Source: Jiella mangrovi | GTDB taxonomy: Bacteria; Pseudomonadota; Alphaproteobacteria; Rhizobiales; Rhizobiaceae | Direction: 5' to 3' | Length of the DNA stretch: 64,000 nt | Assembly (NCBI RefSeq): GCF_017815135.1 | Contig: NZ_JAGJCF010000005.1 | Location: 1 to 64,000, forward strand | Shown here: positions 1-64,000 of the stretch, piece by piece | Layout: each line of letters starts with the position of its first letter | How positions within the stretch are numbered: the first letter of the stretch is position 1 | Notes under the pieces: model-generated | Database searches by the model: none | What the model saw: only the letters and a program-made list of their open reading frames with translations | Told to the model about the DNA's origin: nothing | Position numbers and translations under genes: made by a program

Positions 1-53
1 CGGGCCACGAAGCGCAGACGTTCGTCCATAACGGACCTTTCCATCCACGGCAT
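1..53 (-). CDS. IS481-like transposase, N-terminal fragment cut by the window edge
   Basis: Reading leftward from the ATG at 53, the visible 17 codons encode MPWMERSVMDERLRFVA. This resembles the conserved start of IS481/rve-type transposases, where it precedes a helix-turn-helix that binds the IS ends. An alternative ATG in the same frame is at 44. Only the start is visible; the DDE domain is outside the window. The gene drives movement of the IS that abuts the Tn7-like element. Confidence 0.55.
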   Translation of the reverse strand, partial: MPWMERSVMDERLRFVA

Positions 54-127
54 CAACACCTCCCGCAAAGCGAAAAGTGTTACCCATGTCTCCGGTACGA
101 AACGTCACCTATGTCTCGGGTCGGACA
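1..127 (-). mobile_element. End of an IS481-like insertion sequence
   Basis: The segment holds the 5' start of a transposase gene read leftward plus the IS terminus. Two related motifs, one at about 78-97 and one at about 104-121, each contain a CCATGTCTC or CTATGTCTC core, as expected for repeated transposase binding sites at an IS end. Read from outside, the terminus begins TGTCCGACCC, so the last IS base is placed at 127. This agrees with the position where the Tn7-like inverted repeat starts (128). The rest of the IS lies outside the window. Family assignment rests on the short transposase N-terminus and the terminal repeats. Confidence 0.6.
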
Positions 128-144
128 CGCGACACATAGTTTGC
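128..144 (+). repeat. Left 17-bp terminal inverted repeat of the Tn7-like element
   Basis: CGCGACACATAGTTTGC is identical to the reverse complement of 22513-22529, about 22.4 kb away. The identity stops at base 127, where the IS481-like end begins. A weaker related motif, CGCGACTCGCGAG, follows at about 172-184 and may be a second transposase site. It is likely a TnsB-type binding site. Confidence 0.6.
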
Positions 145-321
145 GAATTTCCACCCAAAGATCGCATTTTTCGCGACTCGCGAGTATAAATCTCCTTCTG
201 ATTGCAGTTCTAGATCATCGGCAATTGTCGAGGCATCAGGCGGACAAGTGAGTCGGGCGCCAGAATTTTTTTGTCGGCGTAGAAAGCACTCGTCTGTTGA
301 GACGCGTTGAACCATGCAAAT

Positions 322-2244
322 TTATGGCAAATCATATATGGCCTGCTGCAGTGCTTGATAAGAAGAAATGAGGCGTTGGGTCGGCTGACCCCTAGCAGTC
401 ATCGCATGGACGCGAAGCTGCTCAAGTTCGACGGGCCCCCGGGTCAATGCCTGTTCGATCTCAGCACGGCGCTGCGCAATGCCGTCCTTGACCTGTCGAA
501 CGGCGGTTGGGTCTGCTCCGGCGGCCGGATTGAACACGAACCTTCGTTCGATGCTTGCTCGCCAGCTGACCAGCTTCCCTGTCGTGGCATCTCCAAAGCC
601 AGGGACGGCGAGGACCTTGTGGTAAGACACGTCGAACGCATCCTCGATCCCGTAGGATGCAAGGGTTGCCTTTCGGCCGTCGCCGATCCCTGAGATCTTT
701 GCGCGAGCGATGAGGTGCCCTTCCAGGAAGCGCTGCAGCTGGATCTCACGACGGCGGCGCTCGAGGTCGTCGAGGCGTGACTTCTCGAGTGCAGGAAGTT
801 CCCGATACTCTCCCCCCAACTTCTTGAGCGCCACCTTCTTTTGTTCGAATTGTCCGGCGCCTGCCTCAGAATTCCAGTCTCGGAGGGCGGCAGACCAATC
901 ATTTTCGGCGAGGGTCTTCGCCCTCTGGAGCTGCTGGTAGGCTTCTCCCCCGCCGAAGACCAAGTAGGCCGCGAGGAACAATCCGAGAAACGCAATCGAC
1001 AGGCCACCAGCCATCAGTAAGGCGCAGAGGGCAGCGAACATCAGACCGCCGACGCGACGACCGAAATGGTTCCGGCGGATCTCCTTTGCGGCTTGAGATC
1101 TTTTCATCTTCGGAGGCAGCGGGATTTTCCCGGTCGGATCAGGGGCAGGTCCTGGACCGAGCACCCTATCGATGGCTGCGATCGCCATGGTGAGATCGAA
1201 GTTTCTCGCGGTGGCAGAAGCCGAAGAAGATCCAGCTCCGGGGAAGAGCGAGACCCCCATTCCGTTCTCGAGACGGCACCAAGGACATCCCGGAGCGTTT
1301 TTCGGGTGGTGATGAGCAGGATTGACCCGACAGGGGGTAAGCTCGGTCTCGAAGCGGCTAAGGGCTGCGATCCATTCGGCAGCGTTTGGCCTGTTTTGGA
1401 AGAAACGTGGGTTCGAGGAGAAGGCACGTTCGAACGTAGACGCGAGATCGGGAGTAAGGTCGCCGAGCGTAGGAGCGAACGGTGGCGGGTCCATCCTCGT
1501 CTCGGATTTCCTCTGAACGCTGTAGGCGAACCGGCCTTCCTTTATCGCCTTCTCGATCGGCATGTCTCCATGCCCGCTGTACCGACCGGCGAAAGGATGA
1601 CGCCCCATAAAGAGAAGTTGAAACGCAATCACGGCGAGGCCGAAGCCGTCGTGTGACTGATCGCGATCGACTTTATCCAGCGCCGCGCCTTGTAGCTCGG
1701 GGGGAGTGTACTCGCCGACGCCGACTCGACACCTGTACACGACCGTACCGGACCTCACCTGGAATGAGTCAGCGTCGATGAGCGTTACGGTCGCCTGATC
1801 GCTGACGAGTATTCCGCTATGATTTATATCTCCGATCACGCATCCCGTTTGATGAACGCTCGCAATCGCGCGAGCGACGTTTGTTGCGGTTCTCGCAAGG
1901 AAGCGGAAATCTGCCTTCGGGAACTCGATCTTTCGGCTTCCCGGTGCGTAGAGTTCGTGAATAGGCTTAACCCCTCCCACTTTGCGCATGGTGAAGCCGA
2001 CGAATGCACCGCTGCCTTCGAAAAGTGTCTGAATGGGAAAAGCGACGAGGGCCGAGCGCTTGTAAAGCTCATCTGCAACCATCGTGGAGATCTTGTCACG
2101 CCGCTCCAGGTGATTTCCGTCAGTATAAACCTTTGCGGCAACATCGTTGTCGCTGTCGACGTGGAATACCGTTCCCTCTCCACCCTTGCCGAGCACCGAC
2201 GTCAGACGGATCTGACGGCCGGCGCCCGTTCGATATTCCTTCAC
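322..2244 (-). CDS. TerY-P triad protein kinase with zinc motif, two membrane helices and HhH domain
   Basis: This 640-residue protein starts with a kinase-like domain: glycine loop GKGGEGTVF at 19-27, lysine 38, a catalytic-loop equivalent GDIN at 138-141 (D139) and DAD at 157-159 in place of DFG. A Cys cluster (C305, C320, C323, with intervening His) suggests a zinc knuckle. Residues 401-432 are very hydrophobic and probably form a membrane hairpin. A charged coiled coil (about 435-510) leads to a helix-hairpin-helix-like segment (515-565). Kinases with this build accompany TerY and PP2C in Ter-linked phosphorylation triads. The start overlaps the phosphatase stop by four bases, so translation is coupled; it is the last gene of the operon. 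The kinase loops are atypical, so activity is inferred. Confidence 0.85.
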   Translation of the reverse strand: MKEYRTGAGRQIRLTSVLGKGGEGTVFHVDSDNDVAAKVYTDGNHLERRDKISTMVADELYKRSALVAFPIQTLFEGSGAFVGFTMRKVGGVKPIHELYAPGSRKIEFPKADFRFLARTATNVARAIASVHQTGCVIGDINHSGILVSDQATVTLIDADSFQVRSGTVVYRCRVGVGEYTPPELQGAALDKVDRDQSHDGFGLAVIAFQLLFMGRHPFAGRYSGHGDMPIEKAIKEGRFAYSVQRKSETRMDPPPFAPTLGDLTPDLASTFERAFSSNPRFFQNRPNAAEWIAALSRFETELTPCRVNPAHHHPKNAPGCPWCRLENGMGVSLFPGAGSSSASATARNFDLTMAIAAIDRVLGPGPAPDPTGKIPLPPKMKRSQAAKEIRRNHFGRRVGGLMFAALCALLMAGGLSIAFLGLFLAAYLVFGGGEAYQQLQRAKTLAENDWSAALRDWNSEAGAGQFEQKKVALKKLGGEYRELPALEKSRLDDLERRRREIQLQRFLEGHLIARAKISGIGDGRKATLASYGIEDAFDVSYHKVLAVPGFGDATTGKLVSWRASIERRFVFNPAAGADPTAVRQVKDGIAQRRAEIEQALTRGPVELEQLRVHAMTARGQPTQRLISSYQALQQAIYDLP

Positions 2245-3014
2245 CGCCTTGCCCCGAGGATCAGTGATTTGTCGTCGTCGGTCCGGTCACAGATTGCCTT
2301 GCTATCGAGATATTCGCGAAGAGGTTTCGAGAGGGCGACGTTGTGACCGAAGATCTCCGAAGCGGCGACTGGGGCCGTCACCCGGTCAAAGAAGGGGCCG
2401 TGCGCTGTACGTTTCGCATGATCAAGGACCAGCCTCTCGATCCCGTCAGAGAAGATGGCGACGCGATCGAGGCGGACGGGGAGCATGACGATCGATGGCG
2501 TAGACATCGGATCATCCGTGATGAAGACCGTCGTCGAAGCATACTCGCCCTGGAATGGCCAGGATGGCACGACCCACTCTGACGTTCCCTGCTCTCTGAC
2601 GACCGCGGCACCGTCGCCGATATGGACAACAAGCGCACTCTCTGGCCCGGCGAGAAGACCGATAAGGGTCGAGGCACAGTCTCGAGGGCGTATCCGGGCT
2701 CTTCGAGCAAAAACGTTCACCCGCTCGCGTATATCGTCGAGCCAGTCGAAAATGTCCTCTTCCCTGATCTCGTCTATTCCCTTGCGCGACTTGAAGTGGT
2801 TCGACACCGCCCGAAGAAAGCCGGTGCAGACCATCCGGGAGCCGGCCTCCGCATGGCTAGCGGTGCCAGCGCCGTCGGAGACTACGGCTGCCAGAACGCT
2901 GCCCGAGATGGTTTCCATCTCCATACAGAGGGCGAAATCCTGGCATGGAAGCCCTGTTTTGAGATGGGATGTTCCGACCGACCGGGCGCGAGCCCATCCC
3001 CACGTACGATTCAT
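2241..3014 (-). CDS. PP2C-family serine/threonine phosphatase of the TerY-P triad
   Basis: The 257-residue protein has PP2C metal-binding motifs: QDF near 25-27, DGAG at 47-50, a central GDGAA, SDGIERL, and a C-terminal DDKS segment. It should remove phosphates placed by the adjacent kinase. I chose the ATG at 3014 because it overlaps the VWA gene stop (TGATG), which gives tight coupling. An upstream in-frame start at 3113 would add 33 residues without PP2C similarity. It lies between the VWA gene and the kinase gene, the usual order of the triad. Confidence 0.88.
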   Translation of the reverse strand: MNRTWGWARARSVGTSHLKTGLPCQDFALCMEMETISGSVLAAVVSDGAGTASHAEAGSRMVCTGFLRAVSNHFKSRKGIDEIREEDIFDWLDDIRERVNVFARRARIRPRDCASTLIGLLAGPESALVVHIGDGAAVVREQGTSEWVVPSWPFQGEYASTTVFITDDPMSTPSIVMLPVRLDRVAIFSDGIERLVLDHAKRTAHGPFFDRVTAPVAASEIFGHNVALSKPLREYLDSKAICDRTDDDKSLILGARR

Positions 3015-3694
3015 CAGACTGAAGCCCAGCCGTCCGGTGCGGTCGGGTTGGATAGCGGTACGGCGTCCCCGGGGTTCGAACGGGAGACAGAACTCAGGGA
3101 CGACGACAACCAAGCGAACAGTTCTCGGAATCGCAGCTCTTTCAGCGCGAGGGGCTGCCGCGTGGAGATCTCTGAAAGGATGTCCATTCTGGCCCCTTCG
3201 ACGCCTATAGCGAAGAAGCTGAACGCCTTTTCCGCTTCACCCTGCTTCACCTGAGCAGCCGCATTTTTCCAAGCATCAGTTGGGGCACCGTCGGTGATCA
3301 AAAAGATCCACGGTCGATAGTAGGAAATTCCGTTGGACTTATAGGTATTCTTACGGTCACGCAGAAGCGCCAGGCCCTGCTCGATAGCCGAGCCCATTGG
3401 CGTATCACCCTGATCCGACAGCGTCGGCGGAACCCAACTTTGTACGCCCGTGAAGTCGGATAGCACCTGCACCGGTCCGAAGGTGACGATCCCAACTTCG
3501 ACACGCTTCGCGGCCAAGGAGTCGGCATATAACTCGTCGCGGAAAAGCGTCAGCCGATCATTGAGTTCGCGGATCGGCTGACCGCGCATTGAACCGGATA
3601 CGTCCAACAGCAAGAGGCAAGGGCACCGAGGTTCCGGGTTGTCTACGAATTCGGCTCCGCTGAAAGGCTGCTGCTCAAACGGGTTGGACATCAA
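3014..3694 (-). CDS. terY: TerY-like von Willebrand factor A domain protein
   Basis: A 226-residue VWA protein. The MIDAS metal site is intact: DVSGS at 31-35, a Thr in the TPMGS segment, and the ITDGAPTD motif. TerY-type VWA proteins are thought to act as metal-dependent scaffolds or substrates in phosphorylation triads with PP2C and kinase partners, which follow directly here. The stop overlaps the PP2C start. About 150 bp separate this gene from the next upstream one, so an extra promoter may lie at 3695-3848. Confidence 0.88.
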
Positions 3695-3848
3695 GCGTTC
3701 TCCATTACGCAGTTCATGCTGTTGATATCGGTTGGTCGATTTGTAGACACGCTACTCCTGGTCAGGAGGCGTCTCGTGGATAAAATGTATAGAGACAAGC
3801 CGCGTCCGTCGCGCCCCGTTCGCCCGGCAAGCCGCTAAGATTGTATAT

Positions 3849-4181
3849 TTACCCAGTTTGCTTCCACCCCACCACAATTCTATTCTCAAGCATCACTCTG
3901 CTACGGAATCGATTGTTTCCAGTTTGGTTGTATTTGAATGTCTCCGCGACTTTTGTCTTGTAGAATTTATGATCTCTGGCTGCAGGCTTTCCCCAAGAAT
4001 CAATCAATTGGTCCTCGGTCCTTCCTTGAAATATCTTCTTCGACATTATTTTCGAAACAATGTCCAGATCGCTATATTTCTGTAGCAGATATTCGCGCCG
4101 CTTCTTGCTGGCGTGGATGTTTGCCCAAACTATTATGATAGCAGCGCTGATTATGATTGCGATGATCGTCTGACCATCCAT
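3849..4181 (-). CDS. Small membrane-anchored protein of unknown function
   Basis: This 110-residue protein has one hydrophobic helix at residues 5-20, followed by a basic stretch (KKRR) and a soluble C-terminal domain. The part around GRTEDQLIDSWGKP resembles the short motif of BamE-like lipoprotein domains, where a turn with WG(K/E)P starts a small beta sheet. That is only a pattern impression. It sits between the helicase/small-protein pair and terY on the same strand, so it is probably an accessory membrane component of the cargo operon. AT content is higher than in its neighbours. Confidence 0.6.
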   Translation of the reverse strand: MDGQTIIAIIISAAIIIVWANIHASKKRREYLLQKYSDLDIVSKIMSKKIFQGRTEDQLIDSWGKPAARDHKFYKTKVAETFKYNQTGNNRFRSRVMLENRIVVGWKQTG

Positions 4182-4234
4182 GAATAGCTCCCCAAATTTC
4201 TAGGACATGCCTCCGAATCGCCATTCTGCCGCAT

Positions 4235-4483
4235 CTAGGGTTGCGCATCCAGACGATTTTCACGGCTACTTATGGGACAGTACGAGGAGGCGATCGGTTC
4301 TACCTGAACATCGGGACTGAGGGTCTTGGTGGAGTAGCTGCGCTCAAAACCTTCATTAAGCTGTCGCCAAGCCTTGGCACGCAGCAGCCGCAATCTCTTG
4401 CGACGACGTTGGCACCACCCGTTCAAGGTCAAGAATGTCACGCTGAAAATGCCAAGGATCGCAAAATATTGGTCACGTGACAA
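4235..4483 (-). CDS. Small putative membrane protein overlapping the helicase 3' end
   Basis: An 82-residue reading frame with one hydrophobic helix (about residues 6-23) followed by a strongly basic stretch (QRRRKRLRLLR), typical of a cytoplasmic-facing membrane anchor. It begins 46 bases inside the helicase gene, so it would be translationally coupled to it. No family is recognised. Its place in a dense operon and its transmembrane-plus-basic pattern support a real gene; its short length leaves doubt. Confidence 0.42.
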   Translation of the reverse strand: MSRDQYFAILGIFSVTFLTLNGWCQRRRKRLRLLRAKAWRQLNEGFERSYSTKTLSPDVQVEPIASSYCPISSRENRLDAQP

Positions 4484-6693
4484 ATCGATCCTTCATGTCG
4501 CTTTTGCCAGAGGTTGCGCAGAAGGTTCTCTGAAACGTAATCATCGTACTTTGCATTTCTGAGATTTTTAACGAACGATGCAAGGTCGGCGACGGTAAAG
4601 GGCGTATTGGCGATCTTAGAAGCCGCGGCGCGCACGTCATCGGGGGAGCAACCACGAAAAACGAGGCCGATCTCCTCGGGCTCGCAGTCGTAGCCTGCCA
4701 TCGTGAAGGCAATCGCCGTCAGCGAGATCGCTTCGGCTCCTTCCCATAGTGCGACGAACGTGTTCGACCCCTCGTAAGCGAAGGGCGTTGAAGCGAGGTC
4801 AAATTCGCGAAATGCCGACCGGCCCTCCAGAAGAAGTCGCCCTGCGCTTTCATCGAGGTATCGGGGCACGTCGCTCTGGCCATAGACCACCAGCATCTCT
4901 CGAGCGAGTTCCGAGTGTATCGCCTCGCCTGACAGGCTATCGAACTCGGGCACCTTGCCCGCGGGGCTGGATACGACCTCAACGACCTTCGCGCGGTCGT
5001 CGACCGCTTCCACGATCCATCTGCGTCCTGCGAATGCCAAGACCGTGCCGACGCCAACGGCATTTGAAATCGGAATCGTTCCAAGCGTCCGGCCAGCCGC
5101 AACGAGCCGCCATTCCTCATCGGTCTCGAAAATCGCGTAGAAATCCCGCCCTTCGACGATCCTTTCGCCTTCGGTCGACAGCATCAGGTTACCATCTGGT
5201 GCCTGCTCGATCAGGGCAGTTTCCGGCGACGCTGCATGTCGGAGCATGGCTACATAGTCGGCCTTCGACAGCATGGCCAAGGGGCCAGCACCACAGATCG
5301 CGTCATAGAGCCTCGCAGGCGTTTCTCCCCCTCGCTGGGCTATGATCGAAAGCGTCTGGTGAAGAACGACCGTAGCCACGGAAGGGTCTTCACCGGCTGG
5401 CTCGACGAACTTTCGTATTAGCAGATTGATGGCCGCCACGCTCATGACGATGTCCGGGCGAAGACGATCGATGGCGGGTGAATCGGCCGTGACATACGGG
5501 ACATCCAGATAGATGCGCAGAATGGCCGGTGTGTCTTTGCGACGGCCGCTTCGACCAAGCCGTTGCCGAAGGGACGACAGTGATCGGGGCGGACCTATCT
5601 GGGCGACCGACTTCACGGCTCCAATGTCGACGCCAAGCTCGAGTGTCGTCGTCGCGACCGCGGTCGTCGGTAGTCCTCCCTCCCTGAGCCGGGCTTCAAG
5701 TTCCTCGCGAAGGCTTTTCGAAAGGCTGCCATGGTGCGGAAAGAACTCGTTCGGCACGCCGCAGGTTTCGCTCTTCACCCTCAACCGATCGGCGATCGTT
5801 TCGACCCGCTTTCGCGAGCCAGCGAAGACGAGGTTGCTGGTTTCGCGAAGACTGCTGAAGAGATGATCGACGATCTCATCGATTGCATCGGGCTTCGGTG
5901 ACGCGGAACCTCGAACTTCAGGAGGGTGAACGTACCCTCGGATCTGCAAACGCAGTTCGGGCGATCCGCCGGGCGACTCGACCACGGACACCGTGTCGCC
6001 ACGCCCCGGCGCGAGCCATTCGGCTCCTTGGCGCAGATCGCCGATCGTCGCCGATAGGCCAATCCGTCTGGGGCGCTTCGCATTCAGCACGTCGATCCGT
6101 TGAAGCAAGCTGGCAAGATGCAGCCCGCGAGGACCCCGGAGAAACGCATGCAGTTCGTCGATGACGATGAAGTCGACGTTGCCAAGCAAACGCCGCGCAT
6201 CCGCCGGTCGTCGCACCATCATCGCTTCGATCGACTCCGGTGTGATGAGAGCCACTCCCTTGGGATCTCGGCGCGCCCGCTGCTTGGCGGACTGTGGTGC
6301 GTCACCATGCCAACGAACGACATCGATCTCCATCCGCTCGCACAGGAGATCCAGCCGTCGGAACTGATCGTTGATCAGCGCCTTCAGTGGACTGATGTAG
6401 ATCGCGCCGAACCCTTCTCCGTCCCGTCCAGCGATGGCGGTGAGCACGGGGAGGAACGCAGCTTCGGTCTTGCCGGCGGCAGTGGCTGCAGCGATGAGGA
6501 CGTCGGCCTCGGACTGCAAGATCGTACGAATGGCGCGGTCCTGAACGTCACGCAGCTCCTGCCACTGCTGTTCCCAGATCCAGCGTCGGATCTCCGGATG
6601 CAGAAGATCGAAACTTCCCACAGTTTCAGAGTCGGAGGGTTTCAAGCTCGTCGCCTTCGGTGCCCGTGTCGCTCGCGTCGCCATCGGCCACAT
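4438..6693 (-). CDS. Lhr/BrxHI-like DEAD/DEAH-box superfamily 2 helicase
   Basis: A 751-residue ATP-dependent helicase. Walker A is AATAAGKTEA near 68-77, motif II is DELH (VIDELHAF), motif III is LSATIGD, and the second RecA lobe has GRSGRR (motif VI). The C-terminal third is an accessory region like that of Lhr and BREX BrxHI helicases. It should unwind or remodel DNA. It follows a BrxD-like DUF2791 ATPase with a 68-base overlap; brxD and brxHI are paired in some BREX systems, so a joint role in phage or plasmid restriction is likely. No other BREX gene (methylase, PglZ, BrxC) is present. An in-frame Met four codons in (6684) is an alternative start. Confidence 0.9.
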   Translation of the reverse strand: MWPMATRATRAPKATSLKPSDSETVGSFDLLHPEIRRWIWEQQWQELRDVQDRAIRTILQSEADVLIAAATAAGKTEAAFLPVLTAIAGRDGEGFGAIYISPLKALINDQFRRLDLLCERMEIDVVRWHGDAPQSAKQRARRDPKGVALITPESIEAMMVRRPADARRLLGNVDFIVIDELHAFLRGPRGLHLASLLQRIDVLNAKRPRRIGLSATIGDLRQGAEWLAPGRGDTVSVVESPGGSPELRLQIRGYVHPPEVRGSASPKPDAIDEIVDHLFSSLRETSNLVFAGSRKRVETIADRLRVKSETCGVPNEFFPHHGSLSKSLREELEARLREGGLPTTAVATTTLELGVDIGAVKSVAQIGPPRSLSSLRQRLGRSGRRKDTPAILRIYLDVPYVTADSPAIDRLRPDIVMSVAAINLLIRKFVEPAGEDPSVATVVLHQTLSIIAQRGGETPARLYDAICGAGPLAMLSKADYVAMLRHAASPETALIEQAPDGNLMLSTEGERIVEGRDFYAIFETDEEWRLVAAGRTLGTIPISNAVGVGTVLAFAGRRWIVEAVDDRAKVVEVVSSPAGKVPEFDSLSGEAIHSELAREMLVVYGQSDVPRYLDESAGRLLLEGRSAFREFDLASTPFAYEGSNTFVALWEGAEAISLTAIAFTMAGYDCEPEEIGLVFRGCSPDDVRAAASKIANTPFTVADLASFVKNLRNAKYDDYVSENLLRNLWQKRHEGSICHVTNILRSLAFSA

Positions 6694-7945
6694 CGGCCTC
6701 GACGTCCACCGTCACGTCGGCTTCTCCGACAAGACCTTGCCACGTAGTCCCGGGATTCTGCTCGAGGATCGCGAGGAGCTGCACGAAGGACTTGATCGTG
6801 TTCCTCGGCGTTCGGAAGTACGCTTCTCCGATTTTCTGGCTACAGTGGACCATGAACGCCTGAAGCGCTTCGTCGGGCACGAGGTGGTTCTCGGGATTGC
6901 CGCCTGCGAACACGCTCCGAATGTTCGCGAGCAGTACCAGAAGGTCCTCCGGCGTCAGGTTCTGCAGCCGCAGCACCGGTCCCGAGAGATCGACTAGGCC
7001 GCTGCCTGCGAAGGTGTTCTCGGCAAGACGGGACTGCAGCGCCTGGTAGCTGTAGAGACCACGCCGGGGGTCCATGAGAAACTCGGGAGTACCGCCGAAC
7101 ACGAACCCGATTCCACCGACGTTGCCTTGCAAGACGTCGTTGAGCATTCGCAGGATCTGCTCGAAATTCTGATTCCGCGCCTGCGAACTCTGAAGCTTGT
7201 AGAGGTTCACCATCTCGTCGAATACGACGAGCATGCCGTCATAGCCGGCCAGACGCACGAAGGCCGAGAGGAGCTTGAGAGCGTCGTAGACGTCGCCGTC
7301 ATCGATAATGTTGCGGACGCCGAGCGCCTGGCGCGCTTCCGTCTTGGTCGAGTATTCGCCGCGCAGCCATCGCAGTGCCGCCGACTTCGTCTCATCGCTG
7401 CCGTTTTCGCTGCCACGCCAATAGGCCTTGAGAACCGTCGCGTAGTCGTAGCCGCCGACATGCTCCTGAAGCTGGGCCAGCTTGGCGTCGATGACTTGCT
7501 CGACGTCGCGCCCGAATCCTTCCGCCTCCTTGACGCACTCGGTGACAAAGCGCTCCACGACGCTGGCGAGCGCGCCGCCCTCCGGTCTTGTTCTCGTCGC
7601 CATGTTGCGGACGGCTTCCGCATAGAGCGATCGAGCCTGTCCATTCGAAGCGTGCACCCGTCGGTCGGGGGCGAGGTCGGCATGGAGGGTGACGAGCTTA
7701 CGTTCGAGCGCGATCAGGCGGACGAGGTTGAGGAAGAACGTCTTTCCCGCGCCATACTCGCCGATGACGAAGCGAATTGCCGAGCCATCGTCCGCGATGC
7801 GGTCGATATCGCGGACGAGTGCGCCGACTTCGGCCGCCCGCCCGACCTGCACGTGCCGGAGCCCAGTCCGCGGGACAACCCCCGCGGAGAGTGCCTGGAT
7901 GATGGTGTCGCGTTCCTTGGGGCGGATAGCAGGCTGTCGGGTCAT
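6626..7945 (-). CDS. BrxD-like (DUF2791) ATP-binding protein
   Basis: A 439-residue P-loop ATPase. Walker A is GEYGAGKTF near residue 62, and Walker B is MLVVFDEMV in the middle. The segments between match the BREX ATP-binding domain family (DUF2791, BrxD), STAND/AAA-type ATPases thought to work with a helicase. The C-terminus is acidic (DVEADVADGDASD). The start overlaps the stop of the TerB gene by four bases, and the 3' end overlaps the helicase gene. It is probably the regulatory ATPase of the helicase. Confidence 0.88.
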   Translation of the reverse strand: MTRQPAIRPKERDTIIQALSAGVVPRTGLRHVQVGRAAEVGALVRDIDRIADDGSAIRFVIGEYGAGKTFFLNLVRLIALERKLVTLHADLAPDRRVHASNGQARSLYAEAVRNMATRTRPEGGALASVVERFVTECVKEAEGFGRDVEQVIDAKLAQLQEHVGGYDYATVLKAYWRGSENGSDETKSAALRWLRGEYSTKTEARQALGVRNIIDDGDVYDALKLLSAFVRLAGYDGMLVVFDEMVNLYKLQSSQARNQNFEQILRMLNDVLQGNVGGIGFVFGGTPEFLMDPRRGLYSYQALQSRLAENTFAGSGLVDLSGPVLRLQNLTPEDLLVLLANIRSVFAGGNPENHLVPDEALQAFMVHCSQKIGEAYFRTPRNTIKSFVQLLAILEQNPGTTWQGLVGEADVTVDVEADVADGDASDTGTEGDELETLRL

Positions 7946-10305
7946 GCTGCGTCTTCCATGGTCTGAAGTTCAGGCAGGAGGTGATCGACGACCACCAGGT
8001 CGCCGTCGTCTTCAAGAACGGTTTCGTCGAAACGGTCGAAGCCCCACTCGTTTATCGTCTCGATGGCACCGTCAGGCAGGAGCTTTAGCTCCCGGCAACA
8101 CGCCTCGAACTGCTTGCGGGACATCCGGCGCCAGCGGACAAGGGCCTTGAGCAGATTGGCATGCGCTTCGTCCAACCCAGCAAAGGGCGAGACCTGCGCA
8201 TCCTGGTGCTGGTCCTGATATTCGTGGGGCGTTTCGGCAGGCTCGTCGGGGATGTCCTCGCTGAAGATATCCGAGAGGAGCGAGGAAACAGCCACGGTCT
8301 CATTTCGAATACGTTCAAGCCGCGCATGGTCGATCGAGATTTCTGGCTTGGCCGGCTTTTGTTCATCTGGTGGCGCCGGAATTGGAAGGCCGCGGCTCGG
8401 TTCCGCAACGGCGACCACATGCAGCTCGTCGGCGACAACCGTGCCGCGATGAAGCGCTGCGTAGACGTGTTCCACTGGATAGCCCAGCGACTTGTGAAGC
8501 TTTTCGATGAACTTGACCTCGGCAGGTGAGACATGACCATCGGCAAGGACAGCCGATATCGCCGACTGCGTAACGCGCCGCTTCTCCATTTCGGGAAGAG
8601 CCGCGAGGCGCTTGAGGACCGGTGCCTGACTCGGGGCGTCCTTCAGGAGAAGCACCGCGAGGGCGGTTAGACGTTCCTTTTCGGATGACGTCAGATCAGG
8701 GATCGCCAAGAGGTCGGATTTCACGCTTTCCAACTCTTCCGGAGCCGAGTTCCCGTCGGCCGCCGCCGCGATCGCGCCGATTTCCACCATCGTCCGAGCA
8801 GAGCGGAAAGCAAGGGAATCGTGGCCAACGCCCCCTCCACCGATGGCGCGAAACAAGACGAGCCGACCATCCACAGTGGGCGTCGAGGCCCCGTGACGAC
8901 GATCCGGTTCATGTCCGACATCGAGCCGATCCAGGATGGAGGCGATCTGGTTCGCGGCTCCTGCTGAAAGCTTGGCCTTCGCATCGACCTTAATCTGCAA
9001 TGCCTCGAGAAGTCTTGGCACCCGCATCACGAGGTGCGCCTTCTCCGCAAATTGCAGATCGAGTTGTTTCCGGATCGCCGCAAGTCGTTTGCCCCCCGCT
9101 TCCATCATGATTTCCCGGGGAAGCGAGGAAGCAGCCTCGAGTGAACCACGAGACGCCGGATTCTTTCCGATAAATCGGCTATATGTGTCGAGCTGGCTGG
9201 TGCATGCTTCAAGGAGATCCTGCAGCCGCGTGGTGCGAGCCTTCAACGCCAGAACGTCGGGAATTTCGTCGTTGCCGATGGGAAGATCGCATTCGAACGA
9301 ACTGCTGGCTGGTCGATATTGCAGACGGAGCCGGGCCTTCGGCAGCTTGACGTTGAACCCCGTTGGGTACTGAGCCGAAAAACGATGACGCCACAGGGCA
9401 CGAAGCTCGTCGAAGCAGCGCCTGGCCGGTGTTCGCAATTGTGTTTCGGGATGCGATAACACCCAGACAAGAGCCTCGTCTTCAGTGAGCGGTGTTCCTC
9501 GCTGAAGGCAGCGGCCGAGGTAAAGGCGGACGGTTAGCGGCATGTCGTATCCGCCCAAGTCGAGACTTGGCTCGATATGGAAGCGGTCGAGATCACCAGT
9601 CACCGCCTCAGCCGTGTCGATGAATCGGCGGGCGTAATTCTTGAAAGAGTTGTTCGACCCGTAGATATGCAGAAGTCGCCTGACTTCAGTAACAAAGGCG
9701 CTCGCTTCCTCGACCACGAGATCGTGGAATAGTCGGCGCTCAAGACCATAGAAGAAAAGAAAGACGTAGCCGATTCCAACTTCGGGATCGTTTCTTCCTT
9801 CGGCGAGCCAATCCACATACGCTCGCCGCTGGTCCGGCCCAATTTCAGAATAAGCCGGCCAATAGGGCATTGAAGCACCGGCTTTGTCCGAAGTGGACTT
9901 AGATATAGAAAGCGAAGGGTCGATTACGCAGTTGTCGAACTGGCGGAATTGCCCCGAACTTCCCCTCTCACCGACGAAGATCATACCCGAAGTGATGAGG
10001 TGCCGGCTGATCGAAATGGTTTCTCCCGGTTGTATCCAGCGCGTTTTGGGAACGGTCAAAGCCTTCCGAGCTGGCGCGGTGATCGACATCGACGAAGGTG
10101 AAAAAGCTGGACCGTTGCTTGTTCTTTGCCGAGAGGGCGGGGATTTAGTTTGATTAGATCGCTTCGCTGGTGAAGAAGAATCTGCCGATCGTTTCTTCCG
10201 GCGAGCTTCAGACCTGGATTTGCGCCGCGCACGCCCCTCTTTGATGGCTCGAGAAATGACCCAGGCGGTCCCAACCAATATCAGCAGCCCGATTAAAGCT
10301 TCCAT
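7942..10305 (-). CDS. TerB-domain protein (TerB-N, TerB, TerB-C) with N-terminal membrane helix
   Basis: First gene of the defence-type operon, 787 residues. An N-terminal hydrophobic helix (residues 2-20) is followed by a basic, Ser-rich linker. A TerB-N domain begins near SEIGPDQRRAYVDWLAEGR. A TerB helical domain near residues 520-640 contains two paired acidic segments (AAAADGNSAPEE and AVLADGHVSPAEV) of the kind that bind metal in TerB. A TerB-C domain forms the last 100 residues. Proteins of this build link TerY-P triads to DNA-processing ATPases and helicases, as here. I chose the ATG at 10305; a TTG at 10326 would add seven residues. Confidence 0.85.
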   Translation of the reverse strand: MEALIGLLILVGTAWVISRAIKEGRARRKSRSEARRKKRSADSSSPAKRSNQTKSPPSRQRTSNGPAFSPSSMSITAPARKALTVPKTRWIQPGETISISRHLITSGMIFVGERGSSGQFRQFDNCVIDPSLSISKSTSDKAGASMPYWPAYSEIGPDQRRAYVDWLAEGRNDPEVGIGYVFLFFYGLERRLFHDLVVEEASAFVTEVRRLLHIYGSNNSFKNYARRFIDTAEAVTGDLDRFHIEPSLDLGGYDMPLTVRLYLGRCLQRGTPLTEDEALVWVLSHPETQLRTPARRCFDELRALWRHRFSAQYPTGFNVKLPKARLRLQYRPASSSFECDLPIGNDEIPDVLALKARTTRLQDLLEACTSQLDTYSRFIGKNPASRGSLEAASSLPREIMMEAGGKRLAAIRKQLDLQFAEKAHLVMRVPRLLEALQIKVDAKAKLSAGAANQIASILDRLDVGHEPDRRHGASTPTVDGRLVLFRAIGGGGVGHDSLAFRSARTMVEIGAIAAAADGNSAPEELESVKSDLLAIPDLTSSEKERLTALAVLLLKDAPSQAPVLKRLAALPEMEKRRVTQSAISAVLADGHVSPAEVKFIEKLHKSLGYPVEHVYAALHRGTVVADELHVVAVAEPSRGLPIPAPPDEQKPAKPEISIDHARLERIRNETVAVSSLLSDIFSEDIPDEPAETPHEYQDQHQDAQVSPFAGLDEAHANLLKALVRWRRMSRKQFEACCRELKLLPDGAIETINEWGFDRFDETVLEDDGDLVVVDHLLPELQTMEDAA

Positions 10306-10521
10306 TTCCTCGCCTTCGCCCGGCAACTACTCGAAGCCGCAGAATCGGTTCGCTACGACTGGCAGCGATTAGAACACTCGCTTAGGCTGTCTGCAACGAA
10401 GCGGTGCAGGTCGTCTTGGCGATCGAGTGGAAATTAACCATCGGCGAACTTATCAGAACGACCACTTGCCAACCGTCTTTTGTTCCGCATATGTTCGCGA
10501 CATGTTGATCCTCTCGCTCAT

Positions 10522-10620
10522 AACGCTGTCGGCCGCGAAACCCGCGGCCCCTTTCACCCGCCGGGGCTAGACGGTCCTTCCGTCCTCCGGCGCTGACAGC
10601 GTTCGCCGCTATCCCGCGGC
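10522..10620 (+). promoter_or_regulatory. Highly structured leader (three-way junction plus hairpin) before the TnsA-like gene
   Basis: Stem P1 pairs AACGCTGTC (10522-10530) with GACAGCGTT (10595-10603), nine perfect pairs. Inside it, P2 pairs 10531-10537 with 10543-10549 (seven pairs, 5-nt loop). P3 pairs 10559-10564 with 10587-10592 and extends through inner pairs 10570-10574/10580-10584. A fourth hairpin pairs 10605-10609 with 10616-10620 and ends just before the GGAG ribosome site at 10623. This looks like a cis-acting RNA controlling the 10636 gene, or a DNA cruciform used as a binding site. No known riboswitch class is recognised. Confidence 0.45.
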
Positions 10621-10635
10621 ACCGGAGCGACCTCC

Positions 10636-11280
10636 ATGACATCCCCATCGATCCTGCGTCTTCCGGAAGGGAGCGACGCGCCCCTTCATGCCGAAGGCAA
10701 TCTCGCCGCGACCCGCCGCAAGGCTTCCCGACGCCACTATGCGCCGGCCGGGATCATGCGCTGCGTCGGCATTCCGATCTTCCGGTCGGCACTCGCACGC
10801 GACCTTGGCGTCCTTCTTGATCTCGATGACCAGGTGGAAGCTTGGCAATGCCTGCCGAAGGCGCTGGACTTTGCCGGCCCCGACGGCGTCATCGTCCAGC
10901 ATATCCCAGACTTTCTCGTCCGTTACGCATGCGGATGCGAGGTCTTCCTCGACGCCGGCGGCATCGACGCCGTGCCGGTGGATGCTGAATTCGCCTACAC
11001 CGCGGTCTGCGAAGCCGAGATCCGGATCGAGCCGGCGCTCTCCAATGCCCGCGAGATGCTTCGCTACGCCCGGCGCAACGTGCCCCTCGGCGACCGCATC
11101 CGGCTGCTGGCCTACCTTGAGGATGTTGGATCGGCGACGCTCGTCGACGCCGCATCCGGCATGCAGGAGTCGCGGGAACCCGTCGGCGCCGTCATCGCGC
11201 TCGCCCTGCAACGGATCGTCCGGATCGATTGGCGGGAACGCCGGCTTGCACCGGATAGCCGGGTGGAGATCGTCCGATGA
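10636..11280 (+). CDS. TnsA-like endonuclease-fold protein with apparent loss of catalytic residues
   Basis: A 214-residue protein. Residues 51-97 follow the pattern of the TnsA N-terminal nuclease domain: SALARD, a LDLDD segment, a QxLP strand, then HIPDFLV. TnsA enzymes normally have Glu in the first motif (SxLERD), Asp in the second and Lys in a VK motif on the next strand. Here A54 replaces the Glu, D92 is kept, and the strand FLDAGG (104-109) has no Lys. If the alignment is right, it is a non-cutting relative. A GGAG ribosome site lies 10 bases upstream. The stop overlaps the protease gene start (ATGA), so the two are coupled. An unrelated fold cannot be excluded. Confidence 0.55.
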   Translation: MTSPSILRLPEGSDAPLHAEGNLAATRRKASRRHYAPAGIMRCVGIPIFRSALARDLGVLLDLDDQVEAWQCLPKALDFAGPDGVIVQHIPDFLVRYACGCEVFLDAGGIDAVPVDAEFAYTAVCEAEIRIEPALSNAREMLRYARRNVPLGDRIRLLAYLEDVGSATLVDAASGMQESREPVGAVIALALQRIVRIDWRERRLAPDSRVEIVR

Positions 11281-13238
11281 CATCGAAGGTCAGGAAGCTC
11301 GCCCGGCTTAGGAAGTCCTCGGTCGAGCCGGCCGCCGCCAACTCCGGGATCGACATGGGGATGCAGGACGCCATCGCCGAGGCAGTCGACGAGAGATTGA
11401 AGCGGATGTCTCCGTCGACGAGAATGATCTTCGACCGGGTGCGGCCGCTCGTCCCTGACGGTCTGAAGCGGCGCCTGGAGGCGGCAAAGCCCGCTCTCGT
11501 CGTCGTTCACGTCGCCGCGCATGGCTGGCGCCGGCCCGCCTACGACGCGATCGTCGCAGCACTCGAGGACGCGGTCCGGACCGAGGAGATCGTCTTTTCG
11601 CGGCCCCACTATGTGCCGGCGGACGAGATCGCGAGCCGTTCGTGGCAACGGAAGGGCCAGCGCGAACGGACTGAGCTTGTCATGTCGATGCTCTCGTCGG
11701 GTATCACCATCGTCGGCCTCGTCGCCGGAGAGGACCTCGATCCCGCGGTCGCGGCGATCGCCCACATGACCGTCGACGTCATCCGGATCGACGTTGCAGA
11801 CCTTGCGGGAGCCGTCGCCTCGGCTTTCCCGGATTCAAACGCCTCTTGGCCGGCCGACCTGGGTGTTTCCGACGTCGATCCCCAGTGGCTGGATCTCGCG
11901 ATCGGGCGGTCGTCGACCGCAGAGGAAGCGGTCCGACTGATCGCCGCGGCGCACCGCCGTCCGGCGACGGAAACGGCCGTGCCGATGCTTGAAAGCCTCT
12001 ACGGCTATGGGCCGGCCCGCGTCTGGGGGCTGCGGCTCGTCGATGCCCTGCGAGAATATCGGGCTGGTACGCGATCGTGGATCGACGTCGACGCCGGCGC
12101 TCTCTTCGTCGGCCCGCCTGGCACCGGCAAGACGCTGCTTGCCTCGGCGCTTGCCCGGTCGTGCGGCGTCGCCTTCATCCCGACGTCGTACTCGGCCTGG
12201 CAGGGCACGGGAGAAGGCCACCTCGGCGATGTGACCAGATCGATCCGGAAGACGTTCTCCGAGGCGGCTTCACAGTCGCCATGCATCGTCTTCATCGACG
12301 AGATCGACACGATTCCCACTCGAGGCGCCACGACGCGACACGACGACTGGTGGCGGACGATCGTGAACAATCTTCTCGAATGCCTGGACGGCACCGGCCG
12401 CCGCGAAGGCGTCATCGTCCTGGCGGCTTGCAACGACGATCGCAATCTCGATCCGGCATTGGTCCGTTCCGGACGCCTGGACCGGCGTTTCCATATCGGG
12501 CTGCCGAACGAAGACGATCTCGCAAAGATCCTCGCGCACCACCTCCCGACGGTTCCTGAAGACGAGATCCAGCCGGCCGCTGTCACGCTAGCGGGATCGA
12601 CGAGCGGCGCCGATGCGGCACGTATCGCAAGAGACGTTCGACAGCTGGCACGAAGCGAGGGCCGCGAACCCTCTGGCTCCGATCTTCTGAAGGTCGCGCT
12701 TCCTGTCGATGATCGACCGGCGGGTCTGCGCCGCCGTGTCGCCGTCCACGAAGCGGGTCATGCAGTGGCCATTCTCCGCCAAGGGCAGGTCCCGCGCAGC
12801 CTCTCAATCGTGGCCGCAAACGGGGGCGAGGTCGTTCACGACGTTCCTGTCTCTGAATTTCTTCTCGAGGACCTCCACGCGCAGTTGGCGATCGGCCTTG
12901 CCGGCCGGGCGGCCGAGGAAGTCGTTCTCGGATCGGTCTCGGCTGGTGCAGGCGGCCCACAGATGTCGGATCTCGGAAAGGCGACCCAGCTGGTGGCGAT
13001 GATCGAGGGCCGGTACGGACTCGGGACGCGCCTGGGTCTAGTCGAGAAGATCGACGAGGCTGTGGTCGAGCGTCGGCTGCGGATCGCCTATGCGGATGCC
13101 CTTCTCGCTGCGATGCGCGATCGTTACGCCATCGAAACGCTGGCGGAACTGGCTCTGGAGAGGCAAGTCCTCGGCCGAGCAACACTTTCTGCGTTCCGAG
13201 ACACAATTTGGCCTAATGAATTAACGGGACCGAAGTAG
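11277..13238 (+). CDS. Soluble FtsH-type AAA+ ATPase/M41 zinc metalloprotease
   Basis: A 653-residue protein with the two catalytic halves of FtsH. The AAA+ module has Walker A GPPGTGKT (279-286), Walker B IVFIDEID (337-344) and a SGRLDRR arginine-finger segment (398-404). The peptidase has the zinc motif HEAGH (491-495) and a downstream SDLGKAT segment that should give the third zinc ligand. Residues 1-260 are a different, soluble N-terminal domain with no transmembrane helices, unlike housekeeping FtsH. It should unfold and degrade selected proteins using ATP. It is coupled to the TnsA-like gene and lies inside the transposon, so its client may be a transposon or phage protein; this is inference. 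Confidence 0.88.
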   Translation: MTSKVRKLARLRKSSVEPAAANSGIDMGMQDAIAEAVDERLKRMSPSTRMIFDRVRPLVPDGLKRRLEAAKPALVVVHVAAHGWRRPAYDAIVAALEDAVRTEEIVFSRPHYVPADEIASRSWQRKGQRERTELVMSMLSSGITIVGLVAGEDLDPAVAAIAHMTVDVIRIDVADLAGAVASAFPDSNASWPADLGVSDVDPQWLDLAIGRSSTAEEAVRLIAAAHRRPATETAVPMLESLYGYGPARVWGLRLVDALREYRAGTRSWIDVDAGALFVGPPGTGKTLLASALARSCGVAFIPTSYSAWQGTGEGHLGDVTRSIRKTFSEAASQSPCIVFIDEIDTIPTRGATTRHDDWWRTIVNNLLECLDGTGRREGVIVLAACNDDRNLDPALVRSGRLDRRFHIGLPNEDDLAKILAHHLPTVPEDEIQPAAVTLAGSTSGADAARIARDVRQLARSEGREPSGSDLLKVALPVDDRPAGLRRRVAVHEAGHAVAILRQGQVPRSLSIVAANGGEVVHDVPVSEFLLEDLHAQLAIGLAGRAAEEVVLGSVSAGAGGPQMSDLGKATQLVAMIEGRYGLGTRLGLVEKIDEAVVERRLRIAYADALLAAMRDRYAIETLAELALERQVLGRATLSAFRDTIWPNELTGPK

Positions 13239-13683
13239 TTCCGTGGGATCCTAATTTCCCCTCGCTGCAAAGTGAGGTCGCTCCGACTTCTGGAGCATTT
13301 AACCGGAGAAGACGCTCTTCAATGTTTGCCCGATTCCCCAAACCCTCAGCGATATTACGGTCCGACCGTATGTTGACGGCGTTTGTCCGGGCGAGCTTCG
13401 CTCCGGCCGGCTAACGCAGCCACCAGCACTTCGGACCAGCATCACCGCAATAACCACGCCGGGCGCCAAGTCGCGTTCCGTCGCCGCCTCATGCTGTGTC
13501 CGGAGTTCGTCCATGATCATCAAGAAAGCCTGCCCCCAAATACGTGGCTGAAAAGTCGTATGGCCCCATGCGGCCTTACTTCCGGACAGCCCCGTAGGTC
13601 TTCAAGGAGCCTTCGGCACGCCTGAGCGCGGCCCGAGGACGGAAGAACCTTGTCTTTACCTACAACTTTCAGGGGTCTTTCAG
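13239..13683 (+). promoter_or_regulatory. Hairpin-rich intergenic region before the transposition genes
   Basis: No protein gene is seen in these 445 bases. A perfect hairpin TACGGT-CCG-ACCGTA lies at 13356-13370. A second structure pairs GCGTT (13379-13383) with AACGC (13413-13417) and encloses GAGC-TTC-GCTC. A third hairpin of eight near-complete pairs lies at about 13557-13578. CTTCCG near 13580 is mirrored by CGGAAG near 13640. The region should contain the promoter and possibly a regulatory RNA for the tns genes. An AGGGG ribosome site at about 13671 serves the next small gene. Confidence 0.35.
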
Positions 13684-13863
13684 ATGTTCGATGCCATCAA
13701 TTTCGATGAACAAGAAATGTCCTTCGGTTCCAGCTCGCTGCTGAAGAAGGCGGCGAGCGTGAACGCCGGGAACAAGGTCGTCACGACCGGAGGACGGAGG
13801 GGACATAGAGCAGCGTTCCGCGCTGCCGCATTCAAAAAAGCATCCGGGAGCCGGGCCGCATGA
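13684..13863 (+). CDS. Small 59-residue protein coupled to the tnsA-like gene
   Basis: A short frame starting MFDAINFDEQEMSFGSSS and ending KKASGSRAA. An AGGGG ribosome site sits about eight bases upstream. Its TGA overlaps the ATG of the TnsA-like gene (ATGA), the same junction style used throughout this operon. The protein has an acidic N-terminus and a basic C-terminal half. No family is recognised; it could be a leader peptide or a small transposition cofactor. Confidence 0.45.
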   Translation: MFDAINFDEQEMSFGSSSLLKKAASVNAGNKVVTTGGRRGHRAAFRAAAFKKASGSRAA

Positions 13864-14480
13864 CCGCGGCATCGTCGGATAGTTCCGTCAAGGGAAGGGC
13901 GGCCGTGATGGAGGGAACCGTGTTGGACATCGACAGTAACATGGAGATCGGCAACCTGACGATCGCCGTCGCTCGGCCTGACGTCAGCGGTGTCGCAGTC
14001 CAGCTCGGTCCGTTCTTCTACGGCCACGGCGATCAGCGTCGCCGACACTTCTTCGACGCCGGCGTCTGGCGGTCGAACGGGCTGCATCTGTTCGCGGTGA
14101 AGCCGCGTCGATCGTCTCGCTATCAGGGGCTTCTGGAGATCCTGAAGCTTCTTCAACGGGATGACCAACGGCTGGCGTCGGCTCATCTCTATGCGGTCAA
14201 CGAGGATCATCTTGCCCCTTGGCAGATCCACCGGGCGAAGCTGATCAACCGCGCTCTCGCTCTCACCGATGACGAGGCGGACCAGGTCGCAATGGACTGC
14301 ATCGCGGCTGCCGAGGGACCGATCCAGGTCGTCGACATCTACCTGAGGACCAAGCTGGGACACCGCTGCCTTTCTGCCGTGGCCCGGCTCGTCGCCCACG
14401 GCAAGGTCGTGATGCCTCACAGGGCTCTCCTCGACACCGATGCCTTCGTGGAAGCTGCAGAAAAGGAGGTCCGCCGATGA
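13860..14480 (+). CDS. tnsA: TnsA-like transposon endonuclease
   Basis: A 206-residue protein just upstream of tnsB, the standard place of tnsA. The core HFFDAGVWRSN (63-73) followed by LFAVKPRRSS (77-86) gives the Asp (D66) and Lys (K81) of a PD-(D/E)xK nuclease of TnsA type. The following YAVNEDHLAPWQ segment resembles the TnsA region after the catalytic Lys. The first acidic residue is less clear; E30 is a candidate. TnsA cuts the 5' ends of the transposon so that it leaves the donor completely. It is coupled to tnsB by an ATGA overlap. The sequence is divergent, so the call rests on motif plus context. Confidence 0.62.
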   Translation: MTAASSDSSVKGRAAVMEGTVLDIDSNMEIGNLTIAVARPDVSGVAVQLGPFFYGHGDQRRRHFFDAGVWRSNGLHLFAVKPRRSSRYQGLLEILKLLQRDDQRLASAHLYAVNEDHLAPWQIHRAKLINRALALTDDEADQVAMDCIAAAEGPIQVVDIYLRTKLGHRCLSAVARLVAHGKVVMPHRALLDTDAFVEAAEKEVRR

Positions 14481-16702
14481 CCATCCATCAGCCGATCGGC
14501 CGGTCGTTCCGGCCGGTCAACCGGTACCGCCTGGGCGCCGACGATCGCATCCTGATCGACGGTCTTCAGCACCGTTGGATCGAGACGAACGAGTTGGCGT
14601 ACGTTCTTCGGAACGTCGAGGCAGGGGTGACGCGGGAGGTCTCGTACGAGGAGTTCGAACGAGACCTCCACCTGGAGAAGATCCAGGTCGATCGTGGCTA
14701 CTTCTCCCTCGACTCCGTGCGACGGCGGGCGCGCAACGTCTCGCGACTGTCGGACCTCGAGCCCGAGCAGCTCGCCATCGTGATGCATCGCCTGAAGTGG
14801 GTCGAGACTTTCGACGACCTGTACAAGAAGGGCATCGTGAAGAAGTCGCCGAAGCGGCTCGTAGAGGCCATCCCGCTCGTCGGAAAGCTTCTTTCGGATG
14901 AAGATGAAGCTGATCGGGAGCCTCGCACCCGTGCGAAGCGAGGCGCGGCACCTCGGACCGGTTTCGACGATCCGTCGCCGAGCCAGCTCGGCCGCTGGGT
15001 GCGAGAATACCACGCAGCCGGCGAAGACCCGATCGTCCTCAATCCTGACTACGCCAGGAGCGGCAATCGGCTGCCGCGCCTGGACCCCGTAGTCCGGCGC
15101 CTCGTCGAAGGGATGGCTGCGCGTTACTGCGTGCCGACGAAGCCATCCGTCCAGCAGCTCTACGAACGGCTGGTCCGCATCCTGAACTACTCGAACAGGA
15201 AGCGGGCGACCAGTTACGTCGTCCCCTCCAAGCGGACCCTCGAGCGGGCGATCGCCAGGATCGACGATTTCGAAAAGATGGCGGGCCGACATGGCGCTGC
15301 CTGGGCACGTCGAAATTACACCCCTGCCTACGAAGGCCCGACGGCCACAAGGCCGCTTGAGCGGGTCGAGATGGACGAGTGGCGCGTGAACCTGATGACG
15401 CTGTGTGAAGATGCCGGGCTCTGGGCGACCATGAGCGAAGAGCAGCGGCGAGGGGTCAAGCGCACGCGCTGCTGGCTCACGGCCGCGATCGACTGCGCGA
15501 CGCGCTGCATTCTGTCGGTCTACCTGACGACGGAGGCACCCTCGGCGCGTAGCGCCCTGGAGGGCTTGCGGTGGATCATGACGGACAAGGAGAGCCTGCG
15601 CCGGGAGGTTGGGGCTCAAAACTGGTGGCCTTGTCACGGAAAGCCGGAGAACCTCTTCACCGACAAGGGGGCGGGCTTCAAGTCGAACGAGTTCAAGGTG
15701 GCGGCTCTATCGCTCGGCATCGGCACATTGAAGCCGAACGCCGGATTGGCGCAGTTCCGCGGCAAGATCGAGCGACTCTTCCGGTCACTTGACCAGGGAC
15801 TGGTCTCCCGCTTCGAGGGACGGACGTTCTCCAACGTCCTCGATAAGGGGGACTACGAGTCCGAGAAGTGTGCGTCCATCACGTGCGAAGAGCTGAACAG
15901 GGCGCTCATTCGCTACATCTGCGACGTCTACCATTCCACACCGCACGGCGGCCTCGGCGGGCGTAGCCCCGCACAAGAATGGAATCGTCTCGTCGCGCTG
16001 CATGGTCAGGAGATCGTCCCGGGCAAGCAGGAGATGCGGGAAGTCTTTGGCGTCCCTTTCGAGCGGACCGTGGGCAAGAAGGGCATCCGTCTCCTCGGAA
16101 CGTTCTACCAGTGCGAGGATCTCGTCCAGATCTGGATGAAGAAGCAGGGCACCAAGCTCCAGCTGCGAGTGGACGACCGAGACGTCACTGAGATCTCTGT
16201 CGAAGTCGCGCCGGGGACCTGGAAGACCGCAACTGCTGTCGGCGGGATCGAACAGGCCGTGTCGATTGAGCGCCTTGCGACGAGCTTCGCCGCCCTTGTG
16301 GAGGCTGGGCTTCCGGCATTCGACATCGACGACCCGGTCGAGATCACGAAGCGAAGGGACGAAGCGCTGCAGGACATCACCGATCTGGTGCGCCGTTCGG
16401 CGGCACGTGCCGGCCTCGTGGACGCGAAGACACTCGAAATGCAGATCGCCAGGATCAAGGCGGACGCCTTCAGGGCGACGCTGGCATGGCTCGACCGCCA
16501 GAACTCGGCTGGAACCGACATCTACACTGATCCCGTGGCCTCCCCGTTCCGCTCCGAGCCAGCGTCAGATCTGAGCGAGATCGTCGTGGGTGGTGAAGAG
16601 ACGGAAAGCGCAGCGCCGCCCGCCGACGCAGACACCCCGCATCAGCAAGGTGGCGGCTTGTCATCTTCGACCGACGAACCCAACGAGTTCTGGAGCGAGT
16701 AA
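14477..16702 (+). CDS. tnsB: TnsB-like DDE transposase (rve/Mu-type)
   Basis: A 741-residue transposase. The catalytic triad is D300 (MDEW), D396 (FTDKG) and E432 (GKIERLF), giving the DD(35)E spacing of retroviral-integrase-fold transposases. The N-terminal 290 residues hold helix-turn-helix DNA-binding domains. The C-terminal part is a beta-barrel plus a tail rich in Asp and Pro, which in TnsB contacts TnsC. It joins the 3' ends of the element to target DNA, working with the TnsA-like nuclease. tnsC follows one base after its stop. Confidence 0.93.
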   Translation: MTIHQPIGRSFRPVNRYRLGADDRILIDGLQHRWIETNELAYVLRNVEAGVTREVSYEEFERDLHLEKIQVDRGYFSLDSVRRRARNVSRLSDLEPEQLAIVMHRLKWVETFDDLYKKGIVKKSPKRLVEAIPLVGKLLSDEDEADREPRTRAKRGAAPRTGFDDPSPSQLGRWVREYHAAGEDPIVLNPDYARSGNRLPRLDPVVRRLVEGMAARYCVPTKPSVQQLYERLVRILNYSNRKRATSYVVPSKRTLERAIARIDDFEKMAGRHGAAWARRNYTPAYEGPTATRPLERVEMDEWRVNLMTLCEDAGLWATMSEEQRRGVKRTRCWLTAAIDCATRCILSVYLTTEAPSARSALEGLRWIMTDKESLRREVGAQNWWPCHGKPENLFTDKGAGFKSNEFKVAALSLGIGTLKPNAGLAQFRGKIERLFRSLDQGLVSRFEGRTFSNVLDKGDYESEKCASITCEELNRALIRYICDVYHSTPHGGLGGRSPAQEWNRLVALHGQEIVPGKQEMREVFGVPFERTVGKKGIRLLGTFYQCEDLVQIWMKKQGTKLQLRVDDRDVTEISVEVAPGTWKTATAVGGIEQAVSIERLATSFAALVEAGLPAFDIDDPVEITKRRDEALQDITDLVRRSAARAGLVDAKTLEMQIARIKADAFRATLAWLDRQNSAGTDIYTDPVASPFRSEPASDLSEIVVGGEETESAAPPADADTPHQQGGGLSSSTDEPNEFWSE

Positions 16703-16703
16703 A

Positions 16704-17840
16704 ATGCCGAAGTGGGATCTCGAAATCACGCCCGAGGAAGCGTTGGAAGACGAGGCTGCCGTTTTGGCCGCGCTCGACAATGCCTTGGCCAGCCTCGATG
16801 CGCTCCCACAAGACTACGAGCGTCGCCTGGCGGCAGCGAAGGGGGTGTACATCGGCCACGCCAAGCGTGACGGCAAGTTCAAGAAGCATTTTGCGAAGCG
16901 GCTGACCGCGGCGAAGGCGCAGGTGGGAGGCAAGACGAAGAGCGCCGGAGAGTACCTCACCGTCCTCGGCAGCTCCGGATCGGGGAAGACGACAATGACC
17001 CGGCGCATCATGGAAAAGACTGGGCTCTTCGATCCGATCGAGCTGCCAGGCCGAACACTACGGCCTGCGATCCGCATCCAAGGGCCGCGGCCGTTTACGA
17101 GTGGACAGCTCGCCATCTCGATTCTGAGGAAGGTGAAGATGGCGACCGATTCAAAGCTCGACCCGAACCACACTTGGCAGATCGTTAGAAACCACCTTCC
17201 GCGATCGCGCACGGCCCTCATCGTGATCGACGAAGCGCAGCATGCCCTCCGTCATTCCGATCCCTCGCATTCCAAGGACGTCAGAGACGCGATCAAGATC
17301 CTCGCCGAGGACGACGAATGGCCGGTGTCCTTCGTGTTCGTCGGAATTCCGATCTTCGAGCGCTTCGTGGTCACTGACAATGAGGTCAAGGGCCGTAACA
17401 CGACCTTCCTGATGCCTGATCTGAAGGTTGGCAATGACGATCCGTTCGTCGAGAAGCTCTTGGCCGAAATGTTGACAGCGGGCGAGCTTTCGATCGGCGA
17501 AATGGGTGATCACTTCACCCATCGTCTGATCTACGCCGGCGGTTGTCAGTTCGGTCGCTGCCAAAAGCTGATCCGGATCGCAATCGAGTCGGCCCTCATC
17601 AATCGCCGCGACACGATTCAAGTCTCCGATTTTGCCGAAGCCTTGCGGGAGCGAACCGGATGCGACGATGACCACAACACCTTCCTGGCGCCACGCTTCG
17701 AGTTGGTGCGGCACTGGATCAGTGATCCGGAGCTGGAGACTTACGTCGCCGAGGATGACATCCTGGTCAACGACGACGAGCGTGGATCGAAGGCCAGGAA
17801 GGTGGCGGAAGGCGACAGTCTGAAGCGGAAGAGGTCCTGA
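16704..17840 (+). CDS. tnsC: TnsC/TniB-like AAA+ transposition regulator
   Basis: A 378-residue AAA+ ATPase with Walker A LGSSGSGKTT (about 88-97) and Walker B LIVIDEAQHAL (about 173-183), both typical of TnsC/TniB. This protein assembles on target DNA, recruits the TnsAB transposase and mediates target immunity. I chose the ATG at 16704, one base after the tnsB stop; the longer frame would lie inside tnsB. tniQ starts four bases downstream, so the core is one transcript. Confidence 0.92.
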   Translation: MPKWDLEITPEEALEDEAAVLAALDNALASLDALPQDYERRLAAAKGVYIGHAKRDGKFKKHFAKRLTAAKAQVGGKTKSAGEYLTVLGSSGSGKTTMTRRIMEKTGLFDPIELPGRTLRPAIRIQGPRPFTSGQLAISILRKVKMATDSKLDPNHTWQIVRNHLPRSRTALIVIDEAQHALRHSDPSHSKDVRDAIKILAEDDEWPVSFVFVGIPIFERFVVTDNEVKGRNTTFLMPDLKVGNDDPFVEKLLAEMLTAGELSIGEMGDHFTHRLIYAGGCQFGRCQKLIRIAIESALINRRDTIQVSDFAEALRERTGCDDDHNTFLAPRFELVRHWISDPELETYVAEDDILVNDDERGSKARKVAEGDSLKRKRS

Positions 17841-17843
17841 TCC

Positions 17844-19586
17844 ATGTCTTGGACGATCAGGCCGCCCTTCGATGAGACGGAAACGCCCCTGAGTTTCGCC
17901 TCACGTCTCGGAGGCGCGAACGGCTTCGCGTCAATCTGGAGCGTTTGCAGTTTCTTGGAGACCCGTCCGGCCGACCTGTCACGCGGCAGGGAAGAGGGAA
18001 TCGAGCGGCTGGCCCGTGCGGGCGATGTCCCAACGGGTATGCTGCAGGCGAACTCTATTCGGCAGCTTCCAGGCTCACGCGTGGAGATTCGCGGGCAAAT
18101 CCTGGCGTTGAACGATATCCGCGGCCGAACCATCACCTTTTGTCCTGCTTGCCTTCGTGACGATCTTCAAGGGCCGGATTGGCTCAAGGAAGAGGAACGG
18201 GTTCGCGAACGGCTAGACTGGAAGTTGAGACCGATCACGGCCTGTGCCCGCCATCAGGTCCGGCTTCACGAGTTGAAGCCCGCGAGGCAGCTCCACGCGA
18301 TCGACGTACGCCAATGGTTTCGTTGGTACGTTGCACGCCATGACACGCCCCCGATTGAGCCGGAGACCTGCGCGTTTTTCGATAGGCAGGCCTATCTGAG
18401 GTCGCGACTGCTCTGCGTCGAGCGGCTGAGGATCGACATTCTCGACGAGATGCCTTGGTATGCGGCGGCGCGCCTTTGCTCACTCGTCGGGCACTCGGAC
18501 CTTTATCCTGGTCAGATCCGGAAGAAGGAAACGATGCTCTCGGACAAGGACAACCTGATTGCGGATCGGGGCTTCGAGATCCTGCGAGAAGGACGCGTGG
18601 GGCTCCAAGCTTGGGTCGATCGCATGATCGAGGATGCGAGGAACGATCCAACGCGAGGTTTTGGTCTACAGTCGATTCTCGGCGATGTGGGCGAGACGTT
18701 GGACGAGATCGACGACCCTGCCTACGACGGCGTCAAGGATGCGGCGTGCGTGGTCGCGTTTCAGAAGCTTCCGCTTTCCGTAACCGGGCACTTCTACCAA
18801 CGCAGGGCTCCGCGCCGACAGGTTCACTCTATCATGTCGGCATCCGAAGAGACCGGCATGAGCTGGAAGGTGATGCGGGCATGCCTGCGAACCGCTGGAT
18901 TGATCCCCTACGACATGGATGGGCTAACGCCGGATAAGATCACCTTCGCGGCTGAGCTTTTACCTTCGAAGGAGGCCCTTGACCGTTTGCGTCCCCGCAA
19001 GGGGCAGTCGTCACGTGTCGATCCAGGCGCACCGATAATGACGATTGGCGAAGCGGCGGAATTCCTCGGAGTGGGGCAGAAGTACCTGTTGAATTTCGAC
19101 TCGCTTCGGCGAGACGACGTTCGCCGAGAAGGGTCGCGAGACTGGCGCATCTACGACCGACACAAGCTCGAATGCCTTCGTGATCGGCTGATCGGGGGAG
19201 CCGAGGAAATCACCAACCCTGACAAGGATCACGTCGGCATCGAAACTGCCGCTCGACATCTGCATCTGCCATTTCCGGCGCTCGTTGATCATATCGACGG
19301 TGGACGCATCGTGTGGCGCGGCGTTCTGCCATCCACCCACGATCTCTCCGGCCTAATCTTCCGGCGCAAGGAGCTTCTCGGCGTCATGGCGCCCGTGTCC
19401 GAAAACGGTCCGCCAGACGATATGCCAGTGAAGGAAGCCGCGGAGATCGTTCGGACCCGTCCTCGGACCATCCGGGCTCTCATCGCGCAAGGCAAGATCA
19501 GTCAGCGCTCAGTCATCCACCCGGCGAACGGGAGGACGTTTGCGAGGGTGAGTTTGTCGGAGGTTCGATCCGCGCTATCGATGTGA
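17844..19586 (+). CDS. tniQ: TniQ/TnsD-family target-selection protein
   Basis: A 580-residue TniQ-family protein. The N-terminus (PLSFASRLGGANG) is the usual TniQ opening. A zinc-finger set includes FCPACL (near 100-105) and CARHQVRLHEL (near 133-143). The C-terminal half carries two helix-turn-helix segments, one near residue 399 (MTIGEAAEFLGV) and one near 526 (MPVKEAAEIVR). TniQ/TnsD proteins bind a fixed attachment site and bring in TnsC. The long DNA-binding C-terminus suggests TnsD-like targeting of one sequence rather than a CRISPR-linked TniQ. Its likely target is the recombinase gene next to the right end. Confidence 0.9.
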   Translation: MSWTIRPPFDETETPLSFASRLGGANGFASIWSVCSFLETRPADLSRGREEGIERLARAGDVPTGMLQANSIRQLPGSRVEIRGQILALNDIRGRTITFCPACLRDDLQGPDWLKEEERVRERLDWKLRPITACARHQVRLHELKPARQLHAIDVRQWFRWYVARHDTPPIEPETCAFFDRQAYLRSRLLCVERLRIDILDEMPWYAAARLCSLVGHSDLYPGQIRKKETMLSDKDNLIADRGFEILREGRVGLQAWVDRMIEDARNDPTRGFGLQSILGDVGETLDEIDDPAYDGVKDAACVVAFQKLPLSVTGHFYQRRAPRRQVHSIMSASEETGMSWKVMRACLRTAGLIPYDMDGLTPDKITFAAELLPSKEALDRLRPRKGQSSRVDPGAPIMTIGEAAEFLGVGQKYLLNFDSLRRDDVRREGSRDWRIYDRHKLECLRDRLIGGAEEITNPDKDHVGIETAARHLHLPFPALVDHIDGGRIVWRGVLPSTHDLSGLIFRRKELLGVMAPVSENGPPDDMPVKEAAEIVRTRPRTIRALIAQGKISQRSVIHPANGRTFARVSLSEVRSALSM

Positions 19587-19754
19587 GAATTCTTTCATTT
19601 AACATCTAGAAATCGCACGTTCTTCAAGGGGGGGGTGAACGTCGCGCTTGATATCCCGTCGGAAAAGTTTTCCTCCTGCGGGAGAAATAAGAAATCTTTT
19701 GAATTTGCGAGGTTAGGTGATTCACTCTATGTTCTCATGACAAGGAGCCACCGT

Positions 19755-19976
19755 ATGCCGCGTCTTAAGCTGTCTGATCTCGTCGTCAGCCCAGTATGCA
19801 AGGGCTGTGGCACCCCGCGCGTTCTTCGCGAGGGTGAGGTGGCATCGTCGACGTTTGGTCCGTGTTGTAGTTCTTCTAGGCGTGCGAAGGCACGTAGAGC
19901 ATTTAATCAGGCACCGTTGGACCTTGGAAGCGTCAAAGGTCCGTACATCGACATGAGCTTCGCCCGGAAACGCTAG
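19755..19976 (+). CDS. Small Cys-rich basic protein
   Basis: A 73-residue protein. The start is fixed by AAGGAG at 19742-19747, a strong ribosome site seven bases before the ATG. Residues 15-40 contain a CKGC pair and a later CC pair, a possible zinc-binding knuckle; the rest is basic. It lies just after tniQ but after a 168-bp AT-richer gap with its own likely promoter. Its stop overlaps the convergent kinase stop within the palindrome GCTAGC. No family is recognised. Confidence 0.5.
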   Translation: MPRLKLSDLVVSPVCKGCGTPRVLREGEVASSTFGPCCSSSRRAKARRAFNQAPLDLGSVKGPYIDMSFARKR

Positions 19977-21028
19977 CGCTGGCGGGCGAAAAAGTCTTCC
20001 AGTTCACGCACGCATTTGGACGGTGCGAGGTTGCCCTGCGATCCGCCTATAGACATTTTCCGGCCAGTTCCCATTGGTTCCGACCATGCGCGCCACGAGT
20101 GAGATCGAGGAGCATCTTGAGACCACAGAACGTGATGTATGCGTCCTTTCGTCGATCGTTTCCAGGTCACAGACTTTTCTGCGACGTCGCAATCCCAATT
20201 GGAAACCGGTAGCAAGGCGAGCCCACGGATCACGCTTTCACAAGAGCCATAACGTCTCTCCGTGTCGTCATTCATGGTCTGACGGATAAAGCGCCTCCAT
20301 CGATCTGGTATGTGCGGAAGCCACTTCAACTTCGTAGCGAATCCTCCGGAAGGTATCTCCGTCGCGGGTCTAGCCATGCGCGAGTACCAGGTATGACCAT
20401 GAAGTAAGCGATATAGGGTCATGCCGAACGCCCAGATGTCCGTCTTCACGCTAGTGAGAGGATCATACCAAGCCTCGATCGCGAGGTGGTCGAGGTAGCC
20501 TCCTCGACGTGCATAGCCTTCCACGATCTCGTCGGTGACAAGACCGAAATCACTAATCCGGGCGCAACCTCGATCATCGAGAAGGATATTCGCCGGTTTT
20601 ATGTCCCTATGTATCATCCCTCTCTGGTGCAAAGCCTGAAGCCCGAATGAGACTTCCGTGGCAATCTTGCGTACCGCCTTTGTCTGCATAGGCCCGCGCT
20701 TGTAGGGCCCGGAAAGCGAACCTGCTCGGCACAACGCCATAACGAATTGAACGCTCTCGCCGTCATCTCCTCTAACAGCGTAGTGTACCTGTGCGATATT
20801 TGGGTGGGTGGCCTTTGCAAGAAACTGGGCTTCTTTGACGAGTCCTTCTCGCCGTTTCTCCCATTTCTCGTCCGTTTCGCGTTGGCCGGTTTCGGGGTCG
20901 ATCTCCATTCGCGATAGCCGCTTCACGGCGACATCGCCATGAACCTCGTCTTCGGCGAGGAAGACCTCCCCAAAATGGCCTTCGCCGATTTTGTTGCCGA
21001 TCTGAATCCTCGATACCTGATTACTCAT
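19973..21028 (-). CDS. Serine/threonine protein kinase (Hanks type)
   Basis: A 351-residue kinase with a full set of motifs: glycine loop GEGHFGEV (15-22), AVKR lysine (36), HRDIKPAN (140-147) and DFG (160-162). An AFGMTLYRLLHG segment gives the F-helix. There is no transmembrane helix, so it is cytoplasmic. The C-terminal 70 residues are basic and unrecognised. Its start overlaps the stop of a 154-residue partner gene by four bases. Cytoplasmic kinases with small partners occur as stand-alone phage-defence modules; that role is inferred here from context. Confidence 0.87.
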   Translation of the reverse strand: MSNQVSRIQIGNKIGEGHFGEVFLAEDEVHGDVAVKRLSRMEIDPETGQRETDEKWEKRREGLVKEAQFLAKATHPNIAQVHYAVRGDDGESVQFVMALCRAGSLSGPYKRGPMQTKAVRKIATEVSFGLQALHQRGMIHRDIKPANILLDDRGCARISDFGLVTDEIVEGYARRGGYLDHLAIEAWYDPLTSVKTDIWAFGMTLYRLLHGHTWYSRMARPATEIPSGGFATKLKWLPHIPDRWRRFIRQTMNDDTERRYGSCESVIRGLALLPVSNWDCDVAEKSVTWKRSTKGRIHHVLWSQDAPRSHSWRAWSEPMGTGRKMSIGGSQGNLAPSKCVRELEDFFARQR

Positions 21029-21489
21029 TTGTTTTGATCCGCCAAGACCATGAAGACAGCCTCGCGACTTCCCTTTTTCATCTCACGACCGGCAATCTTC
21101 CCTTCCCAAAAGTCTTTGTCGTCGAGGTATGCGTCAACCTTCCGCTCACCAAATGTCCGACTAAGAACGGATTTGGCGACCGCCTTGGTGGGGCACACTG
21201 TGGAGGCGGCCGCGATTACAACGCCTCGAACTTCAGCCGACTTGAGATGGCTCAAACCCATGCCTTTTGACGAGTCGCTCGCCTTGACGACAACCTTCTG
21301 GATCCCGTGCTCGCGAAGGTAATTCGTGAGCTGGGCGAAAAGCGTCGCATATGCGCCTTCCCGATCGTCCTCCTGCAGCTTCCAGTTGTCGTCGAGGTTC
21401 AATGTTGCAGGACCGTCGTCAGGAACCTCCAAATCGACAATAGTGATCTTTTCACCTGACGCTACAATCCCAACGTGCCGCTCTGCCAT
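21025..21489 (-). CDS. Unknown protein coupled to the Ser/Thr kinase
   Basis: A 154-residue protein starting MAERHVGIVAS. Alternating strands at the N-terminus (HVGIVASGEKITIVDLE) and a later VVVKASDSSKGMG and RGVVIAAAS suggest an alpha/beta, possibly RNase H-like, fold similar to DUF3010-type proteins. This is a pattern impression. An in-frame start at 21531 would add 14 residues. Its 3' end overlaps the kinase start, so the two form a pair and it may be the kinase substrate or trigger. It is the outermost cargo on the right side. Confidence 0.6.
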   Translation of the reverse strand: MAERHVGIVASGEKITIVDLEVPDDGPATLNLDDNWKLQEDDREGAYATLFAQLTNYLREHGIQKVVVKASDSSKGMGLSHLKSAEVRGVVIAAASTVCPTKAVAKSVLSRTFGERKVDAYLDDKDFWEGKIAGREMKKGSREAVFMVLADQNK

Positions 21490-21734
21490 CGTTTGTCCTT
21501 TTGGCTCATCGCTGTCCCCATCAGGGGCCATTGCGAGATAATATACGACCTGAACGCGACAAGTCAGAAGGAGTATCCGATATTAACCTGTTGAAAAAGA
21601 GCGATAGAACCATCTGTAATGTCGCCTAAAACCCTGCAGGTCAGCGCTTCGCGAGAATGCAACCGTAAAATAATACCATTGACTGAATGTGCAGAACCTG
21701 TGGAAAACTGCGTTAATCTACTGGGTTTTTGAAG

Positions 21735-22330
21735 TGGACCCTGTTTTGCCGGACAGTCGGCGAACGGGTTCAAGCACTGAAGCGGATGAACTTCCGAGGC
21801 GATCGGAACTTCAGTCCTGAGTGAGGGGCAATTTGGCAATGATCGCCGATCCATCCCGGCAGCAAGGCCTTGATGGTCTCGGCATCCGGCAGGATCGTGA
21901 CGCGGGAATAGTCTCGCTTCAAGGTTTCACGAAAGCTTCCGGCAGTGCCGTTCGACTCTGGGCTGCGAACCGGCGTGAAGAGTTGCTTGAGGCCGAGGGC
22001 CGTCGCGGTATCGGCGGTCTCTGCCGCGATGTAGCCGTTTCCGTTGTCCGATAGCCAGTCGACCGGATAAGGCGTCTTCGTTCCGCCGAACCGCCTCTCG
22101 ACCGAAGCGACCATCAGGTCGCGCACCATCTCGCCGGAGGTGCCCGCGTTGGCGACGGCGAGCCAGGCGATGGTTTCGCGATCACAAGCGTCGAGAACGA
22201 AGAGGACGCGGACGACCTCGCGGTTTCGAGCATGCTGCTCAAGATAATCCGAACACCAGAGTATGTTCGCAAGGAGCGCGATGACGAGGCTATAATGAAC
22301 GCGCCTGGAACGACGTGCGATCGAGCGCGC
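21735..22330 (-). pseudogene. IS3/IS2-type transposase (OrfB) C-terminal remnant
   Basis: The reading frame from about 22330 to 21770 matches the second half of an IS3-family OrfB: WCSDYLE, a FVLDACDRETIAW strand, WLSDNGNGYIA with the second catalytic Asp, and SPESNGTAGSFRETLKRDY with the expected Glu position changed in part. The first half and OrfA are missing. A TGGACC-type IS terminus is visible at 21735. It is a decayed insertion near the right end of the transposon. Confidence 0.75.
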
Positions 22331-22434
22331 CAACGCGATCTTCGCCCAGATACAGAGCCGGTGGTCGATATGGTGGATGGGAAACGGAATTTCCATTGCC
22401 CAACAGATCTTCTGGAATTTAAATTTCAGTCTGT

Positions 22435-22528
22435 TGTGTCGCGGGAAGCGATCTATGTGTCGCACGCCCCTGCGAAAACCCGCGTTTCCGGCCCTCTTGG
22501 ATCGGGCCGAATGCAAACTATGTGTCGC
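22435..22528 (+). repeat. Three TGTGTCGC repeats at the transposon right end
   Basis: TGTGTCGC occurs at 22435-22442, 22456-22463 and 22521-22528, all in the same orientation. The last two extend to CTATGTGTCGC. The outermost copy is part of the 17-bp inverted repeat. Arrays of short direct repeats near the right end are typical binding sites for TnsB-like transposases. Confidence 0.5.
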
Positions 22529-22529
22529 G
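22513..22529 (-). repeat. Right 17-bp terminal inverted repeat of the Tn7-like element
   Basis: Reads CGCGACACATAGTTTGC on the minus strand and is identical to 128-144. Going outward on the minus strand it is preceded by TGTAG, so the TGT tip is at 22534-22532. Beyond the tip lies the serine recombinase sequence. Confidence 0.6.
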
Positions 22530-22534
22530 CTACA

Positions 22535-22870
22535 CCAGTTCGGAATAGCAGTGGGCACTTGTGTGCCGTCAGTCGCGGGCTGCGCGATGCGGTTCTGTAG
22601 AACGTCGGTCCGGCCTTTGATCATGATCCGTTCGCCCTCGACGATGATTCGGTCCATAACGGATCTGATGTATGACTTGCGGTAGGGGATCTCGCCGTTC
22701 CGAACGCGCTCCTTCATGAACTGGGCGAATTGCACGACACGCTCCGCAGTGATCTCCGTCTTCCCGTTGAACCTCCTCTTCAGCCGATCAAGTCACGCGA
22801 CCGCGATGTCGCGATCTTTCTGTGCGTTCTGAAGCCTCCCAGCGAAGTCGGGATCGCTCACGTGCGTTAG
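22535..22870 (-). pseudogene. Serine recombinase C-terminal fragment, probable transposon target
   Basis: The minus-strand frame reads SDPDFAGRLQNAQKDRDIAVA, a TGA at 22796-22794, then LDRLKRRFNG, ITAERVVQFAQFMKERV, GEIPYRKSYIRSVMDRI and GRTDVLQNRIA. This is the C-terminal region of a large serine recombinase of the kind common in rhizobial genomes. The catalytic N-terminal domain is absent and an internal stop is present. The transposon right tip lies close to where the C-terminus should end, so the element appears to have inserted near the 3' end of this gene. Confidence 0.7.
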
Positions 22871-22927
22871 AGCGCCGGGCGAAAAAGTGGAATCCGGTTT
22901 TTCGAAAAGTCGGCGCGCCAGCGAGAA

Positions 22928-22971
22928 TATACAGCATCGGGCGATGCGAAGTTATCGCCCGATGCTGTATA
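22928..22971 (+). repeat. Palindromic REP-like element with 18-bp perfect stem
   Basis: Bases 22928-22945 pair perfectly with 22954-22971, with loop GCGAAGTT. A GAATCCGGTTTTTCG motif lies 30-50 bases upstream. Intergenic mosaic elements of this kind are common in Hyphomicrobiales. It could fold as a very stable hairpin and act as a terminator or a repeat-transposase target. Confidence 0.7.
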
Positions 22972-22989
22972 CCCGTTTCAACCGGCGTC

Positions 22990-23345
22990 ATCAGACGATG
23001 AATTCGTTCTCTGGCGTTGGCAAGCTCGGTTGGAAAGCGGCCGATAAGGTGTCGGAGATCGGACAGATCACTTTGCGGATGCTGCTTTCCGGTCGCCGCT
23101 GCCCAGCCGTAGACTTCGTCGTGATCGACAGGGATTAGAAGCGCCGTTGCGTGCGCGTCAGTCCACACCGTCCAGGCGCCGACGCCGGGGGTCGGCGCCA
23201 TGAAACGCCAACTCGCCGATGCCAGTCGGGCCGAGGCCGGCGACCCGCCTTCGAAGAGCAGCCGCCGCACGGTGGAATGCACCCCATCGCGGCCACGAGG
23301 ACCTTTGCGCGTGCCTCGGCACCAGCCTCGGTGCGAACCGTCAGG
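22990..23345 (-). pseudogene. FAD-dependent monooxygenase fragment with frameshift
   Basis: One frame gives GDLTVRTEAG and AKVLVAA (about 23340-23287). After a frameshift near 23284 another frame continues with HSTVRRLLFEGG and WTVWTDAHATALLIPVDHDEVYGW (to about 23050). Together these match the middle of PHBH-type FAD monooxygenases (VLVAADG followed by HSxVRR). The dinucleotide-binding N-terminus and the C-terminus are gone. Confidence 0.65.
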
Positions 23346-23492
23346 TCGCCCATCTGTCCGTCGGGCGGGCGGCCTAGATCGCCGTGCTTTTGGCGCCGTT
23401 CCTTTCTTCTGCGCCGTCTTAAGTAAGCGTCACGACTTTGACTGAAAGGCTCCGACCCGCCCGGGAACGCGGTCTGCCGCAAGGGCTGCGGA

Positions 23493-24311
23493 TCAGGTCT
23501 CCAAGGCGTAAAAGCTCACCGCGGCGACCTTCCGGAAGCCGATCCGTTCGTAGACCGGCATGCCGGCCGCAGTGGCGTGCAGCGTCGCCCGTTTGAGGCC
23601 AGTGGCCTTTCCTCCTTCGTAAAGCGCCTTGCGCGTCGTCGCGCCGCCGTAGCCCTTGCGCTCGTGTTCGGGGGCGGTCGCGACGAGAATGACGAACAGG
23701 CAGTCGTCCGCCGCCACGGCCCCCGCGGCCGAGACCGGAACGCCGTCCAGAAGGCCGAGATAGGCATGGATCTGGTTCTTCCAGATTTGGGATCCTGCGA
23801 ACCCTTCCTCGGCGCCCTGTTTCGGGAAGCCATAGGCGCGACAGTTCAGATCGGCATAGGCGGCGAGATGTTCGTCGGTGCTGACGCGGACGAATTCAAG
23901 GTCGGGATGGCGAGGCTCCTCGGCAAGCGGCAAGATATCGGCCGCCATGCCGAAGCCGCCAAAGCCGAACTGGAGACCCGCCTGCCTGGCGGCTTCCGGC
24001 AACGACCCGCGGGCATCGGCTGCAAGCAGATCCTCGAAGATCCAGAGGAAGCCCGCTTGGCTCTGCGAGCGCATGTAACGGGCGGCTTTGCCCAGGGAGT
24101 GCGCGAGGCGCTCGCGGTCCGCTCCGACATCCTGAAGCGCCAGCGTATTCCAGAACGGGAAGGCGTTGTCCGCCCAACGGATCATGAGATCCGGCTCATC
24201 GCGAACGTCGCCGGTGCCGCGCTCTTTAACGCACATCTGCCAGACGAGCTTGAGCTGGTCGAGGGATTGGACGGCGTCGGAGTCCGGGTGGAAGTGAGTC
24301 ATCGTAAACAA
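23493..24311 (-). CDS. GNAT-family N-acetyltransferase
   Basis: A 272-residue protein. The C-terminal 130 residues form a GNAT domain: strand VSAAGAVAADDCLFVILVAT, the acetyl-CoA loop ERKGYGG followed by ATTRKALYEGG, and the closing PVYERIGFRKVA. The N-terminal half (1-140) is unrecognised and may set substrate choice. It would transfer an acetyl group from acetyl-CoA to an unknown amine. It stands alone on the minus strand, with a 354-bp gap upstream. Confidence 0.85.
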   Translation of the reverse strand: MFTMTHFHPDSDAVQSLDQLKLVWQMCVKERGTGDVRDEPDLMIRWADNAFPFWNTLALQDVGADRERLAHSLGKAARYMRSQSQAGFLWIFEDLLAADARGSLPEAARQAGLQFGFGGFGMAADILPLAEEPRHPDLEFVRVSTDEHLAAYADLNCRAYGFPKQGAEEGFAGSQIWKNQIHAYLGLLDGVPVSAAGAVAADDCLFVILVATAPEHERKGYGGATTRKALYEGGKATGLKRATLHATAAGMPVYERIGFRKVAAVSFYALET

Positions 24312-24665
24312 CCTTTCACTGTTTCGATTGTCGTTTGCAGTTACCGGTCACGCAGGGCAGACAGCACTGCGATCGCGCGGCGATGTGGTTGCGTGTTGGA
24401 TGCCGCGCCTCGAGAACGCGAGGGCGATATTGGCCCGTGAGGCGGATCAAATCGGCAGAGCGCTTGTGACGAGGAAATGCGCGGCAACGAGACCGGCTGA
24501 CGGCCGTGATCTCCGGGCCCCAGAGACCACTGGAACGCTGCCACGCAGCCGAAACCTTTCCGGATGGTCGCGTCTCGGGGGCGCGGATTGATCGAGGGCC
24601 CACGTACCGCCGTTGTCGTAATGTCGGGGATGTTCACCTGCGTGCCGCATCTTGACGAAACCGGC
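24312..24665. other. Intergenic region with no recognised gene
   Basis: Bases between the acetyltransferase start and the methyltransferase stop. Frames on both strands are open by GC bias, but none shows a ribosome site plus a recognisable family. It should hold the promoter of the acetyltransferase gene. Confidence 0.4.
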
Positions 24666-25535
24666 TCACCGAGGCGTTCCGACAGCCAGAAGAACGGGAG
24701 AGCGGAGAATGACCCGATCGCCGGTCCTGATACGATCGACGATCGAGAGGATCGCCTCGTCGACGCGGCGCTGATCTTCTTTGCTCAATGCGGCATAGAC
24801 AGCCATATTGCGGTGCAGTTCGCCGACGTCCTCGAGATAGGCTTCCCCCGCAGGTCCCTCCCAGGCGATCTCGAATTCCTCGATCTGAACTGCGGTCAGT
24901 CCGGTCTCCTCAAGTTCCGCGCGAAGGCGGTCCGGGTCGGCAAGCGCGATGGCGCCCGGCGGAGGCGCCGGCGGTGCCATATCCGGGAATGTCGCACGGA
25001 GCGCTTCGGCCATGACGAGGAAAGGCCCGCCGCCAGGCAGCTTGGGCCAGGTCGCAACACAAGCCTTGCCTCCGGAACGGGTGACGCGGGTCTGCTCCAT
25101 GAGCCCTTGCCGCCAATCAGAAAAGAGACTGGCACCGAGCAAAGAGAACGTTGCGTCGAAGCTCGCATCCTCGAGGGCAAGCGCCTGACCATCCATCAGA
25201 CGAGCGCTGGATGATGGGAACGGGGCGAGCCGCTCGGAGAGCAGCTTCACCATGCCAGGCGCATTGTCGACAGCGAGCACCGATGCGCCAGCGAGCGCTG
25301 CAGGCACACTCAGCGCGCCAGCGCCGGCGGCAATATCGAGAATCCGCGTACCAAAGTGGATATTGGAAATCCGGTCGAGCGCCGTCGCAGCGATCTGACC
25401 GGTATTTCGGTTTGCCGTCCGTTCGTAGACGCGGGCGAAGTCGTCGGTCTGATGAGGATGGGTGCCGCTTGCACCCAAGCAGGGGATCCAGGTGGGTTCC
25501 GACATGTCCGATGACTGACTTTCGCGATCGTCCAT
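24666..25535 (-). CDS. Class I SAM-dependent methyltransferase
   Basis: A 289-residue protein with the Rossmann-like SAM domain: motif I ILDIAAGAGALSVPAA (about 65-80), an acidic post-I residue in VLAVDNAP, and FDATFSLLGASLFSDW around motif IV. The C-terminal 100 residues are helical and probably bind the substrate. It resembles UbiE/Methyltransf_11 proteins. A second methyltransferase of similar type is at 27384-28184. The substrate is not known. An alternative start is Met11 (25505). Confidence 0.85.
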   Translation of the reverse strand: MDDRESQSSDMSEPTWIPCLGASGTHPHQTDDFARVYERTANRNTGQIAATALDRISNIHFGTRILDIAAGAGALSVPAALAGASVLAVDNAPGMVKLLSERLAPFPSSSARLMDGQALALEDASFDATFSLLGASLFSDWRQGLMEQTRVTRSGGKACVATWPKLPGGGPFLVMAEALRATFPDMAPPAPPPGAIALADPDRLRAELEETGLTAVQIEEFEIAWEGPAGEAYLEDVGELHRNMAVYAALSKEDQRRVDEAILSIVDRIRTGDRVILRSPVLLAVGTPR

Positions 25536-25660
25536 AACGAGCTCCTCTCGTTCAGTCTGGTGATAGTGCGGATTGAAGCTCGCGCCGGCTCGGCCCTATC
25601 GCCCGGGACCAAGCCATGCGTCGGGGCTCGGTAGGCAGTACGTTGGAGTGACGATCATCA

Positions 25661-25855
25661 TTACGTTCTGACCGGTCGCTTCTCCGGCAACATGGTCCGG
25701 GCATGCTCGATGCGGTTGCGGCGTAGACGCTCATAGACTTCGCCGACGTTCTTCCCTTCCGTGCGGGAGGCAAGCAGGCCAGAATGGACGATCGGGTCGT
25801 TTATGCCGAGGGCCGCTCCCTGCGCCCAGACGGGCGCAGCGGCAACTGGCTCGCG
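25661..25855 (-). other. In-frame 64-codon extension after the monooxygenase stop; possible gene remnant
   Basis: Directly after the TGA of the quinol monooxygenase-like gene the same frame stays open for 64 codons to a TAA at 25661. It encodes a protein-like segment containing GINDPIVHSGLLASR and EVYERLRRNRIEH, with no ATG of its own. No family is recognised. It may be the tail of a lost gene or a readthrough extension. No other gene is seen in 25536-25855. Confidence 0.25.
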
Positions 25856-26170
25856 TCACTCGTCCAAAAGCTTGCCCGCCATGATCGTATAGGGCCTGGC
25901 GAGAAGAGGCAGAGCATTCTGCCCGAAGGTTACGACGTGCGCTGTCGCTTGATGCGCGGTCAGGGCGGCTTCGTCGCGCCAGCACTCGATGAACCGGAAG
26001 ACGTTCTCGTCAGCGGCACTTTGCACGACATCGTACCTGATGACGCCGTCCTCCCCACGCGACGCGCGCGCCAGCGCGGCGATATGCTGACCAAGCTCGG
26101 CAGCTTTGCCCTCGAGCGCAGTCAGCTCCACGATGAGATGGACGTTCGGCGTCCTGGTCAGCTGTCTCAC
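25856..26170 (-). CDS. Antibiotic biosynthesis monooxygenase-domain protein (YgiN/quinol monooxygenase-like)
   Basis: A 104-residue ferredoxin-like protein, the usual length of an ABM domain. Typical marks are the N-terminal strand VHLIVELTALEGKAAEL, the VIRYDVVQS strand and the FRFIECWRDEAALTAHQATAHV segment. Such proteins form dimers that oxidise quinols or small aromatics without a cofactor, or serve in stress metabolism. It lies on the same strand as the alpha/beta hydrolase upstream. Confidence 0.85.
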   Translation of the reverse strand: MRQLTRTPNVHLIVELTALEGKAAELGQHIAALARASRGEDGVIRYDVVQSAADENVFRFIECWRDEAALTAHQATAHVVTFGQNALPLLARPYTIMAGKLLDE

Positions 26171-26272
26171 GACGTCGGCTCCTGTGAAATGACGAGAATG
26201 CTGAGCGAGGCAACATCACATTTGCCGAGCAGCTTGTTCGTTCCAAGCCGTCGGCGGACATGCGCTGCAAGA

Positions 26273-27355
26273 TCATTCCGAGGGGCGTTGGCGGACCCTC
26301 GGCCACAGCTGATCGATCAAGATCGTGCTGATCGCGGCCGGATCTTCCAGCGGGCCGAAATGCGCGATCGTCGGAATTTCGATGAATTCCTTGAATGGCG
26401 CGTCGAACGTGTCGAAAAACGTCCTCGCCATCGGAGTTGGCGTGAAGAGGTCGTAGCTTCCGCCGATCATGATGATTGGAGATTTCAGTTTCGCGCCTCG
26501 GACCCGACCGGCAAAGTCGGGCAATTCTCTCAAAGCCAGCGCCAAGGAGTACGCCTGGGCCTTTCCATTGGCTAACGACAGAAGCTCGCGCCAGGAATAG
26601 TCCGGTGATCTGAAGGCAAGCCCGAACAGCTTCAGGAAGGCGCGTTTGTCGGTATGATGGCCAAAGCCGAGCTTCATCTGGGCCGCGCGGACCACTTTCG
26701 TCGCCGCGGGGCACGGGGAACGGTCTCTCGCATAGTCGGGATAGCGCGAAAGGGCTTTGAGAACCGAGGCGTCCCTCCGGCGGCGGGCTTCATCGAGAAC
26801 GGTCTCGTAGCCGTATCGTTCGGCCATCAGGAAATCCGAAACCTGCCCGATCGCCACATAAGCAGCGAAGGCGTCGGGCTGCGCCAGTAACATCTCGACA
26901 GCGATAGCCGTGCCCCAGGAGTGACCGAGGAGGACAATCGGCGCATGCGGGAACCGCTGTCGCAACAGGCGGACAAGCTCCAGCCCGTCATCGACGTAAT
27001 GCTGCAGGGTCAGGCCATCTTCGGGGCCGTTTTTGGCCAACGTCTTTCCGGCATTCCTCTGATCCCAGTGAACAACCGTATAGCGCCTCTCCCATTCGCG
27101 CTGGAAGGCATGGGCAAAGGGCATGACGGGAAGGCCGGGGCCACCATGCAGGTAAACGAGCAGCGGATTTTTCTCATCTTCGCCGCGAAATTGCACGGCC
27201 TGCTCTATGCCGCCGATCGTCCAGAAAGCCGTCTCCTCGACCCATGAGCGACGGAGGAGCCTTCGGCGTTGCGATACGGCACGCTGAAGCCAGGCACGAA
27301 GGGCGACGAGCAGCAGCATGACCGACAAAGCGGCCGCGAAACCGATCCAGATCAT
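26273..27355 (-). CDS. Alpha/beta hydrolase, proline iminopeptidase-like, with N-terminal membrane anchor
   Basis: A 360-residue protein. The ATG at 27355 starts with a hydrophobic helix (MIWIGFAAALSVMLLLVAL), so it is probably membrane-anchored or exported. The catalytic domain has the oxyanion loop HGGPG, WDQRNAGKT, the nucleophile elbow GHSWGT, GGSYDLFTP with the acid residue, and a late AHFGPLED with the His. These are the marks of the proline iminopeptidase/epoxide hydrolase group. A longer frame from 27454 would put 33 polar residues before the helix, which is less likely. Confidence 0.85.
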   Translation of the reverse strand: MIWIGFAAALSVMLLLVALRAWLQRAVSQRRRLLRRSWVEETAFWTIGGIEQAVQFRGEDEKNPLLVYLHGGPGLPVMPFAHAFQREWERRYTVVHWDQRNAGKTLAKNGPEDGLTLQHYVDDGLELVRLLRQRFPHAPIVLLGHSWGTAIAVEMLLAQPDAFAAYVAIGQVSDFLMAERYGYETVLDEARRRRDASVLKALSRYPDYARDRSPCPAATKVVRAAQMKLGFGHHTDKRAFLKLFGLAFRSPDYSWRELLSLANGKAQAYSLALALRELPDFAGRVRGAKLKSPIIMIGGSYDLFTPTPMARTFFDTFDAPFKEFIEIPTIAHFGPLEDPAAISTILIDQLWPRVRQRPSE

Positions 27356-27383
27356 ATCGACGTCCTGTGCTGTTTGGGTCCGA

Positions 27384-28184
27384 TCAGCCGGCTTTGCGAG
27401 CTGTTGCGAGAAACGCTCTGGTCGGCAGGCGTATCGTTCCGTCGGAGCCGGCATATGCGTTGAAGGCGAGCTGCAGGGCGGAATGCAGCCGTCGTATTTT
27501 GTCGGCGTCGAGGGCGTCGTATCCGGGGAAGAATTTGAACACCGGGTCGAAGTCTCGGACGACGTCGGCGGATGAGAGCGACGTCCACTCCGCTTGAGCG
27601 ACTTCGATGGTCACATCCACGCCTCCGGCATCCCTCAGATGTTCTGAAATCGAGCGTTCCGAAAACAGGGGAAAGAGGTCGGCCGGCCATGCATTTCCGC
27701 CCGGGAACAGGCGATTGAAGACCCGGCGCATCACGTGTGCCGGCGAACAGTCGTCTTCATGGGTCCACATCGTCAACCCGATGCGGCCGCCGGGCCTCGT
27801 GACCCTCACCATCTCCGCAAGGCCTGCCGGCCAGGTCGGAAAGCCAAGTATGCCGAAATTCGACAGCGCCACATCGAACCTGTCATGGCTGACGTCCAGC
27901 GCCGTAAAATCCATGATCTTTGCATCGCCCGCTCCAACCGAGCGCAGCCGCTCGGAGGCTCGCCCAACCATCGCGGGATTGATGTCCGTTGCCAGAACGC
28001 GCGCCCCGCGTTCGATGGCTGCGAGGGCCAGTCCGCCCGTGCCGGCAGCGATGTCGATCAGCGAACGGTCGGCCAGCGGCATCAACCTGTCGAGCAGCAA
28101 GGTGGCAAAGGCCTGCGTCAAAGGTTCGCCCATTCGCTCATAGAGCCCGATCGGAAACCCGGGTCTTGTGTCGGTCTGTGGCAT
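27384..28184 (-). CDS. Class I SAM-dependent methyltransferase
   Basis: A 266-residue UbiE-like methyltransferase. Motif I is LIDIAAGTGGLALAAI (about 40-55), then VLATDIN for the acidic ribose-binding residue, FDVALSNFGILGF for motif IV and TRPGGRIGLTMW for the post-IV strand. It lies 28 bases upstream of the hydrolase gene on the same strand and may be co-transcribed. Substrate unknown. Confidence 0.87.
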   Translation of the reverse strand: MPQTDTRPGFPIGLYERMGEPLTQAFATLLLDRLMPLADRSLIDIAAGTGGLALAAIERGARVLATDINPAMVGRASERLRSVGAGDAKIMDFTALDVSHDRFDVALSNFGILGFPTWPAGLAEMVRVTRPGGRIGLTMWTHEDDCSPAHVMRRVFNRLFPGGNAWPADLFPLFSERSISEHLRDAGGVDVTIEVAQAEWTSLSSADVVRDFDPVFKFFPGYDALDADKIRRLHSALQLAFNAYAGSDGTIRLPTRAFLATARKAG

Positions 28185-28562
28185 GGGGATCTCTCGGTGT
28201 TGGGATACGGATGGTTGCTCGCCCGGCGGTTCTTGTGACCGCGGGATGAGCCTGTTCCGCCTTTTTCGGGCGGGACGAGCGGCGAAAATCGCCGATCTTG
28301 TCGGGGGCGACGCGATATCAGACGGCGCTGATCAACCGGTCCGTCGTTCGGTCAAACGAACCGGTAGCTTGGGGAATCCCGCCACCGTGCCCGCTTTCGA
28401 AGAGATATCCGTTGATGAGAACAGGATCAGACGGGGAGCCGCTCCGCGGGGAGGCGGGCAGACGATATTGCCACCGCTCCCGCCTTCATCCAGACCAGCG
28501 GCGAAGTCCGCGACATTCTGAACATGTTGCAGGTTGACCGTCGTGCTGTCGCGCCTTCGCTT
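28185..28562. other. Intergenic region with no recognised gene
   Basis: These 378 bases lie between the methyltransferase start and the GST stop. Short plus-strand frames exist but show no start signal or family. It should carry the promoter of the leftward methyltransferase/hydrolase unit. Confidence 0.35.
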
Positions 28563-29246
28563 TCAGCCAGCCGTCTCAGCCAGGGGCGGCGAGCCGGTGA
28601 AGTTCGCCATATGGTCGCTGAGGGCCTGCCGGAAGGCCGGCCGCGCCGTACCGCGTTCCACGTAGTCGACCAGCTTCGGGAACGTCTCCAGAAGCCCGAA
28701 GCCTTTGAGAGGTCGTAGAATAGCCACCATCATCAAGTCGCCGGCGGTGAAGTCTTTGCCATACCATTCGCTGTCTCCGAGACGGTCGGAAACCTCCTGA
28801 AGCCGCTCGTCGACCCGCCTCTCGATCGCGAGAATCCGCGGTTCGAACCAAACTTCCGAGGCATCGTAGAGTGTTGTCGCGACGTATTCGACCACCGGCA
28901 GCTCGACCGTGTTGAGGGCGGCGAACACCCATTCCAGCGCCTTTGCCCGTTCGCGCGGATTGTCCGGCATCAAGCCTGGAAAGCGCTCCGCAATATGCCA
29001 GACGATCGCGCCGCTTTCGAACAACGTGTGTTCGCCCTCCTCAAAAGTCGGCAACTGACCAAATGGCTGACGAGCGCGGTGGGCCGGCTCCTTCTGTTGG
29101 CCGATCGACAGAAGCCGGACGGCGTAGTTCTGTCCGACCTCCTCCAAAGCCCAGCGGACGCGTATGTCTCGCACCAGCCCCCGTCCGGCATCCGGAACCC
29201 AGTCGTAGGCTGTAATTGTGATGAGAGCGTTCGGATCGATCGGCAT
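28563..29246 (-). CDS. Glutathione S-transferase family protein
   Basis: A 227-residue protein. The N-terminal thioredoxin-fold half has RVRWALEEVGQNYAVRLL and the GQLPTFEEGEHTLFESGAIVWHIAERF segment, which carries the cis-Pro and the glutathione gamma-glutamyl-binding ES pair. The helical C-terminal half includes GKDFTAGDLMMVAILR, the typical N-capping box. It would conjugate or reduce small electrophiles with glutathione. The ATG at 29246 is used; the longer frame has no family match. Confidence 0.88.
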   Translation of the reverse strand: MPIDPNALITITAYDWVPDAGRGLVRDIRVRWALEEVGQNYAVRLLSIGQQKEPAHRARQPFGQLPTFEEGEHTLFESGAIVWHIAERFPGLMPDNPRERAKALEWVFAALNTVELPVVEYVATTLYDASEVWFEPRILAIERRVDERLQEVSDRLGDSEWYGKDFTAGDLMMVAILRPLKGFGLLETFPKLVDYVERGTARPAFRQALSDHMANFTGSPPLAETAG

Positions 29247-29386
29247 GAAATGCCTCCGTGGTAGAAAAACGCGTTGTGATCGCGGACGGATGCCGTCTGC
29301 CGGATGAAACGAGCCGGCTGACGGTCCGTCGTTGCATCGGATCAACAGGCAGTACGGCGAGTACTCGCTCCGCATGACCTTTTTCG

Positions 29387-30052
29387 TCAGAGAAACCGCC
29401 TGCCTGCGAAGTAGCCACAGATGGCGACGATGCAGGTGGCGAGCGTGTACCAGGTGGCGACGAAGAGCGGACTGTCGTCCGGGCAGTGGGTTGCGTAGAA
29501 GATCGCCGCGATCGCGCCCGATGCGACACCTGCCGCGGCGCCGGCGAGGCCCGGATTGGTCGGCATTCCCTGGCGCAGCGCGACGATGAAACAGACGAGC
29601 GGGCCGATGGCGATCAACGGAATGAACATCAGGCAGTAGCGCGCATAGGTTCCGATGAGGCTTGCGGCCCATTCGGACGACGGCACCATGGCCAGTTCGA
29701 CGCCGACGCCGACCACGAGGATCGCACCGACGCCGCCAAGCAGCCACGGCCAGGGTCCAAGCGGTGCGGCCGGTCGGCCAATACGGTCGAGAAGCCCGAT
29801 CATGGCGACGGCAAGCGGCACCGTGACGATGAATTTGAAGAGCACCCGGGCCGTCTGGATGACCTGTTCCAGATCGGGGCGAGGGTTCATCAGGACGATG
29901 AAGACAACCGCCGCAGCAAAAACGCCGATCACCACCGCTTTCAGCAGTACCGTGCCGAAACGGTGCCAGGCACCAGCGTCCTTTGCCAGAATCTCGATCA
30001 GGCGGTCGGTTCCGGAGGTCGGGCCGCGGCTGCTGTCGTCGTCGGACATCAT
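29387..30052 (-). CDS. nrsF: NrsF-like (DUF1109) anti-sigma factor, integral membrane
   Basis: About 221 residues with a short cytoplasmic N-terminus (TDRLIEILAKDAG) and six hydrophobic helices, as in DUF1109/NrsF proteins that hold an ECF sigma factor at the membrane. I chose the ATG at 30052 because AGGAGG lies six bases upstream. A second ATG at 30202, overlapping the sigma stop, is in frame and would add a 50-residue N-terminal extension created by a 150-bp duplication. The sigma gene is just upstream. Release of sigma in response to metal or oxidative stress is the known role of the Caulobacter pair. Confidence 0.82.
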   Translation of the reverse strand: MMSDDDSSRGPTSGTDRLIEILAKDAGAWHRFGTVLLKAVVIGVFAAAVVFIVLMNPRPDLEQVIQTARVLFKFIVTVPLAVAMIGLLDRIGRPAAPLGPWPWLLGGVGAILVVGVGVELAMVPSSEWAASLIGTYARYCLMFIPLIAIGPLVCFIVALRQGMPTNPGLAGAAAGVASGAIAAIFYATHCPDDSPLFVATWYTLATCIVAICGYFAGRRFL

Positions 30053-30296
30053 CGTCTTCCTCCTCGGTAGATCGCGGCCAGGCTCCGAACCGCCCGATGC
30101 AACGCGACATGCACCGCGTTTTCGGTCATGCCGTGCCTTCATGCCGATCAGGCGGTCGGTTCCGAAGGCCGGGCCGCGGCCGCTGTCGTCGTCGGACATC
30201 ATCGCGTCCCTCCGCGGTAGATCGCGGCCAGGCTCCGAAGCGCCCGGTGCAACGCGACACGCACCGCGTTCTCGGTCATGCAAAGCCGTACAGCCG
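29997..30296 (+). repeat. 150-bp tandem duplication across the sigma/anti-sigma junction
   Basis: Both units begin ATCAGGCGGTCGG, at 29997 and 30147, so the period is 150 bases. They are about 90 percent alike across the length. Each contains the last codons of the sigma gene and the first codons of nrsF. The period is a multiple of three, so the nrsF frame stays open through both units. Confidence 0.85.
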
Positions 30297-30753
30297 TATC
30301 ACGGACGCTGAAACCTTCCAGCGAGATGGAGCGGACGATGTCCTGCTGAACCGGCTTGAGAGTTTCCATCATCCGGCTGATGTCCTGTCCATCGGTGGGT
30401 GTGCCCGACCGTTCGTCCGCGATGACCTCGATGACGTCGTCTATCGGCACTGTCACCCGGTGCCCGCGCCGGCGAAGTGCGTCGATGATCTTGTTGCGCA
30501 GGATGACCGACAGCCATGGTCCGATCGGCCGACGCGGGTCCCAGGTGCCGCGTTTCAGATGGACGGCGAGAAGCGCTTCCTGCACGACATCCTCGTGGTC
30601 CTGATTGTCATCCCCGTACGCCGCCATCCGCCGTCTGGCCAGCATCCGCAGATGCGGGGTCACCGCCTCGAGAAAATGGCGGTAGGCGACTTCGTCGCCC
30701 TTCAACGCGGCCGCCATCCAGACGGACCATTGCTGCTCGCGAGGATGGGTCAT
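30199..30753 (-). CDS. ECF-type RNA polymerase sigma factor (SigF-like)
   Basis: A 184-residue sigma-70 family protein with only regions 2 and 4. Region 2 contains DHEDVVQEALLAVHLKRGTWD; region 4 contains LKPVQQDIVRSISLEGFSVRDTAVRLCMTENAVRVALHRAL, the DNA-binding helix-turn-helix for the -35 element. The stop overlaps the ATG at 30202 of the extended nrsF frame. The gene follows a sulfite-oxidase-fold reductase, cytochrome and MXKDX gene set on the same strand, which may be its targets. Confidence 0.9.
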   Translation of the reverse strand: MTHPREQQWSVWMAAALKGDEVAYRHFLEAVTPHLRMLARRRMAAYGDDNQDHEDVVQEALLAVHLKRGTWDPRRPIGPWLSVILRNKIIDALRRRGHRVTVPIDDVIEVIADERSGTPTDGQDISRMMETLKPVQQDIVRSISLEGFSVRDTAVRLCMTENAVRVALHRALRSLAAIYRGGTR

Positions 30754-30954
30754 CGAAAAGTCACGCCCGACTCTGGAGGTTTCCGCCTCGCGAGGCCGAC
30801 GAGCCGTCGAGCCTCTTTTTCGATTGATGATTGGCTCAGTCCGAACGCAAACCTGCCGAACGCCGTCACATTCTGCATTGAAAATCCGTCATGATGGGAT
30901 CCAGCCTATCGGCGCGAGCGACGCGAGCACTCGTCCGGACGTGGACACTGCCGA

Positions 30955-31722
30955 TCAAATGCCTGCGTACCAGTCGTATCCGATCGCATCCTCCCAGTAG
31001 CCGCCCCGGCCTCCGCCCAGTCCGTCAAGACTTGCGACGGACTCGATCCGAGTCACGAACTTCGCCTGCTTGTAACCGAGTTGCCGTTCCACTCGCAGGC
31101 GCAGCGGCGCACCATGCGGGATCGGAAGCGGTGCATTGTTCATCCCGTAGGCAAGGATCGTCTGGGGATGATGCGCAGCGTCAAGATCGATGCTCTCGTA
31201 GTATTTCGAGCCGCTGAAATCGTCAGCGCAGTGGAAGACGACATACCGCGCATTCGGCTTTAGACCTGCCTGGCCGAGCAATCTGGAGAGTGGCACGCCG
31301 GTCCACTTGCCGATCGCGCTCCAGCCCTCGACGCAGTCGTGCCGGGTGATCTGGGTCCGTGACGGCATCGCCATGATTTCGGCGAGCGTAAATTGCATCG
31401 GCCGTTCGACGAGCCCGTCCACGGCAAGCGAAAAGCCGGCGAAGTTGCGCTGGGCCAGTGCCTGATAGGCCGGGTCGGCGGGCATTATGTTGCCGTTCGT
31501 GCGAAACAGTGGCGACATCTCGGCTTCCTCGAACTCTGGCGCGAGAGCCTCGCCACCGAGCAAGCGCTGCACGTGCCTGGCCAGATCCTCGGAAGAGCCG
31601 AGCGCGTCATTCACCGTTTGCGACTGGGCGAGGCCGAAAACGTCGCAGCCTGAGAGAACGAGTGGCGCGGCACCGAGGAGCCCGGCAGTGAGGAAGCCGC
31701 GGCGGGTGGGAGAGAAAACCAT
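30955..31722 (-). CDS. Molybdopterin-dependent oxidoreductase (SUOX/MsrP-like), Tat-exported
   Basis: A 255-residue protein. The N-terminus TRRGFLTAGLLGAAPLVLSGC has a twin-arginine motif and a lipobox-like LSGC, so it is exported folded and may be a lipoprotein. The SUOX-fold domain carries TRHDCVEGWSAIGKW, where Cys would bind molybdenum, plus HCADDFSGSKYYESIDL and GAPLRLRVERQLGYKQAKF. It likely reduces a sulfoxide or related oxidised group in the periplasm, fed with electrons by the cytochrome gene five bases upstream. Confidence 0.88.
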   Translation of the reverse strand: MVFSPTRRGFLTAGLLGAAPLVLSGCDVFGLAQSQTVNDALGSSEDLARHVQRLLGGEALAPEFEEAEMSPLFRTNGNIMPADPAYQALAQRNFAGFSLAVDGLVERPMQFTLAEIMAMPSRTQITRHDCVEGWSAIGKWTGVPLSRLLGQAGLKPNARYVVFHCADDFSGSKYYESIDLDAAHHPQTILAYGMNNAPLPIPHGAPLRLRVERQLGYKQAKFVTRIESVASLDGLGGGRGGYWEDAIGYDWYAGI

Positions 31723-31727
31723 CGGGG

Positions 31728-32579
31728 TCACTCCTTGGGAAGACGATAGCGGCCGGTGATCATCGAGCGGATCTCGTTGATCGGGCCGGCGAGCACGACC
31801 ATCGCCACGTGAACCAGGATGAACAGCACGAGAAGCGTCGCGGCGATGAAGTGGATGGAGCGCGCCGATTGCCGGCCGCCGAAGATCTCCAGGAGAAATG
31901 GCCAGGCGGCGTTCATGGCCGGCGACATTGTAAGCCCCGTCAGGACGACCGCCGGCAGAAGCACGAGCAGCACGCCGCAATAGGAAAGCTTCTGGAGGAC
32001 GTTGTAGCGCCGCGCCGCTTCCCCCTTCGGGAAACGCAGGCGGGCATGCTGTGCGACATCGTGGATGATATGGGCCGGCGCAATCTCCTTGCGCGTCGGC
32101 AGAAGATCCCGTGTCAGGTGCCGGCTGAAAAGGCTCCAGAGCGCGTAAAGCAGAATGCCGGCGGCGAAGATCCATGCGAAGAACAGATGCCAGTGGCGCG
32201 CCACCGCGAGATTGTAGCTCGACGGGATCGTCGCCCAGTAGGGAAAGGCCCGGTTGACCGTGTTGCCGGACGCGTTCGTCCAGCGCCCGAGCACCCCTGT
32301 CGTATCGACGGTCGCCTCGCCGACGCGCAGATAGCCGCGGTTGTCCGCCGATCCGATCTGCAGCCAGGCGTGATCATGGTTCGCGCCGTACTGTCCCCAA
32401 TAGAGGCGAGGATGGGCGTTGAAGATGGTCAGCCCGCTCATCAGCATGATGAAGAGCGTGACGACATTCGTCCAATGCCAGACCCGCGTAGCCAGACGAT
32501 GCCGGTAAACGACCGCCGGGCCTGCAGGTTTTACATCATCTTGAACGGTTCCATCGACGCCGAAGCCGGTATCAGTCAT
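31728..32579 (-). CDS. Cytochrome b561/hydrogenase-type membrane cytochrome b subunit
   Basis: A 283-residue membrane protein with several hydrophobic helices and His residues suited to two b hemes: RVWHWTNV, ARHWHLFFAW, ARSIHFIAA and FILVHVAMV. It resembles the b-type cytochromes that pass quinol electrons to periplasmic molybdoenzymes. It lies directly before the SUOX-fold gene, so the pair should work as a membrane redox unit. I chose the ATG at 32579; an upstream Met at 32594 is possible. Confidence 0.85.
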   Translation of the reverse strand: MTDTGFGVDGTVQDDVKPAGPAVVYRHRLATRVWHWTNVVTLFIMLMSGLTIFNAHPRLYWGQYGANHDHAWLQIGSADNRGYLRVGEATVDTTGVLGRWTNASGNTVNRAFPYWATIPSSYNLAVARHWHLFFAWIFAAGILLYALWSLFSRHLTRDLLPTRKEIAPAHIIHDVAQHARLRFPKGEAARRYNVLQKLSYCGVLLVLLPAVVLTGLTMSPAMNAAWPFLLEIFGGRQSARSIHFIAATLLVLFILVHVAMVVLAGPINEIRSMITGRYRLPKE

Positions 32580-32641
32580 GTCCGCGATCCTCATTGGGGG
32601 ATGCGCCCGGGCGAGACCGCCCGGACGCTCCAGTTTCGCCG

Positions 32642-32959
32642 TTACTTCTTCGGCTTCATCTCATCCGGGGTCATGGCATCAGGCGTCATCGCGTCGTCCG
32701 CCTGCATGGCTCCGTCGGGGGCCATCGCATCGTCGGGCTTCATCGAGTCTTCCGGCCTCATGTTGTCTTCGGCCTTCATCGCGTTGGACGTCGTCGTATC
32801 GGGGGTCATGGCGTCCGGCGCCATCGCATCCGGCTGCATGGCGTCGTCACTATGGGGCCGCATCGCATCCTGGGCGAAGGCCGCCGGCACGAAGGCAGCG
32901 CTTGCGGCAATCAGCGCAGCGCCGAGCGGCAGCACGAAGCGGCTGGAGGATCTGGTCAT
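32642..32959 (-). CDS. Pentapeptide MXKDX-type repeat protein, secreted
   Basis: A 105-residue protein with a signal peptide (to about AFAQDA, residue 31). The mature part is almost entirely repeats of the form D-A/S-M-x-P-D/E, about thirteen units rich in Met, Asp, Pro and Lys. This is the pattern of MXKDX repeat proteins, often found beside metal or oxidative-stress genes. The many Met residues could bind metal or serve as oxidation targets for the reductase next door. It is the first gene of this set. Confidence 0.85.
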   Translation of the reverse strand: MTRSSSRFVLPLGAALIAASAAFVPAAFAQDAMRPHSDDAMQPDAMAPDAMTPDTTTSNAMKAEDNMRPEDSMKPDDAMAPDGAMQADDAMTPDAMTPDEMKPKK

Positions 32960-33134
32960 GTCACTACTCCTGAAAGAGGAAGCCCCGTTTCTTCAGGTCG
33001 CTTCCGGTAAAGCCGGCCGACGGGCGCGGCATCTGAGTGGCAGAGTTCTCGGCGTCGGGCTCGCTGCGTCCCGCTCTGCTCAAGCTCTTTCGGTCGTCGC
33101 AAGAAACAGACGCCGAGGCACTGCTTGCAATGGG

Positions 33135-33674
33135 CTACCGGCGTCCTTCGCTTTCGGCCCATTCGCGGCGCATGAGGTGATTGCTCGGCAAGGTCGGATC
33201 GAGAACCTTATGGGTCGCTTCGACGCCTGCGACCGGCAGGTCGCCTCGCTCGAGCAGTCCCGCCTGGACGAGGACGCAGGCCTGATCCCAGTAGATGTGC
33301 TCATGCGCCAGCTTGCCGTCCCGGAAGGAGGCGACGACGACGACGGCGATCTCGATCCGCCGATTGGTCGGTGCGACACCCGGCAGGAAATAATCCATCC
33401 GGCGCTCGTGCGTGAACCGGACGACCATTTCGTCGACGATCGTCTCCTGGCCGATAGTGCGGCTGACCGGGATCAACTCCAGGTCGTCGGGCTGTACCGT
33501 AATGAAGTGGTGCGCATAGAAGCGTCGCACTTCGCTGGCGCCGACCCCACCGGTCATCGTTGGAACGTGATTGACGTGAGGCTCATCGACCATCGTCGCC
33601 ATCGTCATATCAACATCTTTGGCAGACAGCTCTGCACCGAGATGCTGATCCCAGACTTCCACCAGGTTCTTCAT
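33135..33674 (-). CDS. NTF2-like/SnoaL-like protein (ester cyclase family)
   Basis: About 179 residues. The cone-shaped NTF2 fold is suggested by VNHVPTMTGGVGASEVRRFYAHHF near the start, then VVRFTHERRMDYFLPGV and HEHIYWDQACVLVQAGLL. Members isomerise or hydrolyse small ligands or only bind them. The ATG at 33674 starts MKNLVEVWDQH; the frame also opens at 33713. It stands alone with its own promoter region. Confidence 0.78.
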   Translation of the reverse strand: MKNLVEVWDQHLGAELSAKDVDMTMATMVDEPHVNHVPTMTGGVGASEVRRFYAHHFITVQPDDLELIPVSRTIGQETIVDEMVVRFTHERRMDYFLPGVAPTNRRIEIAVVVVASFRDGKLAHEHIYWDQACVLVQAGLLERGDLPVAGVEATHKVLDPTLPSNHLMRREWAESEGRR

Positions 33675-33807
33675 AGCGAAATTCAACCTTAAATTGCCAT
33701 ATCGGCCGGTCATTCACACGCATGACCTGGCTGAAGAGCGCGGCATCTCTTTTGAATCGGCCCGGCTTCGTCGCGATTGCTCAGGCCGGTCTAAGGTGTG
33801 ACAGGGC

Positions 33808-34530
33808 TCAGTCGGTCGCAGCCGAAAGGATCGGCCCGCCGGGTTTCTGGACAATCACCGCCGTTTTCTCCCCGTCTTCGGAAGCGGGCGCCGAGAACGA
33901 CATCCCAACGCCGAGCCACCGCCCGACATGCTTGATGCCGGTGACGACGTTCGGCACGGGGAGGGTGGTGCCGGCATTCTCGCCGGCCGCGATGGCGACG
34001 CTCTGAACGCCCGGCCTGTAGCGCACGAGCCAGACGTCGGCCCCGAACGAAGGCGCCGCGCCGGTACCGATCTTCACCACATTCCCGCTGATGTCGATCG
34101 CGACGTCTGCGGGGGGCTTGGCTCCCGCCACCATGGCGCGCAGGGCATCCGCCTTGTTGCCGACGCTGTCGTAACGTCCGTTGACGACGACCTGCGGCGT
34201 GAAGGGGCCATTGCGTCCGAGGCCGGCTTCGTAGTCCCGCTGGCGGGTGGTGAAGGCCTCGGCGCCGAACGTGTCCTTCCAGCCGAGCTGGTCCCAGTAG
34301 GTGACGCTGAAGCTCAGCGGCAGAAGGTCGGGCTTCTTCTCGAGATTCATCACGTTGCGATTGGCGGGCGGGACCGAACTGCAGCCCTGGCTGGTGAAGA
34401 GTTCCACGACCGTCACCGGCCGGCTGGCCGCCTCTGCGGGAAGGGCCAGCACTTCGCCTGTCAAGAAGGCCGCCACTGCAAGACCGAGCGGCCATGCATG
34501 GTCACTGCGACCCTTTCGCATCGATCTGGT
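33808..34530 (-). CDS. DUF1223 secreted thioredoxin-fold protein
   Basis: A 240-residue protein with a signal peptide ending near LPAEAASRP. The mature part opens with VTVVELFTSQGCSS and continues with SVTYWDQLGWKDTF and TPQVVVNGR, the signature of DUF1223. The family has a thioredoxin-like core with a single Cys in the GCSS loop and is found widely in alphaproteobacterial periplasms; the function is not established. An upstream Met at 34563 is less likely because the signal helix would be displaced. Confidence 0.88.
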   Translation of the reverse strand, partial: TRSMRKGRSDHAWPLGLAVAAFLTGEVLALPAEAASRPVTVVELFTSQGCSSVPPANRNVMNLEKKPDLLPLSFSVTYWDQLGWKDTFGAEAFTTRQRDYEAGLGRNGPFTPQVVVNGRYDSVGNKADALRAMVAGAKPPADVAIDISGNVVKIGTGAAPSFGADVWLVRYRPGVQSVAIAAGENAGTTLPVPNVVTGIKHVGRWLGVGMSFSAPASEDGEKTAVIVQKPGGPILSAATD

Positions 34531-34747
34531 CATCAGAGGTCTCCCAGAAGATCGCCAACTCACCGGCGATGGAGGCTTCGTCTGAGGATGACTACGCTGG
34601 GTGGAACCGGACTATTACAGCGCGATAAGAGATTTCTTTCCACTCCCGAAGCCGGCCAAGCTAGGTCAACAGCAACCATCCCAGCCTGGCCGCCGACATG
34701 CCGCGAGTGATCCGGAAAAGTCCGTCGACTGACCGTTCGTCGGCAAA

Positions 34748-35593
34748 CTACCCCGTCACCGTCGTCCAGGCACCGACCAGATCGGCAAAACGGAGCTGAC
34801 TGCGTGTCGCTAGCAGCGCATTCCGCAAACGGGTGTGCAGTGTCTCGATCTCGATGTCGGCGGCCAATTCGGCTGCATGGTGCTCCAAGGCGGGAAGAAG
34901 GCTGCGCAGTGTGAGGGTCATCAGCTCGGCGAAGTCGGACTGCGGTCCTGCCATCGGCATCTCGCAAAGCAGAGAGGGCTCCGACAAACCAGCTGCTTGG
35001 AAGACGTCGACGAGACGACCGCCGCAGGAAAGAGCCACCCCGGCCAGACTGAAACCCAGAACGACCTGTTTGGCGGTTTCATCGTACAAGGTGACTGGTG
35101 GATTCGACCAAGTCTCACGCAGAGCTTCGTCCGGGCGCGTCAGTTCTGCGACGTTGGGCTCGATGAACAGGATCGCCCCGCCGGGACGAACGAACTTTGC
35201 GGCCTGCCTGACGAAAGCCGCCGGATCCTGCTGATGGACCAGAACGTACCGTCCGACCACGAGGTCGAACGACGCGCTTGCGGAAAACGAATCCAGGGAA
35301 GCGGCCTGGAATCGGAGATGGGGATGCCGTGTCCGCCCGGCTCGCTCTCGGGCGACGTCGACAATGGCCGGCGATTGGTCGATCCCAAGCACGTCTCCGG
35401 TGACACCGGTCAGTTCAGCCGCCATCATGGCGACATCGCCGGCACCTGTACCGATATCGAGGACGGAGTGACCCGCTCCCAAGCCTGCAGCCCGGAGAAT
35501 GCGCTCAGTACCCCCGGCAAATACTTGGCTCTGAATGGTAAGCCGTCGGATCTCGTATGGATCGTGTCCAAGAACGTAGGTGCTGGTTGTCAT
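34748..35593 (-). CDS. Class I SAM-dependent methyltransferase
   Basis: A 281-residue methyltransferase. Motif I VLDIGTGAGDVAMMAA (about 44-59), VLGIDQSP for ribose binding, FDLVVGRYVLVHQQDP for motif IV, and KFVRPGGAILFIEPN after it. The C-terminal half is mixed and likely holds the substrate. Its ATG overlaps the stop of the acetyltransferase upstream by four bases, so the two are one operon, perhaps an antibiotic- or metabolite-modifying pair. Confidence 0.88.
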   Translation of the reverse strand: MTTSTYVLGHDPYEIRRLTIQSQVFAGGTERILRAAGLGAGHSVLDIGTGAGDVAMMAAELTGVTGDVLGIDQSPAIVDVARERAGRTRHPHLRFQAASLDSFSASASFDLVVGRYVLVHQQDPAAFVRQAAKFVRPGGAILFIEPNVAELTRPDEALRETWSNPPVTLYDETAKQVVLGFSLAGVALSCGGRLVDVFQAAGLSEPSLLCEMPMAGPQSDFAELMTLTLRSLLPALEHHAAELAADIEIETLHTRLRNALLATRSQLRFADLVGAWTTVTG

Positions 35594-36216
35594 GCTTCGC
35601 CTATTCCCATCAACGTTCTGCCCTCACGGTCATCGGGCGGACCGTCGTGAATTCGTTTCTTTGCAAAAATGGCCCGCCGGTCGCTCGCCGCGCTTCTAGA
35701 AGGCAGAAGCCGCTCCAGGGCGATCAATTCGAGATCATTGCGCAGGGGGCGCCCGACGGAGGGATCGTCATAGGGGAAGCAGACGGTCTCGCCGGTCGAC
35801 CGAAAGCCGCGGGCCTCGTACCAGGCGATCAGATCCCGGCTCTGCCTGATCGCAGTTATCCGAAGATGGCGAATGCCGGATTCTGACGCCTGTCGTGCCA
35901 CATCTTCAAGGAGTGCGCCGCCGACTCCCTTGCCTTGCTGATCGGGAGCCACCGCGAGTAAAGACAGATACCAGTCACGGTCTTCTCCCAGGGCGATATG
36001 AATGCAGGGGACAGGGTTGGTGCCGGAAGATGGCCGTGCGACCTTCATTCGGCTTTTGCCAAGCGCCGTCAGGATCGCCTGCTTCCCGGTCCTTGGCCCT
36101 TCCAGAGAACCCCTCTCGTCGGTCCAACCTGCCATGGCCCGGGGCGATCGATAGGCCGAATTGACGAGCGCAACGAGCCCGGGAATATCGGACGCGGCGG
36201 CTTCGTTGAGTATCAC
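35590..36216 (-). CDS. GNAT-family N-acetyltransferase
   Basis: A 208-residue acetyltransferase. The acetyl-CoA site is LLAVAPDQQGKGVGGALLEDV, and the domain closes with AWYEARGFRSTGE. An N-terminal MILNEAAASDIPGLVALVNSAY is typical of GNAT starts. The last 40 residues are a basic tail. It is coupled to the methyltransferase downstream. Substrate unknown. Confidence 0.87.
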   Translation of the reverse strand: MILNEAAASDIPGLVALVNSAYRSPRAMAGWTDERGSLEGPRTGKQAILTALGKSRMKVARPSSGTNPVPCIHIALGEDRDWYLSLLAVAPDQQGKGVGGALLEDVARQASESGIRHLRITAIRQSRDLIAWYEARGFRSTGETVCFPYDDPSVGRPLRNDLELIALERLLPSRSAASDRRAIFAKKRIHDGPPDDREGRTLMGIGEA

Positions 36217-36317
36217 AACCGATCTCCACGCATGGGGTCATCAGACTTCGTACGCGGGCATTTACGCGCCAGGGATCGATCGCGTTACATTCGAAACCTT
36301 CGGAGAGCGCTGGGGCG

Positions 36318-36690
36318 CGGTCAGCCGACGGGGCCGAACGCCTCGAAATGGATGTGATTGAGCCGAACCGCCTGGCTTTTGCAGACCCTCGCGAAGCTCG
36401 GCAGTGAAGCGCATTGACTCGCAGATCATGTCTTGCGCCTCAGGTCCGGCATTGAGCTTGAGGAGGTCCGCCGCGGTCACGCGCCCCTGAATGTCGTAAG
36501 TGACGCCTGGCCGATCGCGATCTGTCGGCTTCGAATAGAAGATTTTGCTCCCGGCAGCGGAATGCCGGCGAGTAGCCGCGTCCACTTCCGCTTTGAAGGC
36601 GTGGACAGTCCCGTCGCGCGCCGTGCACGAAGCAGACTGGCCGCTGCGGGCTTGCGTCGGTTATGGTGCAGGACGGGAACGGACATTTGT
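36318..36690 (-). pseudogene. FNR-type flavin oxidoreductase C-terminal fragment, frameshifted
   Basis: Minus-strand pieces read RPVCFVHGAR (near 36600), DGTVHAFKAEVDA in a second frame, KIFYSKPTDRDRPGVTYD and GRVTAADLLKL, then after another shift HIHFEAFGPVG before a stop at about 36321. These match the NAD-binding C-terminal half of flavohemoglobin- or MOSC-type ferredoxin reductases (WLHGAR, YSxP, IHxExFGP). The FAD-binding and N-terminal domains are missing beyond about 36690. Confidence 0.6.
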
Positions 36691-36789
36691 CATCCGTCGT
36701 CAACGATCTCGCTCCCTTCGAGACCATTATGATGCGTGCGGCCGACCCGACGAATGCGGTCGAACTGCCGCTTCTTCGCGAGCGTATGA

Positions 36790-37376
36790 GGGCATGGCGC
36801 TTCGTCGCCTTTCGAAGGGTGGACGTAACCCGCCGCGCGGACCTTGAGGCCCTTGCTGGCCTGGCCCGTGAGCGGTTCGGCCGACTGGACGTGATCGTCA
36901 ACAACGCCGGGATCGGCCCTATCTCCCGGTTCGACGCACTACGGGTTAAGGACTGGGACGCGATGATCGACGTCAACCTGAAGGGCGCGCTTTATGGGAT
37001 TGCGGCGGTGCTGCCGATCTTCAACGAACAGCGTAGCGGCCATGTGGTGAACGTCGTCTCGACCGCCGGACTGAAAATTGTTCCCACCATGGGCGTCTAC
37101 GCAGCGACCAAAAATGCGCTGCGGACCGCAACCGAGGCTCTTCGGCAGGAATGCGTGCCGGGTCTCCGGGTCACAGAGGTGTCTCCGGGGTTCATCGACA
37201 CGACGTTCGTTGATTCCTCCGTGACCGATCCCGTCGTTCGGGAAGCAGTTGGCCGGCAAAAGCGGAAACTCGCCATTTCTCAGGACGCGATCGCGCGTGC
37301 CATCGCCTTTGCCATCGAGCAGCCCGACGACGTCGAGATCGGGAGCATCGTCGTCCGGCCTACCGCGCAAAATTAA
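36790..37376 (+). pseudogene. Short-chain dehydrogenase/reductase missing its nucleotide-binding N-terminus
   Basis: From about 36795 the frame is a good SDR: RRVDVTRRADLEAL, LDVIVNNAGIG, the catalytic Ser region VVSTAGLK, YAATK with the catalytic Tyr and Lys, and VSPGFIDT. The first 50 residues of an SDR, with the TGxxxGIG NAD(P) loop, are absent. An in-frame ATG at 36663 would replace them with unrelated sequence. The protein could be made but should not bind cofactor. Confidence 0.7.
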
Positions 37377-37383
37377 GTCGGTC

Positions 37384-38286
37384 TTACCCTTCGGCGGCCA
37401 ACGTCGTCAGGCGTTCACGCAGCCAGCGTTGTGCCGGATGGTTGGTGGTCCGGTCGTGCCAGACACTCACGATGGCAAAGCCAGGGATGGTGAGCGGCGG
37501 GTCCAGCACCTGCAGGCGATCCGACCAGCCATCGGCGATCCGCCGAGGAACCAGCGCAATCATGTCGGACCGCGACACGACCTCCGGCACGACCAAAAAC
37601 CCCGACGTGGACAAGGCTACGGTGCGGCGGCGGCCGAGGGCCTCCAGTGCCGCGTCGGCAGGTCCCGAGAATCCGCCGCCCTCGGGGGAGACCACAACGT
37701 GCTCCAAAGCGCAAAACACGTCCAGGCTGAGATATCCCTGTACGGCCGGATGCCCCGGTCGGGCGATCACCGTGTAATCCTCACGATAGAGCTGACGCTG
37801 GCGCATGGCCGCCGGTGCATGGTCCGGAGTTGCCAGGGCCAGGTCGACTTCGCCGCGCTCCAGCTGCGTGGCAAGCGCCAACACGTCCAGGGAACGCCAG
37901 GCGATGCGGACCATGGGCGCCTCGGTCCTGAGCGCGACGGAGAACCGGGTGAGCAGCGCATACTGCTGGTAGTCGGTCCCGGCGATCACCAGAGTGGCCT
38001 CCATGGTCGCCGGGTCGAACGGCATTCCCTCTGTGACGACCCTGCGGACGCCCTCCAGCGCTTCATGCAACGGTTGCCGAAGCTCGACTGCGCGCTGGGT
38101 CAGAACCATCCCGCGCTGTGCCGGAATGAGCAGGGGATCGCCGAGGGCGTCGCGAAGCCGCGCCAGCCGGGCCGACAAGGCAGGCTGGCTGAGGTTCAAG
38201 CGCCGGGCGGCACGCGTGACGTTCCCTTCCGCCAAAAGGGCTTCGAGCGTGACGAGCAGGCCGAGATCGAGGTTTTTGGTATCCAT
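37384..38286 (-). CDS. LysR-family transcriptional regulator
   Basis: A 300-residue LysR protein. The N-terminal helix-turn-helix reads NVTRAARRLNLSQPALSARLARLRDALGDPLLIP, very close to the family pattern. The rest is the two-lobed ligand-binding domain. I chose the ATG at 38286 (MDTKNLDLGLLVTLEAL); the frame opens 25 codons earlier without family similarity. It is divergent from the MFS transporter gene, with about 110 bp between them, so it most likely controls that gene. Confidence 0.9.
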   Translation of the reverse strand: MDTKNLDLGLLVTLEALLAEGNVTRAARRLNLSQPALSARLARLRDALGDPLLIPAQRGMVLTQRAVELRQPLHEALEGVRRVVTEGMPFDPATMEATLVIAGTDYQQYALLTRFSVALRTEAPMVRIAWRSLDVLALATQLERGEVDLALATPDHAPAAMRQRQLYREDYTVIARPGHPAVQGYLSLDVFCALEHVVVSPEGGGFSGPADAALEALGRRRTVALSTSGFLVVPEVVSRSDMIALVPRRIADGWSDRLQVLDPPLTIPGFAIVSVWHDRTTNHPAQRWLRERLTTLAAEG

Positions 38287-38396
38287 CCGGTCGATAACAG
38301 CAGACAAAAGGTTCGATTTCAACACCGCGGCGTGACGCGCAATATGCCGAACGAGCCTCAAATCCTGGAGCCTCCATCGACAACGCGGATAGCAGA

Positions 38397-39611
38397 TTGC
38401 CCGAAACCCTCGCCCTCGAACCGCATCGCCCTTCGCTGATCGCGTTCCCGCTGCTCGCGGCCATCCTGTTCCTGTTCTTCGTGTCGGCCTGCGTGCCCGC
38501 GCCCTTGTTCGTCGTCTTCCAGGGGCGGTGGGGCTTCTCCGCTGGCATGCTGACGGTCGCGTTCAGCATCTACTCCCTGGCGCTCCTCGTCACCCTGCTC
38601 GTTGCCGGCTCGCTTTCGGATCACCTGGGACGCAAACCGGTGATCGTCGCGGCGCTGGCGATACAGGTCGCGTCCATTGCGTTGTTCTTGACGGCAGACG
38701 GCATCGGCGGGTTGCTGGCCGCCCGGATCGTCCAGGGCCTGTCCATGGGCTTGGTCAACGGCGCCCTGTCCGCCGCGGTGATCGAGGCGGCGCCGCCGGC
38801 CCGCAAGGCACTCGGCAGCCTGCTGACCAGCATCTCGCCGCTTGCGGGACTGGCGGCGGGCGCCTTCGCCACCGGAGCCTTGCTCGCAGTGACGGACAAA
38901 GCGGATGTCTGGGCGTTCGGGTCCCTCGGGGCGCTGTTCTGCCTTGGCGCTGCGATCGTTCTGCTGATTCCCGAGACGGCGAGCCCGGTGCCGGGCCTGC
39001 TTCGTTCCATGGTGCCGAGCGTGCATGTCACCCGTTCAGCGCGCGACGGCTTCAGGCGCGGGCTGCCGTTGCTCCTGTCGATCTGGGCGCTGTGCGGCTT
39101 CGTGGCCGCGCTCGGGCCGTCGCTGCTGCGCGCCGTCTTTGGCGTCAGCAGCGGATTGCTCAACGGCGCCATCGTCGCCGTGCTGTGCGGCGCCGGCGCC
39201 GTGTCACCGCTGCTGTTGCGCGGGCTGTCGCCCGGGCGCATGGCCGTCGTGGGGATGGCGGCGGTAACCACCGGGGTTGGCCTCCTGCTCGTATCGATCG
39301 GTACCGAAGCACTGGCGTTGTTCTTCGTCGGCGGCGCGGTCGCCGGCGCCGGGCTGGGCGCGTCGTTCAGCGGCCTTATCCAATCGCTCGTGCCGCTCAC
39401 CCCTGTCCACGAGCGTGCGGAACTCTTCGCGGCGATCTTCCTGGTCACCTATCTGTCCCTGAGCGTCCCGCCCATCGCTGCCGGCTTCGCGGTTCCGCTC
39501 AGCGGCTTCGTGAGCACGACGGAGGCTTATCTCGGCGCCGTCCTGGTCGTCTCGGCAATCGCCACCGTCCTGCAATGGCTGCCCTCACGCAGCCGGGGAG
39601 CACCCGCATGA
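38397..39611 (+). CDS. Major facilitator superfamily transporter
   Basis: A 404-residue protein with about twelve hydrophobic helices. The loop after helix 2 reads GSLSDHLGRKPV, the conserved MFS motif GxLaDrxGrkxxl. It probably exports a drug-like or aromatic compound. The start used is a TTG at 38397 (LPETLALEPHRPSLIAF); no ATG is available before the first helix. It is divergent from the LysR gene. Confidence 0.88.
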   Translation: MPETLALEPHRPSLIAFPLLAAILFLFFVSACVPAPLFVVFQGRWGFSAGMLTVAFSIYSLALLVTLLVAGSLSDHLGRKPVIVAALAIQVASIALFLTADGIGGLLAARIVQGLSMGLVNGALSAAVIEAAPPARKALGSLLTSISPLAGLAAGAFATGALLAVTDKADVWAFGSLGALFCLGAAIVLLIPETASPVPGLLRSMVPSVHVTRSARDGFRRGLPLLLSIWALCGFVAALGPSLLRAVFGVSSGLLNGAIVAVLCGAGAVSPLLLRGLSPGRMAVVGMAAVTTGVGLLLVSIGTEALALFFVGGAVAGAGLGASFSGLIQSLVPLTPVHERAELFAAIFLVTYLSLSVPPIAAGFAVPLSGFVSTTEAYLGAVLVVSAIATVLQWLPSRSRGAPA

Positions 39612-39746
39612 AGGCTATTGAGGCTTGTCCGCGCCAAAGGCTCGACGGCCTGACGCTGGTGGCCTCCCTCATCCCAACGAACCCGGACCGACCGCCATCC
39701 GCGTGCTTGTACCTCGCCCAAGTCGGCCAAGCGTCACGAGACGTCC

Positions 39747-39835
39747 GAGACCGGGGTTCTTGGTATCCATTCGCTGGATAGCAGCAGGCAGAAGGTTCGA
39801 TTTCAACACCGCAACATGCGGCTTTATATGAGGAC
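39747..39835 (-). pseudogene. Vestigial duplicate of the LysR gene start and its promoter
   Basis: Minus-strand ATG at 39770 gives MDTKNPGLGRLVTL, close to the intact LysR start MDTKNLDLGLLVTL, then the similarity ends. The upstream bases, including AAGGTTCGATTTCAACACCG, are nearly identical to those before the LysR gene at 38300. The gap 39612-39999 holds no other gene. This looks like the stub of a second regulator once divergent from the 40000 gene. Confidence 0.6.
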
Positions 39836-39999
39836 CGCAAGCAAGTTGCAGGGGCGTAGGCCCTCAATCGGAAGGCTGGGATCGAGGCGACCATCCGGAC
39901 GAACGCCGCCAGCCTATTCGAAATCCCCCAGTCCAAGATCTGGCAACCCACGGTTAACCGCGCCCGATAGGCACCACCCATACCATTCAGGAGAATATA

Positions 40000-40419
40000 A
40001 TGTCTGACCTAGGCAACACTTTCATGCGTCGCTTCGTGCAGTTCATCAACACTGCCGACGAAAAGCTTGGAGAGGAGCTCATCGCGCCGAATGCGGAGTT
40101 TTACGTTCCTTTCCAAAGCGAACCGCTCGTCGGGCCGAGGGGCTGGCTGAAAGCCGTCGAGGTGATGCGCGGCGGCTTCCCGGACGTCCAGTGGACGCTC
40201 GAGGAGTTGGTCGTCGAAGGTGAGAAGATCGCCGCGAGGTACACGATGCGTGGCACACACGAAGGCACCTTCTTCGGAGTGCCGGCGACCGGAAAAAAGA
40301 TCGCCATCCAAACCATGAACTTTTATGCCATGGCCAACGGCAAGATCGTCGGCGAGCGCGGTCAGCCTGATCTCCTCGGGTTGATGCAGCAGATCGGTGC
40401 CGTGCCTGCGCCCAGTTGA
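40000..40419 (+). CDS. NTF2-like/SnoaL-like ester cyclase family protein
   Basis: A 139-residue NTF2-fold protein. Typical marks are FINTADEKLGEELIAPNAEFYVPF at the start, RGWLKAVEVMRGGFPDVQWTLEELVVEGEKIAARYTMRGTHEG in the middle, and IQTMNFYAMANGKIVGERGQPD near the end. The GGAGAA ribosome site lies just upstream of the ATG. It may act on a small ester or lactone, perhaps with the quinone reductase and dehydrogenase downstream. Confidence 0.87.
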   Translation: MSDLGNTFMRRFVQFINTADEKLGEELIAPNAEFYVPFQSEPLVGPRGWLKAVEVMRGGFPDVQWTLEELVVEGEKIAARYTMRGTHEGTFFGVPATGKKIAIQTMNFYAMANGKIVGERGQPDLLGLMQQIGAVPAPS

Positions 40420-40773
40420 TCGCAACGGCAGGCCCTCAAACGGCAGGTTTTGCGCTCGCGCCGGCCGACATGGAATTGTCGACTCCGGCCAAATCGAGCG
40501 GTTCCGCTTCGCGCCGAAGGGAGCTGTTGGATTGGCTGCTCGCATCCCATCAAAGCGGGCACGATTGCCGCCAAAAAGACCCCGCCTTCGCTCAACGCCG
40601 CGCTGCCCGGCGGGCGAGGCGGGGCGGGCCTCTGATCCCAGTTTCTTACCTGGGGCGGCCGGTCCAATCGCCACCAACCTTGGCTTCGTCTGCAGCGGCG
40701 ACCGTCGGCATGTCACGCCAACGATGATCGCGTCATGCTCGCCGGCAAAGACAACTATCAAGAAGAGATGATC
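40420..40773. other. Intergenic region with no recognised gene
   Basis: These 354 bases between the NTF2-like gene and the quinone reductase hold no recognised gene, repeat or RNA. An AAGAGATG ribosome-site-like segment near 40762 precedes the next gene. Confidence 0.4.
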
Positions 40774-41556
40774 ATGAAAGTTCTCGTTGTTTATGCGCAT
40801 CCTGAACCCACTTCGCTGACACGGCAGCTGGTCGACGTGACCGCTGAGACGTTGTCGGCAGCCGGGCACACCGTGGTCCATTCGGACCTCTATGGCATGA
40901 AGTGGAAGGCGGTGTACGACGCCGATGACTTCCCCGTCCGTGACAACCCCGAACGGCTGTCATTCATCATGGAGTCGGGCCATGCTTACGCGAGCGGGCA
41001 CCAGACGCCCGACGTGATCGCCGAGCAGCAGAAGCTGCTTGAGGCCGATGCTGTCGTCCTGCAATTCCCGCTTTGGTGGTACGGCGTGCCTGCGATCCTG
41101 AAGGGCTGGATCGAGCGGGTCTATGCCTTCGGTTTTGCCTACGGCTATCAGAATGGCTCCAACCAGTTCCGCTTTGGCGAGGGCATCCTCAAGGGCAAGC
41201 GAGCGCTGGTCAACGTGCAGGCAGGCGGCCCGGCGGCCGACTATGGCCCGCGAGGCATCAACGGGCCGATCGAGCAACTGCTGTTCCCGCTGACTCATGG
41301 CGCGCTATTCTACCCCGGCATGGACGTGCTCCCGACGCACGCGGTCTATGGCGCGGGTCACGTTTCCACGGCGGAGGAAGTGGAGACGATCAAGGCAGCG
41401 TGGCGTGAGCGCCTCGCTGGGCTGTTCACCGACAACCCTATTCCCTTCCGGTCGCAAAACGGCGGCGACTTCCCCGATCGCCATACCATGGCCGACCATG
41501 TTGCGCCGGGCCAAACCGGCCTTGTCGCGCACGTTGCCGATCTGGTCGACGCATAA
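40774..41556 (+). CDS. NAD(P)H-dependent quinone reductase (NQO1/MdaB-like flavodoxin fold)
   Basis: A 260-residue protein. The flavin-binding start KVLVVYAHPEPTSLTRQL, the QFPLWWYGVPAILKGWIERVYAFGFAY segment and the NVQAGGPAADYGPRG loop are hallmarks of NQO1/YwrO/MdaB proteins, which reduce quinones by two electrons using FAD or FMN. ATG at 40774 follows AAGAGATG. The dehydrogenase gene follows after 64 bases. Confidence 0.9.
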   Translation: MKVLVVYAHPEPTSLTRQLVDVTAETLSAAGHTVVHSDLYGMKWKAVYDADDFPVRDNPERLSFIMESGHAYASGHQTPDVIAEQQKLLEADAVVLQFPLWWYGVPAILKGWIERVYAFGFAYGYQNGSNQFRFGEGILKGKRALVNVQAGGPAADYGPRGINGPIEQLLFPLTHGALFYPGMDVLPTHAVYGAGHVSTAEEVETIKAAWRERLAGLFTDNPIPFRSQNGGDFPDRHTMADHVAPGQTGLVAHVADLVDA

Positions 41557-41620
41557 GGAGCAACGCCGATGTCGCCTGCAGCGATCGCACTCGCCGCTGG
41601 GGCCTTCGGAGCTTGAGGAG

Positions 41621-42469
41621 ATGGAAATGGATGTTGCATTTATAGGGCTGGGGCAGATGGGCTCGGGCATGGCCGACAATCTCGTGGCGGCCGGTCACCA
41701 TGTCACCGTCTGGAACCGGGACCGGGCCAAGGCCGAGCCCTTCGCCGCTCGGGGTGCGAAGGTCGCCGCCGACCTCGCCGCGGCCGCCCGGGCTGGCACC
41801 GCCATGACGATGCTGGCCGACGACGCGGCCGTCGAGGCGGTCGTGTTCGGGGACGGCGGACTGCTCGCGGCAGGTCCCGGCCTCTTCCATATCTCGTGCA
41901 GCACGGTTAGCGTGGACCTCACCGCCAGACTGGCGGCGGCGCACGCCGACGCGGGACAGCGTTTCGCGTCGGCGCAGGTGCTGGGCCGCCCGGACGTGGC
42001 GGCGGCCGGCAAGCTGTCGGTGATCGCGGCGGGCGCGGCGGAGGATCTGGATGTCGCACAGCCCTTGTTCGAGGCGATCGGGGCGGGGACTCAACGGGTC
42101 GGGGACCGCCCGGTGATGGCCGCGGCGGTGAAGGTCGCGCTCAACGCCGGCATCCCGGCCATCATGCAGATGCTGACGGAACAGTTCCGCATCGTCGCGG
42201 CCCACGGCATCGCCGCTGATCGGATGGCGGCGCTGCTGCTCGACGTGAACTATGGCAATCGCCTGATCGGGAGCTACGGCCCGATCATCGCGGAAAAGCG
42301 GTTCGAGCCGGCAGGGTTCCCGATGCGGCTGGGCCGCAAGGACGTGGGGTTGGCGCTCGCGGCGGCAGGCGACGCCGATCTGCCGCTGACTGAGATGATC
42401 GCCTCGCGCATGGACGCGATCATTGCAGCCGATGGTGGTGAACAGGACTGGTCGGCGATTGGCCAATGA
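41621..42469 (+). CDS. NAD(P)-dependent beta-hydroxyacid dehydrogenase (3-hydroxyisobutyrate dehydrogenase-like)
   Basis: A 282-residue protein. The nucleotide site is VAFIGLGQMGSGMADNL, then VWNRD for cofactor choice (the Arg suggests NADPH). Substrate motif HISCSTVS follows, and the catalytic Lys lies in AAAVKVALNAG. The C-terminal helical domain has RLGRKDVGLALAAA. It fits the imine reductase/HIBADH group. GAGGAG precedes the ATG. Confidence 0.9.
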   Translation: MEMDVAFIGLGQMGSGMADNLVAAGHHVTVWNRDRAKAEPFAARGAKVAADLAAAARAGTAMTMLADDAAVEAVVFGDGGLLAAGPGLFHISCSTVSVDLTARLAAAHADAGQRFASAQVLGRPDVAAAGKLSVIAAGAAEDLDVAQPLFEAIGAGTQRVGDRPVMAAAVKVALNAGIPAIMQMLTEQFRIVAAHGIAADRMAALLLDVNYGNRLIGSYGPIIAEKRFEPAGFPMRLGRKDVGLALAAAGDADLPLTEMIASRMDAIIAADGGEQDWSAIGQ

Positions 42470-42648
42470 TCTGACGTGTCGCAGGGTCTCCGGCATCACG
42501 CGAACATTCGGTTGAGAGGTATCGGCAGGTGGCACGCCTGGCGCGACGGCGCGGGCTTTCACTATCTGGGATGGCCTGTTTGGGCAGTATTCCGTTGAAA
42601 AACCCGGCTGTTGAACGGAAAGGCTTTCGCTGATTCACGCCTTTCATT

Positions 42649-43025
42649 GAACAGAAAGCTACCGTTAAGGTATACGATGAAAAGTATGGCGTGAAATATC
42701 CGAAGGCTGTCGAGTGCTTGATGAAGGATCGCTAGACACGGCTCGCCTTGTTCGACTTCTCTGCCGAACATTGGGACCATCTGAGAACGGCGCCTCCGAT
42801 TGAGAGCGTCTTTGCCACCGTCTTGCATCGGATCGCGCGTAAGAAAGGTGCCCTGTCTCGCAAGACCGCCCGGCTCATGGTCTTCAAGCTGGTCATGGCC
42901 GCTTCGAAGACCTGACGACGGCTGAAGGGCGAAAATTGCTTGCCGATGGTCGTCGCAGGCGTCACATTCACAGACGGCGTCGTAATCGTCCAGGACGCCA
43001 ATCAACACGCAGCCAGATTAAACCT
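42649..43025 (+). pseudogene. IS256-family transposase C-terminal remnant with two stops
   Basis: The plus frame reads KVYDEKYGVKYPKAVECLMKD, a TAG near 42733, then FDFSAEHWDHLRTAPPIESVFATV, ARLMVFKLVMAASKT, a TGA near 42914, and RRLKGENCLPMVVAGVTF. These are the conserved end of IS256-type transposases. The bases just before it (42590-42648) resemble the end of a different IS. Confidence 0.8.
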
Positions 43026-43513
43026 ATCACTCATAATCGGCCATAGCTCTTTCAATCCACTTGGTCTGGTCATCGGACAGTATTCTCTGCCGGGGCGGGA
43101 CAAGGGGCATAATCTGCGATCGACTTCAATAGCAACCCGACCGGGCACGGACGAGATGCTCATCCTGACCAATGACTGGATCAAGAAGACGGCTCAAAGA
43201 TCTTCGCTGTCAAAGCTCTGGCGAGATCGGCATCTGATCCTGCCACGCGCAGATTGGCGGGCCCAGTAGATTTAGCTTGCCTGTGCAACGCGGAACTTTG
43301 AATGGAGCGGCTCAACCTTAGCCGGTCGTTGGAACGGGACGTTGAGCTGTTGCCGCCATGGCTCCGGCTCGTGAAAACCGGCGTGGCAGCGGTGACCGCA
43401 ACATCTCTTAACAACTTCAAATTCTGCGGCTCTCCCCAGTCGGTAGAGATCGCTTCCGCAGCGACGGATTATAGCGGGAGCCGCCCGCCAGGCCGTCATG
43501 GCTGGAGTGTTTC
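43026..43513. other. Intergenic region after the IS256 remnant
   Basis: Nothing in these 488 bases could be assigned with confidence. Protein-like stretches exist in several frames (for example SASDPATRRLAGPVDLA), but no family is recognised. It should contain the promoter of the efflux operon that starts at 43514. Confidence 0.35.
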
Positions 43514-44377
43514 ATGTCCTCATCTCTACTCAGAAGCTCCTTTCGGTATATGGTCGGTTTTGGATCCCTGATCGGGATGGCCGTACCCGCAATCAAGCAG
43601 ACCCATGCGGCCGACTTCGCCATCGCCGAGCCCGCCCCGTCCCCAGTTTACCAGGCTCCGGATCCATCTAGGTTCGGCCTGATCGGCCAGAAGCTCCACG
43701 AATGGAATGTCATTGTCGGGGCAGGGGCGATGATAGAGGCGAAATACGAGGGCAGCGACGAATTTGAAGTCAGCCCGGTGCCCTACATCTCAGCCACCTT
43801 CGGTGACTGGCTGAGCGTCGACCCGGGCGGCATTGAGGCGAAAGTCTACGAGACAGGGCCTTTCGTCTTCTCGGCGAAACTTGGCTACGAGACGGGTCGC
43901 AAGGAGGGCGATGCGGACGAACTCGACGGCCTCGGTGATGTCGATTTCGGCGTGACGTTGGGAGGCAAGGCCGCGGCGAAGTTCGGACCGGCGGAGTTTT
44001 TCGGTTCGGTCGAAAAGACGATCGGCGGCAGCGACGGCCTCCTCGCGGTCGCTGGCATCGAGCTGACCCAAGCCTTCACGTCCTCTCTCCTTCTCGGTGT
44101 CAAGGCCTCGGCGACTTTCGCCGACGACAATCACATGGAAGCCTATTTCGGCATCGACGCGGGTCAATCGCGGCGCTCAGGCTATCGCGAGTTCGAGGCC
44201 GAATCCGGCTTCAAGCGCGTCGATTTCTCTGCGACCGCGACGATGGCGGTGACCGAGAACTGGTTCGCGCGTGGCGAAGGCGGCGTTGGCATTCTGGTCG
44301 GCGACGCGGCCGACAGCCCAATCGTCAAGGACGAGGTCCAACCCTTCGGATTGGTCGTGGTCGGCTACCGCTTTTGA
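43514..44377 (+). CDS. MipA/OmpV-family outer membrane protein
   Basis: A 287-residue protein with a signal peptide ending near THAADF. The mature protein consists of amphipathic beta strands (for example WNVIVGAGAMIEAKYEGSDEFEVSPVPYIS), and the C-terminus ends in VGYRF, the terminal Phe signal for outer membrane insertion. MipA/OmpV proteins are beta barrels linked to antibiotic or envelope stress. Next comes an RND adaptor that starts 56 bases later, so this may be the outer-membrane part of the efflux locus. Confidence 0.87.
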   Translation: MSSSLLRSSFRYMVGFGSLIGMAVPAIKQTHAADFAIAEPAPSPVYQAPDPSRFGLIGQKLHEWNVIVGAGAMIEAKYEGSDEFEVSPVPYISATFGDWLSVDPGGIEAKVYETGPFVFSAKLGYETGRKEGDADELDGLGDVDFGVTLGGKAAAKFGPAEFFGSVEKTIGGSDGLLAVAGIELTQAFTSSLLLGVKASATFADDNHMEAYFGIDAGQSRRSGYREFEAESGFKRVDFSATATMAVTENWFARGEGGVGILVGDAADSPIVKDEVQPFGLVVVGYRF

Positions 44378-44433
44378 ACGCTGCCCGCGACCTCGCGCTG
44401 CGCCCGACACTCTTTCGTCAAGGGATCGCTTCG

Positions 44434-45684
44434 ATGGTTTCACGAAGATTCTCCAGGCTCTTTCTAGCGTCGGTGCCGATCTGTGCCGCGATCGCTTCGG
44501 CCATCCTCGTCGCGCCCTCTCGCCCGGGAACCGCGGCCGAGGCCATGGAGTCCGCACCCCTGCCAGCGGTCAGCGTCGTGTCGGCTCGAAGAGGAGAGAT
44601 CGCCCGCCGGATCCGGCTCACAGGATCGCTGATTGCCCGGCACGAAAGCCTGGTGACGGTGGATCTCGATCGTGCCTTGCGGGTCGTCGAGGTAATCGGC
44701 GAAGTCGGAGACGAGGTCGTCGAAGGAGACGTTCTCGCCCGTCTCGACGATACGGCCGTCCGCATCGAGCGCGACGTGAACACAGCCAAGCTCGCTCGCG
44801 CCGAAGCGGCGATCCGACAGGCGGAGGCCCAGGTCACCGATGCCGCCGTCGCACAGGAAGAGGCGACATCCTCCCTGGAGCGAGGCCGCACGCTCAAGGA
44901 CAGGGGCATTACCGCCGCCGATGTTCTGGAAAGACTGACATACGCGGCAAGCCGGGCTGCCACGACCCTCGACATTGCACGATATGCCCTTGCCCTCGCC
45001 GAGGCAGACCGCGCCATCCTGTCGACCGAGCGTCGCGACATCGAGGCTCGCCTTGCCCGTACCCTCGTCCGCGCTCCGGCCACGGGCCGGATTTTGAGAC
45101 GCGCGGCTAAGATCGGGGCGCTGGTCGGCTCGGGCAGCGCCGAGCTTTTCGCGATCGCTGAGAAGGGCGAGGTCGAAGTAGCGGCCGAAGTTCCGCAGAT
45201 GGATTTTCTGGATATCCCACAAGGCGCCAGCGTCTCGATGACCGTCCCGGGCCTCGAAAAGTCCCTTACCGGCGTCGTGCGCCTGATGGAGCCGGAGATG
45301 CAAGCCACCGGCCGCCAGGGCCTTTTGCGCATCGCCATCACCCGTGATGCCGGCATACCCCTGCCGACGGGTGCCTTCGTTCGCGGCGAGGTCGAGGTCG
45401 ATCGCCGCAGTTCCGTTCTGCTGCCGGCTTCGGCGGTCGAAACGACGGAGGGGCGGGCCGAGATCCATGTCGTCAGGGATGGCGTCGTGGCAACGCAGTC
45501 GGCCGTTATCGGCATGCGAGTGAACAACCTCGTCGAAATCGTCTCCGGCGTCGAGGCCGGCGAGACGATCGTCCTCAAGGCCGGAAGCTTCCTCGAGCCC
45601 GGCGATCGCGTCCGCCCCTTCTTGATCACCTACGGAGAGTCCATCGCGGATCGTCCCCTCGAGCTCGCTCTGGACAGCCAGTGA
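44434..45684 (+). CDS. RND efflux periplasmic adaptor (membrane fusion protein)
   Basis: A 416-residue adaptor. A signal or anchor helix (LFLASVPICAAIASAILVAP) comes first. A lipoyl half-motif follows (EVIGEVGDEVVEGDVLARLD), then a long coiled coil rich in Ala and Glu, and the second lipoyl half VRAPATGRILRRAAKIGALVGSG. A beta-barrel domain (LPTGAFVRGEVEV) ends it. It bridges the inner membrane pump and the outer membrane. ATG at 44434 is preferred; the longer frame opens at TTG 44374. Its TGA overlaps the pump ATG. Confidence 0.9.
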   Translation: MVSRRFSRLFLASVPICAAIASAILVAPSRPGTAAEAMESAPLPAVSVVSARRGEIARRIRLTGSLIARHESLVTVDLDRALRVVEVIGEVGDEVVEGDVLARLDDTAVRIERDVNTAKLARAEAAIRQAEAQVTDAAVAQEEATSSLERGRTLKDRGITAADVLERLTYAASRAATTLDIARYALALAEADRAILSTERRDIEARLARTLVRAPATGRILRRAAKIGALVGSGSAELFAIAEKGEVEVAAEVPQMDFLDIPQGASVSMTVPGLEKSLTGVVRLMEPEMQATGRQGLLRIAITRDAGIPLPTGAFVRGEVEVDRRSSVLLPASAVETTEGRAEIHVVRDGVVATQSAVIGMRVNNLVEIVSGVEAGETIVLKAGSFLEPGDRVRPFLITYGESIADRPLELALDSQ

Positions 45685-48600
45685 TGAGCAGCAACGCATC
45701 AGCCTGGGCGATCCGTAATCCGGTCCCGTGCATCCTCCTGTTCGTCGTCCTGACGGGTCTCGGCCTATTTAGCTTCCGGTCGCTGCCGATCACTTACTTT
45801 CCCTTGATCGACGTTCCGGAAGTGACGATCGCCGTCAGCGATAGCGGGGTAGCACCCTCGCAGATGGAAACCGAGGTCACCAAACCGATCGAGGACGCCG
45901 TTGCGGCTCTCGTGGGCGTCAAGGAGATCAAATCGACGGTCAGCGAAGGCCAGTCCGATACGACAGTCGAATTCGAACTCGGGATTCCCGTCGACCGAGC
46001 GGTTGCTGACGTGGAAAATGCTATTTCCGCCATTCGCTCCGACCTCCCGGCTACGGTGGACGAACCCGTTGTCGGACGCAACGCGATCGAACCCGAAAGT
46101 GTCGCGACCTATGCCGCCATCGACCAGACTATGACGGCCGAAGAATTGTCCTGGTACGTCGATGATGTGGTGATCCGTAAGCTTAGCGGTCTTCCCGGCA
46201 TGGGGCGGGTAGAACGGGTCGGCGGCGTCGACCGGGAGATCGCGGTGAAGCTCGATCTCGATCGCCTCGAAACCTTCGGCATAACGGCGGCTGCAATCAC
46301 CGACGAGCTCAAGTCGAGCAATCTCGATGTTTCCGGCGGCACCAGCCGCGCCGATGGGCGCGAGCGGGCGATCACCACACTCGCCACCGCGAGCTCGGTC
46401 GCCGACCTTGCCGAGATGCCGATCGCGCTTCCCAACGCACCGGCGCTGCGCTTATCGGATCTCGGCACGGTTACCGACGCTACAGCCGAACAGAAAGCCT
46501 TCGCTCTCCTTGAAGGGGCGCCCGTCGTCACGATTGCGATTTACCGCGCCCGGGGTGCGAGCGACGTGACGGTCGCGGACGAGGTCGCAGAGACGCTCCG
46601 GGAATTTGCCGCAGCAAACGACAATCTTTCCTTCGAGCTGATCGACACCAGCGTTCATCGCACGCTCGGCAATTACGACGCGGCTCTCCACACGCTGATC
46701 GAGGGTGCAATCCTGACGGTCCTCGTTGTCTTTCTCTTCCTTCGGGATTGGCGCGCGACGCTAATTGCCGCGCTCGCCCTACCGCTCGCTGCGATCCCGA
46801 CATTCTTCGTCATCGATCTTCTCGGCTTCTCGCTGAACATCCTCAGCCTTCTCGCTATTACGCTCGTCACCGGCGTCCTCGTCGACGATGCAATCGTTGA
46901 GATTGAGAACATCGTCCGGCACGGGCAGATGGGCAAACCGCCGTTCCGGGCGGCACTCGATGCCTCGGACGAGATCGGCCTCGCCGTCATGGCCATCTCA
47001 GCGACGATCATCGCCGTGTTCGTGCCTGTCGGCTTCATGCCTGGTATGGTCGGGCGTTATTTCAGCCAGTTCGGCCTGACGGTGGCGGTCGCCGTCTTCT
47101 TCTCGCTTCTTGTGGCTCGGCTGATCACACCGGTTCTTGCGGCCTATCTGATGCGGGAGAAAGCCGGCGGTCACGCCGACGGGCAGTGGATGAGGGTGCC
47201 CTATTGCTGGCTGTTGCGGCACACGCTGCGGGCGCGCTGGCTAGTGGTGATCGCCGCTTTCGCCCTCTTTGGAGCCGCCGTCGTCGGCCTGACGAGGCTT
47301 CCGAGCGGCTTTTTGCCTGCCGAGGACACCGGCAAGATCGTCGCTTCGGTCGAACTGCCGGAAGGATCGACCCTTGACGAAACGCGGCGCATCGGCGCTG
47401 TCGTGTCCGATCGTCTGGCGGCAGTGCCGGACGTCAGAACGGTCTTCGTCCAGGGCGGTGCCGACGCGTACGGCAAGCGCGACGTTCGCCGCATGGCCGT
47501 CTCGCTCGATATCGGGCGTGCGTCGGTTCGCGAGCGGAGCCTTTTCGAGATCGAGCCGCTCGTGGCGGATGAACTGCTGGATGTTCCGGATATCCGTTTC
47601 GAAATTCTCAACGATCGCGGCGGCCGCGACGTGTCGTTCTCGGTGCTTGGCCGTGACGGCAAAGCAGCGAGCAGGGCGGCCGATCAGATTCTGAGTGAAC
47701 TTGCCGAGACAGGCGTCGCTCGGGACACGACCTCGAACGGCAACGCGCACCGGCCCATCCTCGCGATGCAAATCGATCCCGATCGAGCGGCCGATGCCGG
47801 TGTCTCCGCACGTGTCATCGCCGAGACCCTTCGTGTCTCGACGGTAGGCGCCTCCCGCAAAGACCTGCCGATATTCATCGACGATACCCGCCGTATTCCG
47901 ATCCGGCTGCAATTGGCGGACACTGCGCGCGACGATCTGGCGACACTGCGGGCGCTATCCATCCCGACTCTGTCGGGCGGGTCGGTCGCCCTCTCGCAGA
48001 TCGCCGACATCGATTTTACCGACGAGGTGTCGATCATCGAGCGGCTCGATCACGAGAGACGCATCGATATCGGCTTCGACGTGCCTGCCGGGATCTCGCC
48101 GGGCGAGGCGCTCGCCCGTGTCCTGTCGCTCGATGCCGTGAGGTCTCTGTCGCCAGAGGTGCGCGTCCTTGCAACCGGCGACTCCGACGATGAGGGCGAG
48201 GTCTTCGCCGCCTTCGGCACATCTATGACCGCCGGGATCGCGATGGTGCTGGTCGTCCTCATTCTTCTCTTCGGCAGCGCTCTTACGCCCTTGACGATCC
48301 TCGTGACCCTGCCTTTGTCGATCTGCGGTGTCGTCGCCGCTTTGAGCCTCACCGGCGACGCGCTGTCGCTGCCGGTAGTCATCGGCATCCTGATGCTGAT
48401 GGGCATCGTCACCAAGAACGCGATCATGGTGGTGGAGTTCGCTATTGAACGCGAGGCCCACGGTCTGGCAAGGCGCGAGGCGATCATCGAGGCGGCCAGC
48501 CAGCGACTGCGGCCGATCCTGATGACGACACTCGCAATGATCGCGGGGATGCTGCCTGCCGCGATCGGAACGGGGGAGGGTGGCGAATTCCGGGCCCCGA

Positions 48601-48785
48601 TGGCGGTCGCGGTCATTGGCGGCCTTGCCGCCTCTACCGTACTCTCGCTCGTCGTCGTGCCTTCGTTGCGCTGGCTGCTCGCCGATCTCGGCGATGTTTG
48701 CGGCCGCTTCTTTCGTCCATTCTTGAACGCGGAAACCGCTGAAGGCCTCGCCTTGCCGGGCAAAGCGCGGCAGAAAGGGCGCTAA
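45684..48785 (+). CDS. RND-family efflux pump (AcrB/MexF-like inner membrane transporter)
   Basis: A 1033-residue RND transporter of standard length. Twelve transmembrane helices in two halves flank two large periplasmic loops. Helix 4 carries the proton-relay pair in GVLVDDAIVEIENI. The N-terminus has NPVPCILLFVVLTGLG and the second half NAIMVVEFAIEREA. It couples proton flow to export of drugs, metals or lipids. It is coupled to the adaptor by a TGATG overlap. Lack of a TolC gene nearby means an outside channel is used, or the MipA protein helps. Confidence 0.94.
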   Translation: MSSNASAWAIRNPVPCILLFVVLTGLGLFSFRSLPITYFPLIDVPEVTIAVSDSGVAPSQMETEVTKPIEDAVAALVGVKEIKSTVSEGQSDTTVEFELGIPVDRAVADVENAISAIRSDLPATVDEPVVGRNAIEPESVATYAAIDQTMTAEELSWYVDDVVIRKLSGLPGMGRVERVGGVDREIAVKLDLDRLETFGITAAAITDELKSSNLDVSGGTSRADGRERAITTLATASSVADLAEMPIALPNAPALRLSDLGTVTDATAEQKAFALLEGAPVVTIAIYRARGASDVTVADEVAETLREFAAANDNLSFELIDTSVHRTLGNYDAALHTLIEGAILTVLVVFLFLRDWRATLIAALALPLAAIPTFFVIDLLGFSLNILSLLAITLVTGVLVDDAIVEIENIVRHGQMGKPPFRAALDASDEIGLAVMAISATIIAVFVPVGFMPGMVGRYFSQFGLTVAVAVFFSLLVARLITPVLAAYLMREKAGGHADGQWMRVPYCWLLRHTLRARWLVVIAAFALFGAAVVGLTRLPSGFLPAEDTGKIVASVELPEGSTLDETRRIGAVVSDRLAAVPDVRTVFVQGGADAYGKRDVRRMAVSLDIGRASVRERSLFEIEPLVADELLDVPDIRFEILNDRGGRDVSFSVLGRDGKAASRAADQILSELAETGVARDTTSNGNAHRPILAMQIDPDRAADAGVSARVIAETLRVSTVGASRKDLPIFIDDTRRIPIRLQLADTARDDLATLRALSIPTLSGGSVALSQIADIDFTDEVSIIERLDHERRIDIGFDVPAGISPGEALARVLSLDAVRSLSPEVRVLATGDSDDEGEVFAAFGTSMTAGIAMVLVVLILLFGSALTPLTILVTLPLSICGVVAALSLTGDALSLPVVIGILMLMGIVTKNAIMVVEFAIEREAHGLARREAIIEAASQRLRPILMTTLAMIAGMLPAAIGTGEGGEFRAPMAVAVIGGLAASTVLSLVVVPSLRWLLADLGDVCGRFFRPFLNAETAEGLALPGKARQKGR

Positions 48786-48882
48786 GCCGGTACGGTGGAG
48801 CGGTATCATCGATGGTCGGATGCGAAAATGTCTGTGACCCTCAGGGTGAAAGTGGCCAGACTTGCATGGATCGCATAGCGAG

Positions 48883-50208
48883 ATGAGCGTGTTCAGGCGA
48901 ATGATACCCCGCAGCGTTTCCGGTCAGATCGCGGCGATTATCCTGCTCTCCGTCGTGCTGGTGGTCGCCCTTGGGCGCGTCGGCGGCATCGTGCGTCACA
49001 GCCAGTTTCTCGGCGTCTACGCCTTCGAGTCCTTCTTCGAGCAGATCGCGGCGATAGGCCCTCTCATGGGAAAGTTATCGGCCGCGCAGCAGGACGATCT
49101 GGCTTCTCTGATGGCGGCGAGCGATCTCGACCTTGCGATCGTCGATCCGGCCGAGGCGGAGCGGCTCGCAAAGGACGCCAACGCCCCGAATTGGATTATC
49201 CAAGCGGTCGAAATGCTCTTTCCACCCGACGACGAATTGCCGGCAGGGAGCCGATTGTTCTCTCTGCCTGCTGCGACGTTGATCCTGGTGCCGCTCGACG
49301 AAACCTCTGTCCTCGCCGCCTATGGTCCGGCGCGGCCACTGGTCAGCAACGATGTGCTCGGCCCTCTCAGCTACTATGTTCTCGCTTTCGCAACGCTTCT
49401 GGTTCTCTTCGGGCGCTATTCGCGCTGGGCGTTTCTCGGCCCGCTGGCGCGAATTTCCGACGAGGTGAAGCGCTCGAACGGGACCGAGGAAGGTCGGCTC
49501 GCAAGTGGGCAGGGCGCCCCGGAAGTCCTCGCATTGACCGAAGCGCTTAACCAGATGCGGACCCGTGTCCGTGGCCTTCTCGACACGCGCGCCCGCATGC
49601 TGCGCGGCGTCAGCCACGATCTGCGCACGCCTTTGACACGGCTGCGTCAGCGCATCGAGCGGTTGGACGACGACCAGGAGCAGCGAAAAATGCTGGCCGA
49701 TGTCGAGCAGATCGACAGGCTGATCGACGAAACGCTTGACTATCTGCGGGCGGATGCTGCCGGCGAGGAGGCCGAGCGGGTAGACGTGGCGAGCCTCCTG
49801 CAGACCATCCAGGCCGATTTCGCCGATCTCGGCTCGGACATTCGCTATGACGGCCCCGACCATCTCGCTGCGATGATCAGGCCGAGTGCGATGCTGCGCG
49901 CCATCACCAATCTCTGCGGCAACGGCCTCAAATTCGGCAGCCGGGTCATCATCGTTCTCTCACGCGTCGAGGGCATGCTTCGCATCGACGTTGTGGACGA
50001 CGGGCCGGGCATCCCGCGCGAACTCCGGGACCGTGTCATGGAACCGTTCTTCAAGGCGGTCCCGACCCGCACCGATCGAGACCGCAAGGACGGCTTCGGT
50101 CTCGGTCTGTCGATCGTCTCGGAGATCGTCGCCGCACATCGCGGGCGCCTCACTCTTCTGGAAAATCGGCCCTGCGGACTGATCGCGCGGGTGGAGTTGC
50201 CGGAGTGA
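48883..50208 (+). CDS. Two-component sensor histidine kinase with HAMP domain
   Basis: A 441-residue sensor. Two membrane helices (about 15-33 and 160-178) enclose a periplasmic domain of about 120 residues. A HAMP linker follows. The H box is GVSHDLRTPLTRLRQRIERL, the N box AITNLCGNGLKFG, then DVVDDGPGIP and DGFGLGLSI. ATG at 48883 is preferred to TTG 48862. It lies about 100 bp after the pump and 92 bp before its regulator, so the three are probably one regulatory unit. Confidence 0.92.
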   Translation: MSVFRRMIPRSVSGQIAAIILLSVVLVVALGRVGGIVRHSQFLGVYAFESFFEQIAAIGPLMGKLSAAQQDDLASLMAASDLDLAIVDPAEAERLAKDANAPNWIIQAVEMLFPPDDELPAGSRLFSLPAATLILVPLDETSVLAAYGPARPLVSNDVLGPLSYYVLAFATLLVLFGRYSRWAFLGPLARISDEVKRSNGTEEGRLASGQGAPEVLALTEALNQMRTRVRGLLDTRARMLRGVSHDLRTPLTRLRQRIERLDDDQEQRKMLADVEQIDRLIDETLDYLRADAAGEEAERVDVASLLQTIQADFADLGSDIRYDGPDHLAAMIRPSAMLRAITNLCGNGLKFGSRVIIVLSRVEGMLRIDVVDDGPGIPRELRDRVMEPFFKAVPTRTDRDRKDGFGLGLSIVSEIVAAHRGRLTLLENRPCGLIARVELPE

Positions 50209-50299
50209 CCCGCACAGCTTCGAAGTTTACCTGACGTGCCGCCAGTGTGTCGCCGCCACAGGCCCTGCAACGCCTTCGTTTGAACGGAAACCGACATTC

Positions 50300-51034
50300 A
50301 TGCCGTCCGATTTGAACCATTCCTCTACGACGCCCCGCATCCTGATCGTAGAGGACGATGCCGAGATCGGGGCGATGCTGCGAGACGCATTATCGAAAAA
50401 CGGAATGCATGCGGAGGTGGCGACCAGCGGGCGCGAGATGGATGACCGGTTGCTTGCCGGCGCCTTCGATCTCGTCATTCTCGACGTCATGCTGCCGGGG
50501 GAGGACGGCCTCAGCCTGTGCCGCCGTCTGCGGTCCGAAACCAGTGTTCCCATCATCATGCTGACGGCGCTAGGCGAGGAGGTCGACCGCATTCTCGGTA
50601 TCGAGATCGGCGCCGACGACTATATCACCAAGCCGTTCAGCACCCGCGAGGTTCTGGCGCGGATCCGCGGTCTTTTGAGGCGCGCTTACTTTTCGAAGGC
50701 GGGAGCCGAGCGCATGCGCCCCTTGCGCTTCGAAGGCTGGCGCATCGATCCGCTGCGCCGTCAACTGCACGACCCCGAAAACACCCGGATCTCGATGACG
50801 ACGGCGGAGTTCGATCTGCTCCTCGCGTTCTGTCGCAATCCGGGCAAGATCCTGACGCGGGAGGAACTCTTAACGCTCACCCATGCGGGATTGGCGGGTC
50901 CAGTCGAGCGAAGCGTCGATGTTCACGTGTCCCGCGTCCGCCAGAAGATCGAGGCCGACCCGCGTGAGCCGGTGCTTCTGAAAACGGTCCGGCTCGGTGG
51001 CTATATGTTCACGGCGAATGTCGACGCTGGGTAA
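50300..51034 (+). CDS. OmpR-family response regulator
   Basis: A 244-residue regulator. The receiver has RILIVEDDAEIG, the phosphorylated Asp in LVILDVMLPGEDG and the conserved Lys in DDYITKPF. The C-terminal winged helix has ISMTTAEFDLLLAFCRNPGKILTREELL and VDVHVSRVRQKIE. It pairs with the sensor kinase just upstream and most likely controls the mipA/RND operon. Confidence 0.93.
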   Translation: MPSDLNHSSTTPRILIVEDDAEIGAMLRDALSKNGMHAEVATSGREMDDRLLAGAFDLVILDVMLPGEDGLSLCRRLRSETSVPIIMLTALGEEVDRILGIEIGADDYITKPFSTREVLARIRGLLRRAYFSKAGAERMRPLRFEGWRIDPLRRQLHDPENTRISMTTAEFDLLLAFCRNPGKILTREELLTLTHAGLAGPVERSVDVHVSRVRQKIEADPREPVLLKTVRLGGYMFTANVDAG

Positions 51035-51210
51035 AGGCTGGCTTCAACCTCCTGCATGATTGGCAAACTCTTCCTCGGACGCAGACCAATTTGGCCTGTC
51101 GCAACTTTGATCCCGAAGCGCGAAAGCCAGCCTTGAACGAACGGAAAATGCCGATTTTTGGCATCGCCTTCTGGACCCGGAAATGGTCGCTTGCTGTGCC
51201 TTGCGGGTGA

Positions 51211-51226
51211 TCTCTCTCTCTCTCTC
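51211..51226 (+). repeat. (TC)8 dinucleotide tract
   Basis: Eight perfect TC units in intergenic sequence upstream of the IS3 remnant. Such tracts can slip during replication. No promoter is evident next to it. Confidence 0.8.
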
Positions 51227-51294
51227 TTGAAACTGGATCGTTCTGAACTGCAGTTTTCGGCGGTAGCATCCTCTGGCCGGGAAGGAGCGAAGAA

Positions 51295-51690
51295 CGATCA
51301 AGGCATCGCAGTTTTCGGACGCTCAGAAGGCGTTCATTATGAAGCAGGGAACAGATGCCATGCCGGTGGCGGAGATCTGTCGGCGAGCTGGGATCAATCA
51401 GGCGACCTACTTCATCTGGAAAAGGAAGTAACAAGGCCTGCTGCCGACGGAGCTGAAGCGACTGAAACAGCTCGAGGATGAAAAAGGCAAGCTCCGCAAG
51501 TTGGTCGCGGACCTGTCGCTGGACAAGGAGATGCTTCAGGACGTCATCCGCCGAAAACTTTGAGGCCTGGTCGCAAACGCGAGCTGGTGACGGAGACGTG
51601 CAGGGAATGGTGGTGTATCGATCAGACGCGCCTGCCGGGTTCTGGAGTTCGACACCTCGACCGATCTTGTCCCCAGTCGTGGTGTAGCTG
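51295..51690 (+). pseudogene. IS3-family OrfA remnant with internal stop and OrfB stub
   Basis: The plus frame reads SQFSDAQKAFIMKQGTD, PVAEICRRAGINQATYFIWKRK, a TAA at 51429-51431, then LKRLKQLEDEKGKLRKLVADL and DKEMLQDVIRRKL with a stop at 51561. This is a complete OrfA helix-turn-helix and leucine zipper with one nonsense change. A short OrfB start (GVSIRRACRVLEFDTST) follows in another frame and then ends. Confidence 0.85.
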
Positions 51691-51819
51691 ACGGCGTCGC
51701 ACCGCGGTTCCGGCTAGGCCGGATTGATCAGCGGGCCACGGCTGCCATGATCCGACCATCCATCACCTTCGCCATCATGGCCGAAGCGACGCTGTCCGTT
51801 CGAGGATCCAGGATGCCGC

Positions 51820-51986
51820 GCGGCGAAGCTTCGCTTGGCACGTCGCTCGAGGTCGGTTACCGCTTCCTCTTTTGCGGTGAGCGGTGGATTGTGATCTTTC
51901 CAGGCCTGGTCTTAGTTCTACTCCTGGTAGGGGTGAGCGTGTTCGCGGGCCGGCTGCGTGACCGGATCGATCCCAAACTGAGGTGA
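51820..51986 (+). pseudogene. Dipeptide ABC transporter permease (DppC-type) C-terminal stub
   Basis: The frame reads ASLGTSLEVGYRFLFCGERW, then WIVIFPGLVLVLLLVG and ends AGRLRDRIDPKLR. This is the standard end of OppC/DppC permeases (PGLA, last helix, LRDxLDPRLR). The other helices and the binding loop are missing, replaced upstream by IS3 debris. The GntR gene starts 14 bases downstream, suggesting the regulator once ended a dipeptide-uptake operon. Confidence 0.65.
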
Positions 51987-52000
51987 GGCAAGGATAGACG

Positions 52001-52720
52001 ATGGCCAGTGACTTGCTCAGGTCGAGCTTGCTGAAGCCGGTCGGATCGAGAAAGACCGTGCAGGATCAGGTCTACGATCAGCTCCGCGATGCTCTGATGT
52101 CCGGCGCGTTCGAGGCCCGCGCGACGTTCACCATCGCGTCCCTCGCGGATCGATTCCAGACGTCCCATATGCCCGTCCGGGAGGCGCTGAGGCGGCTGGC
52201 TTCGGAGAGCGCCCTGCGAATCGCCACCCAGGGCACCGCCTTCGTGCCTGACATCACGCTTGCCGAACTTGCCGACATCACCCGCGCCCGGGTGATCATC
52301 GAGGGCGCCACCGCGGAAATCGCGGCGGCCCGGATGGGGCAGGCAGACATCGCCGAACTCGAACGGATCCTCGCCATACACGTCGCCACCGGGACGACCG
52401 GCGACATCACCGCGATGGTCGCCGCCAATCGGGGGTTCCACTTCTACATCTATGACCGCGCCGGCAGCCCGGTCCTGATGAGCCAGATCGAGAACCTCTG
52501 GCTGCGCTCCGGGCCGTATGTGCGCTTTCTCTCGGACAAAATGGCCGCCCTCCTGAAGTCCGAGTACAAGGAAGGCTTCGTGCTGCATCATGCCGAGATG
52601 CTTGATGCTCTCAGGGCCGGAGATCCGCTTGCCTTCCGACAGGCCATGGAAGCCGATATCAAGGAGACCGAGCATCTGCTGCGCGACTTCCTTTCGTCGC
52701 CCGGTGCGATCGACGCTTGA
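52001..52720 (+). CDS. GntR-family transcriptional regulator (FadR/FCD subfamily)
   Basis: A 239-residue regulator. The winged helix has VQDQVYDQLRDALMSGAF, FTIASLADRFQTSHMPVREALRRLASE. The FCD ligand domain has RVIIEGATAEIAA, NRGFHFYIYDRAGSPVL and HHAEMLDALRAGDPLAFRQAMEADI, with the His residues that bind a metal. AAGGA precedes the ATG. It sits after a permease stub and may have controlled that lost operon or the cluster at 54469. Confidence 0.9.
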   Translation: MASDLLRSSLLKPVGSRKTVQDQVYDQLRDALMSGAFEARATFTIASLADRFQTSHMPVREALRRLASESALRIATQGTAFVPDITLAELADITRARVIIEGATAEIAAARMGQADIAELERILAIHVATGTTGDITAMVAANRGFHFYIYDRAGSPVLMSQIENLWLRSGPYVRFLSDKMAALLKSEYKEGFVLHHAEMLDALRAGDPLAFRQAMEADIKETEHLLRDFLSSPGAIDA

Positions 52721-52893
52721 CGCCGGAGCGCCGTGAGCTGGCGGGCGGGCATGACAATCGCGCATCATCGCTTGACGTTAGGGAAATTGTGGTTCCCGCG
52801 ATCATGGCCGTGAGCGGACAGAGCAAGCCTGCGCCCGCGCTGGCAGGAGCGGTCTGCTCGACGCGCCTCGGGGCGCGGCCGGCCCTTCAGCAA

Positions 52894-53754
52894 TCATTCC
52901 TGAACGGGCGGGATTTCCTGCTGGGCGCTCCAGCCCGAATCTTTGGCCCGCAAATGGGCGCCCTCGGGGCTCATATAGTGGCGCGCGAGCCATCGGCTGA
53001 GGCCGTCCAGGCCCGGAAAGAGCACCCGCTCGGTGACGTTCGCCTGATCGAGCTTGTCGCGGATCTCCCATTTCAGGGCGTGGTCGATGACGAGTTTGCG
53101 GGCAAAGTCCGGCCGCTCGGCGAACCATCTGGAGAGGTCGAGCCGGGCGTGGGACGTCATCGAAAACACGGCGAACTGGTTGGTGATCCGGTCGTCGAGG
53201 GAAGGCGGCTCGAAGAAGCAGACCCATTCCTCGCCATGGGCCGCCGACTTTTCGTCGAGCTCTTCGAGCGACCCGGCATATTCGCGAAGAAGTTCGGCCG
53301 TCAGGACATGCGAGCCGTTGCGCGTCAGCGGGTTCTGCAGGCCTTCGGGAAGCGACTGCGCCATCTGCCGATAGTTCGCCATGATGATCGCGCCGTCGCG
53401 GTCGTAGGACGAGATCTCGGCAGTCGCGAAATGCAGGGCGACATAGGGGGAATAGGTCCAGTCCAGAAGCCGCGTCGGCAGACCGTGATGCTGGCCGAGC
53501 GCCAGCCAGTTCCAGTCGTCATCGTGGGGAACGGTGCTGCGATGGGCGTATTTGCGGAAATTTCTGAGGACGTGACGCTCAAGGTCCCAATAGGATCCGC
53601 CGAGGCGCTTCAGGGACGGAATGAGATCGAAATCGGCCTGGCCGACCCCGCGAAACAGGAAGGGCGAGCGGAAGCGTCGCAAGTCGCGATTCCACATGTC
53701 GCCGAACAGCTGGTCCTGCAGCTCCGACCAGCTTCGAATGACGACGGTCTGCAT
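52894..53754 (-). CDS. FRG-domain protein
   Basis: A 286-residue protein. The N-terminal domain carries the FRG signature: PFLFRGVGQADFDLIPSLKR, then HHGLPTRLLDWTYSPYVALHFA, which is the most conserved part of the family. The domain occurs alone or fused to other modules, sometimes in phage-defence contexts; its chemistry is not established. ATG at 53754 starts MQTVVIRSWSELQDQ. It is convergent with the GntR gene and stands alone. Confidence 0.88.
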   Translation of the reverse strand: MQTVVIRSWSELQDQLFGDMWNRDLRRFRSPFLFRGVGQADFDLIPSLKRLGGSYWDLERHVLRNFRKYAHRSTVPHDDDWNWLALGQHHGLPTRLLDWTYSPYVALHFATAEISSYDRDGAIIMANYRQMAQSLPEGLQNPLTRNGSHVLTAELLREYAGSLEELDEKSAAHGEEWVCFFEPPSLDDRITNQFAVFSMTSHARLDLSRWFAERPDFARKLVIDHALKWEIRDKLDQANVTERVLFPGLDGLSRWLARHYMSPEGAHLRAKDSGWSAQQEIPPVQE

Positions 53755-54468
53755 GGCGATCCTTTCCAACGAAGACAGACATAGGCGGCGACCCATGCGG
53801 TCAGGCGATGCATCATTCGCCGATCCGCGGGCATGGGTAGGCCCACTTGGTCAGAAATGCCAATTGCCCGGCGATAAACATCGGCAGCTCACATACCGAT
53901 CTGCCGATTTTTCCGGCCGGTGGCCAGCCTAGCGATACGAAGATCCTGTGACCGCTTCGTGGATGTGCGGCGCTGCGGAAAAGTGGCCGGCTGACAGGGC
54001 CTTGGATGTCCGGGGCAGGGGGGGCTCATTTCACAGTCATAGATGGTGTCTGCTGCCAAAATAAGCGTACAGACTACAAATAGAACAGAATGATCTTGCC
54101 AAATGATCAAAACTTCCGCTTGCAGGCGGGAACTCTCTATGAATTAATAGTGTAGACGCTTTAAATAGCGACGCCTTACGCATCGTTTCGCGACGGTGTG
54201 CCGGGTGTTCGCCAGTGAAGCGAGCCCGGCCTTTGATATTCGGCAGTGCAAACTGTCCGCATCATGGTCGATCTCGAGAATTTCACTGTAATCATGATCT
54301 TTCCGGCGACCTGTCGGTCACGACATCTGGTTCTTGCCTCGCTGCCGGGGCTGGCGATTGCCGAGAGCGCAGTGATCGGGTGCCTTTGGCGCCGGTCTTC
54401 CGTCCGTTGTCGTGCGGGCGGAAGAAGAGTTGCTCTGTCACGTCGAATGAATATCGGGGGATGCTTCC
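53755..54468. other. Long intergenic region with an AT-rich stretch
   Basis: These 714 bases have no recognised gene. Bases 54040-54175 are clearly more AT-rich than the surroundings and are the best place for the promoter of the cluster that starts at 54469. No riboswitch was recognised. A GGGGGATG ribosome-site-like segment precedes the ATG at 54469. Confidence 0.4.
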
Positions 54469-55305
54469 ATGTATGATCGTTTTGTCGCGCGAAAGCTGAT
54501 CGATCAGTGGTTGATCGAAGACATTGGCTGCTTCGATCTGACCGCCCAGCTGATGGTCGATCCCGCCTCTGAGGCAACCTTCTACATGAATGCCCGTGAG
54601 CCGATGACCCTGGCCGGGATCGAGGTCGCGGCAGAGGTGTTTCGTCACTACGAGCCGTCCTCGAAGGTCGAAATGCGGGCCTTCGATGGCGAGCGGGTGG
54701 AAAAGGGGGCCGTGCTCCTCGTCGTCTCGGGCCCGGGTCAGGCTCTTCTGACGGCAGAGCGCACCGCTCTCAACATCGCCCAGCGGCTTTCCGGCATCGC
54801 CACCGAAACCGCCAGATATGTCGATGCGATCGCCCACACCAAGGCGCGGCTGCTCGACACCCGCAAGACGACGCCCGGCCTGCGCATGCTGGAAAAGCAT
54901 GCCGCCACCTGCGGCGGCGCCCTGAACCATCGCCTCGGCCTCGACAGCGGCGTGATGCTCAAGGACAATCACATTTCCGTCTGCGGCAGCATCGCCAAGG
55001 CCGTGGAAATGGCGCGCAAGCAGGTGCCGGCGTTGACCAAGATCGAGGTCGAGTGCGACCGGATCGAGCAGGTTCGAGAAGCGCTTCAGGCCGGGGCCGA
55101 CGTCATCATGCTCGACAACATGGAAAACGCCGCCATGGCCGAGGCGGTCGACTATGTCGCCGGCCGGGCGCTTCTGGAAGCTTCGGGCGGAATCCGGCTG
55201 GACACGATTGCCGGCAAGGCCGAAACCGGGGTCGACTTCGTCTCGACGAGCCGGCCGTTCCAGTCGGCTCCGGCCGTCGATATCGGTCTCGACGACGCGG
55301 CCTGA
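54469..55305 (+). CDS. nadC: Nicotinate-nucleotide diphosphorylase (carboxylating), NadC-like
   Basis: A 278-residue quinolinate phosphoribosyltransferase-like protein. Active-site marks: LDTRKTTPGLRMLEKHAATCGGALNHR, then DSGVMLKDNHI, KIEVECD, VIMLDNM and EASGGI. NadC joins quinolinate to PRPP, giving nicotinate mononucleotide, CO2 and pyrophosphate. Context is unusual: it is not with nadA/nadB but directly before a PhnN-phosphorylase fusion that can make PRPP. It might also be a ModD-type relative, whose role is unknown. Confidence 0.85.
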   Translation: MYDRFVARKLIDQWLIEDIGCFDLTAQLMVDPASEATFYMNAREPMTLAGIEVAAEVFRHYEPSSKVEMRAFDGERVEKGAVLLVVSGPGQALLTAERTALNIAQRLSGIATETARYVDAIAHTKARLLDTRKTTPGLRMLEKHAATCGGALNHRLGLDSGVMLKDNHISVCGSIAKAVEMARKQVPALTKIEVECDRIEQVREALQAGADVIMLDNMENAAMAEAVDYVAGRALLEASGGIRLDTIAGKAETGVDFVSTSRPFQSAPAVDIGLDDAA

Positions 55306-55329
55306 GCGCGGCAAGGAAGGGGGGGCGCG

Positions 55330-57432
55330 ATGCAGGCCGGAACTCTCTTTTACGTCGTCGGTCCGAGCGGTGTCGGCAAGGACACGCTGATCGATGAGGC
55401 CATGAAGACGCTCGGTCCGTCCGGTCGCTACGTGCAGGCCCGTCGGCTGATTACCCGGCCTGCCGGGGTCGGCGAGGATCATGAACCGGTCAGCGTCGAG
55501 GCCTTCGAGGCGTTGCGGCAGGAAGGGCGTTTCCTGCATCATTGGCAGGCCCATGATCTTCACTACGGCCTGCCGATCGAGATCGTCGGTGAGCTGGAAG
55601 CCGGGCGCAACGTTCTCGCCAACGGTTCGCGGGGCGCCATTCCCGATCTTGCCGGAACCGTCGATCGCTTCGTCATCGTCGAGATCACCGCGCCGGCGGA
55701 CGTCGTGCGCGAGCGTCTTCTTGCCCGCGGCCGCGAGACGCCGGACGAGATCGAGCGGCGACTGGCCCGCGCGGTTCATCCTTTGCCGCAGGACAGGGAT
55801 GTCGCGAGCCTCGTCAACGACACCAGCCTCGAAGAGGCCGTGACCCGGCTGGTCTCGATCCTCGACCGCTACGCAACGCGTCTTGCCTTAAGGCGCATGC
55901 CGATCGTCTCGGCGCCGAGACACACCGCCTATCTGCGGCAGGACAGCGCCATCGTCGATGCGCCGGCCTTCGCCGGCGCCGGGCGGATCGACATCACCCG
56001 GGACGATTGCAGCGTTCGCGCCGACGTTGCTCTCGTGGAGCCGTCGAAGCTCCTTCGTCCTGACGAGATCGGCCTGTCGCGCGAGGCGTTCGAGGCGCTC
56101 GGTCTGCCGGCCGGGGCGCTTGTCTCGATCGCCCGTACGCCATCCCCGAAAAGCCGGACGATCCTGCGGCGCAAGATCGCCGGCGAGCGGCTCGACGCCG
56201 GCTCATACGAAACCCTCTTCGGTGACATCGTCGAGGGGCGCTATCCCGACGGCGAGACCGCCGCCTTCCTCCTCAAGGCGATCCAGTCGCTCGATGCCGA
56301 CGAGGCGATCGCCGTCGCCAAGGCGAGATGCCGCTTCGGCCGGCGCATCGACTGGGGCCCGGACATCGTCGTCGACAAGCACTCGCTCGGCGGGATTCCG
56401 GGCAGCCGCATCACGCTGATCGTCGTGCCGATCGTCGCTGCCGCCGGCCTGATGATGCCCAAGACGTCGTCGCGCGCCATCACCTCGGCGGCGGGAACGG
56501 CCGATGTGATGGAGGCCCTGTGCCGGATCGATCTCGATGCCTGCGAGGTCGCTCGCGTGGTCCGCGCGACCGGTGGATGCGTCGCATGGAACGGGCGGTT
56601 GAACCACTCCGTCCTCGACGACGTGGTCAATGCCATCACGCGGCCGCTGGCGCTCGACAGCAATACCTGGTCGGTCGCGTCCATCCTGTCGAAGAAGTGG
56701 ACCGCAGGCTCGACCCATGTGGTCATCGACATGCCCTTCGGGCCGAACGCCAAGTTGAAGACCCTCGAGCAGGCGCGCGACCTTGGCCGGATTTTCGAGC
56801 GGGTCGGGGCCGGCCTCGGGATGACGGTTCGGGCCTTTGCGACCGATGGTGGCAACGCCATCGGAAACGGCATCGGGCCGGCGCTGGAATTGCGTGACGT
56901 GATGAAGATCCTCGACGGCGCGCCGGATGCGCCGGCCGATCTTCGCGAGAAGGCCCTGTTCTTCGCAACCGAGATCCTCTCCTTTTCGCCCGACCATGCG
57001 AACCGCGCAAAGGCCCGCGCGACGGCGGAGGAAATCCTGCGCTCGGGACGCGCGAAGAAGAAGCTCGAAGAGATCGCCGAAGCGCAGGGCAAGTGCGAGC
57101 CGGTATTGCCGGGGCGGTTCACCCATGTGGTCGAGGCTCCCGCGGACGGCACGATCGGGCGCGTCGACGGCTGGCACGTTGCCGGCATCGCCCGGCGCGC
57201 CGGGGCGCCTCACGACAAGTCGGCCGGCGTTAATCTCGTGGCGGCCACCGGCCAGGCGGTTGGCGCAGGCGAGCCGCTCTACACCATTCATGCCAGCGAC
57301 ATCGCCTGTCTCGAACGCGCCGCAAGCGAGGCTCGCGAACAGACCGGCATCACGCTTTCATCGCCGGATACGCCATCGAGCCGACACCGATTTCATCCGC
57401 GGGAGGTCTCGCAAGCCCCGACCGCGACCTGA
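55330..57432 (+). CDS. Fusion of PhnN ribose 1,5-bisphosphokinase and AMP/thymidine phosphorylase-family enzyme
   Basis: A 700-residue two-part enzyme. Residues 1-190 are PhnN-like: P-loop GPSGVGKDT (11-19), ARRLITRPAG, a lid with ERLLARGRET. PhnN phosphorylates ribose 1,5-bisphosphate to PRPP. Residues 200-690 match the long, archaeal-type AMP phosphorylase branch of the DeoA family: DKHSLGGIPGSR and the signature SSRAITSAAGTADVME (380-395), then NGIGPALELRDV. These enzymes split nucleoside monophosphates with phosphate, giving base and ribose 1,5-bisphosphate. The product of the second part is therefore the substrate of the first. nadC lies 24 bp upstream. Confidence 0.87.
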   Translation: MQAGTLFYVVGPSGVGKDTLIDEAMKTLGPSGRYVQARRLITRPAGVGEDHEPVSVEAFEALRQEGRFLHHWQAHDLHYGLPIEIVGELEAGRNVLANGSRGAIPDLAGTVDRFVIVEITAPADVVRERLLARGRETPDEIERRLARAVHPLPQDRDVASLVNDTSLEEAVTRLVSILDRYATRLALRRMPIVSAPRHTAYLRQDSAIVDAPAFAGAGRIDITRDDCSVRADVALVEPSKLLRPDEIGLSREAFEALGLPAGALVSIARTPSPKSRTILRRKIAGERLDAGSYETLFGDIVEGRYPDGETAAFLLKAIQSLDADEAIAVAKARCRFGRRIDWGPDIVVDKHSLGGIPGSRITLIVVPIVAAAGLMMPKTSSRAITSAAGTADVMEALCRIDLDACEVARVVRATGGCVAWNGRLNHSVLDDVVNAITRPLALDSNTWSVASILSKKWTAGSTHVVIDMPFGPNAKLKTLEQARDLGRIFERVGAGLGMTVRAFATDGGNAIGNGIGPALELRDVMKILDGAPDAPADLREKALFFATEILSFSPDHANRAKARATAEEILRSGRAKKKLEEIAEAQGKCEPVLPGRFTHVVEAPADGTIGRVDGWHVAGIARRAGAPHDKSAGVNLVAATGQAVGAGEPLYTIHASDIACLERAASEAREQTGITLSSPDTPSSRHRFHPREVSQAPTAT

Positions 57433-57520
57433 CGAGATGCAGCGGCTCTTCTTGCCGCTTCGGACCTCTCGCGACCCGTCTCGTCGCGTCGTCTCTTGAG
57501 AACAGGGAAGTCACATCGAC

Positions 57521-58495
57521 ATGCCAAACTCCTTTCTGAAATCAGCGGTCGTGGCCGCAGGCATTGCCGCGGCGAGCTTCACGGCCAGCGCGGCAAAGGC
57601 GGAAAACTATACCCTGTGCGGGGCGAGCCCCGGTGGCCTCTGGGCTCTCCTCGGCGCGGGGATCGATGCGGCGGTGAAGAAGGAAGAGCCGGGCTCGGCC
57701 GTGACCTACCAGACCTCGAGCGGCGGCTTTGCCAATATCGTTCAGATGGCCCAGGGCAATTGCGACATGGCCATCGTTCATCTCGGCGAGGCCGTGATCG
57801 CCTCCAAGGGCGAGGCGCCGTTCCAGGAGCCGATGACCGATTTTGCCGTCGTCGCCGTCCTCTACAACTGGGCACCGATGCAGTGGCTGATGAACGAAAA
57901 ATTCGCCGCAGAGCACAATATCTCGTCCATCGCCGACATGAAGGGCGCCCCGGTCGATCTGATCGTCAACAAGCGCGGTATCCTTCCCAGCATCCTGGCG
58001 GAAGCCGCGCTGAAAAAGGTCGGCATCGATTTTTCCGGGATCGAGAAGAGCGGTGGTTCGATCCAGTATCAGGGCTCGCAGACGGCTGAAGAACTGATGA
58101 AGGACGGGCGCGGGGATATCTGGACCAACGCCATGTTCATCGGCACCGGTTCGATCGGTTCGATCGCCGAAAGCGTCGATCTGCGGCTATTGTCGGTTCC
58201 AGATGCTGTCATCCGCTATATGAGCGAGACCTACGGATCCGTCCCCTACACCATCCCGGCGGGCAGCTACGACTGGCAGAAGCAGGACATCAAGACGTTC
58301 GGCGCGCAGGCCGCGCTGATCGTGCCGAAGTCGGATTCCACGCAAATGGTCGAGAAACTGACCAGGGCGCTGCTCGACCATATCGCCGAGCTGCAGAACG
58401 TCCATTCCTCGATGAAGGCGCTGACGCCCGAGATCATGCAGTCGGCGAAGAACCTGCCCTATCACCCGGGCGCACTTCAGGCTTACGGCCAGTAG
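57521..58495 (+). CDS. TAXI-family TRAP transporter solute-binding protein
   Basis: A 324-residue periplasmic protein with a signal peptide ending near AAKAEN. The mature start YTLCGASPGGLWALLGAGID and the later TSSGGFANIVQMAQGNCDMAIVH are typical TAXI features that fold like a binding cleft. It captures a small carboxylate-like solute for the TRAP permease encoded next. The ligand cannot be read from sequence; a pyridine carboxylate is possible given nadC nearby. Confidence 0.9.
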   Translation: MPNSFLKSAVVAAGIAAASFTASAAKAENYTLCGASPGGLWALLGAGIDAAVKKEEPGSAVTYQTSSGGFANIVQMAQGNCDMAIVHLGEAVIASKGEAPFQEPMTDFAVVAVLYNWAPMQWLMNEKFAAEHNISSIADMKGAPVDLIVNKRGILPSILAEAALKKVGIDFSGIEKSGGSIQYQGSQTAEELMKDGRGDIWTNAMFIGTGSIGSIAESVDLRLLSVPDAVIRYMSETYGSVPYTIPAGSYDWQKQDIKTFGAQAALIVPKSDSTQMVEKLTRALLDHIAELQNVHSSMKALTPEIMQSAKNLPYHPGALQAYGQ

Positions 58496-58618
58496 TCGCT
58501 CCCGAAGAACCTCCGGACGGCGGCATCGAAGCGCCGCCGTTCGCAAACTTGTGCAGTCCTCACGCCGGCATGTCCGCACATCAAGCGCTGAGCGCGGCGT
58601 TACTCGGAGTCGACCGCA

Positions 58619-60535
58619 GTGATGGGTTTCATCAACGGCCTTTTCAATGTCGGCGGGCGGCGTGAACTCGCCGGCCCGCTTGCAACCGTCGTCAAGGCCT
58701 ATGCCGCTGCCGCCGGCTTGTGGGTGCTGTGGGAGACGACCTTCGCGCGGATCGACGCGCTTGCCGCAACCGCGGTCTTTCTGTGCCTGATGCTGCCGCC
58801 GTCCTTCATTCTGGTCAGGGCGAGTTCTTCGGCGAGCGCGACGCGTGTGCCCTGGTACGACTGGATTCTGGTCGCAGTCAGCCTCGCGACGGCCGGTTAC
58901 TTCGTGTCGATGACCGAAGTCATCGCGACGCGGATCAGCCTGTTCCTGCCGCTGACGACCGTCCAGACCATCGCCTCGCTGTCGATCGTTCTGCTTGCGC
59001 TGGAGATCACCCGGCGCACCGTCGGTGTCTTCCTGATGCTGATCGTCGTCGCCTTCACGGCCTACAATCTCTTCGGCCATCTGATCACCGGCCCGCTCGG
59101 CCATGGCTATATCAGCCTCAACCACTTTCTCGACGTCAACGTCTTCACCGGGGACGGCCTGTTCGGCGTGCCGGTGCGCGTGGCGGCGACATACGTCTTT
59201 CTCTTCGTGACCTTCGGCACCTTTCTGGAAAAAGCCGGCGGAGGTGAGTTCTTCTTCCGTGTCGCCGCGGCCATTGCAGGGCGTTCCCATGGCGGGCCGG
59301 CGAAGATCGCCGTGATCTCGTCGGCGCTGTTCGGCACCATGTCCGGCAGCCCGACCTCCGACGTGGTGACGACCGGCGCGATCACCATCCCGATGATGAA
59401 GCGGTTGAACTATTCGCCGCGGCTGGCCTCGGCCGTCGAGGTCGCCGCTTCGACGGGCGGCAGCATCCTGCCGCCGGTCATGGGCTCGGCTGCCTTCATC
59501 ATGGCCGAGTATACCGGCATCAGCTACATCACCATCGTGATCGCCTCGATCATTCCGGCGATCCTCTACTATGCCTGCATCATGATGCAGGTTCACCTGC
59601 GCTCCGAGAACCTCGCTCTGCAGGGTCTCGGCCGCGAGGAAGTGCCGCCGCTTTATAAGACGCTGCGCGAGGGCTGGGTCTACATCCTGCCGCTCATCGT
59701 TCTCGTCGTTGCGCTCGTGCAAGGCTATTCGCCGACGCTGGTCGCGGTCTTTGCCACGGCCTCCGTCGTCGTCGCCTCGTGGTTCCGGCCCGGGCACCGG
59801 CTCGGCCCGGCCGGCATCTATGACGGGCTTGCGGCAACGACGATACGCATGCTGGGCGTCACGGGCGCCTGCGCCGCGGCCGGCCTCGTCATCGGCGGCA
59901 TCACCATGACCGGCCTTGCGATGAAGTTCTCCTACATCACCTTCGCTCTCGCGGGCGACAGCATGGCGATGGGGCTCGTTCTGAGCGCGGTGGTGACAAT
60001 CCTCCTCGGCCTTGGGATGCCGACGCCGAGCGCCTATGTTCTCGCCGCCGTCCTGATCGGGCCGACCCTCGTCAACGAGTTCCAGATCCCGCTTTTGAAC
60101 GCCCATCTCTTCTTGATGTATTTCGCGGTTCTGTCGGCCATGACGCCGCCCGTCGCCGTCGCAGCCTATGCGGCCGCAGCGATCTCCGACGCCAATCCGA
60201 TCGGCATCGCGCTCAGCGCGTGCAAGCTTTCGCTCGCCGCCTTCGTGCTGCCCTTTGCCTTCGTCTACGCACCCAGCATCCTCAATCCTGCTTTTGAGCT
60301 GAATACCGTCGTTCAGATCACCACCGTGTGCCTCGGCACGGTTTTCCTGGCCATCGGGGCCGAGGGCTTCCTGCGACGGCGGATGCGGGGCCACGAGCGC
60401 GTTTTGATGATCGCCGGCGGGCTGCTGATGTTCACGCCGAGCTACATCGTTTCGGCGCTCGGCATCGTGGCGGCGGCAGCGGCCGTCGCCATGATTTCCG
60501 TCCGGGGCCCGCGCGAAAGCCGGCTGAGTGCGTGA
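58619..60535 (+). CDS. TRAP transporter fused 4TM/12TM permease
   Basis: A 638-residue membrane protein with about sixteen or more hydrophobic helices, in which the small (DctQ-like) and large (DctM-like) TRAP subunits are one chain. Marks include FGTMSGSPTSDVVTTGAITIPMMKR, STGGSILPPVMGSAAFIMAEYTGI and GLGMPTPSAYVLAAVLIGPTL. Fused permeases are the usual partner of TAXI binding proteins. It imports the solute with sodium or proton flow. Confidence 0.93.
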   Translation: MMGFINGLFNVGGRRELAGPLATVVKAYAAAAGLWVLWETTFARIDALAATAVFLCLMLPPSFILVRASSSASATRVPWYDWILVAVSLATAGYFVSMTEVIATRISLFLPLTTVQTIASLSIVLLALEITRRTVGVFLMLIVVAFTAYNLFGHLITGPLGHGYISLNHFLDVNVFTGDGLFGVPVRVAATYVFLFVTFGTFLEKAGGGEFFFRVAAAIAGRSHGGPAKIAVISSALFGTMSGSPTSDVVTTGAITIPMMKRLNYSPRLASAVEVAASTGGSILPPVMGSAAFIMAEYTGISYITIVIASIIPAILYYACIMMQVHLRSENLALQGLGREEVPPLYKTLREGWVYILPLIVLVVALVQGYSPTLVAVFATASVVVASWFRPGHRLGPAGIYDGLAATTIRMLGVTGACAAAGLVIGGITMTGLAMKFSYITFALAGDSMAMGLVLSAVVTILLGLGMPTPSAYVLAAVLIGPTLVNEFQIPLLNAHLFLMYFAVLSAMTPPVAVAAYAAAAISDANPIGIALSACKLSLAAFVLPFAFVYAPSILNPAFELNTVVQITTVCLGTVFLAIGAEGFLRRRMRGHERVLMIAGGLLMFTPSYIVSALGIVAAAAAVAMISVRGPRESRLSA

Positions 60536-60579
60536 GACTTGCAGCAACCGCGTCTTGAACGCTGTCTGACGGTGCGGAG

Positions 60580-61161
60580 ATGGGCATGACCGAGCGACGC
60601 GAGCAGGCACCTTCGGCGACAGACGACCCGGCGGCGGAAGATCACCCGCCGCGCCATCAAAACGTGCCACGCGGGCCCGTGTCCGGAGGAGGCGATGCCG
60701 GCGGTTCCGCGTCCTCGGTGACGGCCAGTATGGACTACGTCTTCACCGAACAGGTCGGCTATCTGTTGCGCCGTGCCTATCAGCGGCATCTGTCGATCTT
60801 CCAGAACAATGCCGCGATCGAGAACCTGACGGCCGTTCAGTTTTCGACGCTTTGCGCGCTGGACGAGGGCGGAAGCCGCTCGCAGGCCGAACTGGTGAAG
60901 GCGACCGGCGTCGACCAGGCGACGATCCGCGGTATCGTGGAGCGGCTGAAGGCCAGAGATCTCATCGCGCTCTCCAAGGATCCCGGTGACGGCCGCAAGG
61001 TGATCATCGCGATCACCGAAGAGGGCAGGGCGGCGCTTCGCGCGATGACGCCCTGCGCGATCGCGTCGAGCGAGGACACGCTCGGCCCCCTTAACCACGG
61101 AGAACGGCTGGCGCTCATCCACACCTTGCGAAAGATCGCCGACGTCGGCGACGCCGGCTGA
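60580..61161 (+). CDS. MarR-family transcriptional regulator
   Basis: A 193-residue protein. After a disordered Pro-rich N-terminus (to about 48), the MarR winged helix reads TAVQFSTLCALDEGGSRSQAELVKATGVDQATIRGIVERLKARDLI, followed by the wing DPGDGRKVIIAITEEGRAAL. It is 44 bases after the permease, so it probably represses this operon and responds to the transported compound. MarR members control nicotinate and other aromatic catabolism in several bacteria. Confidence 0.9.
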   Translation: MGMTERREQAPSATDDPAAEDHPPRHQNVPRGPVSGGGDAGGSASSVTASMDYVFTEQVGYLLRRAYQRHLSIFQNNAAIENLTAVQFSTLCALDEGGSRSQAELVKATGVDQATIRGIVERLKARDLIALSKDPGDGRKVIIAITEEGRAALRAMTPCAIASSEDTLGPLNHGERLALIHTLRKIADVGDAG

Positions 61162-61420
61162 AAGACGCGCCGCGCGTGATCAGCCGCGCCGGGACCTGCC
61201 GGCGAATTTGCAGCCCCCGCTCGGCCGCCGGAACCTGGCGCCGGCTCACGCGGCCATCGATCTGTTGCAGGGCACGGCTGTCCATCGGCCGTGTTGGCGG
61301 ATCGATCATGTTCCCGGTTCCGGCGTCGCGAACCTTCGCAAGTGTGTCGGCCTTGATCGGCTGCGGCCTGCCGTGCAAGGATGCTTGAATGCGTATTCAA
61401 GTCACGGCTGGCCAAGCGTA

Positions 61421-63076
61421 ATGCACAGTTTCGATTTCATCGTCGTCGGTGCCGGGTCTGCCGGCTGCGTTCTCGCCAATCGCCTTTCGGAGGATGGCAC
61501 GCATTCCGTTCTTCTGATCGAGGCGGGGGGATCGGACCGCCACCCGGTGTTCTCGATTCCGCTTCTGGCCGGCGCCGCCTATTTCTGGAAATCCAGCAAC
61601 TGGAACTATGCGACCACGCCGCAGAAGGGCCTCGACGGGCGCTCCGTCGTGTGGCCGCGCGGCAAGCTGCTCGGCGGTTGCTCGTCGATCAACGGCATGA
61701 TGTACATGCGCGGCACCCGGGCCGACTATGACGTCTGGCGGCAGATGGGCCTTGCCGGCTGGGGCTATGACGACGTCCTGCCGTATTTCATTCGTGCCGA
61801 GAACAATCCCGAGCGACCGGACGATCCCTTTCACGGCGTGGGCGGCCCCTTGCATGTGGAAAAGGCGAAGGCGGCGAACCCGCTCTATCAGGCCTTCCTC
61901 GAGGCGGGCTACGACGAGGGTTTCCGCCGCAACGACGATTTCAACGGCGCCCGGCAGGAGGGGCTTGGCCGCTACGACTTCAACATCGCCGGGGGCCGGC
62001 GTGTTTCCAGCGCGACGGCCTATCTGAGGCCAGCCGAGGGGCGTCGCAACCTGACCGTCTGGACGAAGACGATGGCCCGCCGCGTGCTTCTGAAGGACGG
62101 TCGCGCGGTCGGTCTCGATGTCGTACGCAAAGGTATGCCGCAGACCGTGACCGCCAAGCGCGAGATCGTGCTGAGCTGCGGGGCGATCAATTCGCCCGCC
62201 CTGCTGCAATTGTCGGGGATCGGCGCGCCGGAGATGCTGAAAAACGCCGGCGTGGAGCCGCTCTTCGACGTGCCGGAGGTGGGGCGCAATCTGCAGGATC
62301 ACATGGGCGTTTATCTCAAATATGCCGCCAACCAGCCGATCACGCTCTACTCGCTGTTCCGTCCCGATCGCGCCGCCGCGAGCCTGTTCCGCGCCTATGT
62401 TTTCGGCAGCGGGCCGGCCACGGCGGTGCCGCTCGAAGCCGGCGGCTTTCTGAAGACGCGCCCGACGCTCGACGAGCCCGATATTCACGTCACCTTCGTG
62501 CCCGGCCTCAATCTGGAGACGACGCGGGCCGGCCAGGGGCGCCATGGCTACATCGTCAGCTACTATCAGCTGCGGCCGGAGAGCCGGGGACAGGTCACGA
62601 TCACCTCGCCGGATCCGTCCGTCGCCCCGCTCATGGATCCGGCCTATCTCAGTGCCGAGCACGATCGGCAGGTCATGCGCGATGGCCTGAAGCTGGTTCG
62701 CCGCATCGCCGAAAACCCCAGGCTGTCGCGCTACAAGGCCAGTGCCATCTCGCCGGTCGAGGCGGATCTGGCGAGCGACGACGCGATCGACGCCTGGGTT
62801 CGCCAGAACGGCGGCACCGTGTTTCATCCGACCGGCACCTGCCGGATGGGCGCGGACGGGGGGGCGGTCGTGGATGCGGAGCTGAAGGTTCGGGGCATTG
62901 CCGGATTGCGCGTCGCCGATGCGTCGATCATGCCGGCGATCGTCAGCGGAAACACCTCCGCGCCGACGATGATGATCGCTGAAAAAGCGGCCGACATGAT
63001 GCTGGGCAGGCCCGCGCCGGCACGCCAGATCGAGGCGACTTCCAGCCCGGCCGCAGCCGTTCCCGGTCAGGCGTAA
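61421..63076 (+). CDS. GMC-family FAD oxidoreductase (choline/alcohol dehydrogenase-like)
   Basis: A 551-residue enzyme. The FAD-binding start is DFIVVGAGSAGCVLANRLSED. GMC signature 1 lies in RGKLLGGCSSINGMMYMRG and signature 2 in GAINSPALLQLSGIG. The catalytic His region is FHPTGTCRMG, and the C-terminal active-site Asn lies in SGNTSAPTMMIAEKA. It oxidises an alcohol group. ATG at 61421; the frame opens earlier, at 61208, with no family match. It overlaps the convergent ABC gene by 10 bases. Confidence 0.92.
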   Translation: MHSFDFIVVGAGSAGCVLANRLSEDGTHSVLLIEAGGSDRHPVFSIPLLAGAAYFWKSSNWNYATTPQKGLDGRSVVWPRGKLLGGCSSINGMMYMRGTRADYDVWRQMGLAGWGYDDVLPYFIRAENNPERPDDPFHGVGGPLHVEKAKAANPLYQAFLEAGYDEGFRRNDDFNGARQEGLGRYDFNIAGGRRVSSATAYLRPAEGRRNLTVWTKTMARRVLLKDGRAVGLDVVRKGMPQTVTAKREIVLSCGAINSPALLQLSGIGAPEMLKNAGVEPLFDVPEVGRNLQDHMGVYLKYAANQPITLYSLFRPDRAAASLFRAYVFGSGPATAVPLEAGGFLKTRPTLDEPDIHVTFVPGLNLETTRAGQGRHGYIVSYYQLRPESRGQVTITSPDPSVAPLMDPAYLSAEHDRQVMRDGLKLVRRIAENPRLSRYKASAISPVEADLASDDAIDAWVRQNGGTVFHPTGTCRMGADGGAVVDAELKVRGIAGLRVADASIMPAIVSGNTSAPTMMIAEKAADMMLGRPAPARQIEATSSPAAAVPGQA

Positions 63077-64000
63077 CTCGGGGTCTTGGCTTCTGCGAGT
63101 GGCTGAAGCCGGGCGTCCTCGCGGGCCCGCCAGCAGCGGATCATGCGGCCTTCGCCGTCGGGCAGGAGCTTCTGCGGCTCGCTCACGCAGCGATCCAGCC
63201 GATAGGTGCAGCGGCTGTAGAGATAGCAGCCTTTCGGCAGGTCGATCGGGCTTGGAATTTCGCCGGCGAGCGTATCCTGATTGACCCGATCGACGCGGCG
63301 GTTCGTCACGTCCGGCGACAGATGGGAGGCGATCAGCGCTTTGGTGTAGGGGTGTTTGGGATCGCCGAACACCTCTTCGGTGGTGCCGATCTCGACGATC
63401 TGGCTGAGATACATGACGACCACGCGGTCACAGACCTCGCTGACCGTCGTCAGATCGTGCGAGATGAACAGGAAAGCGAGGCCGAGTTCGCTCTGCAGGC
63501 GGCGCAGAAGCGCGATCAGGCCGCTGCGGGCCGCCGGCGCGAGCACCGAGGTCGGCTCGTCGAGAATGACGAATTCCGGGTCGGTGGCGAGCGAGCGGGC
63601 GATGTTGACCCGTTGCAGCGCCCCGGCGCCCAGATCACGCGGGCGCCTCTCCAACATGCCCGGATCGAGATCGACCAGCGCCATCAATTCTTCTACGCGG
63701 GCGCGCTTTTCGGCCTTCGACAGGTTCCGGTGGACGTCGAGCGGTTCCGACAGGATCTTCTCGATCGTCCAGCGCAGATCGACGCTGTCGTATGGATCCT
63801 GAAGAACGATCTGCATGCGCGCGCGAAGGGCCTTTAGCTCGGCCGGCCTCAGCGCGTGAACGTCCTTGCGGTCGAACACCACGCTGCCGGAACTCACCTC
63901 GAACAGGCGGATGATCGACCGGCCGACGGTCGACTTGCCGGAACCGCTCTCGCCGACGAGACCGAGCGTTTCTCCCGGCATGACCTTGAGGTCGAAGTCG
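63067..64000 (-). CDS. Dipeptide/oligopeptide ABC transporter ATP-binding protein (OppF/DppF-like), 5' end outside window
   Basis: At least 311 residues are visible. Walker A is GESGSGKST, Walker [11 protein letters not shown], the Q loop IVLQDPYDS. The C-terminal oligopeptide domain has [15 protein letters not shown]. The ABC signature is unusual: LGAGALQRV replaces LSGGQxQRV. It energises peptide or nickel-type uptake with permeases that must lie beyond the right edge. The frame continues to base 64000 before the Met at 63981. Confidence 0.9.

Follow-up and report, generated by a model that had tools for sequence, protein, structure and literature searches.

A probable tRNA-directed Tn7-like transposon of Jiella mangrovi that carries Shango and has an IS481-like end in its left tip

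Jiella mangrovi very probably (we put the probability at roughly 0.87) harbors a Tn7-like cut-and-paste transposon with TnsA, TnsB, TnsC and a long TniQ/TnsD selector that homes on tRNA 3' ends and that has received an IS481-like insertion in its left tip. The DNA analyzed, referred to here as the window, comprises positions 1-64,000 of the forward strand of NZ_JAGJCF010000005.1 (assembly GCF_017815135.1, own genome labelled G000) and starts with base 1 of contig C36. A Tn7-like transposon had been proposed in an initial annotation of this DNA, and it is supported by matches of the core genes and by homologous elements with the same ends and perfect 5-bp duplications. The analysis defines the ends, the target and the duplications of alphaproteobacterial Tn7-like elements that sit at tRNA 3' ends and are apparently non-CRISPR.

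Twenty ORFs were compared with Pfam, and PADLOC and NCBIfam were also used. The proposed core of a tnsA-like gene, tnsB, tnsC and tniQ was recovered as TnsA endonuclease, TnsB DDE transposase, TnsC/TniB ATPase and TniQ (Table 1), i.e., the set that characterizes Tn7-like elements. TnsB matched the solved Tn6677 TnsB (E 2e-32). The structural comparison of the TnsA and TnsA2 models was confined to Foldseek's own matches, which leaves room for other families; the top PDB matches of TnsA (206 aa) were TnsA or the TnsABCD complex, with E, D and K conserved. PF08722 was detected in 6 of 12 TnsA homologues and not in the TnsA of the window, and a PDB sequence search with TnsA, TnsA2, TniQ and TnsC gave no usable match. 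Homology of TnsC begins at residue 37 of the listed ORF, which starts with GTG at 16590; judged from the sequence, ATG at 16704 appears to be the likelier start.

Table 1. Features of the element and its flanks in the window.
Feature	Positions	Strand	Evidence
IS481-like element end at contig edge	1..127	-	tip ...GGTCGGACA at 127; frame start MPWMERSVMDERLRFVA read by eye
Transposon left end without tip	128..180	+	17-mer at 128-144; first ~52 nt homologous to Aurantimonas left end
Protein-kinase-like (TerY-P-like triad)	322..2244	-	Pfam Pkinase E 5e-7, below Pfam cut-off
PP2C phosphatase (TerY-P-like triad)	2241..3113	-	Pfam PP2C_2 E 1.9e-38
VWA protein, TerY-like	3014..3694	-	Pfam VWA E 5.9e-9
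SngC helicase (Shango)	4438..6693	-	PADLOC SngC E 1.9e-241
SngB ATPase (Shango)	6626..7945	-	PADLOC SngB E 1.6e-175
SngA, TerB-domain (Shango)	7942..10326	-	PADLOC SngA E 5.6e-92; Pfam TerB_N, TerB_C
TnsA-like 'TnsA2'	10636..11280	+	NCBIfam TnsA_like_Actin 1.2e-6, below cut-off
FtsH-like AAA+ ATPase with M41 zinc protease domain	11277..13238	+	Pfam AAA 1.8e-31, Peptidase_M41 1.3e-12
TnsA endonuclease (E29, D66, K81)	13860..14480	+	fold on model pLDDT 88
TnsB DDE transposase (D300, D396, E432)	14477..16702	+	Mu-transpos_C (Pfam); catalytic residues invariant in 4 sequences
TnsC/TniB ATPase	16704..17840	+	Pfam TniB 2.1e-12
TniQ/TnsD-like target selector, 580 aa, C-terminal HTH	17844..19586	+	Pfam TniQ 5.9e-14, HTH_17 6.7e-8
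Ser/Thr kinase, cargo block 2	19973..21028	-	Pfam Pkinase 2.4e-37; PADLOC mad6 1.3e-47
168-aa protein, overlaps kinase gene	21025..21531	-	no family match in Pfam, PADLOC, NCBIfam
IS3/IS2-type transposase remnant inside element near right end	21778..22318	-	NCBIfam PRK09409 2.9e-41
Transposon right end	22433..22534	-	three TnsB-like repeats; tip at 22534 (TGTAGCGCGACACATAGTTTGC reading inward)
CCAGT, right copy of target duplication (tRNA CCA plus 2 nt)	22535..22539	+	cf. CCACT both sides in Aurantimonas
Recombinase gene 3' remnant	22538..22792	-	35% over all 85 aa to annotated 'recombinase family protein'

The initial annotation had described a 17-bp inverted repeat 22.4 kb apart, with extra repeats and a TGT tip at the right end, and both descriptions held. 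The 17-mer GCAAACTATGTGTCGCG was found exactly on the minus strand at 128-144 and on the plus strand at 22513-22529. With up to three mismatches, it had three matches in the window, compared to a mean of 0.15 in 100 dinucleotide shuffles (0/100 reached three); one 3-mismatch match, at 22448-22464, is the second right-end repeat. The right end is intact, with three repeats and the TGT tip. There, TGTGTCGC occurs on the plus strand at 22435, 22456 and 22521, and elsewhere in the 64-kb window it occurs once more on the plus strand (50246) and once on the minus strand (129). The alignment of the left end with that of the element of Aurantimonas manganoxydans scored 57 (best of 200 shuffles 29), and that of the right end scored 136 (best of 200 shuffles 25).

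TGT/ACA tips are common to IS481 and Tn7-like ends, as stated in PMC11406308, and the core is loosely similar here; the 22.4 kb might thus be an island rather than one transposon, with an IS481-type repeat as the source of the 17-mers. This is highly improbable and already contradicted, since only two exact copies of the 17-mer exist in the whole genome, one on either side of the tns genes, and since in Aurantimonas these ends are accompanied by a target duplication. The other four genomic matches each carry three mismatches. The small number of exact copies rules out a dispersed repeat, and the homologous elements confirm that the ends are genuine.

At the contig edge, the left tip of the transposon (some 5 nt beyond the 17-mer) has given way to the IS481-like end, and the true left end of the element therefore does not lie at 128. 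The ends of contigs C2 and C14 match bases 1-127 without a difference, which places the boundary of the repeat at 127; C2 also shares base 128. The terminus predicted at the left tip is therefore present as a 127-bp repeat end, while the interior of the IS and the true left end are absent from the window; since the first base of C36 is also that of the window, the IS itself lies outside of it. These bases are called IS481-like for their resemblance to the family, i.e., the TGT/ACA tips and the MPW...MDER frame start. IS481 membership is a resemblance and not proven, the interior of the element being absent from the assembly. Compared to the IS481 family, the left ends found here are peculiar in that six of seven sit at tRNA 3' ends, 9-10 nt past a tRNA. 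In relatives, neither a matching right end nor a transposase turned up in the stretches and the three ORFs examined next to the left ends, so such left ends may be solo ends. No paper on IS481 targeting of tRNA genes was found in the open-access literature searched. The fixed spacing from tRNA genes suggests that the same safe harbor is open to a small IS; how such an element locates a tRNA end is a question that follows.

A relative of the element was found in Aurantimonas manganoxydans SI85-9A1. It has the same six genes in the same order, with a TnsB 70% identical to that of the window, and homologous ends, of which the right one is nearly identical. It is flanked on both sides by CCACT, a perfect 5-bp duplication located 2 nt past the CCA of a tRNA-Glu. 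The Aurantimonas element differs in its length of 37,960 bp and in its TniQ, which is only 40% identical; Shango, the VWA/PP2C/kinase triad and the kinase block were not found in it by tblastn (E 1e-5). The scan for both end motifs covered 80 TnsB loci, many of which stop short of the left end and several of which are cut short, and detected both ends at four (L179, L198, L199, L207). All four showed a perfect 5-bp duplication 9-10 nt past a tRNA-Arg(ACG), and L199 contains a tandem insertion.

Linkage to tRNA genes was established for part of the family only. Of 43 of the 80 loci examined for tRNA genes, seven had a call, one of them (L158) inside tnsB; at L181, the left end adjoins a sequence resembling a tRNA 3' end, in which ARAGORN predicts no gene. 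In an initial set of nine TnsB regions from other genomes, a tRNA was present in only two, namely G007, where an end motif lies 3 nt past a tRNA-Glu, and G009, none of whose ends adjoins its tRNA. The right end of the G007 element was searched for and not found. No TnsB record with at least 60% identity was found on plasmids.

Transposition may be pictured as follows. TniQ would recognize the tRNA end, TnsC would link TniQ to TnsB, and TnsB, predicted to bind CATAGTTTG-type repeats at both ends, would excise the element together with TnsA. The element would enter about 2 nt beyond the CCA and duplicate 5 bp, with the tRNA remaining undamaged. A tRNA-associated IS481-like element would later have inserted into the left tip, and because of this broken tip the present copy is probably stranded. 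The initial annotation had mentioned neither the tRNA CCA end as target, nor the two TnsA-like proteins, nor the probable stranding. As described in PMC10293859 and PMC11406308, the Tn7-like elements at tRNA sites, i.e., type I-B2 and I-D CASTs (PmcCAST, McCAST, CyCAST), have in common with this element TnsA, TnsB, TnsC and a TniQ/TnsD selector, a tRNA attachment site and a 5-bp duplication, the latter observed here in relatives. In contrast to them, TnsA and TnsB are unfused here, a TnsA2 and AAA+/M41 pair is present, and no Cas effector was found among the 20 ORFs compared with Pfam, weak Cas3-type matches falling on the SngC helicase only. In addition, insertion occurs 2-10 nt past the CCA here, versus about 30-33 nt reported for CyCAST.

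The suggested search for an empty site joining the recombinase 3' end to the sequence beyond the IS481 copy, with a 5-bp duplication, succeeded in part. An analogue exists in G035, where an 86% DNA match of the recombinase remnant directly abuts the 3' end of a tRNA-Arg with its own 3' end; the remnant has no recombinase match in Pfam or PHROGs, only weak unrelated Pfam matches below the cut-off. A further empty-site analogue is present on C16, with tRNA-Arg and CCAGTTCGGAAT without the transposon. For this copy, even the best left partner did not give the predicted 5-bp duplication. The left flank is probably the tRNA-Ser on contig C7, which is paired with C36 by a 3-nt match, CGC; joining C7 gives CCATT on the left, where the right side has CCAGT, and the tip then begins with TGA instead of TGT. 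C16 was rejected as the simple left flank, as it carries CCAGTTCGGAAT followed by an IS end and has no 3-nt match to C36. The regions that follow tRNA-Ser and tRNA-Arg in G001 (60 kb) and G003 (40 kb) had only short matches to C36.

On the right, the flanking CCAGTTCGGAAT agrees with the surroundings of tRNA-Arg on C16, and the left and right sides of this copy may therefore derive from separate tRNA loci. The copy could then be a hybrid formed by recombination, its left half at tRNA-Ser joined to a right half at a tRNA-Arg, for which the odds are somewhat unfavorable. The discrepancy between CCATT and CCAGT and the tandem insertion known in L199 are in line with such an event; however, the ends have no further copy in the genome, CCATT could also have arisen by point changes in a dead end, and the link to C7 is itself indirect.

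Directly upstream of tnsA, in the window as in Aurantimonas, G007 and G030, lie TnsA2 and the AAA+/M41 gene, the start of which overlaps the TnsA2 stop by 4 nt. The TnsA2 model (mean pLDDT 64) matched 9bw1, 1t0f and 1f1z, with TnsA as top match; the alignment covers residues 27-214, well predicted only at about 41-140. In all seven aligned TnsA2 sequences, the TnsA motif retains its D but has other residues in place of E and K, and TnsA2 (P0001) was thus dismissed as a working TnsA; Pfam gave no match for the seven. The AAA+/M41 protein contains both GPPGTGKT and HEAGH. What looks like a protein-unfolding protease of its own, beside an apparently disabled copy of a transposase part, would be unusual for a Tn7-family element. 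No paper on Tn7-like elements with TnsA plus an FtsH-type AAA+ protease was found in the open-access literature searched.

The pair is rather likely to be cargo, a stand-alone defense or stress module carried like Shango. In G007, TnsA2 and M41 are 82-93% identical to those of the window and TnsB only 43%; therefore, the pair appears to move between elements like cargo, exchanged independently of the core. M41 relatives without nearby tns genes exist: at 13 of 13 M41 loci chosen for having no nearby TnsB, a search of 14-20 kb detected neither tnsA, tnsB, tnsC nor tniQ, and two of these loci carry TnsA2. Moreover, the closest PADLOC relative of the AAA domain is the defense ATPase IetA. Cargo is less easily reconciled with the position conserved across four elements, with best fold matches to a transposition protein and with the preferential linkage of the TnsA2-bearing type to TnsB, which lay within 40 kb at 9/12 M41 loci with TnsA2 versus 4/18 without (n = 30; Fisher p 0.008).

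The same linkage, position and top fold match, together with the loss of E and K with D retained and the 4-nt gene overlap, would fit a role in transposition, with the degenerate TnsA as an adaptor bringing the protease/unfoldase to TnsC or TnsB. We consider this unlikely, and no more confidence attaches to its detail, in which the ring would dismantle the strand-transfer complex after insertion or limit TnsB levels. Doubtful to the same degree is the proposal that a TnsA paralogue without nuclease residues serves as adaptor for an FtsH-like AAA+ zinc protease that, once tRNA-directed insertion is complete, dismantles the TnsB/TnsC complex or destroys it. For type I-F CASTs, ClpX is thought to take the strand-transfer complex apart. 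ClpX aids type I-F CAST activity according to PMC12326709, which favors a transpositional role. Against it speak the rarity of M41 (10) and TnsA2 (9) matches among the 80 TnsB loci, several of them cut short, the discordant identities in G007, where the M41 frame looks broken near its end, the inverted pair about 11 kb off in G009, and the 13 selected loci without tns genes. If the role were true, a built-in remodeler would take the place of the host's ClpX, a partial requirement of type I-F CASTs. The degenerate TnsA with the AAA+ protease offers a testable candidate for such a built-in factor, for which CAST tools have drawn on the host.

The initial annotation had described a complete defense-carrying mobile unit with two cargo blocks; between the 17-mers lie one block with Shango and the TerY-P-like genes and a second with the kinase. 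The left tip is broken and the copy probably stranded. Of a TerY-P triad, which we take to consist of VWA, PP2C and kinase genes side by side, VWA and PP2C were clear and the kinase stayed below the Pfam cut-off. SngA, SngB and SngC are encoded by adjacent, overlapping ORFs on the minus strand. As in Shango described in PMC10250203, genes for a TerB-domain protein, an ATPase and a helicase are combined, with the difference that they are borne here by a Tn7-like element alongside the VWA/PP2C/kinase triad. Thus, one alphaproteobacterial Tn7-like element carries Shango, a known anti-phage system. The kinase of cargo block 2 resembles Mads mad6 / PD-T4-6. Near the right end, the PRK09409 match spans residues 140-319 of the ORF at 21770-22735.

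Some relatives of the transposon share its gene content and its ends, carry target duplications and lie next to tRNA genes. In the element of Aurantimonas manganoxydans SI85-9A1, all six genes recur in unchanged order, with identities of 65% for TnsA2 (a degenerate TnsA-like protein), 63% for M41 (an FtsH-like AAA+/M41 zinc protease), 63% for TnsA, 70% for TnsB (the closest TnsB found), 61% for TnsC and 40% for TniQ. Its layout is tRNA-Glu(CTC), CCACT, left tip, right tip and again CCACT, with a total of 37,960 bp. The right ends of the two elements aligned over about 105 nt (score of 136; best of 200 shuffles, 25), and the left ends over about 52 nt (score of 57; best of 200 shuffles, 29). 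When 80 TnsB loci were scanned for the end motifs, both ends were found in four (L179, L198, L199 and L207) and a single end in six (L155, L180, L181, L184, L189 and L211). A perfect 5-bp duplication was present in all four loci with both ends, and their left tips lay 9–10 nt past the CCA of tRNA-Arg(ACG). The left ends of L189 and L211 were also located at a site of this type, and that of L181 adjoined tRNA-3'-like sequence where no tRNA gene was called. In G007, a genome of the same genus as the window's, the end motif lay 3 nt past tRNA-Glu; its right end was searched for and not found. The tRNA-His of G009, likewise of this genus, had no transposon end beside it. No tRNA was detected in 7 of 9 TnsB regions of other genomes, within the stretches read, nor in 36 of 43 TnsB loci checked, many of which stop short of the left end.

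Attachment sites in tRNA genes via TnsD/TniQ and 5-bp duplications have already been described for Tn7-like elements (PMC11406308, PMC10293859 and PMC8649781). CyCAST is reported to insert about 30–33 nt past its tRNA (PMC10293859 and PMC11406308), whereas the elements described here insert 2–10 nt past the CCA.

At L199 (20491–20530), the first element's 5-bp duplication runs straight into another left tip, which places Tn7-like insertions in tandem at one tRNA. TGTAGAACGTCA follows the right duplication in both L179 (20336) and L207 (20349), and is perhaps the tip of a further element at the same tRNA. Two near-identical left tips about 95 nt apart (4234 and 4329) lie behind a single tRNA-Arg in L211.

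In the window, the 17-mers reported in the initial annotation were confirmed to be exact and inverted, and do not belong to a dispersed repeat, as no further exact copy occurs in the 4.93-Mb genome. The extra repeats noted at the right end proved to be three related copies. The left 17-mer directly adjoins a repeat that ends at base 127 and is present in identical form on contigs C2 and C14 of the same genome; the left tip is interrupted by the IS481-like end, as had been proposed. Since the window is the beginning of contig C36 (330,885 bp), the remainder of this repeat and the left flank lie outside it. The copy would be stranded, because the tip nucleotides where TnsB cuts are lost. Its right flank is CCAGT; the leading CCA fits an insertion 2 nt beyond a tRNA end. 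A C-terminal remnant of an IS3/IS2 transposase lies within the element, adjoining its right end, and a partly palindromic intergenic repeat at 22866–22969 recurs about ten times, in whole or in part, at other places in the genome.

A pattern search of the genome allowing up to three mismatches placed the left end of the IS481-like element at seven sites. Six of these lay 9 or 10 nt past the CCA of a tRNA (tRNA-Met, -Ser(GCT), -Arg, -Pro, -Ser(TGA) and -Gly), and the seventh adjoined another IS copy. Identical copies occur at contig edges, with left ends on C6, C7 and C16 and right ends on C2, C14 and C36. Of the nine left-right pairings, only C6-C14 (TTT) and C7-C36 (CGC) gave a 3-nt match. 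Joining C7 yields CCATT as the junction before IS insertion and a tip starting with TGACC, which matches the Aurantimonas tip at four of the six nucleotides compared (random chance 0.037). C7 is quite probably the left flank of the element. A 5-bp duplication had been anticipated; it is perfect in the relatives for which both ends were found, but in the window copy CCATT from the C7 partner differs from CCAGT on the right. In other genomes, all of the same genus, the 9–10 nt spacing was seen at tRNA-Ser or tRNA-Arg in 5 of the 36 matches listed. No transposase was detected in three ORFs scanned beside two of these left ends, and the IS right end was looked for in stretches of other genomes and not found. 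No paper on a tRNA-targeted IS481 element was found in the open-access literature searched.

A search for an empty site joining the recombinase 3' end to the sequence beyond the IS had also been suggested. In the genome G035, the 3' part of a recombinase gene, which matches window positions 22541–22686 at 86% identity, directly adjoins tRNA-Arg(CCT), and contig C16 of the genome that holds the window has tRNA-Arg(TCT) running into CCAGTTCGGAAT without a transposon. Both sites show how the target appears without the element, although for neither is it certain that it is the same locus as in the window. The name recombinase comes from the initial annotation and from a 35% match over all 85 aa to a Sinorhizobium 'recombinase family protein'; the remnant had no recombinase match in Pfam or PHROGs.

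The core transposition genes are listed in the table. TniQ would read the tRNA end, and TnsA and TnsB would carry out cut and paste. TnsB matched the TnsB of Tn6677, for which a structure is solved (E 2e-32), and D300, D396 and E432 were invariant across four sequences. TnsA had no Pfam match, and 6 of 12 homologues matched PF08722 weakly (best 0.0011). The first four PDB matches of its predicted model (mean pLDDT 88) were TnsA or the TnsABCD complex (E 5.6e-6 to 1.3e-5; Z 9.3–10). In an alignment of 12 sequences, E29 and D66 were invariant and the lysine of the VK motif was K in ten and R in two; these residues would correspond to E63, D114 and K132 of Tn7 TnsA.

Features of the transposon and its surroundings
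Feature	Position	Strand	Remarks
IS481-like element with tRNA-spaced left ends	window 1–127; loci L075, L076, L077, L078, L079, L081		
Left 17-mer	128–144		
VWA protein	3014–3694	-	
TnsA2	10636–11280	+	
M41	11277–13238	+	
TnsA	from 13860	+	206 aa
TnsB		+	741 aa
TnsC	likely ATG 16704	+	
TniQ		+	580 aa, HTH at C-terminus
IS3/IS2 transposase remnant	21778–22318		
Right-end repeats	22433–22443, 22454–22464, 22519–22529		tip ends 22534
Right 17-mer	22513–22529		

The genes for TnsA2 and M41 overlap by 4 nt, and the pair lies immediately upstream of tnsA in the window, in Aurantimonas, in G007 and in a further genome, G030. TnsA2 matched NCBIfam TnsA_like_Actin at 1.2e-6, below the family cut-off. 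The model predicted for it was of no more than fair quality (pLDDT averaging 64 overall, with block means of 72–91 at residues 41–140 and 38–55 beyond), and its first four PDB matches were again TnsA or the TnsABCD complex (E 7.6e-6 to 3.2e-3). These had Z scores of 7.2–7.5 across 177–183 residues, compared to 5.4 for the next, where a Z below 8 alone may mean a common arrangement. Of the motif residues, all seven TnsA2 sequences keep the D (PDF) but have other residues in place of the E in the motif helix and of the K that follows the D strand, with positions set by motif rather than by structural alignment. Walker A and HExxH were present in all ten M41 sequences; the G007 frame looks broken near its end (two frames; 581-aa ORF).

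Two roles were considered for the pair, of which cargo was rated the likelier, at roughly 60%. That it serves as machinery remodelling the transpososome merits attention because of ClpX: integration by type I-F CASTs is improved by this host unfoldase, which is thought to dismantle the post-transposition complex (PMC12326709 and PMC10761935). Among the 80 TnsB loci, several of which end at contig ends, M41 was matched in ten (weakly in L209) and TnsA2 in nine. From 46 M41 matches, loci were drawn for 30, and 12 of these contained TnsA2. Of the 12 with TnsA2, nine had TnsB no more than 40 kb away on their contig, versus 4 of the 18 without (Fisher p 0.008, without correction for kinship; counted by hand with up to five TnsB candidates scored per genome, the upstream gene of L131 being off its contig). 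Against the remodelling role, none of 13 M41 loci picked for absent nearby TnsB had TnsA, TnsB, TnsC or TniQ in the 14–20 kb read, and just two of the 13 had TnsA2, one of which, in G050, has TnsB 19 kb away. In G007, moreover, TnsB is only 43% identical to the window's and the pair far closer. Remodelling machinery is considered unlikely, and the pair is better read as cargo. In the open-access literature searched, no paper was found that places an FtsH-like or M41 protease in a Tn7-like element.

At L123 (G007:C4:161049-162704), TnsA2 and M41 are 82–93% identical to those of the window and the rest of the core 39–46%. This difference points to exchange of a TnsA2/M41 cassette between elements, as judged from sequence identity.

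The first cargo block (minus strand) encodes SngA, SngB and SngC of the anti-phage system Shango (PADLOC E 5.6e-92 to 1.9e-241), already known as a three-gene system (PMC10250203), followed by a VWA protein, a PP2C and a kinase-like protein. The second encodes a kinase and a 168-aa protein without family assignment. Ten cargo and IS queries had no match in the Aurantimonas element, and the eight tallied had none in the 80 TnsB loci. The VWA protein matches phrog_28389, a phage family of unknown function, over nearly its full length (E 1.5e-91).
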